From Spirogloea muscicola (lineage: Eukaryota; Streptophyta; Zygnematophyceae; Spirogloeales; Spirogloeaceae): DNA of 64,000 bases. Both the position numbers and the translations under genes were made by a program. The notes beneath the pieces were generated by a model. It had not been told where the DNA came from. It searched no databases and saw only the letters and a list, made by a program, of their open reading frames with translations. This document shows, piece by piece, positions 1 to 64,000 of this stretch. Numbering within the stretch: position 1 is the first letter of the stretch; the number at the start of each line of letters is the position of its first letter. The DNA lies in assembly GCA_009602725.1 (NCBI GenBank), contig WELB01000033.1, forward strand, positions 668,495-732,494, in the 5' to 3' direction.

Positions 1-131
1 GGCGGCGCCGGAGGCCAGCCGCTGCGGCGGCGGGGGCCGTGGCCGCGGCCTCGCCGCGCTGGCTGCCGTGGCGTGATCGGCGGCAGGGCGACAGGAGAGG
101 GGCCCGGCGTGAGGCCGCCGGCCAGGCCAGG

Positions 132-3100
132 ATGCCGCCCAACCTGGACTTCCAGGTCTGGTGCGCCGCCGCCGCCGCCACCAAGGAGGCCCTGCCGCCG
201 CGGCCGATCATGGTCAAGGTGGACAAGGCCGCATACACCATGCCCGAGCTCGACACCAGCCTGATCCCGGCGCTCCCAGAGATCGGCGAGCGCAAGCGTA
301 ACGCCAAGCAGGTGTGCCCCCTCGTCCCTGCTCGCTTGGCTGCGGAGCACGTCTCGCGTCGGCGACGACGCGCGATCAGAGGTGACGAGCCCACGGGGCG
401 AGCATCGGAGCGCTGCCTTGCGGGCTGCAGCACCGCCGAGGAACGTCAGTTGCTTGTGGCTCGCTCATCAGTGTGCTGAGCCTGAGCTGGCGGCGTTTGC
501 GGGCCTTGCCGTGGGGGAGCAGCTCACGTGGGTGCTGCTGCTCAAGGCGCATAAGGCGGCGGGCTGCATCGCCTGGCTGGGGGTCGGCCTGGTCACCTTC
601 TTGACTGCCGTCCGGCACCGCCTCCTGACCAAGCAGGTGGGCGCAGCTCTAGTGCCTGATGCCAAGCTTTCAGCTCGGAAGCTGCTGCCGCTCACTTATC
701 TGTGGCATTGCGCTACTACAAGGACTTCCCAAGAAGTCTTGCTGCCAAGGCTCGCCACCTGACTCGGTTGGGAGCTCGCTCAGCAGCTTTATGGTTGCAC
801 AGTGAAGCTGCAAGGACAGTACTCTTACCTTGCGGAGGAGGGGTTCATGCTGCAGGGGCTTGGCAAGACGGTCGGCGGGGGCGACTTGAAGCCGAGGAGC
901 CGGCTCCTCCGGGTCCTCCGCATCTTCCTCCTCGTCGTGCTCGGCTTCTTCGTCTTTGAGGCCGTCGCGCATACGTTCGGCTGGCAGCACCACGTGCCGC
1001 AGTTCCACCGCCTCTCCACTGTCGGCTTCTACAACCTCCTCCACTGGTCCTACCTGTCGTGGGTCTCCTTCAGGTACACCATTGCACCACTGAGAGCTCA
1101 ATGTAAGTCTACCAAGAACTGCTACAACTGCTTTTGTAGTATAGTAGTCGTAGGTGCTTTTCGCATGTTGGAGCACCATGTGCAAAGCTATCTGCTGCAA
1201 GTAGCAGCGTCAAGGTGGACTGTGATGGGCAGCCACGTAGGCAATTAATCAGAGAAAGATTGGCTGCCCTTGTTCACAATGTATGTACTTTAATCCCTTG
1301 CTGTTCTCCTCATCTGATGCAGGAAGAAGTACATTGCTCCTCCACTCCAGTTCTTCGCCAACACCTGCACCTATTTATTCATTTTCCAGGTGCTATTTCC
1401 AATGTTTATCACCTTGAAATTTGTCTATCAGCACACCAACCGAGAGTGAGAGTGGCAAGAGCTTGCAGGGCCCGAGACCAGCCTCATGACGCAGCCAAAT
1501 TGATAAAATGTTTGTTTGCGCAGTCTATTGATCGAGTGGTACTCAGCCTGGGCTGCTTCTGGATCAGACTGAGGGGCCTTAGGTGAACACTGAAGTGCAT
1601 ATTAACCCAAGAGCACAAGCGGCAGTAGACTTGTGTGGCAGCCCCTGCTAGTGACACTGCCTTCTCGTGGTGGAGTTTGCCAAGGCAGCACTCCATGAGC
1701 ATTTCTTGGCAGCAAATAGCAAGATTTTGCGTGAATTGCAGCTCTATTATCCATGTGTGTGCTTAATCTGCGTACATGCTTACATAATACAAATGCTCTT
1801 GCAGGCCACAACCCAAGGTCGAGCTCGAGGAGGCCGGTGCCGATCTGGAGCGAGCGCTGGATCACTACCCCATGGTGCTCATCCAGGTGCCCATGTGCAA
1901 TGAGAGGGAGTGCTACGAGCAGGCCATTACGGCAGCGTGCCAGATGGACTGGCCCAAGACTCGCATGCTCGTCCAGGTGAGAAGCACTGGACTGGCAGAG
2001 CACTTGAGCAAGAGGAGCCAATGTAGACCCTGTGTCACAGACCAGACCAATATTTGTAGCTAATGTGTAACAGAAGTTCTTCCGGGAACTTGTGCTTTGG
2101 CAACTGGCACTGAAGAAGCTCTTTTAGAACATTGTCAGAACATCTCAGAATGTTTCAGGGCACATTGCGGGCTTAGCAGAGTGGAAGCTCATCGGCTGCA
2201 TGTGGCCCGCTGGCAGGTGTTGGACGACTCTGACAATGTGACGATCCAGAAGCTGATCAGAGGGGAGGTTCAGAAGTGGTTGCAGAAGGGATCGCCGATC
2301 ACATACAGGCACAGACTGCTACGGCGCGGATACAAGGCCGGCAACTTGCAGAGCGCCATGAATTGCGACTATGTGAAGGACTACGACTTCGTGGCCATTT
2401 TTGATGCCGATTTCCAGCCAAAGCCAGACTTTCTGAAGAAGACTGTACCCCATTTTAAGGTCTGCATAGCCTCCACATTGCTGGATGCCACTGCTGCAGC
2501 AGTCACGAGTACTTTGCTTTTGCAGCCTTAGTGTCTGTCATCCTCGCAGGCTGACGCCGTTTTATTCCTGTTATGCACCAGGAGCAACCTGACCTTGCCT
2601 TGGTACAAGCCCGGTGGTCCTTTATTAACAAGGATGAGAACCTGCTGACGCGCCTTCAAAATATCAACCTCAGCTTTCACTTTGAGGTTGAGCAGCAGGT
2701 CAACGGCACCTTCATCAATTTCTTTGGCTTCAATGGTGAGAGGCAGTATGACCTGATTGAGCTTTCAGGCAGCTGCTCCCTGCTTCCAGTGGGCAGGATA
2801 TATTGACATTTTGATGTAGCTTGACATTGCTGAAGGGCGTGTGGGCCTTCTATTACTCTCACTGAAAGGCTGGAGGATATATGAAAGAAGCATGATTTTG
2901 TAGAGGGTGACTAGACCTGCCTGGAGTCTGTTATGTCATCCTGTTGCTCCTGTGGTAGTAAGAGCTGGCAACAGGTACCTTAGCTGTTAGTACTTGCCAG
3001 GTTTTCAAGGAATGACATCAAAACAACCCCATGTTGATTGCTCGCACTTGCGCTAACTTAAATGAGTGAGATGCAGGCACGGCCGGAGTATGGAGGATTG

Positions 3101-5018
3101 CAGCCTTGGAAGATTCTGGAGGGTGGCTAGATCGCACGACTGTAGAGGACATGGATGTTGCAGTCCGTGCACATCTTAAGGGCTGGAAATTTATCTTCCT
3201 CAATGACGTCGAGGTATGCTCGGGAGTCGGGGATATTCTACATTGTGATAAGGGCCCCTCTGGTTGTACCACTTGATAACGTCTTGCTTTGAGGGGAGCC
3301 TTGTGGCACTGGTCCGATAATCATCTGTAGACCGTTAGCAGGCTTGTATCATGTTTGGTCAGGACGCGACTGGAAGAGCATGTCGTTAGATGTACGTAGC
3401 TTGAGACAGGATAGTTACTTGCTATACGGGCTCTCTGTTCTCCAGGCCCTCTGTGAGCTGCCAGAATCCTACGAAGCATATCGCAAGCAGCAGCATCGCT
3501 GGCATTCGGGGCCGATGCAGCTGTTCCGTCTCTGCCTCCCAGACATCATCACGGCCAAGGTGGGCATTTTGGTAGCCCCTTATGCTTACTGCTGGTGCTT
3601 AGCTTGCATGTGGCTCCCTACCCATCTTGCTTTGGGACTTGGCCTGATGGTTGGCCGTTTTCTATCTTGCAGGTTGCCCTCTGGAAGAAGTTCAACATGA
3701 TATTCCTATTCTTCCTCCTCAGAAAAATGATTCTGCCCTTCTATTCGTTCACTCTGTTTTGCATCATCCTGCCGCTGACCATGTTTGTCCCCGAGGCCAG
3801 CCTTCCGTTGTGGGTGGTGTGCTACATTCCGGGAGCAATGTCAATCCTGAATGTCATTCCGTCTCCCAGGTACAGATGTTTGCAAGTCAACACATGCGGC
3901 ATATATCTGCATCCCATGCAATGTTGTGCTGTCATTCAGGGTTTTGGCAATGAATTCATCACAGCCATGCTTGACATGGAGAGATCGGTTGCGACGATGT
4001 TGTAGGAGATTAGCAATTGGCCAAAGGCAGCCAGGCTCTGAAATGTGACTTTTTGTTGTGGTCAAGGTTTTGTTTCACCCCATTTATCGATGTTCTGACT
4101 TGGATACTATATTGCACGTTGCAGGTCCTTCCCATTCTTGGTGCCGTACTTATTATTTGAGAACACGATGTCAGTTACCAAGTTCCAGGCCATGATTTCT
4201 GGCCTCTTCCAACTCAATTCAGCGTCTGAGTGGGTGGTAACCAAGAAGACTGGGCGTTCATCCGAGGCAGACCTCCTCGCTGTCGTGCGCGAGGTCAAGG
4301 CTGAAAATGGACCTCCTTTACCATCCCACGCACGGGCAGCGTCAGAGACTTGCTTGGACACTCTGAAGGAGCAGCAATCGGCATCGCAAGTTGCTGCTGA
4401 GAGTTCAAAACTCAAGCTCAAGCCAAAGCGGACTGTGCAGAGGTGTGCTCCTCGAGATCCCGTACAGGGTTGGGAGAAATTGGCAGATCTAGCATCTGAC
4501 TGACAAGTGTGCTTGTGCTAACAAGCACAACATGTACACATTACTGCACTTTCTGTGATGGTTATGTCATGGTCATGAATTCAATGTTGGTTCCGTGCTA
4601 ACGGCGGTGAATGCATGCTGGTGATTGCAGGATGTATAGAAAGGAGCTCGCCCTTGCACTTCTCCTCCTCGTGGCAGCTGCGAGGAGCCTGATGTCTGAG
4701 CGGGGGATGCACTTCTACTTTCTCCTTTTCCAGGTAAGGGGAGGCACTTTGCTGGATGCAGAAGGCCGACTTAAGAAATTAATCCTGCGTGTGCTTGTGT
4801 TTGCCTGATTAAATCGCGGCAGTTGCTGCTTGGAGTGTGCTGCTTTGAGGATGCTGAAGAGCATTGTAGCCTTGTGTTGTCGTTTGCTTCGCTCTTTACT
4901 GCAGTAGCTTCTTGCTGTGTTTCAATTGATGTTCTCACGTACTCCGTGCTGTGCAATGCAGGGTTTGGCCTTCCTTGTGGTTGGCCTTGACCTCATAGGA
5001 GAGCCGCAGAAGGTATGA
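132..5018 (+). CDS. CSLC: Cellulose synthase-like C (xyloglucan-type beta-1,4-glucan synthase), 14 exons
   Basis: Family 2 glycosyltransferase of the Golgi membrane; in land plants CSLC makes the beta-1,4-glucan backbone of xyloglucan. Exons I can join in frame with GT-AG borders: 132-311, 523-636, 820-1073, 1323-1389, 1524-1582, 1805-1976, 2217-2459, 2582-2735, 3077-3213, 3446-3559, 3673-3869, 4125-4442, 4631-4733, 4962-5018, giving 722 residues (land-plant CSLCs are about 670-700). Catalytic signature: VLDDSDN (exon 7), DADF (exon 7), TVEDMD (exon 9), QQHRW (exon 10). Hydrophobic segments lie in exons 2-5 and again in exons 11 and 13-14; the end reads [18 protein letters not shown]. The start at 132 (MPPNLDF) is preferred because it resembles moss-type CSLC starts; an in-frame ATG at 39 is an alternative. 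Exons 3 and 9 are the least obvious from open frames alone. No lesion seen. CSLA (mannan synthase) is the main alternative, but exon sequences such as [14 protein letters not shown] and the C-terminus fit CSLC. Confidence 0.95.
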
Positions 5019-6535
5019 GCTGGACCTGAGTGACAGACAGGTGCGAAGGTCATGGGACTTGAAAGTGTGAAGGCATGCCAGCTGCTGTACATATATTCAG
5101 TCTGCTGTGACATTTCACGTGCGTTGGATAGCCGGACTCCTTCGCCCTCCTCGCTGGCCACGCCTTGGGTAAATGAAGGTGTTATGCAGCACAGCAGGAG
5201 TGTGCCTTCCTTGAATTAAGCTGGCACACTCGAAGCTCGCTGTGGCAGTTCGTTGCAGCCCTGGCTGAGGGCGATCAAATTGCCCCAGGCTCTGCGTCTA
5301 GACAACTAGTGCTTCTCTTGCGCGGCTGGAGCGGGCACTCCACCGCTTAGGGGTGCGGCAAAGCTGCTCCTCGCGGCTCAGGCAGATGCGTGAGCAGGTG
5401 CGCCTGCTCAGAGATAGGCAATGGAGGCTTTTACAAGCATTCAAATTTACTTCACCATCCAATAAATTGCTGAGCCAGCTGCAATAGTCTGGCTTAGAAT
5501 CGTGGCACTTGCATGAATCTGGGGATGATTGCCATGGGCACCTCCAAGACCCTTGTGTGGCAATACTCAGATTTGCTGCCTGTGTCTCAGAGCATCCATC
5601 ATTCTTTATAGCATTTTGGTAGTGATGACAAATAGGAGTGGGTTGTGCTGTGTCAACAATGATGTCGGGATACATCGTCAGGATCCAGTCACTTGCTGAC
5701 CATATGGGTGCATTGTGGATTATGTTGACATTGGCTATTCTAATTTGCGTAGGACAATAGCTGAGACTGCAATGCTGGAAAATGCAGGGAGACATTCATG
5801 TACAGGGAGCCCATGTATGGGTTAAGTGTACTAGCTGTTGCAAGCGAAGCAAAGTGCAGTCTCTCTTGCTTCCAAAGTGCTTTTGTACGAGTGGTGAACA
5901 TAAAGCATGGGCTTAAGTTGTCTTGGAAGAGGAGCTTTATGTAATAGTCTCTCTTGCTTCCAAAGTGCTTTTGTACGAGTGGTGAACATAAAGCATGGGC
6001 TTAAGTTGTCTTGGAAGAGGAGCTTTATGTAATAGCCACCATTTTATTCGTCATGGATAATGAAAATGCTCAGTCCCAGGCGCATGTTTAGAGGAAGGAC
6101 GATGGCCAGGCATACCTTTAAATATGGCACGAGGGTGCCATATACACACATTCAAGGTTTGCTGAGCCTTGTGCAATCTTGTTGTGTATTGTCCTTGGTG
6201 CATAATGAGCCCTTGATGCAATACTCAGCCAGTTCGCTTGCCGCATGATGAGGCATCATGCAACGACCAAGCCAACACCACTCTTTTGCACATTGTATTA
6301 GCTTCAGGCTCTACTCAAGCTCTCCCGGTCAAGCCGTGTGGCCCTGTCAGCTTGTCTGAAACCTCTGACACTCTTTTTGATAGACCATTACCTGTAGGCA
6401 AGCAAGCTGTTTGACCTTCTGCACTTGAGCAAGTGTTCTCCACTTCCCCCACCGTGCTGGCTGGCTCCTTCCGTTCCATCGTTCATAAAGCTAAGTGCTA
6501 TGTCCTTCTACTTTGAGCCTCCATCTCTACCTCGT
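5019..6535. other. Intergenic stretch, no recognised gene
   Basis: Lower GC than the flanking exons. An open frame of 165 codons runs on the minus strand at 5795-5298; its product is Cys- and Ser-rich and matches nothing I recognise, so I do not call it a gene. The only clear structure is an 88-bp tandem duplication (listed separately). The first part probably holds the CSLC 3' UTR. Confidence 0.5.
5858..6033. repeat. Perfect 88-bp tandem duplication
   Basis: Two adjoining copies, 5858-5945 and 5946-6033, appear identical by eye, beginning AGTCTCTCTTGCTTCC and ending GCTTTATGTAAT. Identity of both copies suggests a recent event or an assembly duplication. Confidence 0.9.
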
Positions 6536-7250
6536 CCATTCTCCTGGGTCAGCTTTTCACAGCCACTGTCCCTCTGTTGGCGAGCCTCATTTTTTGTCCC
6601 TGTTCAGCCCTTCAGCAGGTTCTGATTTGAGGCGCTTGATCTAGTATCTTCACGCGGTCCACTGCTTGTTGGGCAGAGGAGGACTCTTCCAGCGGAAATG
6701 CTGGAATGGCCGTGCGAGGCTAGCCCAAACAAGAGGAGCTCTTCAAGTATACAGCTCTTCCGGCTTAAGGCGATGGCTGTGAGAGGCCAGCCCAGAAGCA
6801 ATCAACATTCCGAAAGGGCTGGAAGACGTCTTAGAGAATGAACAAGGTATTAAGAGGCGGGCGGAAGGCACAAGGGACAAGATTAGAGGAGAAAGAGCTC
6901 TTCCACAGGCCGTAAGTTTGAGAGGCCAGCCCAAGGACAAAAGAGGAAGCGCGGCCAGATGGACTCGTGGCTGGAAAAGGCCAGCCCAAAAGAATGGACA
7001 AAGTCTGAGGGAGCCTGAGTGCGAGGACAAAAGGAGAGAAGAGAAGGGCTCGCCCGTTGAGGATAGGGGCTGGGAAAAGCAAGCCCAAAAGAATAAACAA
7101 GGCGATGGCTTCGAGAGGCCAGCCCAGAAGCAATGAACAGTCCGAAAGAAGATGAGCTCGCCCATAGAAGAGAGGGGCTGGCAGAAGCCAGCCAAGAAAG
7201 AATGGACAATATCCAAAGAGCTCCAACACTAGCTAGGCATCTAGACAACT
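6536..7250. mobile_element. Cluster of LINE 3'-tail stubs (mostly minus strand)
   Basis: At least six hairpin remnants (GGCCAGCCC with paired GGGCTGG, or decayed forms) lie at about 6550 (+), 6786, 6919, 6978, 7081, 7116 and 7180 (-). Each is followed on its sense strand by a type 1, 2, 4 or 5 terminus, e.g. GCTCGCCCATAGAAGAGAG near 7150. The stubs are 40-120 bp long and carry no coding sequence. This reads as repeated, strongly 5'-truncated LINE insertions into each other. Confidence 0.75.
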
Positions 7251-7759
7251 AGACATGACGGAACCACACGAAGTTCAATACCCGCGGGCTGGAACACGCG
7301 AATAAGACGAAATTACTTATCGCGACTCCTGCGACTGGACGCTCATGATTCCAAGTATGAACATGGTTTTAAGGGGCGGGCGGAAGTTACAAGGGACGAG
7401 GTTAGAGAAGAAAGTTCCGCAGGCCGTAATTGTGAGAGGCCAGCCCAGGGACAAAAAGAGAGGGAGAAGGGCTCGCCCATTGAGGATAGGGCTTGGAAAA
7501 AGGGGCAAGGGCTGTGAAAAGCCAGCCCAGAAAGAATGGACAAGGTCCGTCCAAAGGGTTGAAAGGCGCTAGAACCTATACAGCTGTGGAAGTCATTTCA
7601 GCGAATCGGAGAATAGTAACCCCCCAGGCGCAAGCTGCAAGTCGGAGTAATGTGCGGCTGGAAAGACTTACTACGGCAAAACCCAGAAGTAGCAGCCAAA
7701 GCGCGGCCTTCCAGCAAGTGCACTGCATAAGCCAGGCGACGTTGGAAGAAGAAAAGAAA
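7251..7759 (-). mobile_element. LINE 3'-tail stubs, second cluster
   Basis: Hairpin remnants at about 7435 and 7520 are minus-strand tail stubs (type 4/5 and type 1-like); the stretch 7565-7755 looks like a further decayed 3' coding end with AAASG-like residues. The first ~90 bases (7251-7340) show nothing I recognise. Confidence 0.6.
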
Positions 7760-8035
7760 GAAAGTGCTCGCCCATAGAAACAAAGGGGCTAGCAAAGCCA
7801 GCCCGAAAAGAATGGACAATATCCAAAGGCCACACAGGCCACAAAACGATGCCGAAAACGAAATAACTACATGAGGACACTGAATGATGCAGATAGTTGC
7901 TCAGTATCCACGGGTGAGCAACAGCAAAGCAGAATATCTCGAAGCAGGAAAAGCGGCACTCCGCCGTGACCCTGAGGCAGGAGCCATAGCGCGGCCGGCG
8001 CGCGTGTGGACCGCGTGAGCCAGAGAAGAAGTCGC
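7760..8035 (-). mobile_element. LINE 3' end, type 2 (C-terminus SALLLLTRGY)
   Basis: Minus strand. The tail starts at about 7765 with the reverse complement of the GGGCGAGCACTTTC terminus, the hairpin lies at about 7785-7803, and the stop codon at 7901 closes a frame ending SALLLLTRGY preceded by LAHAVHTRAGRAMA. This is the end of the RLE-LINE protein. The copy is 5'-truncated near 8035, where a type 6 copy of opposite strand begins. Confidence 0.8.
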
Positions 8036-8059
8036 TCTCCCAATCTCTACTTCAAAACA

Positions 8060-8396
8060 TTGCCAATCTAGGCTACACTCGACGTGCAGATGTCTTTCCG
8101 GCTGAGATGGGCTTGCCAGCTGCATATCTGTCCCTCTTGCGACGACGAGTTTCGGCCTGTTTGCGGCGTGCTCAGGCTAGAGCCTTGCACCAGAAAGCTG
8201 GGCGAGCTCTAGTTGGTGGCAGAAGGGCTCCGTTTCTGGCATCTAGTATTCATGCATCAAGTAGTGACCTTTATGTTTTGACCCGTGGTTATTGAGCGGG
8301 TCAATCTGCTGTAGATTATGTAGATCTTTAGATGTGCTTGCCTTTGTACGTGGCCGTTTGGCCTACATTTGTTTCTAATACACGGAATGTTTCCCC
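8060..8396 (+). mobile_element. LINE 3' end, type 6 (C-terminus SDLYVLTRGY)
   Basis: Plus strand. An open frame to the stop at 8293-8295 contains RALHQKAGRAL and ends SDLYVLTRGY. The 3' UTR carries GCGGGTCAATCTGCTGTAG, then the GGCC..GGCC tail hairpin and TTTGTTTCTAATACACGGA. Near-identical copies lie at 11222-11475 (+) and 33345-33000 (-), so the family was active relatively recently. Confidence 0.85.
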
Positions 8397-8475
8397 AGTG
8401 GGGGCAAGGGCTGTGAAAAGCCAGCCCGAAAAGAATTGACAGAAAGTCGAAGGGGCCAAATGACGGAGGGGCCTA
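8397..8475 (-). mobile_element. LINE tail stub, type 4
   Basis: Minus-strand tail only: reverse complement of a terminus with CCCCCACTGGGG and the hairpin GGGCTGGCTTTTCACAGCCC, then GACTTTCTGTCAATTC. No coding sequence remains. It joins the end of the preceding type 6 copy. Confidence 0.7.
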
Positions 8476-8539
8476 AACCGTGACATTAGGGGCGCGTAGG
8501 TGGGGGCGGAGAGGAGCGCTACCTGAGTGCGTGGTAAGA

Positions 8540-9825
8540 GAGAATGCGCGGCCACATAAACTGGTGGCTGGGAGAGGCCAGCCCAAAGAAATGCACAAGG
8601 TCTGAAGGAGCCGGAGTGCTAAGGACTAAGACATCAGCAACGGGACGCTCAGTAACCTCTAGTCAAACGATGCAAGCTCGCAGGCGGATAATGTCGCCCT
8701 GACGGAAGCCGGAGGCCGCCGCCAAAGCGCGGCCGGCGCGCAAGTGAACCGCGAAGGCAAGGGACCGCTGCAACGAGATGGCCAAACACATTCGGAAGAC
8801 CTGAGCGAGGGACCCGGCAACAATGAAGCCGGGCTGCTCGCCCTGCTGCCCGAGGCGGCGGGCCGCTGGTCGCCGCGCAAGGCGGTGAAGTAGGTCAAGC
8901 CATTTTGTGCAGAAGGCGCCGTGTACGTCGATGACGAGTGGGACGAACTCGTCTTCCACCAGGTGATCCGAGTATTCACGTTCCTCTGCGCCCGCTGCTT
9001 GGCGGACAGCGTAGCCCGCCTCCCCGACGAGCGTTTGGCGCTCCTGGAATCAAAACAGTCAGTCGTGACAACGTCGGCAATGAGCCGAGGCCCCCCGCCG
9101 AACGCGCTGGCGACGAGATCGGCGCGCCGGGAGTGGCGGCGGCCATCCGCCCCAACGGTCGGAGGCATGATGCTGGTATTCTCGAGCGCCACCGTGTGAC
9201 CGGCCTCGACAAAGATGCCAAACAGCGTTCCGCAGCAGGTCGTGGGTTCCTGTCCGCTCCCCGTCCCGTGCGCACCTGAGCATATGAGCTGCCAACGATT
9301 CCGCGTCTGAGCTGCGCTCGATGCACTCACACTGCTGTACTCCACTGAGGCAGGGTGGGTGGAGGCCGAGGAGGCGGTGCATCGCTGTACGGAAGGCGTC
9401 ATCAGGTATCCGGAGCGCGTCGTGGATCGGCAGGGCAGACAATCAAGCTGCCGCCCCTGGGGAGGATGTCGAGAGCAACCGACGTCCGAAGGCGAAAGCC
9501 CCAACGCCGCGGTGAAGGAGGCCGCATCTACCTCGGCATGATGCGAGCATGGGCCCGGAGGTCGGCCATGCGCGCGAGGTGCGCAAACGGGACGGCTCGT
9601 GGCACCAGGGCGGGGTGATCCGCAAGCAGCGCATCTCGGGCAGAGCGGAGAGCCGCCTGGAAAGAGAAGAGCTCGCCCAGGAAAGGCAACGTGCCAGTCT
9701 CCACGTCCGCTGCCGCCTGCTCCAGGAGGCGACCCCATGCCGGAATAACGCTGGGCCACCGAAGCCGCCCAGGCGAGGAAGCCGGCAGCATTGAAGCCTG
9801 GCAGACCCGGCCGCCGCTCGATGAA
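8540..9825 (-). mobile_element. LINE fragment, type 3, with RLE domain region
   Basis: Minus strand, 1.3 kb. Reading 5' to 3' in several shifted frames: a helical region (VETGTLPF, ARDALLADHPALV), then ALRIPDDAFRTAMHRLLG, the knuckle CECIERSSDAESLAAHMLRC (C-x1-C-x12-H-x3-C), RTGTHDLLRN, a nuclease core, then FVPLVIDVHGAF and the end LRAGRALAAASGF. The expected SDLHLLTRGY end is lost. The tail has the CAGCCACC hairpin side and the GCGGCC terminus at about 8540-8590. At least three frame changes, so it is dead. Confidence 0.85.
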
Positions 9826-10795
9826 GAAAGGGCGCGCGCATTGAGTTTAGGGGCTGAAAAAGCCAGCCCCAAAAAAATGGAGCGAAGTACAAGAAGGGGG
9901 CCAGGGGAAGCGCTAAGAAAAACAAGCACACAAACAAACAAAGCAGCTACGTATCACTTGGTGACCCCTGCTAAGCAGCCTCAGGTCAGAGACGCTAGGC
10001 TCCTGGAAGTGGGTCCCCTGGCCAGAGCCAGAGGCAGCAGCGAGGGCCCTGCCGGCGCGCAGGTGCAGCGCGCGGGCCATGGACCTCTGCAGCAAAACGG
10101 CCAAGCACGTCCGGTACACCTGCGCGAACGACCCGGCTGAAGGAAAGTCCACCGGCTCCCCATGGAAGCGGCGGACGATGGCGTGGCGGGTGAGCTAGTT
10201 GAGCAGCTCGAGCCACCGAGCGCCCAACGCCCCATGCGTGTCAATAGCCAGCGGGAAGAACTCGTCTTCCCGCGGATGATCAGCATACTTGAGCTCTTTT
10301 GCCCGAGCGGCGCAGGCGACCGCATACCCAGCCTTGATGGCACATCGGGGGGGGGGGTGTGAGCGGTCGTATGCGTCAGTGGTCACCACGTGCAGGGTAA
10401 GACGTGGCCCGCCGGCTTGTGGGGTGGGCACAAGGTCTACGCGACGTGCGTGGAGATCATCGGCCCGTTGCTGGAGCGCCATGACGGCGGAGGTCTCCGC
10501 TGCCACCGAGAAGTCAGCCTCCACCAGGAAAGCCATGCATCGCATCCCGGAGGCGGTCGTGGGCCGCTGTCCGCTCTCCGCTGTGGGAACAGCGCAGAAC
10601 ATGAGCAGCCAGCTCGCCAGGCTCGGCCCCTCGCTCGCCATAATCACATTGACGAACACCCTGGAGACTTGGCGGCGGCTCGATGGCCTGCCGGGCAAGC
10701 CGCTGGAGGAGATCCAATCAGCCAGGAGTTTGGAAGCCGCATGCGGAACACATGGGCAAGCGACCCAGCGGCGTTGAAGCCGGGCAGCTCACCTT
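9826..10795 (-). mobile_element. LINE fragment, type 1, with RLE domain
   Basis: Minus strand. The terminus at about 9826 abuts the 5' end of the neighbouring type 3 copy. Coding parts: 10698-10195 (LHARRVDLVPTPQAGGPRL, then HVVTTDAYD, AKELKYADHPREDEFFPLAI) and 10152-9913 (SMARALHLRAGRALAAASG, SDLRLLSRG). The normal ..RGY-stop is changed to RGHQ so the frame runs into the 3' UTR. The Cys/His knuckle is in another frame at 10717-10514. Contains at least two frame changes. Confidence 0.85.
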
Positions 10796-11019
10796 TCTGG
10801 CCGTTATGGCCTGCAAACATTGTCCATTTTTTTCTGCTGTCTTTGCAAGCCCATCATTTTCAATGGGCGAACCATTTCTCTTTCTGACCCTGCCACCGAT
10901 TGGACTCGCACAGCCACTGCCGTTAATCATTTTATACATGAAGCGGTGCGATACAGAAGAAGCTGTCACCGTGCGGCCGAGTGATGGCCAGCCGTGCAAG
11001 TCGCTGCAGGAAGTCCAGC
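10796..11019 (+). mobile_element. Decayed LINE tail (type 2-like) and unassigned sequence
   Basis: Plus-strand remnant at about 10800-10875: AAACATTGTCCATTTTTTTC, a degenerate hairpin, then CAATGGGCGAACC. From about 10880 to 11019 I see nothing I can assign apart from a stretch resembling a type 4/5 3' region. Confidence 0.5.
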
Positions 11020-11221
11020 AAAAAGGGACTCGCCCATCGAGGATAGGGGCTGGGAAGTGTAAGGAATGCTGTGGATCGCCAAGCCCGGGCTGCCGGCGGC
11101 GCAAGGAAAAGCGGGGAGGCATTGGGATGGAGCCGCAACGGTAAAACTGAGCAACGGTTACTGCAGGGGCAAGGGTCCAGGGGTCCGAGGTTGGGTGAAG
11201 AACTCACCCCCTCTCCCATCG

Positions 11222-11475
11222 CTCTTGCGACGTCGAGTTTCGGCCTGTTTGCAGCGTGCTCAGGCTAGTGCCTTGCACCAGAAAGCTGGGCGAGCTCTAG
11301 TAGGTGGCAGAAGGGCTCCGTTCCTGGCATCTAGTATTCATGCATCGAGTAGTGACCTTTATGTTTTGACCCGTGGTTATTGAGCGGGTCAATCTGCTGT
11401 AGGTTATGTAGATTTTTAGATGTGCTTGCCTTTGTACCTGGCCATTTGGCCTACATTTCTTTCTAATACACGATC
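11222..11475 (+). mobile_element. LINE 3' end, type 6, nested in solo LTR 1
   Basis: Plus-strand frame to the stop at 11381-11383 containing SALHQKAGRAL and ending SDLYVLTRGY, followed by the type 6 tail (GGCCATTTGGCC, CTAATACACGA at about 11450-11475). Nearly the same sequence as 8130-8395. 5'-truncated; the start at about 11196-11222 is not sharp. Confidence 0.85.
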
Positions 11476-11745
11476 TCTTCCCATCTCGGGTGCCCTCTAT
11501 ATGGCTGCTGCTTCCGGGTCTCGGCAAAGTGCCGCTTCTCCTGCTCCGAGTTACTCTGATCTGCTGTTGCTCACACGTGGATACTGAGCAGCCATCTGCA
11601 TCTCCCTCTGCACCATCTTGCACTTTGTAGTGTAGTCCTTTTTCAGCACCTCTTTCTTTGGCTTTGAACATTGTCCATTCTTTTTGGGTTGGCTTTTTGG
11701 GTTTGCCAGCCCCTCTTCTCAATGGGCGAGCACCTTCTTCTATAT
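11476..11745 (+). mobile_element. LINE 3' end, type 2, nested in solo LTR 1
   Basis: Plus strand, directly after a type 6 terminus. The last coding residues read MAAASGSRQSA..SYSDLLLLTRGY and stop at about 11587. The tail has the hairpin GGTTGGC..GCCAGCCCC and ends ATGGGCGAGCACCTTCTTC at about 11741. LTR sequence resumes at about 11745 (TAGCCCGACGG). Confidence 0.85.
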
Positions 11746-12590
11746 AGCCCGACGGACTGCGAGCCCGGCCATACGGGCCCGGGTGAGACATTTGGCACCC
11801 AGTCTCGTTGACGTCCCGTCCACGACCTGTCGGCGGCTACCAACGGGCTACCACCGACAAACTACCCATCCATCGGCCACCACCGCCATACTGACGGTCC
11901 CCCCGTCACTAGCAGCTGACGGTCTCTACCCCCAGGCTATCGTCAGCCGTCATCACTAACGGCTAACAACGCCGTCAAGGCAGTCTACAGCACTGCCACC
12001 TCCCGTCGCCGTTCCAGCGCCAGCACCGTGCTGTCTCGCGTGTCACGACTCCGAGTTGCGCCGCTCTCAGCTCTATATTGAAGCCACGCTGCCCAGCCTG
12101 GTGAAATTGTCCGTCTCCAGGCATCTGTCAAGCCTTTCCTGCGGCACTGACAGTCAATTTATCATCAGCCGGATGAGGTGTCTAGTCTCCAGGCATCTGT
12201 CAATACGTTACTTTTGCATTGACATTCCAGCCATGTAAAATCGTTACAGGAAGTGCCAGCCCAAAAAAGAATGAAGAAAGTACGAGAAAGGGCCAGTGGA
12301 AGCACTAAGTAGAACAACCACGAGAGAAAGCTAAGCAGCTACGAAGCACTCAGGAACCCCTTCTAAGCAGCCTCAGCTTAGAGAAACTTGGCTCCTGGAA
12401 GCGGGTCCACTGGCCAGAGCCAGAGGCGGCAGCGAGGGCTCTTCCGGCACGCAGGTGCAGCGCGGGCCATAGACCGCTGCAGCGAAACGGCCGAGCGCAT
12501 GCGGTACACCAAAGCTAGCGACCCGGCTGCATGAAAGTCCACCGGCTCCCCATGGAAGAGGCGGACGATGGCGTGACGTGAGCAAAGAAA

Positions 12591-12860
12591 AGAAAGTGGC
12601 TCTCCCAACGGGGGCAAGGGCTATGATAAGCCAGCCCGAAAGGAGTTGACGATGTTCGAAAGGGCCAAACTACGATGGGGCCATAAGCGCTAGCTCAGAG
12701 CTGGGGCAGGATGAAACCACTCAATAACTACGAGTGAGGAGCCTCAAATCCGACAGACTAGCTGCCGGCAAACAATCCCGCTGACAAAAGCCAGCCACCA
12801 ACTAACGGCCCGTGCACTTCCACCGCGAAAAGGTTTGTATGCTTGAAAAAAAGAGAGAAG
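12591..12860 (-). mobile_element. LINE 3' end, type 4 (C-terminus SDLRLLTRSY)
   Basis: Minus strand. Terminus and hairpin at about 12595-12640 (GGGGGCAAGGGCTATG, AAGCCAGCCCG). Upstream on the sense strand lies a frame ending SDLRLLTRSY-stop, its stop at about 12718. RGY is RSY here. 5'-truncated. Confidence 0.65.
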
Positions 12861-13058
12861 CCGCGCGGGGCGCATGAAATGACATGGAGGCCAATTCATG
12901 CCGATGCATTGTTCAGGCAGAGTCTAGGGCAAACTAGGGCTTGGAAAAGAAGGAAAACAGCTCTCCCGGATTGACAGCAGTGGCTGTGAGAGGCCAGCCC
13001 CAGGAGACTACCCCTTCTCCTATTTTATCGTGCTCCCAAGGCCCCGGCTTGGCCGTGG
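12861..13058 (-). mobile_element. LINE tail remnants (type 7-like and type 5)
   Basis: 12861-12945 shares a block (GGAGGCCAATTCA, CAGGCAGAGTCTAGGG) with 36925-36975, where it is the 3' UTR of a type 7 copy. 12955-13005 is a minus-strand type 5 hairpin stub (GGCTGTGAGAGGCCAGCCCC). Confidence 0.55.
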
Positions 13059-13200
13059 GGTGGCATTGTGCCACGTGGTGTGCCACACTTCGGCACCACG
13101 CTTGCGCACGAGCCGGCGATGTGCAATTTCGGACCTTGTCTGGCACGCGCGTTGCATCTGCGTGCTGGTCGGGCTCTTGCTGCAGCATTTTTGCATTTTG
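13059..13200 (+). mobile_element. LINE C-terminal fragment
   Basis: A plus-strand frame contains LARALHLRAGRALAAA, the block that precedes the SDLxxLTRGY end in every family here. Both ends are missing. Confidence 0.6.
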
Positions 13201-13214
13201 CTATAGCCAGGAAG

Positions 13215-13480
13215 AGGGAGACGCTTCCAGTAGAGGGCAGATGGCTGTGAGTGGTTAGCCCAGAGAAGAGAATGAACACAATTCGAAGGGGCCAGAGGAA
13301 GAGAGAGAAGAGAAAGCGCTAGAGCACACAGTGACTACGAGGCATTCAGTAACCCCTGTTGAGCAGCCGCAGGTCAGATGAAAGCTTAGTAAAGATGAGT
13401 GAGCAGCAGCAAGTCGGAGTAATTCTCACTTGGGAATGAGGCACCCCGCCTAGACCCAGATGCAGCAGCCAGTTGAGTCG
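13215..13480 (-). mobile_element. LINE 3' end, type 5 (C-terminus SDLRLLNRGY)
   Basis: Minus strand. The hairpin remnant GGCTGTGAGTGGTTAGCCC lies at about 13240-13260, and the stop at 13346 closes a frame ending SDLRLLNRGY. A second decayed end (AGCAGCAAGTCGGAGTAA) follows at about 13400-13430. Confidence 0.65.
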
Positions 13481-13489
13481 CTGTGTGTT

Positions 13490-13620
13490 ATAACACATTT
13501 CTGGCCACTTCGAATTTTGCTTTTTCTTTTCTTGGGCTGGCCAATCACAGCCATCGCCCAATCTCAGCCATCTACTGGAGAGTCGTCTTTCTTCTTTTGA
13601 GCTGGCCTTTCTTTCTGACC
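13490..13620 (+). mobile_element. LINE tail stub, type 5
   Basis: A plus-strand hairpin GGGCTGGCCAATCACAGCC near 13542-13562 is followed by CTGGAGAGTCGTCTTTCTTC. No coding part. A second weak GGCTGG-like stretch follows. Confidence 0.6.
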
Positions 13621-13673
13621 TGCGGATGCTCAACAGAAGATAGTGAGCATTCCAGTGGTCACATGAGTTGCAG

Positions 13674-14772
13674 TGTAACGAATTCTGTGGATCGCCAAGC
13701 CCAGGATGCCGGCAGAGCAAGGGAAAGCGGGGAGGCATTGGAATGGGGCGTCAACGGTAAAGATGAGCCAACGGATACTGCAGGGGCAAGGGTCCAAGGG
13801 TCCGAGGCTGGGAGAACATAGCCCGACGGCCTGCGAGCCCGGCCATACGGCCCGGGTGGGATATTTGGCACCCAGTCTCTCGTTGATGACCCGTCCACGA
13901 CCTGTCGACGGCTATCAACGGGCTACCACCGACAATCTACCCCATCCATCGGCCACCACCGCCATACTGACGGTCCCCCGTCACTAGCAGCTGACGGTCA
14001 CTACCCCCAGGCTATCGTGAGCCGTCTATCGTTCCCGTCAACACTAACGGCTAACGCCGTCAAGGCAGTCTACAGCGCTGCCGCCTCCCGTCGCCGTGCC
14101 AGCGCCAGCACCATGCTGTCTCGCGCGTCACGACCCGGTAGGAGACGAGTTTGTTCCACTGGCAGTCGACGTGCACGGAGCCTTTGGCACAAAATGGCTT
14201 GACTTGCTTCACCGCCTTGCGCGGCGTGCAGCGGCCCGCCGCCTCGGGCAGCAGGGCGAGCAGCCCGGCTTCATTGTTTCCGGGTCCCTCGCTCAGGTCT
14301 TCCGAATGTGTTTGGCCATCTCGTTGCAGCGGTCCCTTGCATTCGCGGTTCACTTGCGTGCAGGCCGAGCTTTGGCGGCGGCCTCCAGCTTCCGTCAGGG
14401 CGACGTCTTTCCGCCGGCTAGCTACTCAGACTTGCATCTCCTAACTAGAGGTTACTGAGCGTCCCCTGGCTGATGTCTTAGTCCTAGTCCTTCGCACTCC
14501 GGCTCCTTCAGACCTTGTCCATACCTTTGGGCTGGCCTTTGCCAGCCACCAGTCAATCTGGCCGCGCTTTCTTCCGGGTTGCGCCGCTCTCACCTCTAGT
14601 TTAAATCCACGCTGCCCAGCCTGGTGAAAATGTTCGTCTCCAGGCATCTGTCAAGCCTTTCCTGCGGCACTGACAGTTAACTTATCTATCAGCCAGATGA
14701 GGTGTCTAGTCTCCAGGCATCTGTCTATATATCATTGCTGCAATGACATTCCAGCCATGTAAAATCGTCACA
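13674..14772 (+). mobile_element. Solo LTR 2, same family as LTR 1, interrupted by a LINE
   Basis: Starts TGTAACG and ends CGTCACA, flanked by an exact 5-bp target duplication TGCAG (13669-13673 and 14773-14777). It aligns with LTR 1 along its whole length apart from a LINE insertion at about 14135-14578; the LTR itself is about 660 bp. A solo-LTR fossil with no internal genes nearby. Superfamily unassigned; moderate divergence between the two copies suggests it is not very recent. Confidence 0.8.
14135..14578 (+). mobile_element. LINE 3' end, type 3, nested in solo LTR 2
   Basis: Plus-strand frame running to the stop at 14456-14458: FVPLAVDVHGAFGTKWLDLL, then SLAFAVHLRAGRALAAASS and the end SDLHLLTRGY. 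Unlike most copies this piece reads without interruption from its 5' truncation to the stop. The tail ends with GCCAGCCACC, CAATCTGGCCGCGCTTTCTTC-like sequence at about 14574. Comparison with LTR 1 gives the empty site and a 3-5 bp target duplication near CCGG. Confidence 0.9.
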
Positions 14773-14785
14773 TGCAGTTTGCTTT

Positions 14786-15110
14786 ATCGCTTCTCTGGCC
14801 CCTTCGAACTTTGTTCATACACTTTCTCTGGGCTGGCCAATCACCCATTACTGGAAGATTCTTCCGCTCTTTCTTCTTCTGCCTTCTTTCTTCAATTTTT
14901 TCTTCAACAGGGAGTATAGCACCTAGTGGCCACTTTAGTTGCTGTGTGCTTTGACGCTTTTCTGGCCCCTTCGAAGTTGTTCATTCGTCTCTCTGGGCTG
15001 GCCAACCACAGCCATCGCCCTCTACTGGAAGAGTCTTCTTACTTTTCTGGGCTGGCCAGTCACAGCCCTCGCCCACTTTGGAAGAGCTTACTTGCCCTCC
15101 ACTGTCCTCG
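14786..15110 (+). mobile_element. Three LINE tail stubs, types 4/5
   Basis: Plus-strand hairpins: GGGCTGGCCAATCACCC near 14830, GGGCTGGCCAACCACAGCC near 14995, GGGCTGGCCAGTCACAGCCC near 15050, each followed by TACTGGAAGAG- or TTTGGAAGAGC-like termini. The upstream side of each begins GCCCCTTCGAA. No coding part. Confidence 0.7.
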
Positions 15111-15459
15111 CCCCCTGAGGATCTCTTCATACACACTCATTTCCCCTGAGGATGAGCTTACTTTCTTTCTTTCTTTCCCAGTCGTCCCCCCCTTTTGGAG
15201 CTTATATCACATGGAAAAGCTTCCTTTCCCTGCGGGAAGGCGCAAATCACCGTCCTACTCTCCATGACTTCGGCAAAAGGACGCTCGAATCACACATGGT
15301 CAGCCCCTTCAAAAAGTTGCTTCTTGAAAGGAACGTTTTCCTCTTCTCACAGCCCTTGCTATGACCAGTGCTTATGAAGTTTCCATACGCTGAAGTCATG
15401 AGAGTACATTGCCCTCATGGCGCCTTCCTGCCACTTTTAACCTTGTTCATTCCCGTTTG
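15111..15459. other. No recognised feature
   Basis: Short plus-strand open frames only (up to 113 codons), no family resemblance. Probably decayed repeat sequence. Confidence 0.4.
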
Positions 15460-15975
15460 TAGAGGGCTTACTAAGCTCCCATGTGGTGTAGTCATAGCTG
15501 CATAGTTCTTATCTTAAGACCTTCCGAGCTTTTGGACCTTGTCCATTCTTCTGGCTGGCTCTGCACAGTTCTCGCCCCCGATCCAAGAGCTCACCTCCTC
15601 ACAGCCATTTCCTTATGTTGGCAGAGCTCTTTCTCTGTTAGACCTTGTTCAATTTCTCTTGGGCTCTTACAGGCCTTGGCCCACGCCCTGCATCTGCAGA
15701 TTGGCTGTGCTCCAGCTGCCGCCTCTGATTATCGTCAAGGGGACTGCTTCCAGCAGCTAGTCTTTCTAACTTGCAGCTGCTTACTAGGATTTACTTGGTG
15801 ACCATTCTACGTGGTACTTACTTGCTTAGTAGTGTGTTTCAATGTTTCAGGCTTCTTCAGACCTTGTCAATAGTTCGGGCTGGCTTTTCACAGCCCTCGC
15901 CCCCTTACTCATCCAAAGGATGAAAAAGAAGCAGCAGTTCCAAGGGGGCTGTAAAAGCCAGGCCATTGATTGAGA
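15460..15975 (+). mobile_element. Decayed LINE 3' end and type 4 tail
   Basis: A plus-strand frame to about 15800 contains LAHALHLQIGCAPAAASDYRQ, matching the ALHLRAGRALAAAS block, and ends in a garbled SDLxLL region. A type 4 tail follows at 15855-15915 (hairpin GGGCTGGCTTTTCACAGCCC). A minus-strand stub (AAAAGCCAGGCC) lies at about 15950. Confidence 0.6.
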
Positions 15976-16194
15976 AGCGCAACAGAAGGATGATTTTCCA
16001 GAATGGTGTGAAGTCTGGGGGAATGCCCCTTTCACCCTCGAAGCCCAAGAGACCCTATAGCATACGGTTATCATTCTTTTGCGTTGTCTGCGCGTTCCGG
16101 CCCCTTCAGACCTTGTTTATGTTTTTTGGGCTGGCCTCTCACAGCCATTATCTTCTGTTGAAAGAGCTGTACTTCTCAATGTTCAGAAAGATTT
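15976..16194 (+). mobile_element. LINE tail stub, type 5
   Basis: The hairpin GGGCTGGCCTCTCACAGCC lies at about 16127-16146, preceded by CCTTCAGACCTTGTTTATG and followed by GTTGAAAGAGCTGTACTTC. The first ~100 bases are unassigned. Confidence 0.65.
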
Positions 16195-16725
16195 GTTTGG
16201 CCACTTCGGACCTAGTCGAGTTGGGCTGGCCGATCTTTGGCAGAGTATGGCTTTGTTCCCCTCGCCGTTGACATCCGTGGGGCTTTAGGGCTCCGGTGCT
16301 TGACCTCTTGCATGGGCTTGTATTGGCTTGCAAGTTGCGCAACATCAAGGTAAAGCCACTGACTCCCGTGGTGGACGTGACGGCCACCACATCGACACGC
16401 TGTGCAAGGCCAGCCCAACAGTAGAGTACTTCTCAGAGTAAGGACAGCTCCAAAAAGTGCGGACAGGGTGCAAAAGTGCCGCACCGAATTGTGGTCTCTT
16501 GCTTTCCTGATATACAAATGCTTTCCAGAACTGTGGGGCTGGCGGCTTGAGTTCGATGCCTTTGGAAGAACGTTTGTTAATGAGCCTGCTAGCTAATCTG
16601 ATTTGCATCTACTGACTAGAGGTTACTGAGAGTCCCCTTGCTGCCGTCTTAGCACTCAGCACCTTGCTTTCTGCACCATCCAGCTCCTTCAGACCTTGTC
16701 CATGAAAATGTTCCTGGGCTGTGTG
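16195..16725 (+). mobile_element. Interrupted LINE 3' end, type 3
   Basis: Plus strand. 16240-16330 encodes a form of FVPLAVDIRGALG; 16590-16629 reads SDLHLLTRGY-stop; the tail with CTCCTTCAGACCTTGTCCATG follows and is cut in the hairpin (TTCCTGGGCTG at about 16715). The middle (16340-16590) does not match other copies and may be an inserted sequence. Confidence 0.65.
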
Positions 16726-17490
16726 CTCATGTGCTTGCTCCTGTACCTGTCCCTGTGGGTTGTACACAGCGTTGTCAGAGTCTGGATTCCTCCAGTCATG
16801 TTCCTCCATTGGACGTCCTCCAGGTCCAGCAGATCGCCCTCGTTGAGACGGCGGCCCAGCAGAGCGACCTCGTCGCAGCGGCTCAGATGCAGATGTGCTC
16901 ATGGCGGCAAACAGATTCAGATCTCAGACAGACAGTCAGACGGCACAGGCTCCGCCCTCACCCAAGGTGGGTGGCAGCCAGGGCTAGGGCGCACGGGCGC
17001 GTGACCGCGTGGCCTCAGATGTTCAGAGTTTTCCGACCGGTGCCCGAGGCCTCCCTTATCCAAGGGAGACTCTAAGAGCCCAATGAGACGGTCGGGATGG
17101 TCATCCACCCCGACCCGCCGATTCAACATATTACAATATTCAACACGAAAGGCCTCGGAGCTGATGCTGAAGGCGTTGGCGACGGGGGAAGAGGTGATCC
17201 AGTCAGTGGCACCAGGTGTGGCCAGAGAAGTAAGTCTTGCCAAGCTCCTTGGATTGTTCTGAATCTCTGGCAGCCTCCTCAACCTTCTGCGGCGTTCGTC
17301 TTCCACTGCCGTAACGGGTCTGGATTGTGCCCCTCTATCAGAAGCTTGGGCGAGGGTGGAGAATGGCGTGAGTAGAAGTTGGAGAGAGGGGAAAGAGCTG
17401 CAGGCTGAGTCGCGGATGCTCCTCACATCCGCTTGGAAGGGGAAGGAGCCTTCCTCCACATTGCGTACAGGGTCGTGGAGGCAAGGGAAG
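16726..17490 (-). mobile_element. Divergent LINE fragment (region upstream of the RLE knuckle)
   Basis: Minus-strand frame to the stop at 16917. VEEGSFPFQADVRSIRDSA corresponds to the VETGSLPF..LRSAHHALL block at 59100 (+) and the 9700 (-) copy; SSEAFRVEYCNMLNRRVG corresponds to DELFRTATHRLLG. The end (LRPRGHAPVRPSPGCHPP) is shared with 31060-31256 (+). So there is a second, diverged lineage with at least two copies here. Confidence 0.6.
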
Positions 17491-17584
17491 CGCATGGATT
17501 TCGAGGCGGCGCTCCATCTCCCCAAGTTAGCTTGTCGGATTTCTTTGTGCTCAACCCGTGGGTACTGATGTAACCTTAGGCGCG
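17491..17584 (+). mobile_element. LINE C-terminal scrap, type 7
   Basis: GGCGGCGCTCCATCTCC.. through CTTGTCGGATTTCTTTGTGC matches 37090-37020 (-), where it encodes SDLFVLTRGY-stop. Here one inserted base shifts the frame just before RGY. Confidence 0.6.
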
Positions 17585-18300
17585 CTGCACCTGCGTGCCG
17601 GCAGAAATTGCTCGCCCATTGAGAATAGGGGCTGGAAATGCCAGCCCAAGAATCAACAAAGGACCAGAAGGGGGCCAGGGGAAGCGCTAAGAAGAACAAG
17701 CACACAAAGAAACAAAGCAGCTACGGATCACTCAGTAACCCCTGCTAAGCAGCCTGAGGTCAGGAACGCTAGGCTCCTGGAAGTGGGTCCCCTGGCCAGA
17801 GCCAGAGGTTTAGCAGAGAAAGAGCTCGCCCATTGAGGATAGGGGCTGGAAAAGCCAGCCCAAAAAAGAATGAACAAAGTACGAGAAGGGGGCCAGGGGA
17901 AGCGCTAAGAAAAAACAAGCACACAAAGAAGCACAGCAGCTACAAATCACTCAGTAACCCCTGCAAAGCAACCGCAGGTCGGAGATGCTAGGCTCCTGGA
18001 AGTGGGTCCCCTGGCCAGAGCAAGAGGCAGTAGCGAGGGCTCTGCCGGCACGAAGGTGCAGCGCCCGGGCCAAAGACCTCTGCAGCGAGACGGCCAGGCG
18101 CATACGGCACACTTGCGCCAGCGACCCGGCTGCAGGAAAGTCTACCGGCTCCCCACGGAAGCGACGGGCGATGGGACCTGCGGGCCGGCAGAAGAAAGTG
18201 CTCGCCCATTGAGAATAGGGGCTGGAAAAGCCAGCCCAAAAAAGAATGAACAGAGTACGAGAAGGGGGCCAGGGCAAGCGCTAAGAAAAACAAGCACACA
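17585..18300 (-). mobile_element. Head-to-tail array of three type 1 LINE 3' ends
   Basis: Minus-strand termini (GCTCGCCCATTGAG) start at about 17608, 17823 and 18199, each followed by the hairpin GGGGCTGGAAAAGCCAGCCC, the CTTAGCGCTTCCCC side, and in the first two a 3' coding end (SDLRLLCRGY for the second, stop at 17951). Each copy is cut short where the next begins. In two cases the joint falls right after GCCGGCAG, which in this family encodes the LRAGR block, so the new copy probably inserted in the older copy's coding part. Confidence 0.85.
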
Positions 18301-18530
18301 GAGAACACAGCAGCCCTCGCTGATGCCTCTGGCTCTGGCCAGGGGACCCACTTCCAGGAGCCCAGCATCTCTGATCTGCGGCTGCTTAGCAGGGGTTACT
18401 GAGTGTCTCGTAGCAGCTTTGTTTCTGTTACTTAGCGCTTCCCCTGGCCCCCTTCTCGTACTCTGTTCATTTTTTTTCGGGCTGGTTGTTCCAGCCCCTA
18501 TTTTCAATGGGCGAGCACTTTCTTCTTCTA
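18301..18530 (+). mobile_element. LINE 3' end, type 1, plus strand
   Basis: Plus strand: ASGSGQGTHFQEPSISDLRL-type frame ending LLSRGY at 18401, then the 3' UTR and hairpin (GGGCTGGTTGTTCCAGCCCC) and terminus ATGGGCGAGCACTTTCTTC at about 18510-18525. It faces the minus-strand copy at 18199-18300, making an inverted pair. Confidence 0.85.
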
Positions 18531-19960
18531 CTTCGGGCTCAGGGTTTAGGGCTGGCCTTCACAGTCACCACCTCCTTTTGGATGAGCCTTTTTTGTTCTG
18601 CCATACTGCCCATTAGGTTTCCACCGAACAGGCTTACAATTGCACCCAGTCTCTCTGTCCCACGCACAAGAGCTTCTTCTTCTCGGCCATGACGGCGGGG
18701 CACGCAGTTGCCAATGCGTGCCCGATGCGAGGAGCGAGTCTTCCATATTTGCCAAGCACGCTGACGACGGGACAAAGGTGTAATATTGTCTCGCTAGCCA
18801 CTGATGTTGGTGGCTTGACCCGCTCTACCAGCTGGGCTGCTCCTTCACAGCTACACATGACCTCCTCCGGCAGCTTATGTCATGAGCGATAGCCCGACTG
18901 CAGGGCAACAGGGCGAGCAGCCAGATGCGGGTGGTGCGGGCTCGCTGACCCTAGTGTACTAGAAGTGCCTATTGCTTTGATGAGGCGATGCCAAGCGTTC
19001 GCCTTGCATATGCGTGCTGGCTTTGCCTTGGTTGCCGCCTCAGGACATAGAGCTCCTTTTTTCCATTCATAGACAAACCCAACAGTTAAAATGAACAAAA
19101 AAAACATCATGGACCAAAATCCAAATAAGCCAATTTTATTAAGACAGACTGCCCAAGGAAATAAGAAGGTCACTTCTAAATCAAAGATGATAAATAAGAT
19201 GGATACAATCTTGTCCTGTGTTGTGGACAGATTGTAGTGCTATTTAAAACAGGAGCTCACATTCAGGACGACTTGGGACTGCCGTTGACCTTCCAGATCT
19301 TGCTTTTGTGCTGTTTGAATCAGGAGATATCATCATTACCGATCTATCATGTCTCACATGGAGCGATTACAACACTGGTACGCCTGCTAGTGCTTCGCTC
19401 GCATTAGCACAAGGATTATGATGACAATTTGGCTTTTGCCAGCTGTACATGCGGGGCTGACAAATTACAAGAGTCATGATCCTACCATTATTATTATCTC
19501 ACTCATGAGGCGAGTGACGTTCTTGATAAGCTGCGAGTCACCATTATTCATGACGTAGATGAGGTGCGATGCTACTGCGGCTGAGGTTAAGAGTGTTGGC
19601 CTCCAGCTTCACAAGGCTCTATACACGCTTTTGTCATACAGCTTCTGTGTCAGGGAGCTGCATTGGCTTTTCACGCGGAAGAGGGGCCGTTTTCTGAATA
19701 CCACGCATGTGTGTCTTGACATTCCGCTTCAGTGTAGCTACAGGCTTCGACTTGAGAGCTGCTCTTTATTTGAGAGCTGCTTGCATCGTCAAAATGGCCT
19801 CCTCTGATTTGTGGCGCATTCATTTGTCAAAGCTAGCCATATACCGTTCAACCAAGCATCTAAGGTGATTGATGATGCTATAATATGATATGATGATTTA
19901 GTGGGGACGCGATTGCTAATGTCCCAGAGCCCTGAATTATCACCTGTTTGTCTCCTATTG
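18531..19960. other. Mostly unassigned sequence with one LINE tail stub
   Basis: 18550-18600 (+) is a type 5-like tail (TAGGGCTGGCCTTCACAG). 18620-18900 may be a decayed LINE nuclease region on the minus strand (RIGHALATACPAVMAEKKK resembles KAGHAVA..ARSKERK), but this is weak. 19000-19960 is AT-richer, with only short open frames and no recognised feature. Confidence 0.4.
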
Positions 19961-20345
19961 CCATTGGACCTCTTGCATTGGACCATATGTTCATTCTTTT
20001 TCTGGGCTGGCCTCTCACAGCCACAGCCCATTACTGGAAGCGTCTTCTTTTGCACTACGGTGCAGAAGCCCATTATCAGATAGCAGGGTGGTCTCTCAGT
20101 CAATGAGGAGGAATCCTGCGGGCTTTCCCTGAGCAGCAACATACTGCGCGGCCCACTGAGCTCGGTTGATTTGGGAAGCTGACTTGCGCTGTTAAGCAAG
20201 AAGGTAGACGCCAAGGCTTGGGGACTATCATGAGGACTTTTCGCTGATTGTTTGCACATTAGTCTCTGGTTCACATCCTTTCATTGGGCTGCCCTCTTCA
20301 TAGCCACCGCCTTCACTTCTGCAATGTCTTCTTCCAATCACGGAT
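19961..20345 (+). mobile_element. Two LINE tail stubs, type 5
   Basis: Plus-strand hairpins: GGGCTGGCCTCTCACAGCC at about 20004-20022, followed by TTACTGGAAGCGTCTTC, and a decayed one at about 20285-20310 (GGGCTGCCCTCTTCATAGCC). Between them lies unassigned sequence. Confidence 0.6.
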
Positions 20346-20900
20346 GACGCTCAAAAAATATCTACCGGTGCTGCTCGCTGACAGTGTTCTTGTCCACGGT
20401 TTACCTACCGACGGTCCGCCGTCAACAACAGTCAGTGGTCAGTCGATGGCCACTGAAGGTGTACTAGTGGACCGGCTAGCGCGAGCGCTACAACATCCAC
20501 GTCCACGCTGCCGAACACTACCGGCACCCGTTGAGGGTAGCCTCCACAGCTGTTACCTCCCGTCGTGGTTCCAGTGTAGAACCTCGCTTTCTTGCCCCAC
20601 AACTGCATCTTGCGTGTTCTCAGCATGAGGAAGGAAGAAAAACCCAACAGTTAGCGTGGCGAGTCCCAGGCATCTGTCAAGCCTTTCCCTATGTAAAGAA
20701 GTTCCTGCGGCATTGAAGTCCAACTATCTGACATTGTTGCACCTAGATTCTGGTTGGGTGTTGGAGCAGCTCGTGCACGTGCACCCCTGCTTGGCTCGCT
20801 ATATCCAGACCCCGTCCCCTTTTCGGCTGCTACTCACCGACCTGCGGCTGTTGAATAGGTCATTTGAGGGATGAACGGGTTGTCGCCGCCTGCGTAGCTC
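20346..20900 (+). repeat. Diverged LTR-like sequence and a LINE C-terminal remnant
   Basis: 20375-20720 shares short blocks with the solo LTRs (CCGACGGTCCGCCGTC, TACCTCCCGTCG, CAGGCATCTGTCAAGCC), so it may be an older relative; ends not found. At about 20820-20873 a plus-strand frame reads TDLRLLNRSFEG, a late form of the LINE C-terminus. Confidence 0.45.
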
Positions 20901-21589
20901 CGTGATATCCAATACAAAAGCATTCATCAAGTACCACGCTTACAAAAAACCGTGATTGATTGTGGTCCAGGTGAAGCATCTCAAAATGCACAATGAGAAC
21001 GTGCTCTCCTGATTGCCAACGGTCTTAGCTGGCCCCTCACAGCAACAATCTCCTTTTTGAAAGGAAGCCAGGCTCTCGTTCCCAACGGTAGCGCTCATTT
21101 AACTAGAAGTAGTTGCTAAAGTCTCTGGGCTGACCCCTTTGCAGCTGTTTCTCTCTTTGCTGCTCTAGCCCCCTTCGCTTCTCTCCCTCTCCTTTACAAC
21201 GACCGCCCTGTCCTTTGTCAAGGATTTAGGCTTTGGGGAAGAGGCGCTTCTCCACAAAAAGGAGGCAGTAACTGTGATGACCAGGCCAGAAGGATGGGTG
21301 AAGTCTTGTGGGGAGCCCCAATGCCAAAGAAGGAAGCACAAATCACGCAGTACAATTGTCGGCTGCAACGGAGGGGCGGGGATGCACTTTATCCAAGAGA
21401 AGATGCTTGTAAGGCTGTATATGGCCAGCTCGGGAGGATAGGGACAAGGTCCAAAGGGGCCGCATGTTGAGGCCCATGTGGATCTTGTCATACTTTCGTG
21501 GACTGCCCACTCGTAGCTACTATCCCCCTTGCCTTCGTACTTGTGCCTTCGATGGTTTCAAACACACGGAAGATGTCATTCGGAGGGTT
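20901..21589. mobile_element. Decayed LINE tails of several types
   Basis: Fragments of type 4/5 tails at about 21030-21075 (+), 21125-21150 (+) and 21270-21460 (-), and a type 6 tail at 21526-21575 (+) (CTTGCCTTCGTACTTG, AAACACACGGA). All badly decayed. Confidence 0.45.
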
Positions 21590-21775
21590 GCTACCGTCTG
21601 AGCAGCTTGGCAAGCGCCGAAGCCCTGCCCCGAGTACTGAGCTTTCCTCTGCATCGTCTACGTGTTTTGCAGTGTTTTGTAGTGTAGTCCTTTTTCCTTT
21701 GGCTTTGGATGTTGTCCATTCTTTCTGGGCTGGCTTTGCCAGCCCCTCTTCTCTGTGGGCGAGCACTGCCCCGAG
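21590..21775 (+). mobile_element. LINE 3' end, type 2
   Basis: The plus-strand 3' UTR block GTAGTGTAGTCCTTTTTCC, GGCTTTGGATGTTGTCC, the hairpin GGGCTGGCTTTGCCAGCCCC and GTGGGCGAGCACTG end at about 21765. The coding part is decayed. Confidence 0.75.
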
Positions 21776-21784
21776 GCAGGCCAG

Positions 21785-22020
21785 TAGGAGAAGAAAGAAA
21801 GAAGGTGCTCGCCCATTGAGAAAAGGGGCTGGCAAAGCCAACCCAAAAAGAATGGACAATGTTCAAAGCCAAAGAAAGAGGTGCTGAAAAAGGACTACAC
21901 TACAAAGTGCAAGATGGTGCAGAGGGAGATGCAGATGGCTGCTCAGTATCCACGTGTGAGCAACAGCAGATCAGAGTAACTCGGAGCAGGAGAAGCGGCA
22001 CTTAAAGAAAGAGGATAGGG
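21785..22020 (-). mobile_element. LINE 3' end, type 2 (C-terminus SDLLLLTRGY)
   Basis: Minus strand, mirror image of the preceding copy: terminus at about 21800, hairpin GGGGCTGGCAAAGCCAACCC, the GACTACACTACAAAG block, and a stop at about 21943 closing SDLLLLTRGY. 5'-truncated near 22005. Confidence 0.8.
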
Positions 22021-22560
22021 GCTGGAAAAAAGAAGAAAGTGCTCGCCCATTGAGAATAGGGGCTGGAACAACCAGCCCGAAAAAGAATGAACAGAGTACG
22101 AGAAGGGGGCCAGAGGAAGCGGTAAGTTACAGAAACAAAGCTGCTACGAGACACTCAGTAACCCCTGCTAAGCAGCCGCAGATCAGAGATGCTGGGCTGG
22201 AAAAAGCCAGCCCAAAAAAGAACGAACAGGAGGGGGCCCCTAGCAGGGCCTCTTCTCTCGTAGCAGCTTTGTTTCTGTTACTTAGCGCTTCCCCTGGCCC
22301 CCTTCTCGTACTCTATTCATTCTTTTTCGGGCTGGTTGTTCCAGCCCCTATTCTCAATGGGCGAGCACTTTCTTCTTCTCTATGGGCGAGCTCTTCTCTA
22401 GCAGAAGAAAGGGCTCGCCCATTGAGGATAGGGGCTGGACAAGCCAGCCCAAAAAAGAATGAACAAAGAACGAGAAGGGGGCCAGAGGAAGCCAGAGGAA
22501 GCGCTAAGAAACCAAAGCACACAAAGAAAGAAAGCAGCTACAAATTACTCAGTAACCAGC
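22021..22560. mobile_element. Nested type 1 LINE tails, both orientations
   Basis: 22005-22036 is a hairpin arm (GATAGGGGCTGGAAAA) opened by the next tail (-), which starts AGAAGAAAGTGCTCGCCC at 22037 and runs to about 22195 with a SDLRLLSRGY-type end. 22196-22256 is a further fragment. 22257-22380 (+) and 22403-22556 (-) are tail copies facing each other. At least four insertions in 540 bp. Confidence 0.8.
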
Positions 22561-22628
22561 TCAGTAATTACTCAGTAATTACTGAGCTGAGTAATTACTC
22601 AGTAATTACTCAGTAATTACTCAGTACT
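22543..22628. repeat. Short array of an 11-bp ACTCAGTAATT unit with a palindrome
   Basis: ACTCAGTAATT recurs about six times with one internal inverted turn (GTAATTACTGAGCTGAGTAATTAC-like centre). The unit derives from ATCACTCAGTAACC, the stop-codon region of type 1 copies, so it looks like local expansion at a LINE 5' truncation point. Confidence 0.75.
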
Positions 22629-23056
22629 CTTCTCTAGCAGGGCGCGGGGCGGCTGCCCTGCAGCCGTGGCCGCCGTCCAGGCCACTGAGTCTGTCGACCC
22701 GAACCCCCTTGTTCCACCGCCCTGAATCCCTCGAGATCCGGTGTCGGAGCTGACCGGCGTTGACCCGCCCCGGGCCCCGGGCGCACCGGCGCCGGGGTCG
22801 TACCCATGACGTCATCGAGTACCGTTGGCCCTCCCCCCGTGCTGCGCGTGCGGTCGCCGCCGGTCCCAGCGGCGCCCGGCCGGGGCGGTCGCGTGGAACC
22901 GCCGCCGGTCCGTATGGCGGCTCCCCGGGACCGGTTCAGGTCCCGCCGGACCGGGCCCGGCCCCGCCCTCGGGGACGCAGCTGATCCACGCTCCCCACCG
23001 CACCGCCTCCGCACCCGCCTCCGCCATCGCCGCCGCAATTCGCGCCGGGATCACCG

Positions 23057-23088
<32 letters not shown>

Positions 23089-23117
23089 TAGCGGGGAGCG
23101 ACGGCCGCCGCCGCACC
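22629..23117. other. Very GC-rich stretch before the assembly gap
   Basis: Open frames on both strands are low-complexity (Arg/Gly/Pro/Ala) and probably spurious. It may hold the 5' UTR or promoter of receptor kinase A, but I see no specific site. It ends in a GGC run at the gap. Confidence 0.4.
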
Positions 23118-23235
23118 NNNNNNNNNNNNNNNNNNNNNNNNNNNNNNNNNNNNNNNNNNNNNNNNNNNNNNNNNNNNNNNNNNNNNNNNNNNNNNNNNNN
23201 NNNNNNNNNNNNNNNNNNNNNNNNNNNNNNNNNNN
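23118..23235. other. Assembly gap of 118 N
   Basis: Run of N. It removes the signal peptide and start of receptor kinase A. Confidence 0.99.
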
Positions 23236-28091
<4,856 letters not shown>

Positions 28092-29487
28092 TACTCCTTA
28101 AGCCTGACTGAAATAGTTCTCGTATTTAGCCCAAGGTTTGATGATTCTTCAGGAACTGATAGGCAAGCAGGTGCCTAGATTTATTGTCCTGGACATCATA
28201 GCTCACTATTCAGTCCTGGACATTATAGCTCAGTACTCAATTCTTGGATGACGTCGCTACAAGCTGGCAGCCATTTCCGTTGCCTTGATGCGACACACTG
28301 TAGTTGGCCCTGATTGGCATTGAGTCACTTGTTTTTGCGACGTGACTCTTCATGGAGGTTTCTTACTTAGCAGCACGCGTCGCCATTTACCTGGAGAGCG
28401 TGTATAGGGACAGCAACTTGTAGACAGATGCAGTAAGCATTACTGTCGTGCCATACAGTGTTGATTGCTGGGGAATGTCGAAAGGGCAGATTTGTAAAGA
28501 ATTCAGGTAACATGTCCTAGTCCACGTGGTTGGCATTGTCCGCATTATGAAAGAAAGCGAAACAGCGAGAAATAAAAGTATCTGATTAGACAGACATCAG
28601 CACGACAGAAAAATCTGAAAAATTGGAGCTTGTGATGGATGAGTTGCTGATTACCTCAGTAAACGAGTGTGTGAAAAGACAGCAAGCAATCAACAGCAAT
28701 ACATGAACCAGAAATGAAATTGATTAAAGACCACAGAGGGTCTTGTGCACTGCAACCAAGGTAACAGTCCCCCGTGTCTCAGATCGCCCTATTCGGGACT
28801 TAGTGCCAGTAACGAATGGTTCGCCCTGTTTGGGACTTAGTGCCAGTATCTCTACTCGCCCTATTCGGGAGTTTTCTTAGTACTAGCGAAGATGCAAGCA
28901 ATGCAACTTCTGCAGATGAAAAGTCATCAATGCAGACAAACGATCTCTAAGACAATGTTCAGAGCGTCAAGTTGAGCAAAAACAAGCGTGTCTTGCCAAT
29001 GCACCGGTCCACGTACCGGTTGACGGAGTCCTCCTGTAGAAGGCTCGTCAAGCAGCAGATCCAGACCTTCACGCCTACCCGTGCTTTCTTGGCACGGCCA
29101 ACGCGCGCTCGATGCCCGTTGAGCTTTCAGGGTGGCGGCGGCGGCAGCAACAGCGACGGTGATAGGAGCGGGAGAGAATCGGCTCAGGGAAGGAGACTGG
29201 ACCGAGTAGCACTAGTCGGTTCTAGCCCTCCGCTCGCTTTTGCCGGTTAGAAAGAATGGCATTGTTTTTAGAGCAGCCGCTTTGGCTTATATGGCTCCAC
29301 TTTCCACCCTCAATCCCAAGGCCAGTGTAGCCCTGAGACCGCTATTGCTGCTCTGCCCCTCCACCCTTAATCCCCAAGGCCAGTGTAGCTTGGGATTGCT
29401 ATTCCCTCACCCTTTCACCTTTACCGGCCAGGCTACCCGCCGCTAGCCTGGCCGGTACTCGCCTTCGCCCGGCAGGGCGGGTCATCC
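28092..29487. other. Intergenic stretch with two small tandem repeats
   Basis: Includes the 3' UTR of receptor kinase A. 28784-28870 has two full and one partial copy of TCGCCCTATTCGGGACTTAG plus a spacer. 29304-29402 has two copies of a ~57-bp unit with CCAAGGCCAGTGTAGC. A 92-codon frame at 28972-29250 (+) is not recognised. No LINE tail seen until 29488. Confidence 0.6.
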
Positions 29488-30322
29488 CCTTTAGAAGAAA
29501 GTGCTCGCCCATTGAGAATAGAGAAAGTGCTCGCCCATTGAGAATGGGGGCTGGAAAAGCCAGCCCAAAAAAGAATAAACAGAGTACGAGAAGGGGGCCA
29601 GGGGAAGCGCTAAGAAAAACAAGCACACAGAGAGAAGGCGCACAAAGAAACAAAGCAGCTACAAATCACTCAGAAACCTCTGCTAAGCAGCCGCAGGTCG
29701 GAGATGCTAGGCTCGTGGAAGTGGGTCCCCTGGCCAGAGCCAGAGGCAGCAGCGAGGGCTCTGCCGGCACGAAGGTGCAACGCCCGGGCCATAGACCTCT
29801 GCGGCGAGACGGCCAGGCGCATTCGAATACACTTGCGCCAGCGACCCGGCTGCTGAAAGTCTACCGGCTCCCCATGGAAGCGACGGGCGATGGTGTGGCG
29901 GGCGAGCCGGGTGAGCAGCTCGAGCCACCGAGCGCCCAGCGCCCCATGGGTGTCTATTGCCAACGGGTAGAACTCGTCTTCCCGCGGATGGTCTGCGTAC
30001 TTGAGCTCTTTAGCCCGAACGGCGCAGGCGACCGCAAACCCAGCCTTTGTGGCACATTGGGCTGGGTGTGAGCGGTCGTATGCATCGGTGGTCACCACGT
30101 CCAGGAGAAGACGTGGCCCGCCGGCCTGTGGGGTGGCCACCAGGTCTACACGCCGGGCGTGGAGACCGTCGGCCCTTTCTTCTTTCCTGGATCGGCATGA
30201 TGCCGGAGTGCTCCGCTGCCACGGAGAAGCCAGCCTCCAACAGGATGCCATGCATCACATCGCGGAGGCGGTCGTGGGCCGCTATCCGCTCGCCGCCGTG
30301 GGCGCAGCGCAGAACATGAGCG
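29488..30322 (-). mobile_element. LINE 3' part, type 1, with RLE domain
   Basis: Minus strand. Two termini (about 29500 and 29528) show one tail inserted in another. The frame 30251-29670 encodes LHARRVDLVATPQAGGPRLL, DVVTTDAYD, AKELKYADHPREDEFYPLAI, DTHGALGARWLELLTRLAR, SMARALHLRAGRALAAASG and ends SDLRLLSRGF. It is one of the longest uninterrupted RLE-domain readings here (about 190 codons). The knuckle lies upstream of the 5' truncation at 30322, where another tail begins. Confidence 0.85.
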
Positions 30323-30475
30323 GCCTATTGAGATTAGGGGCTGGAAAAGCCAGCCCAAAATAGAATGAACAGAGTACGAGAAGAGAATGAGCTCGCCCAT
30401 AGAAGAGAGGGGCTGGCAGAAGCCAAAAGGGGGCCAGGGGAAGCGCTAAGAAAAACAAGCACACAGAGCGGGCCT
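30323..30475 (-). mobile_element. Two LINE tail stubs, type 1/2
   Basis: A minus-strand type 1 tail (TATTGAGATTAGGGGCTGG, AAAGCCAGCCC) at 30323-30385, split by a second stub (GAGCTCGCCCATAGAAG, GGGGCTGGCAGAAGCC) at 30386-30425, after which the type 1 tail continues (GGGGGCCAGGGGAAGCGC) to about 30468. Confidence 0.75.
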
Positions 30476-31030
30476 TTAGAGCGGGCCTTAGGGCTTTTCG
30501 GCTCGCTTACCTGACCGGGGCCGAGCTGGAGGTGACGTGGTTGCGAATCCTGGTTCACATTAGCTGATAGGTGACGTGCCTTAAATGTCCACGTGTGCAG
30601 CCACCTCACATGCCTTGTCAGACCGACATCAATACGCCACCGACGGGATACATCATGAAATTACCTTCTAAGGGGCATGCAGTATACATGCATGCTCATG
30701 GCCACAAAATTGTAGCCAGTATTGGCGTTCTCCCTGGGCCTGCAAGATGCGTCGTGTAGCCCAACTTGACATAACATGACAGCACTGCATGGCTGCTGCT
30801 ATGACCGTGGGCCAGGCTAAGCAGTCACCTGGCTTTGCTACATCCTGCTGCTGGGCTTGTGCCGGTGGTGCATGTCGTCCAGTGCTACCTCGCGGCTGAA
30901 TGCTGGACACGAGTGCTTCCGGTGTACGACAAAGGGCGTCCTGTGGATGGTAGCCCAGTTGTCCGCCTTCCTAGGTCTTCCAATGGCCTAGCAAATCGTG
31001 GTCTTTAGTGTTGAAGATAGTAATATGGTG
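30476..31030. other. No recognised feature
   Basis: Short open frames only; no tail hairpins and no domain resemblance. Confidence 0.4.
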
Positions 31031-31390
31031 AATCAGCGGGTCGGGTGTTGAATATAGTAGTATGGTGAAACAGCGGGCCGGGCTGGGTGACCATCCCGTC
31101 TCTCATTGGGCCGTGAGAGTCTCCCCTGGACAAGGGAGGCCTCGGGCACCCCATCGGGCTGACTCTGCACATCTGAGGCCACGCGGTGCGCCCGTGCGCC
31201 CTAACCATGGCTGCCACCCATCTAGGGTGAGGGCGGAGCCTGTGCTGTCTGACTGACTGTCTCAGTTCTGAATCTGTCTGCCGCCATGAGCGCATCTGCA
31301 TCTGAGCTGCCGCGTAGAGGGCGTCCGCTGTGCCGCCCCCTCAACGAAGAAGTGGCACTCCCAATGGGGGCAAGGGCTGCGAAACGACGA
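31031..31390 (+). mobile_element. Divergent LINE fragment and type 4 tail stub
   Basis: 31040-31340 (+) matches the inverse of 16890-17150: frame with HLRPRGAPVRPNHGCHPSRV. 31345-31385 is a ~36-bp minus-strand type 4 tail (GAAGTGGCACTCCCAATGG, GGGGCAAGGGCTGCGAAA), cut in the hairpin loop. Confidence 0.55.
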
Positions 31391-32210
31391 GGACAGTCTG
31401 CTGGGCCTGTGGACAAGGGCAAACGACCGATGGAGGACTCCGACTAGAGGAAGGCAGAATCCGAGACTGCTGATGATAGCAGATAGGAGCAGGTACAGGA
31501 GCGGCCAGGGCAGGAATTCCAACATATGGGTTGGCTAATATGTCATGCCGCAAGTTGCTGTGCACTTCACAATGCTTCCAATGTCTACAGCTAGACTGGC
31601 CTCGAGGAGTCAGTCTCCCAAGCGCTGCTGCTTCTAGGTTGAGATATCACAGAAGGACCTTCCTCCATCCTTTGCTGCCCCTTCCGTGACTAGAATGGCT
31701 AAGGAATGCTTACCATATCGAATGAAAAGTATCAAGATGCTGGTAAGAAATAGTTTGGAGATGGCTTGTCAAACTGACGGGACTTACTCTACTTGCGAGA
31801 GCTCAAACAAAATACTGCAGCAAGGTCGCTTCCATGCCAGGAAGCACACTTTCATAGCTTATAGCTCTGATTTTATAACAGCAAGCACTTCACCAGGTGA
31901 CAGCATTATACTCGCACCGCATGACACCCAGCCTTTCAAGCAATGGTGATCCTTAGTGCCTCATTAACCAGAGAAAAGGCACAATCACTAGAGGGCTTGC
32001 AACTTGAGGTCTTCCTTTGACCCGGCTATGACATCTGTTACCATTGCTAGGTGCCAAGTTGGCTCAGCCATTCAGGCTCGGCTCAGCCACTACTTCGCCG
32101 AGTGCTAATCTGGTCAATGGCCTCTCTATCTGTTGACAAAGCTTGAATTGTGACCAAGTATTGCAACGGTTCTTGAGAAGGAGGCTCTGTTGCCACTTTT
32201 GTGTGCTGAG
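31391..32210. other. No recognised feature
   Basis: AT-richer than its surroundings. A plus-strand frame of 87 codons at 31686-31949 is not recognised. Confidence 0.4.
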
Positions 32211-32214
32211 CATC

Positions 32215-32345
32215 GCCCCAATCTATGTTTTGACCCGTGCATACTGAGCGGGTCAATCTGCTGTAGCTTATGTAGGTCTTCAGATGTGCTTGCCTTTGTA
32301 CTTGGTCATTTGGCCTTCGTTTGTTTCAAACACACGAAATATTCT
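32215..32345 (+). mobile_element. LINE tail, type 6
   Basis: TATGTTTTGACCCGTGCATACTGAGCGGG is a late form of the YVLTRGY-stop end, followed by GTCAATCTGCTGTAG, GTGCTTGCCTTTGTACTTGG and AAACACACGAAAT. 5'-truncated. Confidence 0.75.
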
Positions 32346-32994
32346 CACTTGGGAGAGCTAAAGCTCTTCTCCCTTGAGCCTCGCTTTGTTTCGCCAGATT
32401 CTTTTGCACTAAGTTGTTTCCTGATCAGTGTACTGGCTCAGCTTGGCCAACCTTTCACTTCATGTGCACTTCGCGCCTTTTCAAAAGAAGAGGGAGCAAG
32501 CTCTTTAGCGGGGGCGGGCGCCTTCTCCCTTTTGAGGGCGCCCTGTCTGCCTAGCCTTTGGCTCCGTCATGAACACCTGTATGCATCTGGCTGGCAGTTT
32601 ACATCCGATTCTTTAATATCAGCAGTCGCTATTGAGGATTTCTTTGCTGGCTTTCCACGGCCGTTGACAATGCGTGTGTTTTAAGAGATGGGGAGGCCAT
32701 GTGTGGCCAAGTACGAAGGCAAGCACAGTGACAAATGTATGTCACCTGCTTCTAAGCTGACTCGCTCAGTATTCACGAGTCAGCACATAGAGGTCGCTAA
32801 CTGATGCTCGAATACCGGACGGCAATCGACAAGCTCTTGAAGTACCAGCTAAGGTCAACAGTGTTCGGCAATACCTTCCTTCCTGCTTCTCTCTTCTCTC
32901 ACGATCGTCGGGGTGACTCTCTTCTTTGGCATGTGGAGTAAGTGTGTGTCCAGTCGCAAAATAATGTTTTCACAATGTGAGGCAATGGCTGTAA
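32346..32994. other. Unassigned sequence with traces of LINE
   Basis: GAGATGGGGAGGCCATGTGTGGCC and GGCAAGCACAGTG near 32680-32730 look like a minus-strand type 6 tail relative (compare 58450-58500), and CTCAGTATTCACGAGTCAGCAC near 32765 like its decayed protein end. Nothing else recognised. Confidence 0.45.
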
Positions 32995-33345
32995 GAAAAA
33001 AGTGCTCGCCCATAGAAAGAAAGGAAAAGATCGTGTATTAGAAAGAACTGTAGGCCAAATGGCCAGGTACAAAGGCAAGCACATCTAAAAATCTACATAA
33101 CCTACAGCAGATTGACCCGCTCAATAACCACGGGTCAAAACATAAAGGTCACTACTCGATGCATGAATACTAGATGCCAGGAACGGAGCCCTTCTGCCAC
33201 CTACTAGAGCTCGCCCAGCTTTCTGGTGCAAGGCACTAGCCTGAGCACGCTGCAAACAGGCCGAAACTCGACGTCGCAAGAGCGACAGATATGCAGCTGG
33301 CAAGCCCATCTCAGCCGGAAACACATCTGCGCGTCGAGTGTAGCC
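32995..33345 (-). mobile_element. LINE 3' end, type 6, with a type 1/2 stub at its end
   Basis: The minus-strand frame 33366-33121 contains YTRRADVFPAEMGLPAAYL, SALHQKAGRAL and ends SDLYVLTRGY; the tail runs to about 33030 (CGTGTATTAGAAAG). At 33000-33020 a GTGCTCGCCCATAGAAAG stub adjoins. Nearly identical to 8060-8395. Confidence 0.85.
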
Positions 33346-33735
33346 TAGAAAGAAAGGGGCTAGCAAAGCAAAGTCAGCCCAGAAAAGAATGGACGCAATT
33401 TAAAGGCACAAAACGGTGCCGAAAAGAAAGTGCTCGCCTTAAAAAAAGAAAAAGTTAGTGTCTGAAACAAACCAAGGCCAAATGGCCAAGTACGAAGGCA
33501 AGCACATCTAAAGAACTACATAACCTACAGCAGATTGTCCCGCTCAGTAACCACGGGTCAAAACATAAAGGTCGCTTATCGATGCCTGAATACTAGAAAA
33601 AGAGGGGCTAGCAAAGCCAGCCCAGGAAAGAATGGACAAATTTCAAAGGCCACAGAACGGTGCCGAGAGAGGAAAAAGTGCTGAAAGGGCCAAAAGGATC
33701 AAACAAGCAACTGGTCTCGGTGATCCTGCGAATGG
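33346..33735 (-). mobile_element. LINE tails, types 2 and 6, nested
   Basis: 33350-33440 and 33600-33690 are two minus-strand type 2 tail parts (GGGGCTAGCAAAG..AGCCC, AGAATGGAC); 33450-33600 is a type 6 3' end (GGCCAAATGGCC, AACCACGGGTCAAAACATAAAG) inserted between. Confidence 0.7.
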
Positions 33736-33925
33736 ATGCTCGATTTTGGTGGCAGAAGCGGTCCGTTTCTGGCATCTAGTATTCATGCATCGATAAGTGA
33801 CCTTTAAGTTTTGACCCGAGGTTATTGAGCGGGTCAATATGCTCCAGGTTATGTAGATCTTTGGATTTGCTTGCCTTTGTACTTGGCCATTTGGCCTACA
33901 TTTGTTTCTTATACACGAAACTTTC
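33736..33925 (+). mobile_element. LINE 3' end, type 6
   Basis: TTTTGGTGGCAGAAGCGG through TTTTGACCCGAGGTTATTGAG (frame broken in the YVLTRGY region), then GGGTCAATATGCTCCAGG and the tail TTGGCCATTTGGCC, TTATACACGA. Confidence 0.75.
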
Positions 33926-34007
33926 CGATAACCTCTAGTCAGCAGCTTTTTTACATGAATCTCATGTGTTTCGCCGTCCGGCCTTTTCAGACATTTCTTT
34001 CCTTTTC

Positions 34008-34245
34008 AATTTCTTTCCTTTCTTTTGGGCTGGCCTCTCACAGCCGTTGGCTTACATTGGAAGATGATGTTTCTCTCATTCTGGCTGCGAATTTCTCCTA
34101 CTCGAGGCTGCTGACTAGGCTTACTGAGCTCCTGCTCGCTGCAACCATTTGCATTGCTCTGTATTTCAAGCGCCTTCCAGCTTCAGAGAATGAGCTCGCC
34201 CATAGAAGAGAGGGGCTGGCAGAAGCCAGCCAAAAAAGAATGTAC
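34008..34245. mobile_element. LINE tail stubs, type 5 (+) and type 1/2 (-)
   Basis: A plus-strand hairpin GGGCTGGCCTCTCACAGCC at about 34027-34046 with terminus TTGGAAGATGATG; a minus-strand stub at 34186-34245 (GAGCTCGCCCATAGAAG, GGGGCTGGCAGAAGCCAGCC). Confidence 0.7.
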
Positions 34246-34758
34246 AAAAATCAAAGAGCTACAGGAGAATCACTCAGTAACCTCTGCTAAGCAGCCGCAG
34301 GTCGGAGATGCTAGGCTCGTTGAAGTGGGTCCCCTGGCCAGAGCCAGAGGCAGCAGCGAGGGCTCTGCCCTGTTCTGTTCTGTTCTGTTCATTCTTTTTC
34401 GGGCTGGTTTTTCCAGCCCATATTCTCAATGGGCGAGCACTTGCTTGCCGGCACGAAGGTGCAACGCCCGGGCCATAGACCTCTGCAGCGAGACGGCCAG
34501 GCGCATTCGAATACACTTGCGCCAGCGACCCGACTGCAGGAAAGTCGACCGGCTCCCCATGGAAGCGACGGGCGATGGTGTGGCGGGCGAGCCGGGTGAG
34601 CAGCTCGAGCCACCGAGCGCCCAGCGCCCCATGGGTATCAATGGCCAACGGGAAGAACTCGTCTTCCCGCGGATGGTCTGCGTACTTCAGCTCTTTGGCC
34701 CGAGCAGCGCAGGCGACCGCATACCCAGCCTTGGTGGCACATTGAGCTGGGTGTCGCC
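34246..34758 (-). mobile_element. LINE 3' part, type 1, with a tail-only insertion inside
   Basis: The minus-strand reading runs from 34758 to the stop at 34274: YAVACAARAKELKYADHPRE, DEFFPLAIDTHGALGARWLE, LLTRLARHTIARRF, SLAQVY, then is interrupted by a 77-bp insertion (34370-34446), and ends ALAAASGSGQGTH, SDLRLLSRGY. Joined to a plus-strand type 3 copy at 34758. Confidence 0.85.
34370..34446 (+). mobile_element. 77-bp LINE insertion consisting only of the 3' tail
   Basis: Starts CTGTTCTGTTCTGTTCTG, then CATTCTTTTTC, the hairpin GGGCTGGTTTTTCCAGCCC, and the end ATGGGCGAGCACTTGCTT. Flanked by GCC on each side (34367-34369, 34447-34449); sister copies at 29760 and 18040 have a single GCC (CTCTGCCGGCACGAAGG), so the duplication is 3 bp. 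Confidence 0.85.
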
Positions 34759-35164
34759 TGGCGCGGCGTGCAGCGGCCCGCCGCCTCGGGCAGCAGGGCG
34801 AGCAGCCCGGCTTCAACGTAGCCGGGTCCCTCGCTCAGGTTTTCCGCATGCGCTTGGCCGTCTTGATGCAGCGGTCCCTCGCCTTCGCGGTTCACTTGCG
34901 CGCAGGCCGAGCTTTGGCGGCGGCCTCCGGCTTCCGTCAGGGCGACGTCTTTCCGCCAGCTAGCTTCTCGGACCTGCATCTCCTGTCTAGAGGTTACTGA
35001 GCGTTCCCTGGCTGATGTCTTAGTCCTAGTCGTTCGCACTCAGGCTCCCTCAGACTTTGTCCATTCTTTTGGGCTGGCCTTTCCCAGCCACCAGTCAATC
35101 TGGCCGCGCTTCCCCTGGCCCCCTTCGCGTACTTCGTTCATTCTTTCGTTTAAAGAAAGGAAAG
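34759..35164 (+). mobile_element. LINE 3' end, type 3, followed by a type 1 tail part
   Basis: The plus-strand frame reads RRLGQQGEQPGF, SLAQVFRMRLAVLMQRSLAF, AVHLRAGRALAAASGFRQGD and ends SDLHLLSRGY at about 34999, then the type 3 tail to GGCCGCGCTT at about 35112. 35113-35155 continues as the CCCCTGGCCCCCTTCGCG part of a type 1 3' UTR. Confidence 0.85.
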
Positions 35165-35467
35165 AAAGAGGTGCCGAAAAAGAAGAAAGTGCTCGCCCAT
35201 TGAGGATAGGGGCTGGAAAAGCGAGCGCAAAAATGAATGAACCGAGAAGGACTACACTACCAAACACGACAACGCACTAGAAAGTATTTCGTGAGATTGT
35301 CAGTCTCCCTTCAGCGAAGAGAAAGTGCTCGCCCATTGAGAATAGGGGCTGGGAAAGCCAGCCCGAAAAAGAATGAACAGAGTACGAGAAGGGGGCCAGG
35401 GGAAGCGCTAAGAAAAACAAGCACACAGTGAAACAAAGCAGCTACGAATCACTCAGTAACCTCTGCT
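35165..35467 (-). mobile_element. Type 1 LINE tails inserted into a type 2 3' UTR
   Basis: GAGGTGCCGAAAAA (type 2 3' UTR, minus) is interrupted at about 35180 by a ~70-bp minus-strand type 1 tail (AAGTGCTCGCCCATTGAGG, GGGGCTGGAAAAGCG) and resumes GGACTACACTAC at about 35248. A further type 1 tail with 3' UTR lies at 35323-35467. Confidence 0.8.
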
Positions 35468-35745
35468 AAAAAAAGGAAGCGCGGCCAGATTGACTGGTGG
35501 CTGGGAAAGGCCAGCCCAAAAGAATGGACAAAGTCTGAGGGAGCCTGAGTGCGAACGACTAGGACTAAGACATCAGCCAGGGAACGCTCAGTAACCTCTA
35601 GACAGGAGATGCAGGTCCTAGAAGCTAGCTGGCGGAAAGACGTCGCCCTGACGGAAGCCGAAGGCCGCCGCCAAAGCTCGGCCTGCGCGCAAGTGAACCG
35701 CGAAGGCGAGGGACCGCTGCATCAAGACGGCCAAACAGCCGCAGG
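35468..35745 (-). mobile_element. LINE 3' end, type 3
   Basis: Minus-strand mirror of 34860-35112: terminus GAAGCGCGGCCAGATTGAC, hairpin GGCTGGGAAAGGCCAGCCC, and coding AFAVHLRAGRALAAAFGFRQ. The end differs (stop region at about 35590) and the SDLHLL part is altered. It forms a 250-bp inverted pair with the plus-strand copy. Confidence 0.8.
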
Positions 35746-36583
35746 TCGGAGATGCTAGGCTCGAGGTGGTCCATGGCCCACGCTCTGCATCTGAGTGCTG
35801 ACTGTGCTCTCGCTGCGGTCTCCGGCTTTCATCGCGGACAAGTTCACACGACCTCCTGCGAGACGCCATGCAGAGTGTGTTCCTAGAGGCCGGCTACAAG
35901 GCGGCAGTGGAGAACTCGACGATCCTGCCCATCCTGCGGGGCGCTGACGGACAGCTTCACACCCACCGCGCGGACCTCATTGCCATCCCGCCCGGAGGAG
36001 GTCCGCGTATCATCGCTGATGTGGTCACTGCAGACTGCGTTGATTCGGCCAACCCCGCGAAGTCGGCGACGCTTGTCTGGCACGCGGTCGCTTTGGCGGC
36101 TCGGAGTAAGGAGCGCAAGTACTCTGACCATCCTCAAGGCGATGCCTTCGCGGCACTGGCCATTGACGTACACGGGGCCTTCGGCAGTGGCTGGTTGGAC
36201 CTCCTCCAGGCGGCTTGCCCGGGAGGCCATCGAGCGGCGGCAGGGTTCGCCAAGCTTCAATGCTGCCGGCTCCCTCGCGCAGGTCTTTCGGATGAGGCTG
36301 GCGGTCTCGCTACAGCGCTCTTTGGCTCATGCGGTCCATGGCCGTTTTATGGCTGCTGCTTCCGGGTCTCAGCAGAGTGCCGATTTGCCTGCTTCGAGTT
36401 ACTCTGATCTGCTGTTGCTCGCACGTGGATACTGAGCATCCATCTGCATCTCCCTCTGCACCGTCTCGCGCTTTGCAGTGTAGTCCTTTTTCGGCACTTC
36501 ATTCTTTGGCTTTGGACATGGTCCATTCTTTTTGGGTTGGCTTTGCCAGCCCCTCTTCTCTATGGGCGAGCTCTTCTTCTTTC
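35746..36583 (+). mobile_element. LINE 3' part, type 2, with near-intact RLE domain
   Basis: From 35868 the plus-strand frame reads VFLEAGYKAAVENSTILPIL, HRADLIAIPPGGGPRIIADV (core R-x-D-x14-D), RSKERKYSDHP, LAIDVHGAFGSGWLDLL; after one frame change near 36190-36220 it continues SLAQVFRMRLAVSLQRSLAH and ends SDLLLLARGY at 36435. The tail ends GGGCGAGCTCTTCTTC at 36583. The knuckle is lost. This is the best single view of the nuclease core in the window. Confidence 0.85.
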
Positions 36584-36885
36584 GTCAGGGGGACAGGTTT
36601 CCGACAGCTAGTCTGTCGGGTCTGAGGCTCCTCACTCCTAACTATTGAGTGATCCATCCTCCCCCTGTTCTGACATAGCATCTTCAGGCCCCTTTGTCCA
36701 TTCTTTTTGGGTTGGCTTTGCCAGCCCCTCGTTTCTGTGGGCGAGCTCTACTCTCTTTGTAGCTGCTAAACGCTTGTAGGCCCCTCGGAACCTTCGTCAA
36801 TTCTTTTTGGGCTGGCTTTTCGCAGCCCTTGCCCCCATTGGGAGTGCCACTTTTCTCTTCTCTTCTCGAGCTACCCGCCCGGCTA
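36584..36885 (+). mobile_element. Two LINE 3' tails, type 2-like and type 4
   Basis: 36590-36755: SGLRLLTPNY-like end, then the hairpin GGGTTGGCTTTGCCAGCCCC and GTGGGCGAGCTCTAC. 36757-36870: GGCCCCTCGGAACC, the hairpin GGGCTGGCTTTTCGCAGCCC, GCCCCCATTGGGAGTGCC. Confidence 0.75.
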
Positions 36886-37130
36886 CGTCGGCGGGCAGAA
36901 GAGAGAAGGCGCGCGGGGTGCATGACATGAAATGGAGGCCAATTCAAGCCGATACATTAGTCAGGCAGAGTCTAGGGCTACATAATCTGGAGACCGAAAC
37001 TAAGGTGCTTAAGGTGACATCAGTACCCACGGGTGAGCACAAACAAATCCGACAAGCTAACTTGGGGAGCTGGAGCGCCGCCACGAAAGCCAGAGGCCTG
37101 ACTTAGAGCGCGCCCTGCACGTTGATGAAG
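36886..37130 (-). mobile_element. LINE 3' end, type 7 (C-terminus SDLFVLTRGY)
   Basis: Minus strand: reverse complement of 37020-37090 encodes GGAPAPQ-like residues and SDLFVLTRGY with its stop near 37022. The 3' UTR (36890-37020) shares a block with 12861-12945. No GGGCTGG hairpin seen in this type. Confidence 0.65.
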
Positions 37131-37174
37131 AGCCTTGCTTGCGAGCGCTGCAAACTAAGTGAGATCCACACACT

Positions 37175-40100
37175 ATAATATGCAACTAAGGCCTGCGGAA
37201 TGCTGGAGTGGCCCAAGCTGCCCCCCCCGACTTCGACGACGCGCATCAACCAGCCGGGCCAGATGCTGGATCAGGGAGGACCACTTTGCGCCGCAGCCTC
37301 CGTAGATATCCATGGCACACGCATAAAGATGGTCCGCTCGGGGATGGTCCTGGTAGTGTAGCTCCTTCTTGCGCTTTGCGCTGGACGTGGCCCAGCCAAA
37401 CACGGTTGACATGGGTGCGCCAGCCTTGTATGCGTCGATCAGTACCACGTCCAGGAGCAGACGAGGCCCACCGCCCCGGGGGGTGGCGATCACGTCCAGA
37501 CGCCGCACGCATGGCTTGCCGCGCCTTGAGGAGATTTGCATGATGCCGGACACCTCCATCGCCGGATGATACCCCGCCTCTCGCACAAACACAGTGTCCC
37601 TGAGTAAGTCGTGGGAGGAAATGCGCTCACCCCCCTCAACACATCTCAGCATATGAGCAGCTAGATCGAGCTTGTCATCGGCAATGTGGCCACACTCGCA
37701 CTGGCGGATGCCAGCCAAGCAAGGGGGGGGGGAGGCCGAGGTGGTGGTGGAGCGCTGTGCGAAACAGGTTGTCTGTGAGCCGAAGGGACTCGTATATCGG
37801 CAGAGCGTTTAGCCACTCAAACGCGCCCGGGGAGCTGATGGAAAGGAGCCGGGTGAGGCCACGTCCATCGTCCTTGAGCAGTCCCTTCAATTCAGAGGCG
37901 GCCTGCACGTCCGCAGCGTGAGTGTAGTGCGCCTGCGCTTTCCTGTCAGAACAGCGTGCCCATGCTGCAAAATCTGCATGACCCTCTGCAGTGTTGGTAA
38001 AGAGCGCGAGAGGTCAGGCAGTGCTGCCGTTAGGAAAAGCTGGAAGGGCAGGTTCCCTGTTGCAACACCCGCTATAGCGGGTTGAAACAGCCTGGCCCCT
38101 CAGGATGAAGCGACTGGAGATGGTGGAGGCCACTTGGGCCCAGCAACCCAGGTGAGCTGCTTGAGATAGGCGAGCCAGTGGACGGCACCCAAGGCTGCCT
38201 TTGCTGGTAGGAAGGGTGCACTGTAGGATGGCAGCCGGCCTGGCGGATAAATTGGGATGGTCTACCAGGCCGTGGAGAGCCTGTTGGAGTCCGGAGTCCA
38301 CGGTAGAGTAGATGGCGCTTAGTGCAGAGGCGGGGGGTACAGTCCGCAATAGGTAAGTGGGACGCTGGGCCAAACAGCGGGTGAGGATGGCCACCGCAAG
38401 CTGCGCGTCCTGTAAGGAGGGGAGGGCCGGGAGGCTCTGGAGATGATTCTCAAGGGTGGACTTCACAACTTGCTCCACATGCCCAGCAGCCCCCAACGGG
38501 GCTCCAAGCACCACCATGCCGAGTGGTGGGGTCTGGCACCCAGCTGGCAGCTTGATGGAGCGAGGGATGCCGGCTGGAGACCAGGCTGAACACTTCTCGG
38601 GCCGGATGTTGAGGCCAAGGCTGTGAAGCTCGCCCTCCAACGTGCTGTAAGCGCTGGTGACTTCAGTTGGGGGTCCCGCCATGGTGGTGTCGTCGGCGTA
38701 GCTTGGGATTAGCACAGCAGCGTGGGAAGGCGTCCAAAGCCCGCCTGAGGGCCCTCCAGCCGCTGCTTTCCGGCTCTGCACCAACGCTGTCCAAAGGGCT
38801 GCTGGGTTGAGGTCCACCAAGGTCGGGGGCTGGCACTCCTCGAGCCAGGGGGGTAGGGGGCTTTGGGCAGGGGGGTGGAGGGTCCTGAGAGCAGCAAGGG
38901 TCTCTGCGTCGTGAGTGCTGGAGTGGCTGGGTCCAGAGCTTGGGCAGCACGGGAAAGGTCCCCTGCACAGCAAAAACGAATGGCTCGGCGGACAGCTGAA
39001 GCCTCTGAGGTGGCTGGGGTGGCCAATTCGCCTGGGACACCTGGACAGCTGCGCGATGCTCCTCCAGGAGCTGCCCCCATGCACCGCCCTCAAAACGCTG
39101 ATTCCTGGCTAGCATCACCGCGCGTTGGCTTGGACCACTTTGGAAGGGGTCCCAGGACCAGGCGAGGGAGGAGCTGCCAGACAGTCCACGCAGCTTCGTC
39201 GAAGCTGTTCCAAGCCATCCAAGTGAGTATGGGCCGCGAGGCTTGCTAGATGTGTGGCCGTGCCCAGTGGGGGATGTGCCGCAAGGTGGGCAGACTGGGT
39301 TCCAGCATGACAGCATCTAGGTCCAGGAGCCTTGCCCAACGCCACTGAGCCGGCGAGGGAGCTGGAGGAAGGGGTGCCGGGGCTGGGGTGCCGGGCCGCC
39401 GTCGTCGGGTAGCGGCCTCAGCGAGGGCTTGGGTCCGCTGCTTGGCGCGATTTGCCTTCTTGGAACAGTGGCTCTCGTGCATGCGAAAGCTCTGCAGGCT
39501 AGGCCAGGGCTGCTGGCAGTACTGGCAGGTTTGGGGGACAGCTGGAGCGGCAGGGCGTGTGGATGGAGCTGCTGCAGCTGCAGGGATGACCGGAGTAGGA
39601 AGGAGAGGCGGGAGGGCTGAAGCTGGCGGGGGCTGGGGCGGACGACCCCTCCTGCGCAGGCTACTGGAACAACTTGTGCTTGAAGGAGCCACATCGGCGG
39701 TAGCGGCAGCAGAAGCGGCAACAGCAGCAACAACGACAGCGGCAGCAGCAGTCGCCCGGCTGGTGGCCATGGGAGGGGCACTTGGAGGAGCAGGGGCCGC
39801 CATGAGTGGGGTGGCTGTGGGGGCACCGTCAGGGGGCACGTCTGTGTCCATGGGCGCACTTGCAGGGGGCACATGCGAGGATGCGGAGGAGGGGATGCAC
39901 ACCTCTCTCGTACTCGTGCCGTCCCCGCCCCGGGAAGTGGCGGCAGTGGCCACGCCACCCTCCGTGCGTGCACTCTTCCTGGCCCGGGGTGGCGACTTGT
40001 CGGGGCAAGCCCGCTTCGGACGAGGAGGCGGCAGCCGCACGCTAGAGAATATCAATACACCCTGCGGCGTGAGTGGCAGGATGCAAGGGCGTGCTCGGCT

Positions 40101-40240
40101 GCAGTGCGACGGACAGCGGTACTGCTGAGGGAGGCGGGACGGGAGGTGATTGACGGAGGACGAGTGCAGCGGCAGCCGGGGCAGAAGAGGCTGTGCCGCA
40201 GTCGGGGGGGGGGCCGGGGCCTGGCGCGGCATGGAGCGGG
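37175..40240 (-). mobile_element. Longest LINE copy: C2H2 finger, RT and RLE regions
   Basis: Minus strand. N-terminal frame about 40233-39246: Pro/Ala-rich, then a C2H2 finger CQYCQQPWPSLQSFRMHESH, then Arg-rich. Next 39316-38014 in two frames: LLEEHRAAVQVSQANWPP, SYADDTTMAGPP (the RT YADD box at about 38690-38702), NIRPEKCSAWSP, then an Ala/Leu-rich RT-thumb-like part. Then 37908-37675 (LTDNLFRTALHHHLGLPPPL) and 37718-37173: knuckle CECGHIADDKLDLAAHMLRC, RISSHDLLRD, RRLDVIATPRGGGPRLLLDV, KKELHYQDHPRADHLYACAM. Only about 15 residues separate AAGGPSGG from YADD, so most of the RT fingers and palm are deleted. Several frame changes. No intact tail at the 3' side. Architecture matches RLE-LINEs (R2/NeSL/Utopia-like). 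Confidence 0.8.
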
Positions 40241-40389
40241 GCGCCCGAGGACGCCCGAGGCGGCCGTCGTGAGGCATGAGGCCACAGGCGGAGCGAATGC
40301 CGCTGGCGCGGGCGCGGGGAATTTCTGCCCAGGCGAGGGTGGCTGGGGAAGCTCGGCCGCCGGCGAGGCGCACGGTGGGGGCCCGGGGA

Positions 40390-40787
40390 CTGGCGCGGCA
40401 TCGAGCGGGGAGCCGGTAGACTTTCCTGCAGCCGGGTTGCTGGCGCAAGTGCATCGAATGCGCCTGGCCGTCTCGCTGCAGAGGTTCTATGGCCCGGGCG
40501 ATGCACCCTCGTGCCGGCAGAGCCCTCGCTGCTGCCTCTGGCTCTGGCCAGGGGACCCACTTCAACGAGCCTAGCATCTCCCACCTGCGGCTGCGGCAGC
40601 TCCTCCCCGCAGGCGACGTGCGCGGCCGTGCTCGGCTGCTGTCGGCCGCCTCCCCCGGCGCGGCAGCCTGGCTCTCTGCGCTCCCACTGTATGATGCGCT
40701 CAGGCTGCCGGACGAGCTGTTCCGCACGGCCACGCATCGCCTGCTGGGCCTCCCCCCGCCCTGCCTGCTGGGCGTGCTGCAGTGCGN
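40390..40787 (+). mobile_element. Rearranged LINE fragment (segments in wrong order)
   Basis: 40395-40580 (+) encodes the C-terminal part (EPVDFPAAG, MARAMHPRAGRALAAASGSG, EPSISHLRL), but instead of the stop it continues at 40590 into LLPAGDVRGRARLLSAASPG, LPLYDALRLPDELFRTATHR, LLGLPPPCLLGVLQC, which belongs about 350 codons upstream. It ends at the single N. Either two truncated insertions or an assembly join. Confidence 0.75.
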
Positions 40788-40864
40788 CTTGGATCCAGGG
40801 GCACGTCGGCCTTGCCGCCGCCGCCGCCGCCGAGTCGGGCGGCGCCGAGCCGCGCCGACGACCG

Positions 40865-42874
40865 ATGGCCAAGCCGCGGACGGCGGAGAAGGAGGCGAGC
40901 ACCATCTTCACGCTCGTCCTGCTCATCCTCCTCGCACTCGTCGCCTTCCTGGCCACGTACACGACGGTGCAGGCGCTGTATGGGCCGGACGCCGACGACG
41001 CCGCCGACGACGCCGCCGCCGCCGCCGAGGTCCGCCATGGCGCCGCGGGCCTGGCCAGCTGACCGCTGCCCAGGCGGCGATGCTGCACCGAGCGAGCTCG
41101 GGACGCCCGCCCTTACGCCCCGGCGGCCTCCGCGGGGAGGTCCAGCTGGGCGAGAATGACGACGAGGGAGCGGAGCACGCCGCCGATGGCGGCAGCAGTG
41201 GCGGCGGCGGAGCCGCCGCCGACGGCGGCGGCGCCGCTGATGGCGACAGCAGCAAGGGCAACGTCAACGACCTCTGCCGGGGGATGCCGCACTGGGAGCT
41301 GTGGGGGCAGCCCGTCAAGTGGGGCCCCAACAACCTGCAGGACACCACCGCCGCCTGCTGCCAGTCCTGCCGGTGAGCTCTGGAGGCACCGAGCTCGCCG
41401 GCCCCATTGCGGGCGTCGCAGCATTGCGGAGCTGGTGGGATGCCACGCCGCCGCTGCCCCGCTGATCAAAGCGCGGCCCGGCCGCTGCTGCAGCGACATG
41501 TGCCCAAAAGGCGGCAAGTGCGAGTGCAACTCGTGGGTCTACTGCGGCAACAAGGAGCGCTGCGGCGAGCAACACCGCCAGGTTCGGCACTGCTGCCACC
41601 ACCACCGCGCCCGGGGCCCTTTGCATCCCATGACCAGCGAGCGCCGAGCCAGCTAGGGCGACGTGCAGCGTCCTCGCCGCCCACAGTGTGTCGTGGCCTT
41701 GTGCTGTCGGCGCAGTGCTGGCTGAAGCTCCAAGAGGACCCGCTGCGGCCCGAGGTGCATGCTGACGCCGGCGTGCCGTGGACCTCGGGCTTGCTCTACG
41801 GCACCGGCGCTGTGAGTCGACATCGCCTCGCTTCTTGCGCCGCTGCGGCCAAGGGCTTGACTGACTGGCTCGGCGGCTCCAGCACCGCTGCATCGGCCTA
41901 GTAATGCCTTGAGAAGCACGGGCCTGCATATGCGGCAGTCACCTGGCTGCTGGTCACCAGAATCGTCACTTGCGCTCATTGTGACCGCAGGGCATCATCA
42001 CACTCGGCACGCCGGAGGGAAAGATCCGCGTCAAGGTGCACATTCGCCTCCAACAACACCCTGCAAGACGACAGCGGTAGCGGGAGCCTGCTTGCCTGGC
42101 TCTCAGGCTTGTCCTGGCGCCGACTGATCGCCAACAACTGAGGTGGCGCTGCATTTGACATGCAGCTGAGGCCGGAGTGGGCGCCGTCGGCAGTGTCGTA
42201 CTTGCGGGACCTTCTGCAGTTGCGGCACTGCACGGGCTGCCAGTTCTATCGCGCGGAGGGCCTCGGTGCTGCCTGGGCTGCCGATGGCACGCCAGTTGAC
42301 GGGGTGAGGGGCCGCCGCCTCTCTCATGGCTGCCAGCACTGTGTGATCAAGCCGCAGGCTCCCTCTCGCCACAGCTAATTTGGCATACGGTCGTCGGCCA
42401 CTCCGTCGTCGGCCACTCTTGCTGCAGGAAGCACCGGGCCCGCCATACGCGCTGCTGCAGGGCACGCTGGCAACGGACGGCATTCCGTACCGGGAGATTG
42501 AGCGTGAGGCAGCGCCAATCGTCGAGCGCGGCATGCTGTGCCTCATTGGCGGCGGGCCTGACTTTTTCATCTCGCTTGCACGCCACGTTGAATGGCAGCA
42601 CGGTCACACCGTCTTTGGCCAGGTGTGCACTCGCCGTGCCAATATCTGTTGCAGACTATGTGGCTGCTGAAGCTGGTTGTCTAGCTCACGAGCAGGGTGC
42701 CGCATGTTGGTGGTGCAGGTTTTGAAGCAGGACATGGCAATTGTGGAGAAAATTGTGGAGAAGAAGACTAAGGCAGAGACGTGGGGCCAGGTAAATGTGC
42801 GTGTGCTCGAGGCGCCGGTTTCATTCACGGTGTCGCGCACAGACGCCAAAAACCTTGGGAAGGAGGACTTCTGA
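40865..42874 (+). CDS. Membrane-anchored cyclophilin-like protein with Cys-rich N-terminal domain
   Basis: Exons joined in frame: 40865-41026, 41140-41372, 41494-41581, 41716-41811, 41991-42035, 42166-42303, 42428-42622, 42719-42874; 370 residues. Residues 14-35 are a single span (TIFTLVLLILLALVAFLATY), suggesting a type II secretory-pathway protein. An acidic/Gly/Ala linker follows, then a Cys-rich module (CCQSCR, CECNSWVYCGNKERC, CWLKLQEDPLRPEV), like the domain in plant proteins annotated as peptidyl-prolyl isomerase family (At4g17070-like, from memory). The C-terminal half is a diverged cyclophilin fold: GIITLGTPEGKIRVK, CQFYRAEG, GPPYALLQGTL, GGGPDFFISL, HTVFGQVLKQDM. The usual catalytic Arg/Phe context (FHRVI) is replaced by CQFYRAEG, so isomerase activity is doubtful. 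Only 78 bases separate the start from the single N at 40787. Confidence 0.85.
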
Positions 42875-43399
42875 GCTTCACACTGCCGCCGGCAGGGCAC
42901 ATGGCAATGTGAGTACTTGGCTGTGGTCGGCCCGTGCGGCTACCTGTAAGAGCATGCAGCGTCCCAAAGTTAGCAAGACCTTCAGCGAGGACGCTTTTGA
43001 TGAGGCACTCCATCTGGAGATGTCATTGGCGAGCTTGATCACTCTAGTTCTTGATGTAAGCGGCTGCTGATCGGCTAATCAGCCGTGCTCACAAGAAAGA
43101 TCGAAGAGACGAGAATTTGATGGTGCAGGCCTGCTCTGTGCTGGCCATCTCAAGAAATGTTGCATGTAATGGCACATCTGGCCACGTTTTGGTTGTTTCT
43201 CTGCTTTGCTCAGGTTGTGTTTCGCAGGTGTTTTGTATCCTGTATGCCTTGTCCTGCATAAAGTAGTTTGAGCGTTTATGGCCATGGCCAATAATAGACA
43301 ATACAGCCAGTCTGCTGGTTGGAGACATGGCCCATGCAGTCGTCTGCAACATGGTACAGGGCGAGGCCCATGGGAATGGGCCGCAGGTGGGGACCTCAA
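42875..43399. other. Convergent intergenic region
   Basis: Lies between the 3' ends of the cyclophilin-like gene (+) and polygalacturonase gene (-). No feature recognised apart from their presumed UTRs. Confidence 0.5.
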
Positions 43400-46300
43400 T
43401 CAGACTGCGACAAGCTGGGGGCAGGTCTGGGAGGTGTCGGGCGTGACATTGTGCTCAGTGCCCTGGAGGTCTGAGCATGACCATTTGCCACCAAGTGCAA
43501 TGTCGGCGAGCGCCACGTTACGGGTCAGTGCCTGGGGCAGGCCACTCATTGCGCCTGCCTTCTTTACACCCGGGCCGACGACGCTTGTAATGACCACGCC
43601 GTCGACATCGGTGATTGCTGCAGGGTTGTAGCCGTTGTCTGGGTGTGTCAGGTTGCTGCCAGACGTGCGCACGCTGCTGTAGGCCTGCGTCAGGACAATT
43701 GCTGCCTTGCTAACATCGGCCACCCAGTAGTTGCGGAACGTCGCGCCGTGCACATACCCGCCGCGCCCCGGGATGCTCTTGATCCGGATTGCCTGTTCCC
43801 AAGCGTCGCCAGCGAGACAAGCACAGGGCAACTTAACCTCACGCGCGTTCGCAGATATCAACATGCTGCTCTGATGAGCAAAGTTGCAACACACATTGAC
43901 CCAGATGATAGAAGAAGGTGCTCGCCCATTGAACGATGATAGCATTGAACGATGTGCCAAGGACTGGGTGCAGTGAGAAATCCTAGTTGCGCACCTGTGC
44001 GCAATTAGTCATGACCACGCCATCCACAGAGATGTTGAAAATGCCCCCTGACAGCTCGCTTCCTAGGGACATCCCATGCGACCCATCTGCCAAGTGCCGC
44101 CGCAGGGCTTTACAAGTGAGACAACAGTGATCCTTCTTGTGCAGCAAAGCCAGCTTGGCAGACCTGCTGGGTCTTGAGCTTGCCTGCCAAACTCCGAGCT
44201 CGCTACTCAAATCCTGCTAAAATTCTCAGCCCAACCTACTCAGCAGCATAAAATTTGTCTTCTGGGCTGGCCATCCACAGCCACTCCCCGCTTGATGGAG
44301 GCAATAATATTGCTCCTTATAACGTATCATGCCCATGTTATTGAAAAAAACTAGAATGCCTTTTGATTAACATGGGCATGTATATAAGGAACTTACCAAC
44401 TGCTATGGAGCCGATGAGGACATTTGCAGAAGGTGCATTGTAAGCGATGCCGTACTGGTCCCACCCGCTCTTGATGCAGATTGCATCATCGCCGTTGCTG
44501 ATGTAACAGTCCTCAATGAGCACATTCACACATGAATCTGCACAGGAACACCGGAATTGTCAGATGTCAAAGCTGAGGTAATATGTGCATAGAAGTCTCC
44601 ATCTATTCAAGGGGCAGTGGTTCAACTTGCCAGAATCGATGCCGTCCGTGTTGGGCGACGACAGTGGTGCAAGGATGGTGAGCCCGTGGATGTGCACATC
44701 AGAGCAGTAGATGGGGTGTAGCGCCCAGAACGGCGGATTGCGCAGCGTGATGCCAGTTATGATGAGGCCCTGCACGGATGACAGCTGCACGAGCTCCGGA
44801 CGCGTGGAGAGCAGCTTCTTTTTGTCGCTAGCCGACCACCATGGGCTACCCTGGCCATCAATGGTGCCCTGCCCTGCATGGCCATTGCAAGCCACACTAA
44901 GAGCCATCATGCTTTGCTATTGCCTGGTGAATGGCTATCTGCTCATGACGTGGCATATAAGCAGCTGAGAGAGAAGGGAGCCAGCAATCAGATATTCTGC
45001 ACTCCCTCACCTTTACCTGTCGACCAGCGTACCTGTGATGACGACGTCGACAAGCGAGTCGCCGTGAATGAGCGCCTGGTACCGTCCGTACAAGTTTGGC
45101 CACTCTCGGCCCTTGCCGTAGGACGGGTAAGGCGGCAGGATTGGGTACTCGGTAAAATCTGACACAGAGTTGGACGGTAGACGAGTCAAAGACAGCACAC
45201 AACAAGTGGCAGCAAGTGGCAGCAATAGACTGCTGTGAGGAGTTTGGAAGTGGCAGGAATAGCAGAAAGAGCTGGTAATGCTGCTCGCCTGGCTGCCGAG
45301 AATGGTGGCGCCAGCCGCAAGGAACAGCGTCATATGGGACGTGAGGTTGAAGGGCGCGGTGAGCCAGGAATTAGCTGGCACAGTAAGCTGGCCGCCGCCA
45401 GCACCCGCAAGCGCGGCAATTGCAGCGACAAAGGCGGTCGTGCAAGGCGTAATGCCGTCAGGGACAGCGCCAAAGTCAGTCAGTGAGAGGATCGCCGTCC
45501 TTGTTGGCAAAATTGGCGGCGGGTGCTGCGGAAGCTGGGGATACTTGGCGATGGGGCTCGAGCCGGCTGGCGGCGGGCCATAGGGAGGAGGCGGAGGGGG
45601 CGAGGGAACGACAGGAGGCGGAGGCGCCTTGGGTGACTTGGGGGGGTTTGCGGAGGAGGAGCTCTTTGGGGGGGACGAGGAGGGTGGCGGGGACGGCGGG
45701 AGGGTGATCGTGGGCGGCGGCACAAATGGAGGCGGTGGGGACACCGGACCCCCCAGGTTGACAAACGGAGGAGTCAGGAACTTGGACGTCCCTGGCGGCG
45801 TAGGCATGATCACAACTGGAGCCCCAGTTGGCGTCGGCTGTTGAGGAGGTGGTGACGTCGTCTGCGACGACGGCGGCGACGGCGGCGGCGGCGGTGGGGG
45901 CGGCGGTCGTGGCGGTGGCGGCGGGGGGGNGCCGCCGCCGTGGCGCCCGGCCTGCCTGACGAGTTTGGCGGTGGCGCCTCGCCGCCGGCCCTCAGGCCAT
46001 GGTCTGGCAGAGGGAGGGCGCCTGGCCGCAGCGGCGCCGCCTGCGCTCAGGCGCAGCCTCGAGTCGCCTGACCAATACGCGAGGCTTCCCGCGGCGGCGG
46101 CGGCGGCGGCGGCCGCGGCGGCGGAGGCGGCGGGGCTGGCGGACGCGGTGGGTGATGGCCGACATTCTTGGCGTGGTGGCCCACGCCACTTCCATGGCCG
46201 CCCCGCATGCCGGTCCCCGGTGGGTGCATGCCCTTGCCAGGGCCGTGCATGCCGCCGATGACGCCGGTGCCGGCGACGTGCATACCAGTGCCCGGAGGGT

Positions 46301-46442
46301 GCATGCCGCCGCTGCTGCCAGCCCCGGCCGTGCCGTTGTGCATGCCCGTCCCCAACGGATGGTGCCCCGCGGCCTCCGCGGCTGCTGCCGCGAGCATTGT
46401 GGCCAGCACGAGCCTCAGCAGCAGCGCTCGCAGCAGCACGTC
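43400..46442 (-). CDS. Secreted GH28 polygalacturonase with His/Met- and Pro-rich N-terminus
   Basis: Pectin-degrading glycosidase, apoplastic. Minus-strand exons: about 46442 to 45290 (contains the single N at 45930), 45158-45033, 44873-44631, 44537-44397, 44086-43995, 43792-43400. The start MDVLLRALLLRLVLATMLAA looks like a signal peptide; then repeats of GMHPPGTG and a long Pro-rich stretch of extensin-like character (PPPPP, SPPPSSSPP). GH28 domain: LTDFGAVPDG, GTIDGQGSPWW, NTDGIDS, NGDDAICIKSG, SHGMSLGSE, AIRIKSIPGRGGY. The catalytic Asp set (NTD, DD) and RIK are present; the His of the usual GHG box sits in SHGM. The donor at 44630 is GC (G/GCAAGT); the donor of the first GH28 exon (near 45290) also lacks GT nearby. 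The frame before and after the N differs, so the sequence across 45930 is not reliable. Confidence 0.88.
43911..43935 (-). mobile_element. 25-bp LINE tail stub in a polygalacturonase intron
   Basis: AGAAGAAGGTGCTCGCCCAT.. matches the last bases of type 1/2 tails (minus strand). It is followed by a local duplication of CATTGAACGATG. It lies in the intron 43793-43994. Confidence 0.6.
44255..44312 (+). mobile_element. LINE tail stub, type 5, in a polygalacturonase intron
   Basis: The hairpin GGGCTGGCCATCCACAGCC lies at about 44264-44283, with terminus GCTTGATGGAGG. It lies in the intron 44087-44396, antisense to the gene. Confidence 0.65.
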
Positions 46443-47100
46443 CATCTCTGCGAGAATTGCAGTCCTCCTGCCTGCCACAGGTGCTTCGGCAGGTGCTCAG
46501 CTGCATTCAGTATCTGGCAAGCTCGCTGCACCACACACATCTGCCCGAATCCTGGTGCACCATGCGGGCCTACCGCAAGTGCTTCAGATTCGAGAAGGTA
46601 CAGCTATAATCATACCTCCTTGTGAATATCTGTTCTGTGAGGGCCACCCGAGCTCTGTTCAGCGCAAGTGTAAGGTCAGATACACCGGAGGCCCTCGCAA
46701 TCTAGCACCAAGGTCGCGCCTTTGCGTCCTGGAAGCCCTCCCCAGACCGCCTGGATCAGCGCCGGGCCAGCTCCGGAGGTCGGCCAGCACAGGGAGCTCC
46801 AGACCCGCGGCGGCCCTGCTTCAGTGCCTCCACGACCTCGATCCGCTCCCAACGCAGCAAAGCTCGCACAGGGGCCGGCACTGCCAGTCTCAGTCTCCGC
46901 GCCGAATTGGGCATGGGCTGCCGCCGTCGCGCTGCTGGCCCTGGAGGGAGCCCAGCCACCGCAGGATATTGAAGGCAAATTTAGGAAGAGAAAGGCAATG
47001 CAGGTGGGCGGGCCTGGCGGCGGAGCTGCGGGCCGCCCGGGCAGCGGAGGGGGGGCCGCTGGAGGGCGTCCTGCAGGAAGGAGCTGCAGCCGAGCTTGAG
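46443..47100. other. GC-rich stretch, no recognised gene
   Basis: Contains the upstream region of the polygalacturonase gene. Overlapping Ala/Pro/Arg-rich frames on both strands (46676-47233, 46756-46959 minus; 46722-47099 plus) match nothing I know. It may be a 5' LINE part, but no motif supports that. Confidence 0.4.
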
Positions 47101-47310
47101 GCGGGCCCGGCGATGAAGAAAGGGCTCGCCCATTGAGGATAGGGGCTGGACAAGCCAGCCCAAAAAAGAATGAACAAAGAACGAGAAGGGGGCCAGAGGA
47201 AGCCAGAGGAAGCGCTAAGAAACCAAAGCACACAAAGAAAGAAAGCAGCTACAAATTACTCAGTAACCCCTGCTAAGCAGCCGCAAATCAGAGAGGCTAG
47301 GGTCCTGGAT
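47101..47310 (-). mobile_element. LINE 3' end, type 1
   Basis: The minus-strand terminus at about 47118 (AAGGGCTCGCCCATTGAGG), hairpin GGGGCTGGACAAGCCAGCCC and 3' UTR are nearly identical to 22405-22556. The coding end near 47256 reads LASLICGCLAGVTE, a shifted frame of SDLRLLSRG. 5'-truncated at about 47310. Confidence 0.8.
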
Positions 47311-47495
47311 GGGGGGCCTGCCCAAGGCGCCCGCCTTTGCGCCCGGTCAACGGTCAGCGCGCCCTCCACCGCGCGCCGCGTAGCGAGATTCCGCGACCGA
47401 AACATAAAATGGACGACTGAAATGTACTTTCTATAAGAGTACTTGTGATCGTTCATGTCTTTCATCAGAAAGAAAGCTTACGCCCCACAGCCGAA
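47311..47495. other. No recognised feature
   Basis: Short spacer between LINE tails; nothing recognised. Confidence 0.4.
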
Positions 47496-47940
47496 GAAAG
47501 AAGAAAGCGCGGCCAGATTGACTGGTGGCTGGGAAAGAAGAAAGTGCTCGCCCATTGAAGATAGAAGGTGCTCGCCCATTGAGAAGAGGGGCTGGCAAAG
47601 CCAACCCAAAAAGAATGGACAATATTCAAAGCCAAAGAAAGAGGTGCTGAAAGAGGACTACACTACAAAGTGCAAGACGGTGCAGAGGGAGATGCAGATG
47701 GCTGCTCAGTATCCACGTGTGAGCAACAGAGGATAGGGGCTGGAAAAGAAGAAAGTGCTCGCCCATTTGAGAATAGGGGCTGGAAAAGCCAGCCCAGAAA
47801 AGAATCAACAAAGGACGAGAAGGGGCCAGGGGAAGCGCTTAAAAAAACAAGCACACAAAGAAACTAAGCAGCTACGGATTACTCAGTAACCCCTGCTAAG
47901 CAGCCTCAGGTCGGAGACGCTGAGGCTCCTGGAAGTGGTT
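47496..47940 (-). mobile_element. Chain of nested LINE tails, types 3, 1 and 2
   Basis: A type 3 stub (GAAAGCGCGGCCAGATTGAC, GGCTGGGAAA) is broken in its hairpin at 47537 by a type 1 stub (GAAGAAAGTGCTCGCCC..GATAG), itself broken at 47563 by a type 2 copy (AAGGTGCTCGCCCATTGAG, GGGGCTGGCAAAGCC) that runs to about 47730 with LLLTRGY-stop. At 47730-47748 another arm GATAGGGGCTGGAAAA is again broken by a type 1 3' end (47749-47940). Confidence 0.8.
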
Positions 47941-48670
47941 CCCCTGGCTTTGCCCTGGCCCCCTTCTCGTACTCTGTTCATTCTTTTTCGGGCTGGTTGT
48001 TCCAGCCCCTATTCTCAATGGGCGAGCACTTTCTTCTTTGATGAGCCATATGTCACAAGCATACCACTAGCCACAGGATGTCTAAGGAATCAACTGCAAG
48101 CGAATGTTATCAGCACCCTTGCAAATCGGACTTACTTCTGGCCAGGGGACCCAATTCCAGGGGGCTTAGCAGGGGTTACTGAGTGGTTAGTAGCTGCTTT
48201 GTTTTTTCTTGTGTGCTTGTCATTTCTGCTGCTTCGCCTTAGGGCTTCACCTGGCTTCCCCCCCCCTCTTCTTGTACTCTGTTCAGTCTTTTTTGGGCTG
48301 GCTGTTCCAGCCCATATTCTCAATGGGCGAGCCCTTCTTCTCTTCTTAATTCCAGGAGCCTAGCGTCTCCGACCTGAGGCTGCTTAGCAGGGGTTACTGA
48401 GTGATCCGTAGCTGCTTTGTTTCTTTGTGTGCTTGTTTTTCTAAGCGCTTCCCCTGGCCCCCTTCTCGCCCTTTGTTGATTTTTTTTGGGCTGGCTTTTC
48501 CAGCCCCTATTCTCAATGGGCGAGCACTTCCCTCTGCCGGCCCGCGCAGGTGTAGCGCGCGGGACATCGACCGCTGCAGCGAGACGGCCTTTTTCTTGGG
48601 CTGGAAAAGCCAGCCCAAGAAAGAATGAACCGAGTACGAGAAGGGGGCCAGGTGAAAGGACTAGCAGCCC
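47941..48670. mobile_element. Type 1 LINE 3' ends, mainly plus strand
   Basis: Plus-strand tails end at about 48037, 48340 and 48530 (each ATGGGCGAGCACTT or GGGCGAGCCCTT); the third has the protein end VSDLRLLSRGY at about 48401. A minus-strand coding scrap (48536-48590) and hairpin (48595-48660) follow. 48040-48130 is unassigned. Confidence 0.75.
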
Positions 48671-49170
48671 GAAGGCCTAGGACAAAGGGTAGGTTAGGGG
48701 CTGGCCCAATAAGAAGAATATGAACAAACCGGCATGAGATCGTCTGGACTTTCCAAATGAGTACTTGTGATCATTCACACGTCTTGCATCAGTTAAGGAA
48801 AAGGCTGTTCACCGTCCGATGACTCCGTATCGACGGCGCACCGTGCGTCCGCGGCGCAGAGCGAGCCAATCGGGGCTGGCCACCTAAGCGCCGCCCGGGC
48901 TCAGGGGGTGAGCGTCGGCCCACGCCGGAGCACGTGCAGGCTGACGACCACTGATGGCCTGCCACGCGGTACACGTGCACTTGCGCACGTGCGCGGCCGG
49001 AACACCGCCCCCCGCGGCGGCGCGGCACTCGAGGGGGGGGGGCCCTTGAGGCAACCGCCGAGGGGGGGGGGCCCTTGAGGCAACCGCCGCCAGCACCCCC
49101 CTCCTCCCTCCCTCCTCCCATCCCTCCTCCCTCCCTCCCCCTCCTCCGTTCCTCCGCCCTCCCTTTTACC
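48671..49170. other. GC-rich stretch with a 30-bp tandem repeat
   Basis: 49031-49060 and 49061-49089 repeat GAGGGGGGGGGCCCTTGAGG plus CAACCGCCG. 49095-49160 is a CCTCC-rich run. Frames here are low-complexity; no gene recognised. Confidence 0.5.
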
Positions 49171-49395
49171 TTTTACCCCCTGGCCATGGACATCCATGGG
49201 TGTTACGGGGGTCGGTGGTCCTCGTTACTTTCGCTGCTGGCCTCTCAAGCTGACCAGCGGCGCCGGGAGCAGGGTGCTGCCCTTCCCGGTGGCTCGGTGC
49301 CTTTGGGTCTGGTGTCCTGCTACCGTATGCGACTGTCTATGTCCCTGCAGCGCTCCCAAGCGCTTGCTTTGCACCGCCGCGCTGGTCGCGCCCTT
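49171..49395 (+). mobile_element. LINE C-terminal fragment ending at a single N
   Basis: The plus-strand frame reads MDIHGCYGGRWSSLLSLLAS, SMSLQRSQALALHRRAGRAL and stops abruptly at the N (49396), before the usual AAASG..SDLxxLTRGY end. Confidence 0.75.
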
Positions 49396-49396
49396 N

Positions 49397-49463
<67 letters not shown>

Positions 49464-49474
49464 CCCCCCCCCCC
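49396..49474. other. N followed by a 67-T and 11-C homopolymer run
   Basis: One N, then T from 49397 to 49463 and C from 49464 to 49474. It sits where a LINE fragment ends and unrelated sequence starts, so it is more likely an assembly or cloning artefact than a poly(A) tail. Confidence 0.7.
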
Positions 49475-49802
49475 TCCCGGGGCCCGCCTCGCGGCAACAA
49501 AGCCCCGGCCAGGCGGGCGCCTCGAGCCCCCCCCGCCATGGCTCCACCCTGCGCTCCAGCCGCCGCTCCGCCGCCCGCCGACTCGCTGCCCTCCCCCAGG
49601 CTCTTCCGCTCCCTCCTCCGCCCTTCCACACCCTCTTTGCCAGGCCCTTCAGCGCTGGGCCGGCCATCTAGCTGGGAGACTGCAGGCCCGCGCTTGCGGG
49701 CCGCTTGCGTCCCTTGGCATCGGACGAGCTTGCAGCGCTCGGCTACTGCCTTAACGGTGCTGTGCTCGACGGCTGGCTTGTCACTGCCCCCGGCGGACCA
49801 CG

Positions 49803-52582
49803 ATGACGGTCGACTCCAGTGGGGCTTGGCGGCTGCTGGCAGTGTGCACGCTGGTCTGCAGTGCGGCCGTCGGCGTGCTGTCGCAGGGCGCCACCTCCGT
49901 CACAGGGCCGACGCTGCCGCCGAGCGAGCCACCGCTGCCGCCTCCACAGCTCGGTGGCTCCGATTACGCCGCGTACTCCAAAGTGGGCTATGACACGTTC
50001 ATCTGGGGCCAGCCGCTGGTTGCCTTCTTCCGTGAGCAGGCCACGATTGGCGTCGTCAATGGCTACTCGCACCAGTCTGCAATCGCTCATGCTGGCACGA
50101 CCGGTACATCGACCGTGTTGCTGCGAGCCCGCTCTGACCTCCATGACTTCCTGCTGTGTGAGGGCTTGCAATCGTACATGCATTGCAAGGACAATGACAA
50201 CATACTTACCTCCGGATTGCTGTCCTTCCCAGACATCCCTTTTCCGAATGTCGACACGTTGTATGGAGCAGCGTTTCTGGACCTTGCCGGGGGCCCACAA
50301 GTGCTGTCAATGCCCGACTTTGGGCAGGGGCGATATTACAGGTGAGAGAGCTGGCAGGCACTTCCAAGTTGATGCTAATGACTGCTGAAGACCAGACCTT
50401 GCATCATTCTCCTCTGCTGCACTTTGTAGCTTACCTCAGCTCCTGACGAATACTGAATTACCCGAATCACAGCCTTCTTTTGCAGTGCTGCTTTCTTCGA
50501 GGCGTATGGGCGCGCAATCAGCATCAATGGCAGCCTTGCCAACGGCTGTGGACCCACTACGTTCCTCATCACCGGACCAGACTGGAATGGCACCAGCTCG
50601 CCGGCCCTTGCAGGCTCCTCCATCCAGGTCGAAGGCAGTCCGCATGTTTGCCTACGACTACTGTGCTCGACACCGAGAAGAAGGGTGTCCTCTGCCATCA
50701 TTGCTGAAGTCAAAGCTGCGGTAGCAATCAGACGTGAAAAACGTACCAAGCTAACGGGCTACTACCGTGACGCTCCGCACACTTGAGACGTGCTGCAGAG
50801 CCCGACAAATGACGTCTTTCTCATCACACGGGTCCACGTGGCAAATGCCACTGACCTGGCCTCGGCATCACAGCTGTCGTCAACAATCTACCTCTCCTCA
50901 CTGAATACGTACCTTGAGAACTACAGCAGCTCGAGTGCCAACAGCTCTGCAGCACCAGCCCCGGACCAACCACCGTCATCCCTGTCAGAAGCTTTGCAGG
51001 TGTAGAGCCCCGTTGCAGCGCCTGCCGATTTGTATGTAAGAATTGGCTGAAGTGTTTCAGTGTTGTTTTCCAAAGGGCTCACCGATGACGAGTAGGGAAA
51101 GTTGACGTGGCATTGCAGAGGCTCGTACTCATAGGCAGAGGGCTCGTGAATGACCCTCCACCAGACACTGCAGGAAATAACCGCGTTGTCCATGACGTGA
51201 GTAAACGACCCTACCGTATGTTACCCTCTTGTTACCCTCTGCAGCCGTTGCTGTGAGACCTACACATCTTTCTGGCATTGTCACATCTGATGCCTTCGCT
51301 TCTTCACAGCCTTTCCTCAACCATCTCGACTTCTCTTTCTCTGCTTTCTTGATCTGCATTGGCCCACAATATCACCTCCTCGTGTGTTGTGTATGTCCAG
51401 ATGGCTATGATCGGCATTAGCCAAACAGCAGGCTTCAATACCTGCAACGTTACAGTCGAGCAGGCGAGGGCCCTCAATGTTTCCCAAGTTGCCGCTGACA
51501 CGTCTATCCAGGCCTGGATGGTTGGCACGACAATTAACGACTCGTATAGCAGGTTGCAAAGTCGTGGTCTCTTCCGCTTGTAATACTAGCTCTGACAGTT
51601 GTCTGCCATGACCTGCACACGGGACCCTGAGCTTGAGCAGTGTCCGTGCAGCGTCAACCACTGGGCTCATACCCAAGTGCTATACAACCAAGACCAATTC
51701 CTCCAGAGGGCCGCAGCGTCTGCTCGTGGAGGCCTCGGAGGGCTGCCCCCCTATGAGTGTGTCTACTTCCTCTGTTACGAGGTTAGCCAGTGTGAAGCTT
51801 GCTGTTTTGCCCTCGTCTCAGAATCCTCCTGTGACCTCAGGTGCCGCTCCCCCTCAACCTGATAAATTGATGGCTTCATCTGCGTTCACGTACCTGGACA
51901 CTGATTGACTATGGCTCTTTCCTCCGTCCACCCACACTGCTGATCAATACAGTAGCCTGCCTTTAGTATCACTTGGTCAAGCTTTTGTTACTCATGCCGT
52001 CTAGGCAGGGGAGCAGGCTGATGATGATTACAAGTTTTCATGGGTCGTGCAGTCACAAGACGGTCAAATCATGGAAGGGTCGTCCCAATACATCCTACCC
52101 CTCGACCCGCCAGCGGTGCGAGGCTTCTGGTCCGTGACACTCTACAACCTGTCCAGTCAGAGCCTGCCACTCGGCATCAGCAAGTCGTCTGTAGGAGACA
52201 GCAGCCCTGGACTGAAGGTCAGTTTGGACATCCAATGCTTACTCTGGCCCTGAATATTTACTCTCAAGGTCTCTGTATTGCTCTGCCACCTCTGGAACTC
52301 CTGTACCTGCTAACGAGCTTTATCGTACTCCAGGCGGATTCAAATGGCACGGTGACCATCTTCATCCAGCCAAGCAGCCCTGGAGCAGCGCTGAAGGCTA
52401 ACTGGCTACCATCTGTGCCGGGGATGTTAACGGCGCTCATCCTGAGGGCGTACGGGCCCATGCCTAGTGTGCTGAACGGTTCTTACGTTCCAGCTGCTGT
52501 CCTGCTCACGGCACCTCAATCGGTTCCCACGCTTGCAAACTTTACCCTCGATCCGCTTATGATGTGGGGCATCCAGACGTAG
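49803..52582 (+). CDS. Secreted DUF1254/DUF1214 family protein, 8 exons
   Basis: Exons joined in frame: 49803-50341, 50486-50627, 50799-50999, 51119-51196, 51401-51552, 51652-51781, 52005-52217, 52334-52582; 567 residues. An N-terminal signal peptide is likely (WRLLAVCTLVCSAAVGVLSQ). DUF1254 part: DTFIWGQPLVAFF, FPNVDTLYGAAFLDLAGGPQ, VLSMPDFGQGRYY, FLITGPDWNG, SPTNDVFLITRVHV. The middle has NDPPPDTAGNN and GISQTAGFN. DUF1214 part: DQFLQRAAASARGGLGGLPP, FWSVTLYNLSSQSLPLG, DSNGTVTIFIQPSSPG, NWLPSVPG, ILRAYGP. The family is widespread in bacteria, fungi and algae; its biochemical role is not established. Exon 4 (26 codons) is short but fits the NPP motif of the family. The Asn-rich C-terminal half suggests many N-glycosylation sites (NGT, NLS, NGS). 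No lesion seen. Confidence 0.88.
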
Positions 52583-53139
52583 GTCATGGATGCGAAGTGA
52601 TCATCATGTCTGTTTCTGATGCAAGTGCTATTCTGCACATGAGCAAGCTGCGACAGGCTTTCACTTCCACTCTTTTTCCTTCCCCGCTTGCTGGATGGCT
52701 GGCAGCTTCGTAGCTGCGGTCGAGCTTGTCTTTTGGGAACAGAGCACCACTGCCGAGCTGCTGGAGGCTAAGTATTCGGTTGCTGCAGGGGCAGTGATTA
52801 TTAATGGACTGATAGAGACCTGTGTTGGGCGCATTAGAGCAGCATCACTCTACGCATGTGAGTGGGTCTGTCTTCTCGTGACCTGCCCGTGTGCATTCAA
52901 ACCATAACCTCTTGCTAGCCACCACCTTTTGCATGGATTGGCTGCTAACGGCCAGTCTCATCAGACAAATTCGCAGGCAAGGTTTGCAAGTCATAGGGGA
53001 TTGGCTGTTGGATCAAAAGGCCGATCCCCATGACGGACATTGTCACTTAGCCACAGTAACCCTGGTCAACTGCCACAAGTTGGCTGGGGGCTATTGAGCA
53101 CTAACTTGTAGCCACTTGCGTAGCTGTATTGAGCTTGTT
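52583..53139. other. No recognised feature
   Basis: The 3' side of the DUF1254 gene. Short open frames only. Confidence 0.45.
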
Positions 53140-53700
53140 TTGGCTCCTTTCCGAACTTGTCAATCCTCTCTAGGCTGGCCTTTGACAGCCCTCACCCCTC
53201 ATGGAAGATCTGCTTCTTTCTTTCTTGTAACACGCAAACATTGCAGCCTTGGGGGGAAGAATCTCTTGGGCCATCGCCCCCTTTTGGATGAGCTTCTTCT
53301 TCTCTTGAGCTGAGCTGACTTCCACTAATGAGCTTAGCTCCCCTCTTTCGTCTTCGTGTACAAGCTGGCCGAGGACTGCTTGCCTTCATCACTGTTCTTG
53401 TCACAGAGGTATACAAAGGGCCCAGCATCGACCCACATTACCGGCCACGTGGTGGGTAGTGCAGAACGAAAGACTATGCAGCACTGCTCTCACCACACCA
53501 GCTTCAATGGGCTTGCCAGCAGTAAATCTTTCGTTCTCTCTCCGCTGTGTGTCAGTATGCCAGCGGCGATGTTAGGCCATGCTCTGCATCAAAAAGCTGG
53601 CGGAACTCTGGCTGTTAAGGGTGCGCTTGCATTTTGCCGGCCGCTTTACAGGAGTAGTTAGCACCTCTACGTGCTGAGGCCTTTCGTCCATTGGAGCCCA
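53140..53700 (+). mobile_element. LINE tail (type 4) and decayed type 6 3' end
   Basis: 53140-53225: GGCTCCTTTCCGAACTTGTC, the hairpin AGGCTGGCCTTTGACAGCCC, CCCCTCATGGAAGATC. 53570-53690: frame with GHALHQKAGGTLAVKGALAF, matching the type 6 ALHQKAGRAL block, then a shifted HLYVL end. The part between is unassigned. Confidence 0.6.
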
Positions 53701-53837
53701 CTGCCCGGACCCCACCGCTCATCGCTGGCATGGTCGTTCCCACGAATCCGAGTCGTCAGCTCTTTGCGGCTACCGGTACCATCCTGCTGCTCAGTAGAGG
53801 TCAAGATCAGGCCACACCGAAAGCACGACCAGCTGGG

Positions 53838-54049
53838 TGTGCAGGCCGACTTGCATTGCACGCCTGCAGAACTCCTGCTCTCCTCAAAGACCACTGCGTG
53901 CAGATGACGTCAGTGATGTAGTAGCCAGGCAACTGAACTGAACTGAAGCAGCACACTCTGCTTGAGCTGTGCTGCACGACTTTGACGTCATGACAGCGCC
54001 TTGCTGAAGGGGCCACGTCCATCCTTCTGCAAATGCCGAATGGCGGAGT
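53838..54049 (-). repeat. 3' flank shared by receptor kinases B and C
   Basis: Aligns with 60905-61112: shared blocks TCCTCAAAGACCACTGC, GTAGCCAGGCAAC, GGCCGGCCGAGCCCCAAAGC. It marks the downstream edge of the tandem duplication that made genes B and C. Confidence 0.75.
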
Positions 54050-57000
54050 TCAGGCCGGCCGAGCCCCAAAGCTGCGGAGGTCCTCCAGGAGCTGGACGAC
54101 TTGGCCCATCGATGGACGCGAGGAAGGAGCCTGCCGGGTGCACGCCAGCCCCACCTTGAGCATGCCAAACATCTCGTCTGCCAGCTTACCGCCCTGCGGC
54201 TCAGCCGCGGGGACAACTCCATTGGCTGCCACGAGCGGCAGTAGCAAGGGGTCGAGGAAGGCAGTCAGGGGCGCTCCCTCCCGCAGCAGGCGGTTGACCC
54301 AGTGCATCAAGCTGCCATCACCCTCTGCTTGCCCAAACCGCGAGTCGGTGGGCTTGCAACCAGTAACAAGTCGCAGCAGCACTATACCGAAGCTGAAGAC
54401 ATCGGTCTTCTCATTCACCTGGCCGCTCGAGGCATACTCTGGAGCAAGGTACCCAATTGTACCTGAATTTGCAGCAATGAAAACGCTTGAGCGTTCAGCT
54501 GCACTCACGAAGTCAATGTGTTGAAGTTGGCATTAGCACGATAGCATGTCAATTGGAGCAGGTAGCACTCCGCCTCACCAGCCACTGCCGTGCTCATGTG
54601 CGTGTCTGTCAGATCGGAATGCTTGGCGAGGCCAAAGTCGGCGACACGAGCCTCGCCCACTTCACTGAGCAGGATGTTTGCCGGCTTGATATCACGGTGC
54701 ACCACTCTAGGTGTGCACTCCTCGTGCAGGTACCTGTGGAAGGTTGTTCAGTTGTCACTGATGCCTGCCGGAGGGAGGTGCAGAGATACTAAAAGCTGGG
54801 GGAGTGCTTCTTGACAGTGAAAGAAATGTAGAAGATGTTGGAAGTGACCCTGGGACAGCTCCCCACCTGATACCGCGAGCAGCACCTAGCGCGACTCTGC
54901 AGCAGAACGTCCAGGGCTTGATCATGGTCCGCCAGGGGGTCACTCTGCCGAGCGCGTCCTCCAGGCTGCCGCCACTCATGAAGTCGTATATGATCAGGAG
55001 CTCAACGGTGGTCGATGTGCCAGAGCTGGCATAGTAGCCTCGCAGCGACACCAGATTAATGTGTTTGATGCCGCCAAGGGTCTCCACCTCTGCCAAAAAC
55101 TCCTTGTGCCCCTGCCCTGCGCCCGTCACCAGCTTTTTGATAGCCAGCGCCAGGCCCGACGGCAGGATCGCCCTGCAATGATGAGGTATTACAAGGTGTT
55201 TGCCTCAGGCAGAGAGTCATAAATCAACCTCCGGAACTTGGATGATGACATTCATTAAAGCTCAAAGCTTGCTTTCCTGCAGGGTACAATCACAATGAGA
55301 ACCTCCGAGGTAAGAGCTTACTTGTACACGGAGCCAAACCCGCCACGACCAATGAGGTATGCCTCACTGAAGTTGTCCGTGGCAGTAAGGAGGTCGTCCA
55401 TGGTGAACTGGCTCTTGCCCTGGCCAAGGAAGAGGACCAGGCCTGTCCTGTACGAGCCCCCATGGAACCCGCCCGAGCTGCCCTGTGACTTCCGAAATGT
55501 ACCGGGCGTCCACAACCAATCTTGAAGATGTGTGAATGAAATCGCCTGATGGCGACTGTGCTTTTGCTTGAGGCCAACAAGGACCAGTGCCACCGCCATT
55601 GCTGCTGCTGCACCAATGGCAATGCCGACAACTTCCCCTGTGGAGATTCTTGAAGACTTGGACTTCATGGGGGCACATGGTGGAAGAGGCCCCCCGCACA
55701 GGCCCACGTTTCCAGCATAGCTGGTGGCCTTGAAGGCTGTGAATGCGCCCATAGTGGGCACGGCACCGCTGAGGTTGTTGTAGGAGACGTTGAAGTAGGT
55801 CAGAGTGGTGATGTTGCCAAGAGCGCTAGGAATTGCCCCATCCAGCTCCTTGGTGGATAAGTCAAGGACCTGCAGGAATGGCAGCTGGCCAAGAGTGGCC
55901 GGGATGGGTCCAGAAAAATCGTTGGCATGCAGCGACAGGCTCCGCAGATTCACCAGGCCACTGAGGCTTGCTGGCACTGTGCCCGACAGCTGCGGGAGGT
56001 ACACAGGAGCTTGCTGAGCCCTCTTGTTCAACCTTCCAGGTATTTGTTAGCAAGGAAGCCCAGGAGATTGGAGCTCACTGGAGGCAGCACAACAGCTTCA
56101 TTGGCATACGTGCATTGCAGGGCGCGAGCTCACTTGATTGTTGTCGAGCTGGAGGTACTGCAGGCTGGTGGCATTACTGAGGTCGGCTGGGAGCAGCCAG
56201 CTGAAAGCATTGTGAGAAAGGTCCAGGCTGTACAGCGTATTAAAGACGCCACTACCTGCGGGGATGATGTCACCGAGCAAGTTGCCAGAGAGGTCCAGCA
56301 CCGCCAAGTTGGGCCCGGCCAGCAGCTCGGAGGGCAGGCTGCCAGAAAGCGTGTTGTTGCTGAGATCAAGTACAGACAGGATTGGGAGGCGTGCAAGCGC
56401 AGCCGGGATGGTGCCAGATAGTTGGTTGTTGCTGAGAAACAGTGAGGAGAGGCGCGAGCAGTTGCCAAGCTCCGGCGGGATCAAGCCGCTCAGGTTGTTG
56501 TTGCTGAAGGAGAGATACTGCAATTGCTGCAGAGCTCCAAGCTAACGCGGGACGCCCCCGCCGAATCGGTTGCCAGTGGCTTCTAGGTTCTGCATATTGT
56601 GCAGAGTTCCAAGCTCCCGAAGTATTGGACCCGTCAGCTTATTTCCAGCCAAGGTGAGGGCTTGCAGCGCTCGCAGACCACTGAAGCTTGCTGGGATGCC
56701 CCCACTGAGCCTATTGGTGGAGACATCGAGGCGCTGCAGCGTGGTCAGGCTGCCGAGGACTGCTGGAATCTCCCCTGTGAGGTTATTATCGAAGAGGTAT
56801 AGGATCTGGAGCCGGTGAAGCGCCCCCAGGCTTGCTGGGATGCTGCCTGTGAGCCGATTGCTGTACAGCCGCAGGGAGGTCAGCGCCGAGAGTTGGCCGA
56901 GCTCTGGCGGAATGCTGCCAGTCAGTTGGTTGCTGTAGAGACCGAGGAATGTGAGCCTCGACAGATTTCCGAACGTCGGCGGGATGCTGCCTGTGAGCCG

Positions 57001-57770
57001 ATTGTCGTTGAGCCACAGCATTGTGAGCATGGGCAGGCCGCCGAGGCACGCTGGGATGATGCTGGTCAGGCTGTTGTTGTGAAGGTGCAGCTCCTGCAGG
57101 AGGCTGCACTTGCAAATGCTTTGTGGGATTGGGCCAACCAAGGCATTGAGTGAGATGTCCAGCTGCCTCAGGGCCGGCACGCCAGTGGTGTCGAGGACGC
57201 GGCCGCCGAGCTTGTTCGAGCCAAGCAGGAGGAAGAGGAGCGCCGGCAGCGACCCATTGGTGAGGCATGGCGGGAGGCTGCCGGTGAGGCCGTTGAATCT
57301 CATATCCATGAGGACCATGGCCGAGGCATTGCAGAGTGTTCGAGGCACGGAGCCGGAGAGCGAGTTGTAGGCGAGGCCCAGGAAGTTGAGTTGCCGCAGG
57401 CGGCCCAGCGAAGCTGGGATGCCTCCGCTGAGGCTGTTGTTGTACAGGACGAGCTGCTCCAAAGCCGCCAGGTCGCCGAGCGACGCCGGGATGGGCCCCG
57501 ACAGGGCATTGTTGCCGAGGTCGAGCTGCTCAGTGCCGCCAGGCCGCCGAGCGCGCTGGAGAGACCGCCGGATAGCCCGGACGCCTGCAGGTCCAGCTGC
57601 GTGACGCGGACGCCGCGGCACCTGACGCCCGCCCAGGAGACGTTGCCATTGCCGCAGGGCCCGGCGCCGCCGGCCGCCCAGCCGGCGAGGACGCCATGGG
57701 GGTCGCGCAGGCCGTCCTTGAAGGCCAGCAGCGCCGCCTCATCCGCCGCGCCATTGCTGCCGGCCACGCC
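54050..57770 (-). pseudogene. LRR receptor-like kinase B, tandem copy, probably broken
   Basis: Minus-strand exons: about 57767-56134 (LRR), 55989-55322 (last LRRs, membrane span, start of kinase), 55172-54867, 54733-54579, 54462-54050. LRRNT cap (EAALLAFKDGLRDPHGVLAG, SWAGVRC), about 22 LRRs, a span (VVGIAIGAAAAMAVALVLVG), kinase with [31 protein letters not shown]. Two lesions in the LRR exon: the reading frame shifts by one base near 57528-57540 (LGGLAAL to EQLDLGNN), and a TAG stands at 56544-56542 where paralogue C has GAG. No ATG or signal peptide is found in frame; a TGA lies just upstream of the cap in that frame, so a separate first exon or further damage is possible. The kinase half is intact. 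The frame shift could be a sequencing error; the TAG is a substitution. If expressed, only a truncated receptor would result. Confidence 0.8.
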
Positions 57771-58189
57771 GCCGCAGCAGCGTCAGCTCGACGACCGGCG
57801 GAGGCGAGCGCAGAGGAGCGCCAGAGGGTGCAGGAGAGATGATAACCCATCTAACCAGCTGCCGCCACAGGCGCTGCAGCCTGCAGCGCGAGCTCCGTGG
57901 GCGGGAGCCTCAGCGGGGCCCAGCGCCGGGCCACGACTGCAGGGCACGGCAGCGGCGACGGCTGGCGAGAGCGGCGGCGGCGGCGGCGGCGGCGGGCTCA
58001 CCGCGGGCTCGACGGCTGCGCCTGAGCTGCCGCCCGCCGCCAGAATGGAAAAGCTNGGCGGCGGCGCGCGGGCCGGCGCGCGATGCGGCGGGGATCGTGG
58101 GCCCTCGGGCCTGCCGACCCCCTGGCCCGGCCGCGGGGGGGGAGACGCGACGGCCGTAGATTCGGATCCGGCCGCTCAGCTCCCTTCGA
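57771..58189. other. GC-rich region upstream of receptor kinase B, with a single N
   Basis: GCC/GGC-rich. A minus-strand frame has a hydrophobic LSSLLHPLALLCARLR that could be part of a signal peptide, but it is closed by TGA before the LRR cap. N at 58056. Confidence 0.45.
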
Positions 58190-58505
58190 ATCTGCCAGTG
58201 CACGGATTGGCCCCCCCTGGCCCAGATGGGTATGCCGGCAGCCTATCTGTCATTTCTGCGACGTCGAGTGTCAACCTGTCTGCAACGGCTCAGGCGTATG
58301 CTCTGCATCAGAAAGCTGGTCGAGCCTTAGCTGCTGGCACAAGAGCTAGTCAATTGTCGTCCGGTATTCGAGCGTCAGCTAGCGACCTCTATGTGCTGAC
58401 TCGTGGTTACTGAGCGGGTCAGCTTAGCAGCAGGTGACGTACATTTGTCCAATGTGCTTGCCTTTGTACTTGGCCACACATGGCCTCCCCATCTCTTAAT
58501 ATACA
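58190..58505 (+). mobile_element. LINE 3' end, type 6
   Basis: The plus-strand frame reads ALHQKAGRALAAGTRASQLS and ends SDLYVLTRGY at 58413. The tail has GTGCTTGCCTTTGTACTTGG, CCACACATGGCC, AATATACACGCA. 5'-truncated at about 58190. Confidence 0.85.
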
Positions 58506-60164
58506 CGCATTTCCTGGCCCGGCGCGCCCGCCGACATCCCGTACTGCATGCCACGTGGGACTTGGGAATGTGCCACGTGGATGCCGCTTCAGATCTGCCG
58601 TCCGTACGCCGCCGCCGGGACCGGCTGTTGTGAAGCGCCCAGCATCACGTGTGAGCCTCTCCCCCGAGCTTGCCCATCTTGCCATCACCGCCTCGGCTAT
58701 GGCCACAGCCCAGCGATGCACTGCGGCGGACCGGGAGCGGCGAGGTGGAGACGCTGCGCACCCAGACGGGCACTCGCTGAGGGGATCCTCCAGCGGGCGG
58801 GCTTCTCTGCTGCCCTGGCTCACAACCGCGCTCTCAAGGCCACTGCCGCGGCGTCCTCGTGCCAGCCTACGCTGAGCGACACCACACTGGTCGGCAGCCC
58901 GGGGGACGTGTTGGCAGCCACCGCCACGCTACGGCAACAGCTGGCCGCCTCTCGGCTTGTCCATCAGGGCTGGGATGTGCGCCGGATTCTCGCCCGCGCC
59001 TGCAGGCCAGCGTACCTCGGCAGCCAGGCACAGGTCACCGCGTCGGTGTCACAGCGCTGCCTCCTCGATGGGCGGCCTACGTTGCAGCAGGCGGTGACGG
59101 AAGTGGAGACCGGTTCGCTGCCCTTTCAAGTGGCGCTACGCTCGGCTCACCACGCGTTACTCGCCGAGCAAGCGGCCCTGGCAGGGAGCGCGGTCCCCTT
59201 GCGCACTTATCCCACTCCGCCGACTTGCGGACGCAGGCGCGGTACATGGCCGAGCTCGACAAGGCGGCCACGCTGGAGTTACTCCCCCAGACAGACGTGC
59301 GCGGGCATGCCCGGCTGCGGTCGGCATCCTCCCCTGGCCCGGCCGCCTGGCTCTCCGCTCTTCCGCTCTATGACGCACTGCGGATGTGGGACGAGATCTT
59401 CCTACGGCGGTCCATAGCCTGGGACTTCCACCGCCCTGTCTTCTGAGAGTGCTGCAGTGTGAGTGCGCGAAATGGTCAGCGGATCCAGCGGAGCTGGAGG
59501 CACACGTCCTTCGCTGCGCAACTGGAGGCGAGCGCACTGCTGCCATTGACCTCCTCAGGGATGCCATGCTCGGCATTCTCCTGGAGGCTGGGTACACTGT
59601 GGCGCTGGAGAATACGTCCATCATGCCTATCCTGCAAAGGCCGATGGACTCGACACTCGGCGGGTCGACCCGGTGGCCACCACGCCGGGTGGCGGCCCGC
59701 GCGTTATAGCCGACGTTGTCACCACTGATGGGGTGGACCGTTCCAGTCCGGGGCTTTCTGCCTCGAGGGCTGGCCATGCTGCGGCAAACGCGGCTGGCAG
59801 CAAGGCGACGAAGTACGTAGTTCGTACCCTTGGCCGTGGATGTGCACGGGGCTTTTGGGTCCCAGTGGCTCGACATGTTGCCCAATCTGCACGACGCATT
59901 GAGTCCCGCAGCGAGCTGAGCAGGCTGACTTCAACGCCGCTGGCTCGCTAGGTCAGGTCCATCGATTGCGCCTCTCTATGTCCCTCCACCGGTCCATGGC
60001 CCACGCCTTGCACCTGCGTGCCGGCCGTGCTCTAGCTGCAGCCTCTGGCTCACGTCATAGGGACTGCTTTCCGGCTGCTAGTCTTCGGACTTACGGCTCC
60101 TCACTCGTGGTTACTAAGTGATCCATCCTACTATCCTCAATGGGCGAGCCCTTTCTACCCAAGC
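58506..60164 (+). mobile_element. LINE fragment of 1.6 kb reaching upstream of the RLE domain
   Basis: Plus strand, several frames. CPSCHHRLGYGHSPAMHCGG (58650-58740) looks like an extra Cys/His segment; then AVTEVETGSLPFQVALRSAH, LALPLYDALR-like sequence, LLRVLQC and the knuckle CECAKWSADPAELEAHVLRC, RTAAIDLLRDAMLGILLEAG, then ATTPGGGPRVIADVVTTDGV, then SMAHALHLRAGRALAAASGS and a shifted SDLRLLTRGY. The tail is reduced to TCAATGGGCGAGCCCTTTC at about 60135-60160. At least four frame changes. It sits between the tandem receptor kinases. Confidence 0.8.
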
Positions 60165-60261
60165 CCTGAGACAGCGCTTTTGGCCCCTTAGGACTCTGTC
60201 AATTATTTCATTTTCGGGCTGGCTGTTCACAGCCTCGCCCCCTTTGGGAGTAGTCACTTCA
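60165..60261 (+). mobile_element. LINE tail, type 4
   Basis: GGCCCCTTAGGACTCTGTC, the hairpin GGGCTGGCTGTTCACAGCC, GCCCCCTTTGGGAGTAGTC. Confidence 0.7.
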
Positions 60262-60895
60262 TTTCTGGAAGACACGTCTGTCATGCCCATCCAGCTGTTG
60301 CCTGACGGTCGTTTCCATACACGGTGCGCTGACCTGATCGCCATCCTGCCCAGAGGGGGTCCACGCATCATCGTCACTACCGACTCCGTCGACTCCGCCA
60401 ATCCCATCAAACCGGCGACGGAAGCAGGGCACGCGGTTGGCAAGGCTGCTAAGCAGGGAAAGAGCGCACATCTGCAGATGAGCCTGCCTTTGATGAGGTT
60501 GTAGCGCTGACGATGGTCGTGCACGGAGCATTCCGCTTGCACAGCGGGCAGTCGATCGTCGGCAGGACAGCAAGGTGAGCTGCCCGGCTTTGTAGCCGCC
60601 AGGTCGCTTACCCAGGTGCTCGGCATGCGTTTGTCCATCTCCTTCCAAATTTCCCAGGCTCACGCAGTGCACTTGCTTGGCTGCTACTTCTGGGTCTCAT
60701 CTGGGTGCCTCTTTTCCAGCTACAAGTTACTCCGATGTGCGGCTGCTGACTCGGGGGTACTAAGCTCCCACTCGCTGTGGTCTCTTGCATAGCTGTGTGG
60801 TTTTTGGCGCCTTTTGGACCTTTGAACCGTGTTCGTGTTTTCTGGGCTGGCTTTTCAGCCCCACCCCTTTTGGAAGAGCCCACTTCCTATCACTG
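60262..60895 (+). mobile_element. LINE 3' part with RLE core (C-terminus SDVRLLTRGY)
   Basis: Plus strand: TSVMPIQLLPDGRFHTRCAD, LIAILPRGGPRIIVTT, ATEAGHAVGKAAKQ, then decayed sequence, and a stop at about 60763 after SDVRLLTRGY. The tail has GGCGCCTTTTGGACC, GGGCTGGCTTTTCAGCCCC, TTTTGGAAGAGCC. The first catalytic Asp (RCAD) is kept; the second lies in a changed VVTTD stretch. Confidence 0.75.
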
Positions 60896-61112
60896 CCCGG
60901 GGGGGGGGCTGGTTGCAGGCCACCTTGCGTTCCAAGCCTGCAAAACTCTCCTCAAAGACCACTGCCTACAGACAACGTCAATGATGCAGTAGCCAGGCAA
61001 CCGAACCATACCCGTACCCTCTACTTGAGCTGCGCTACACGAGTTTGACGACCACGAAAGCGTCTTACTGGAGGGCCACGTTCATCCTTCTGAGAATGCG
61101 GCACGGCAGTGG

Positions 61113-64000
61113 TTAGGCCGGCCGAGCCCCAAAGCTGCGAAGGTCCTCCAGGAGCTGGACGACTTGGCCCATTGATGGCCGCGAGGAAGGAGCCTGCCGG
61201 GTGCACGCCAGCCCCACCTTGAGCATGCCCAACATTTCGTCTGCTAGCTCACCGCTCTGCGGCCCAGCCACGGGGACAAACCCATTGGCTGCCACGAATT
61301 GCAGTAGCAAGGGGTCGAGAAAGGCAGTCAGGGGCGCTCCCTCCCGCAGCAGGCGATTGACCCAGTGCACCAAGCTGCCATCACTTTCTGCTGCGGCAAA
61401 CCGCGAGTCGGTGGGCTTGCACCCAGTAACAAGTCGCAGCAGCACAATGCCGAAGCTGAAGACGTCTGTCTTCTCATTTACCTGGCCTCTCTGGGCATGT
61501 TCTGGAGCAAGGTACCCGACTGTACCTGAATTTGCAGCAACAAAAACGCTTGAGCGTGCAGCTACCTCAGAAGAATTCAATTGTGCAATATGGGATTCAG
61601 TTTGTGCAAGTATTAGCATGATAGAATGTCAACGGAAGCAGGTAACACTTCACCTCACCAGCCACTGCCGTGCTCATGTGCGTGTCTGTCAGATCGAAAA
61701 GCTTGGCGAGGCCAAAGTCGGCAACACGAGCCTCGCCGTCTTCAGTGAGCAGGATGTTTGCCGGCTTAATGTCACGTTGCACCACTCTAGGTGTGCACTC
61801 CTCGTGCAAGTACCTGTGGAAGGTTGTTGAAGTGTCACGTATGCCTGCAGTGTACACGTTCAGCAATACTAAATGCTGGGGGAGTGTATCTTGACAATGG
61901 AAGACACAGAGTTGATGTTGGAAATGACATCCTAGCATTAGCTCCCCACCTGAGGCCGCGAGCAGCACCTAGTGCGACTCTGCAGCGGAATGTCCAGGGC
62001 TCCATCATGGCCAGTCCGGGGGACACTGTGTCGAGTGCGTCCTCCAGGCTGCCGCCACTCATGAAATCGTATACGATCAGGAGCTCTTTGGTGGCCGACG
62101 GGCCAGAGCTGGCATAGTAGCCTCGCAGCGAAACCAAGTTAATGTGTTTGATGCCGCCAAGCGTCTCCACCTCCGCCAGAAACTCCTTGTGCCCCTGCCC
62201 TGCACCCGTCACCAGCTTTTTGACGGCCAGCGCCAGGCCCGAAGGCAGGATTGCCCTGCAATGATGAGGTGTCACGAGGTGATTGACCTAAACTTCAGGA
62301 AGAGATCTAGACGTCAGCCAAGGGATTCTGAACAGCGACAGCGCCTGTAGCTCAAAGCTATCAAGCAGGGTACACTCGATGAGGACCTCTGAGATAAGAG
62401 CTCATTTGTACACGGAGCCGAACCCGCCGCGACCGATGAGGTGTGCCTCACTGAAGTTGTCCGTGGCAGTAAGGAGGTCGTCCATGGTGAACTGGCTCTT
62501 GCCCTGGCCAAGGAAGAGCACCAGGCCTGTCCTGGGCGAGCTCCCATGGAGCCCGCCCGAGCCGCCCTGTGAATGCCGGAGTGCACGGGGCGTCCACAAA
62601 CAAGGTTGGAGAAGTGGGAACAAAAACGCATCGTTGCTACCGTGCTTCAGCCTCAGGACAACAAGGACCAGTGCCACGGCCACTGCTGCTGCACCAGTGA
62701 CAATGACAACAACTACCCACGTGGAGATGCTTGAAGATTTGGACTTCATGGGGGCACATGGTGGAAGAGGCCCCCCGCACAGGCCCGCGTTCCAGCATAG
62801 CTGGTGGCCTTGAAGGCCGTGAAGGTGCCCACAGTAGGTACGGCACCGCTGAGGTTGTTGTAGGAGACGTTGAAGTAGGTGAGGGTGGTGATATTGCCAA
62901 GAGCGCTAGGAATTACCCCATCCAGCTCGTTGGTGGAGAGGTCAAGGGCCTGCAGGAAGGGCAGCTGGCCAAGAGTCGCCGGGATGGGGCCAAACAATCT
63001 GTTGGCATGCACCGACAGGCGCCGCAGATTCACCAGGCTACCGAGACTTGCTGGCACTGTGCCTGACAGCTGCGGGAGATATACAGGAGCGTGCTGAGCC
63101 CTCTTGTTCTTCCTTTCAGGTGTTGTCAGCGAGGAAGTCGAGCATATTGGAGCTCACTGGAGTATGCACAACAGCTTTGTCGGCATACGTGCATTGCAGG
63201 GCTGGAGCTCACTTGATTGTTGTCGAGCTGGAGATACTGCAGGTTGGTAAGATTGCTGAGGTCGGGTGGGAGCAGCCCGCTGAAAGCATTGCCAGACAGA
63301 TTCAGGCTGTACAACGTGCTGTAAAGGCCACTACCAGCGGGGATGATGTCTCCGAGCAAGTTGCCAGAGAGGTCCAGCACCACCAAGTTGGGCCCGGCCA
63401 GAACCGCGGAGGGCAGGCTGCCAGAGAGCGTGTTGTTGCTGAGATCAAGTGCAGACAAAAGTCGAAGGCGTGCAAGCGCAGCCGGGATGGTGCCAGACAG
63501 TCGATTGTTTTCGAGGTACAGTGAGCTGAGGCGCGAGCAGTTGGCAAGCTCCGTCGGGATCAAGCCGCTCAGGGCGTTGTTCCTCAAGGAGAGATACTGC
63601 AACTGCTTCAGAGCTCCGAGCTCATGCGGGATGCCCCCACCAAGTCGTTTGGCAGTGAGTTCTAGGCCCTGCAGATTGTGAAGTGTTCCAAGCTCCCGAG
63701 GTATTGGACCCGTCAGCTCGTTGTCCGCCAGGGCGATGAATTGCAGCGAGTGCGGACCACTAAAGCTTGCTGGGATACTCCCATTGAGCTGATTGAAGGA
63801 GAAATCGAGGCGCTGCAGCGCGACCAGGCTGCCGAGGGCTGCCGGGATCGCCCCTGTGAGCGTATTGTTGTAGAGGTACATGACCTGGAGACGGTGAAGC
63901 GTCCCAAGGCTTGCTGGGATGCTGCCCGTGAGCCGATTGTTGTACAGCCGCAGGGCGGTCAGTGCCGAGAGTTGGCCGAGCTCTGGCGGAATGCTGCCAG
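61113..64000 (-). pseudogene. LRR receptor-like kinase C, tandem copy, probably broken; runs off the window
   Basis: Minus-strand exons: >64000-63213 (LRR), 63069-62406, 62255-61950, 61813-61659, 61525-61113. Exon lengths 3-5 (306, 155, 413) equal those of B. About 11 LRRs are visible, then a span (VVVVIVTGAAAVAVALVLVV) and kinase GRGGFGSVY, LAVKK, DFGLA. Differences from B: one base fewer near 62788 shifts the frame between SYAGT and MKSKSS; the donor after SVYK reads AT (reverse complement of 62404-62405) where B has GT; the catalytic loop reads [10 protein letters not shown] (His to Gln) where B has [10 protein letters not shown]. The LRR exon itself is open to the window edge. I infer decay, though an assembly error could explain the single-base change. 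Confidence 0.8.

Follow-up and report, generated by a model that had tools for sequence, protein, structure and literature searches.

Why do LINE tails of different types, lying within one stretch of DNA, end in the same ten residues directly before the stop codon? The stretch, here called the window, is a 64-kb segment of the genome of Spirogloea muscicola, for which a first-pass annotation claimed at least 18 copies of SDLxxL(T/S)RGY before a stop. A scan of all six frames bears this out, with 19 exact SDLxxL[TS]RGY-stop matches, one of which (33796–33828) has a stop at the first x, and with the stop directly after the motif in 19 of 19 (Table 1). Allowing up to one, two or three substitutions, the copies number 29, 31 and 37; 30 dinucleotide shuffles of the window gave no exact match and means of 0.03 and 0.37 matches at up to two and up to three substitutions. 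Eight of the twelve stops cited as examples close exact copies, and the other four close copies with one substitution. The end had been described as near-invariant in all LINE types, which needs a small qualification: one tail type ends in SD[L/V]RLLTR[N/T/S]Y, with the glycine replaced, and the third residue of the motif varies among L, M, F and V. TGA, TAA and TAG are all in use after the motif.

Table 1. Copies of the C-terminal motif and associated features in the window.
Feature	Positions	Strand	Basis	Stop cited in the first-pass annotation
SDLYVLTRGY-stop, type B tail	8263..8295	+	motif scan	8295
SDLYVLTRGY-stop, type B tail	11351..11383	+	motif scan	11383
Type B hairpin across stop: TTGACCCGT / loop GGTTATTGA / GCGGGTCAA	11366..11392	+	folding, covariation	
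SDLLLLTRGY-stop, type C tail	11555..11587	+	motif scan	
SDLHLLTRGY-stop, type D tail; homologous to LINE proteins from about 14135	14426..14458	+	motif scan, homology	14458
SDLHLLTRGY-stop, type D tail	16597..16629	+	motif scan	16629
SDLRLLSRGY-stop, type A tail	18370..18402	+	motif scan	18401 (here 18402)
SDLLLLTRGY-stop, type C tail	21943..21975	-	motif scan	
SDLRLLSRGY-stop, type A tail	22155..22187	-	motif scan	
Type A nuclease C-terminal region, longest open window fragment; end SDLRLLSRGF-stop (one substitution)	29670..30182	-		29670
SDLYVLTRGY-stop, type B tail	33121..33153	-	motif scan	33121
SDLYVLTRGY-stop, type B tail	33544..33576	-	motif scan	
SDL*VLTRGY-stop, decayed type B tail	33796..33828	+	motif scan	
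SDLRLLSRGY-stop, type A tail	34274..34306	-	motif scan	34274
SDLHLLSRGY-stop, type D tail	34968..35000	+	motif scan	
SDLFVLTRGY-stop, type E tail; homologous to LINE proteins over 37023-38727, with frame breaks	37020..37052	-		
SDLRLLSRGY-stop, type A tail	47260..47292	-	motif scan	
SDLRLLSRGY-stop, type A tail	47883..47915	-	motif scan	
SDLRLLSRGY-stop, type A tail	48368..48400	+	motif scan	
SDLYVLTRGY-stop, tail of the second type B subfamily; hairpin CTGACTCGT/GCGGGTCAG	58381..58413	+	motif scan	58413
SDLRLLTRGY-stop	60085..60117	+	motif scan	
SALLLLTRGY-stop, one substitution, type C	7901..7933	-	motif scan	7901
SDLRLLCRGY-stop, one substitution, type A	17951..17983	-	motif scan	17951
SDLLLLARGY-stop, one substitution, type C; homology 35805-36432, one frame break	36403..36435	+		36435

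No complete LINE ORF ends in any of the 37 window copies, exact or near. At most 194 open codons precede the motif in 36 of the 37, and in the 419-codon frame at 58413 the similarity to LINE proteins is confined to its last part. The window count therefore represents mostly inherited copies (tails) of a few families, and for the family comparison long open copies were taken from the rest of this one host genome. Truncated 5′ ends and common 3′ junction sequences were noticed in passing only. Pattern matches in IMG/VR and GTDB genomes were confirmed as relatives in 0 of 51 and 0 of 61 cases, respectively.

Six families (A, D, E, B, F and G) are 41–73% identical over the last ~520 residues. Their common C-terminal half contains the RT, a variant of the CCHC knuckle, a D-X14-D...K nuclease, a conserved basic segment following the nuclease core (R-x-R-x4-LQR-x2-A-x-A ... 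H-x2-AGRAL) that probably forms a helix, a linker of some 17 residues that changes fast, and the conserved final peptide, S-D-hydrophobic-x-L/V-L/V-T/S-R-G-Y, whose tyrosine is the last residue. Pfam places RVT_1 above cut-off in four of four proteins (39–44 bits), and a PDB profile search returned the R2 RT as best match (E 1e-5), and also the LINE-1 RT, with an alignment covering the RT only. In the alignment of the six families, nuclease residues D513, D528 (X14), K558 and Y562 (L029 numbering) are kept, with K or H before the tyrosine. Judged from these residues, the C-terminal nuclease appears to be of the PD-(D/E)XK type with K-X2-K-Y, as in RLE LINEs; a PDB profile search with the nuclease half found no match up to E 10, and Pfam gave no family for nuclease or tail. 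The tails come from a varied set of single-ORF LINEs whose C-terminus carries a restriction-like endonuclease (RLE). When type E copies were chosen by long frame, blind to the tail, 14 were sampled and 10 were readable, and SDLFVL[T/S]RGY-stop closes 9 of the 10, as it does both type E copies sampled earlier.

Mean pairwise identity among the six families is 72% in the last ten residues, compared with 43% in the linker and 47% for the aligned stretch as a whole. By this measure the last ten residues rank 27 of 528 alignment windows; when invariant columns are counted instead, 79 of the 528, the tail included, do as well as the tail or better. Such conservation could be only apparent, arising from recent copies or 3′-end gene conversion, or could reflect a feature of the DNA or RNA. 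Copies are indeed nearly identical within a type (type B tails), and in types B, C and H the motif codons also form a hairpin spanning the stop, with compensatory change both tested for and seen in type B alone. Types A, D, E, F and G, however, have no such stem or a weak one, and between types even the stop codon differs, as do the codons at invariant tail residues (Ser TCN/AGT, Leu CTN/TTG, Arg CGN/AGG). In the five tail columns that do not vary among the six families, codons are identical in 20 of 75 pairs, a lower share than the 701 of 1890 pairs at invariant columns outside the last 30, and tail pS is 0.43–0.98 over ten pairs of five representatives. The first-pass annotation had named equal conservation of synonymous sites as the mark of gene conversion or recent origin, and the tail does not bear it. 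Because synonymous divergence of the tail between families is as high as elsewhere, a DNA- or RNA-level feature is rejected as the whole cause, and we find this reading hardly credible.

Relative to synonymous change, nonsynonymous change is low in the tail. Over 12 disjoint pairs from 25 sequences (no sequence occurs in two pairs, yet the pairs are not fully independent on the tree, and one may still contain a non-homologous part despite filtering for such frames), pN/pS is 0.19 in the tail (last ten codons), 0.27 in the basic segment, 0.49 in the linker and 0.39 in the rest. One-sided Fisher tests on these pairs give p 0.003 for the tail against the linker and 0.007 against the rest; after splitting, the excess is weaker, with p 0.06–0.10 for the nine within-family pairs and about 0.024 for the three between-family pairs. 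Tail and basic segment show no clear difference in constraint (p 0.22) and are equal in between-family pairs. Among overlapping pairs of low divergence, pN/pS is 0.05 (65 pairs) and 0.02 (107 pairs) in the tail, against 1.04 and 0.47 in the linker; in the high-divergence bin of 179 pairs, which takes in frames without homology over their full length, it is 0.32 in the tail, 0.68 in the linker, 0.44 in the basic segment and 0.68 in the rest. Since codons and stop codons differ and tail pN/pS is low, the constraint is on the protein: purifying selection keeps the tail as protein, not as DNA letters.

Support for the stop-spanning stems comes mainly from the type B covariation. Under a first measure, which took the longest stem with any loop and gave G-U pairs full weight, UTR-shuffle P is 0.27 for B1, 0.07 for B2, 0.05 for C and 0.13 for H. 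A second measure, chosen after the first (loop of at most 12, G-U discounted), gives these four P 0.002–0.007 by UTR shuffle and 0.02–0.08 by synonymous recoding, and gives A, D, E, F and G P 0.045–0.23, with type F, repeated from two loci, at 0.23 and 0.12. Folding z-scores for type B run from +0.3 to −5.6. That the conserved residues are exactly those adjoining the stop, and that three types put a hairpin across it, would suit a nascent peptide that slows termination in the ribosome and thereby brings the new protein together with the 3′ UTR of its own RNA (cis-preference). This is very unlikely, given that all three stop codons are used and that no hairpin is common to all types. A still more elaborate version, in which the ORF end would be a dual-use signal, the termination-slowing peptide holding the new protein to its RNA and, in some families, its own codons forming a hairpin at the stop onto which the protein then loads, is likewise a long shot.

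The function that the first-pass annotation assigned to the extreme C-terminus stands in so far as selection acts on the tail as protein; its suggestion that this tail binds a hairpin at the 3′ end of the element's RNA does not find support. The peptide does sit at the ORF end, adjoining the 3′ UTR, and contains one arginine. The 3′ UTRs, as had been stated, differ between families having the motif in common: in the 3′ tails compared, a GGCTGG..CCAGCC hairpin was matched in two of two D copies and one of two A copies, is visible by eye in C and F, and was not found in B, E and G, all of which bear the motif. In R2, moreover, the 3′ UTR is held by the N-terminal extension and RT domains, according to the available portions of PMC10499050 and PMC12503042. 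Because the 3′ UTRs differ and R2 uses these other domains, hairpin binding by the tail is improbable. Somewhat unlikely, too, is a short linear motif lying outside the fold and recognised by a host protein (a nuclear carrier, clamp or repair factor). A short conserved end behind a variable linker is also typical of linear motifs, and many families with the same motif in one host would fit a common partner; against this, nine of the ten positions are limited to one or few residues, whereas most linear motifs are shorter and less strict. We know of no linear motif that the tail peptide matches.

The extreme C-terminus is probably functional, and completion of the nuclease fold, the other role first suggested, is the most plausible reading of the tail. 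We give about an even chance to the proposal, drawn from sequence, that the tail is an intramolecular anchor closing the nuclease module; a docking peptide fits because the conserved peptide follows a variable linker. The peptide would fold back over the flexible linker and dock on the surface of nuclease, knuckle and basic segment, its hydrophobic positions packing against the fold and its Arg, Tyr and carboxylate making fixed polar contacts. The docked tail would latch the C-terminal module in its active form, the one able to nick target DNA and to hand the primer end to the RT. As counterpoints to the anchor, the PDB alignments found stop short of the nuclease, and in constraint the tail does not clearly stand out from the basic segment. 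R2 proteins have been produced with C-terminal tags, as the accessible parts of PMC12180492 and PMC5678591 describe, so that R2 itself does not seem to need a free C-terminal end. The evidence for the anchor comes from one host genome.

R2-kind RLE LINEs are under development as gene-insertion tools, and for the R2 core structures are available. In an RLE group other than R2, a nearly invariant C-terminal peptide points to a portion of the enzyme for which R2 models offer no explanation. LTRGY-stop is also a quick tag for the true 3′ ends of these elements and helps to sort their truncated copies.

Like R2 (R2Bm, R2Tg), the elements described here have a single ORF with putative N-terminal zinc fingers, RT, a CCHC knuckle and a probable C-terminal PD-(D/E)XK-type nuclease with the K-X2-K/H-Y motif. 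Unlike those of R2, their candidate N-terminal fingers look C2HC rather than C2H2, with C-X2-C-X11/12-H-X3-C patterns seen by eye in L080–L083; in four N-terminal stretches, Pfam zinc families appear only below cut-off, in two of the four, with C2H2 types in one. The conserved ten-residue end is not mentioned in the portions of the R2 literature examined, and a literature text search for 'ltrgy' gave, among the matches listed, no title on LINE proteins. The Dualen/RandI LINEs of Chlamydomonas are likewise green algal and have an RLE domain, and they carry both APE and RLE nucleases; here, in contrast, no APE or other endonuclease family was found in four of four N-terminal stretches of 604–803 aa (Pfam, to E 0.1). 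The RLE LINE knuckle is reported, in the part of PMC5678591 available, as CX2-3CX7-8HX4C, whereas the six families have the variant C-X1-C-X11/12-H-X3-C and another invariant Cys seven positions before it. The RT-knuckle-RLE order itself is the same here as in NeSL, CRE, Utopia and other RLE clades, as set out in the available portions of PMC4640811 and PMC5678591.

The ten residues that close the LINE proteins, SDLxxL[TS]RGY followed by a stop, are found in 19 exact copies in the window and in 37 when up to three substitutions are allowed. With all six frames considered, a stop codon directly follows each of the 19 exact motifs, and the exact motif is absent from 30 dinucleotide shuffles of the window. 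The coordinates of 12 copies listed in the first-pass annotation are correct, one with a shift of a single base; the motif is present in all 12, but four of them depart from the exact form by one substitution each. Translation of 14 copies, and a tblastn search in which four long copies were compared with the window, identify the motif as the C-terminal end of LINE proteins. All 37 window matches lack a complete ORF upstream: 36 are preceded by at most 194 open codons and one by 419, LINE-like at its end only.

The genome assembly (153 Mb, 471 contigs) was searched with the nuclease and tail region as queries; each search gave 6,649 to 21,193 first-look candidates, about 150 of which were scored. 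The representatives of families A (L029), D (L064), E (L062), B (L063), F (L102) and G (L104), compared over their C-terminal halves, are open for 557 to 699 codons within the stretches taken. The domain order is as follows: RT, CCHC knuckle, D-X14-D...K nuclease core, a G-x-x-W-like turn, a conserved basic segment, a variable linker of about 17 residues and the tail. RVT_1 was found in all four proteins tested, and in the alignment the nuclease core carries K-X2-K/H-Y. By eye, types A, D, E and B have C2HC-like fingers in their N-terminal stretches, along with low-complexity sequence that is mostly rich in proline; no APE family was found there.

In the last ~520 residues the six families are 41–73% identical, and the ten terminal columns are S, D, L/F/M, any, L/V, L/V, T/S, R, G, Y. 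The tail has a mean pairwise identity of 0.72, rank 27 of 528 ten-column windows, compared with 0.43 in the linker, 0.56 in the basic segment and 0.47 in the rest; these and the other conservation figures all come from one host genome. By its number of invariant columns the tail stands out less, at five of ten (79 of 528 windows, the tail included, equal or exceed this) or, with four families, six of ten (84 of 680). Thus, the tail is one of the better conserved parts but not the most conserved. Type H, SD[L/V]RLLTR[N/T/S]Y, has another residue in place of the glycine.

A type E query that ended before the basic segment was blind to the tail. The 14 copies fetched with it, chosen by an open frame of at least 656 codons, comprise nine that finish in SDLFVL[T/S]RGY-stop (an internal stop lies upstream in one of these), four that are masked and one in which the tail frame is lost. 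The earlier type E copies L061 and L062 have the same ending. Six other matches, chosen for alignment reaching the query end and including the frame-lost copy, are all decayed; the motif is recognisable in some frame in four and in none in two.

That the last ten residues are under selection as protein is well supported. In an NG86 analysis of 27 tails, with overlapping pairs, pN/pS in the two lower-divergence bins is 0.05 and 0.02 for the tail and 1.04 and 0.47 for the linker. Over 12 disjoint pairs (25 sequences), the values are 0.19 for the tail, 0.49 for the linker, 0.27 for the basic segment and 0.39 for the rest, with one-sided Fisher p for the tail of 0.003, 0.22 and 0.007 against the other three, respectively. 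The nine within-family pairs give 0.08, 0.33, 0.32 and 0.23 in the same order (p 0.06–0.10), and the three between-family pairs give 0.26, 0.57, 0.25 and 0.51, with p 0.02 for the tail against both linker and rest and 0.58 when it is compared with the basic segment. From this comparison within and between families, the tail and the basic segment may be one conserved unit split by the linker. Codons are identical in 20 of 75 pairs at the five invariant tail columns and in 701 of 1890 at the invariant columns that precede the last 30; of sets drawn at random from the latter columns, 88% equal or exceed the tail in codon identity. Among the stops seen, types A and B use TGA and type G uses TAG; C and D have mainly TGA, with TAA in some copies, and both TAA and TGA occur in E and F. 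The low tail pN/pS and the differing codons at invariant residues bear out the constraint on the extreme C-terminus that was first proposed from the window.

A hairpin across the stop was considered as the cause of the common amino acids. The stem of type B, 9 bp long with the stop codon inside its loop, forms between the L-T-R codons and the bases immediately after the stop (TTGACCCGT/GCGGGTCAA). Pairing holds in 98% of cells across the 17 distinct sequences among 21 chosen copies. Two-sided changes occur at two pairs, T-A to C-G between subfamilies and C-G to T-A in one copy (shuffle mean 0.6; 41 of 500 shuffles reach two); for the covariation score, the corresponding count is 2 of 500 shuffles. 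Folding z-scores of type B copies run from +0.3 to −5.6. A shorter stem is seen in types C and H and no outstanding one in A, D, E, F and G, by a measure picked after a looser one showed little. Since most types are without the stem, it cannot account for the common amino acids, and it may add constraint in type B.

Positions of features in the window
Feature	Position	Strand	Remark
Type B stop-spanning hairpin	11366-11392, 8278-8304, 58396-58422		L-T-R codons and first 3′ UTR bases
TCAATGGGCGAG-like stretch	29496-29545, 47535-47587		near 3′ end, common to type A and C tails
67-T run	49397-49463		pure; directly after LINE fragment 49171-49395
Open frame	56542-57621	−	leucine-rich-repeat-like by eye
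72-base repeat	57393-57553		~2.3 copies, in the open frame of the row above

Several truncated copies directly abut the TCAATGGGCGAG-like stretch, a placement that would fit insertion of new copies into older tails. Some LINE tails (L004, near 2386, and L073) are closely followed on their downstream side by CCCTAAA-like repeats of the telomere type.

It had also been suggested that the peptide binds the hairpin of the 3′ tail. A GGCTGG..CCAGCC hairpin was matched in both D copies and one of two A copies and was seen by eye in C and F, but it was not found within 420 bases in B, E and G, and the peptide is common to types with and without it. In published structures of R2, an RLE LINE, the 3′ UTR is seated on the N-terminal extension and the RT domains (PMC10499050, PMC12503042). 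Both observations argue against hairpin binding. C-terminal tags have been used when making R2 proteins, according to portions of PMC12180492 and PMC5678591. Because the conserved peptide follows a variable linker beside the nuclease core, we suggest that, most simply, it would dock back on the adjoining core across that linker. The main rival is that the peptide is a motif for a host partner.

The turn after the nuclease core, G-x-x-W or similar, may match the GXW reported beyond strand four in passages of PMC5678591. By their sequences, the Spirogloea families are classed as RLE LINEs with a variant knuckle. All six families share the spacing C-X1-C-X11/12-H-X3-C, with an extra invariant Cys seven residues upstream, whereas RLE LINEs as reported have another knuckle spacing.
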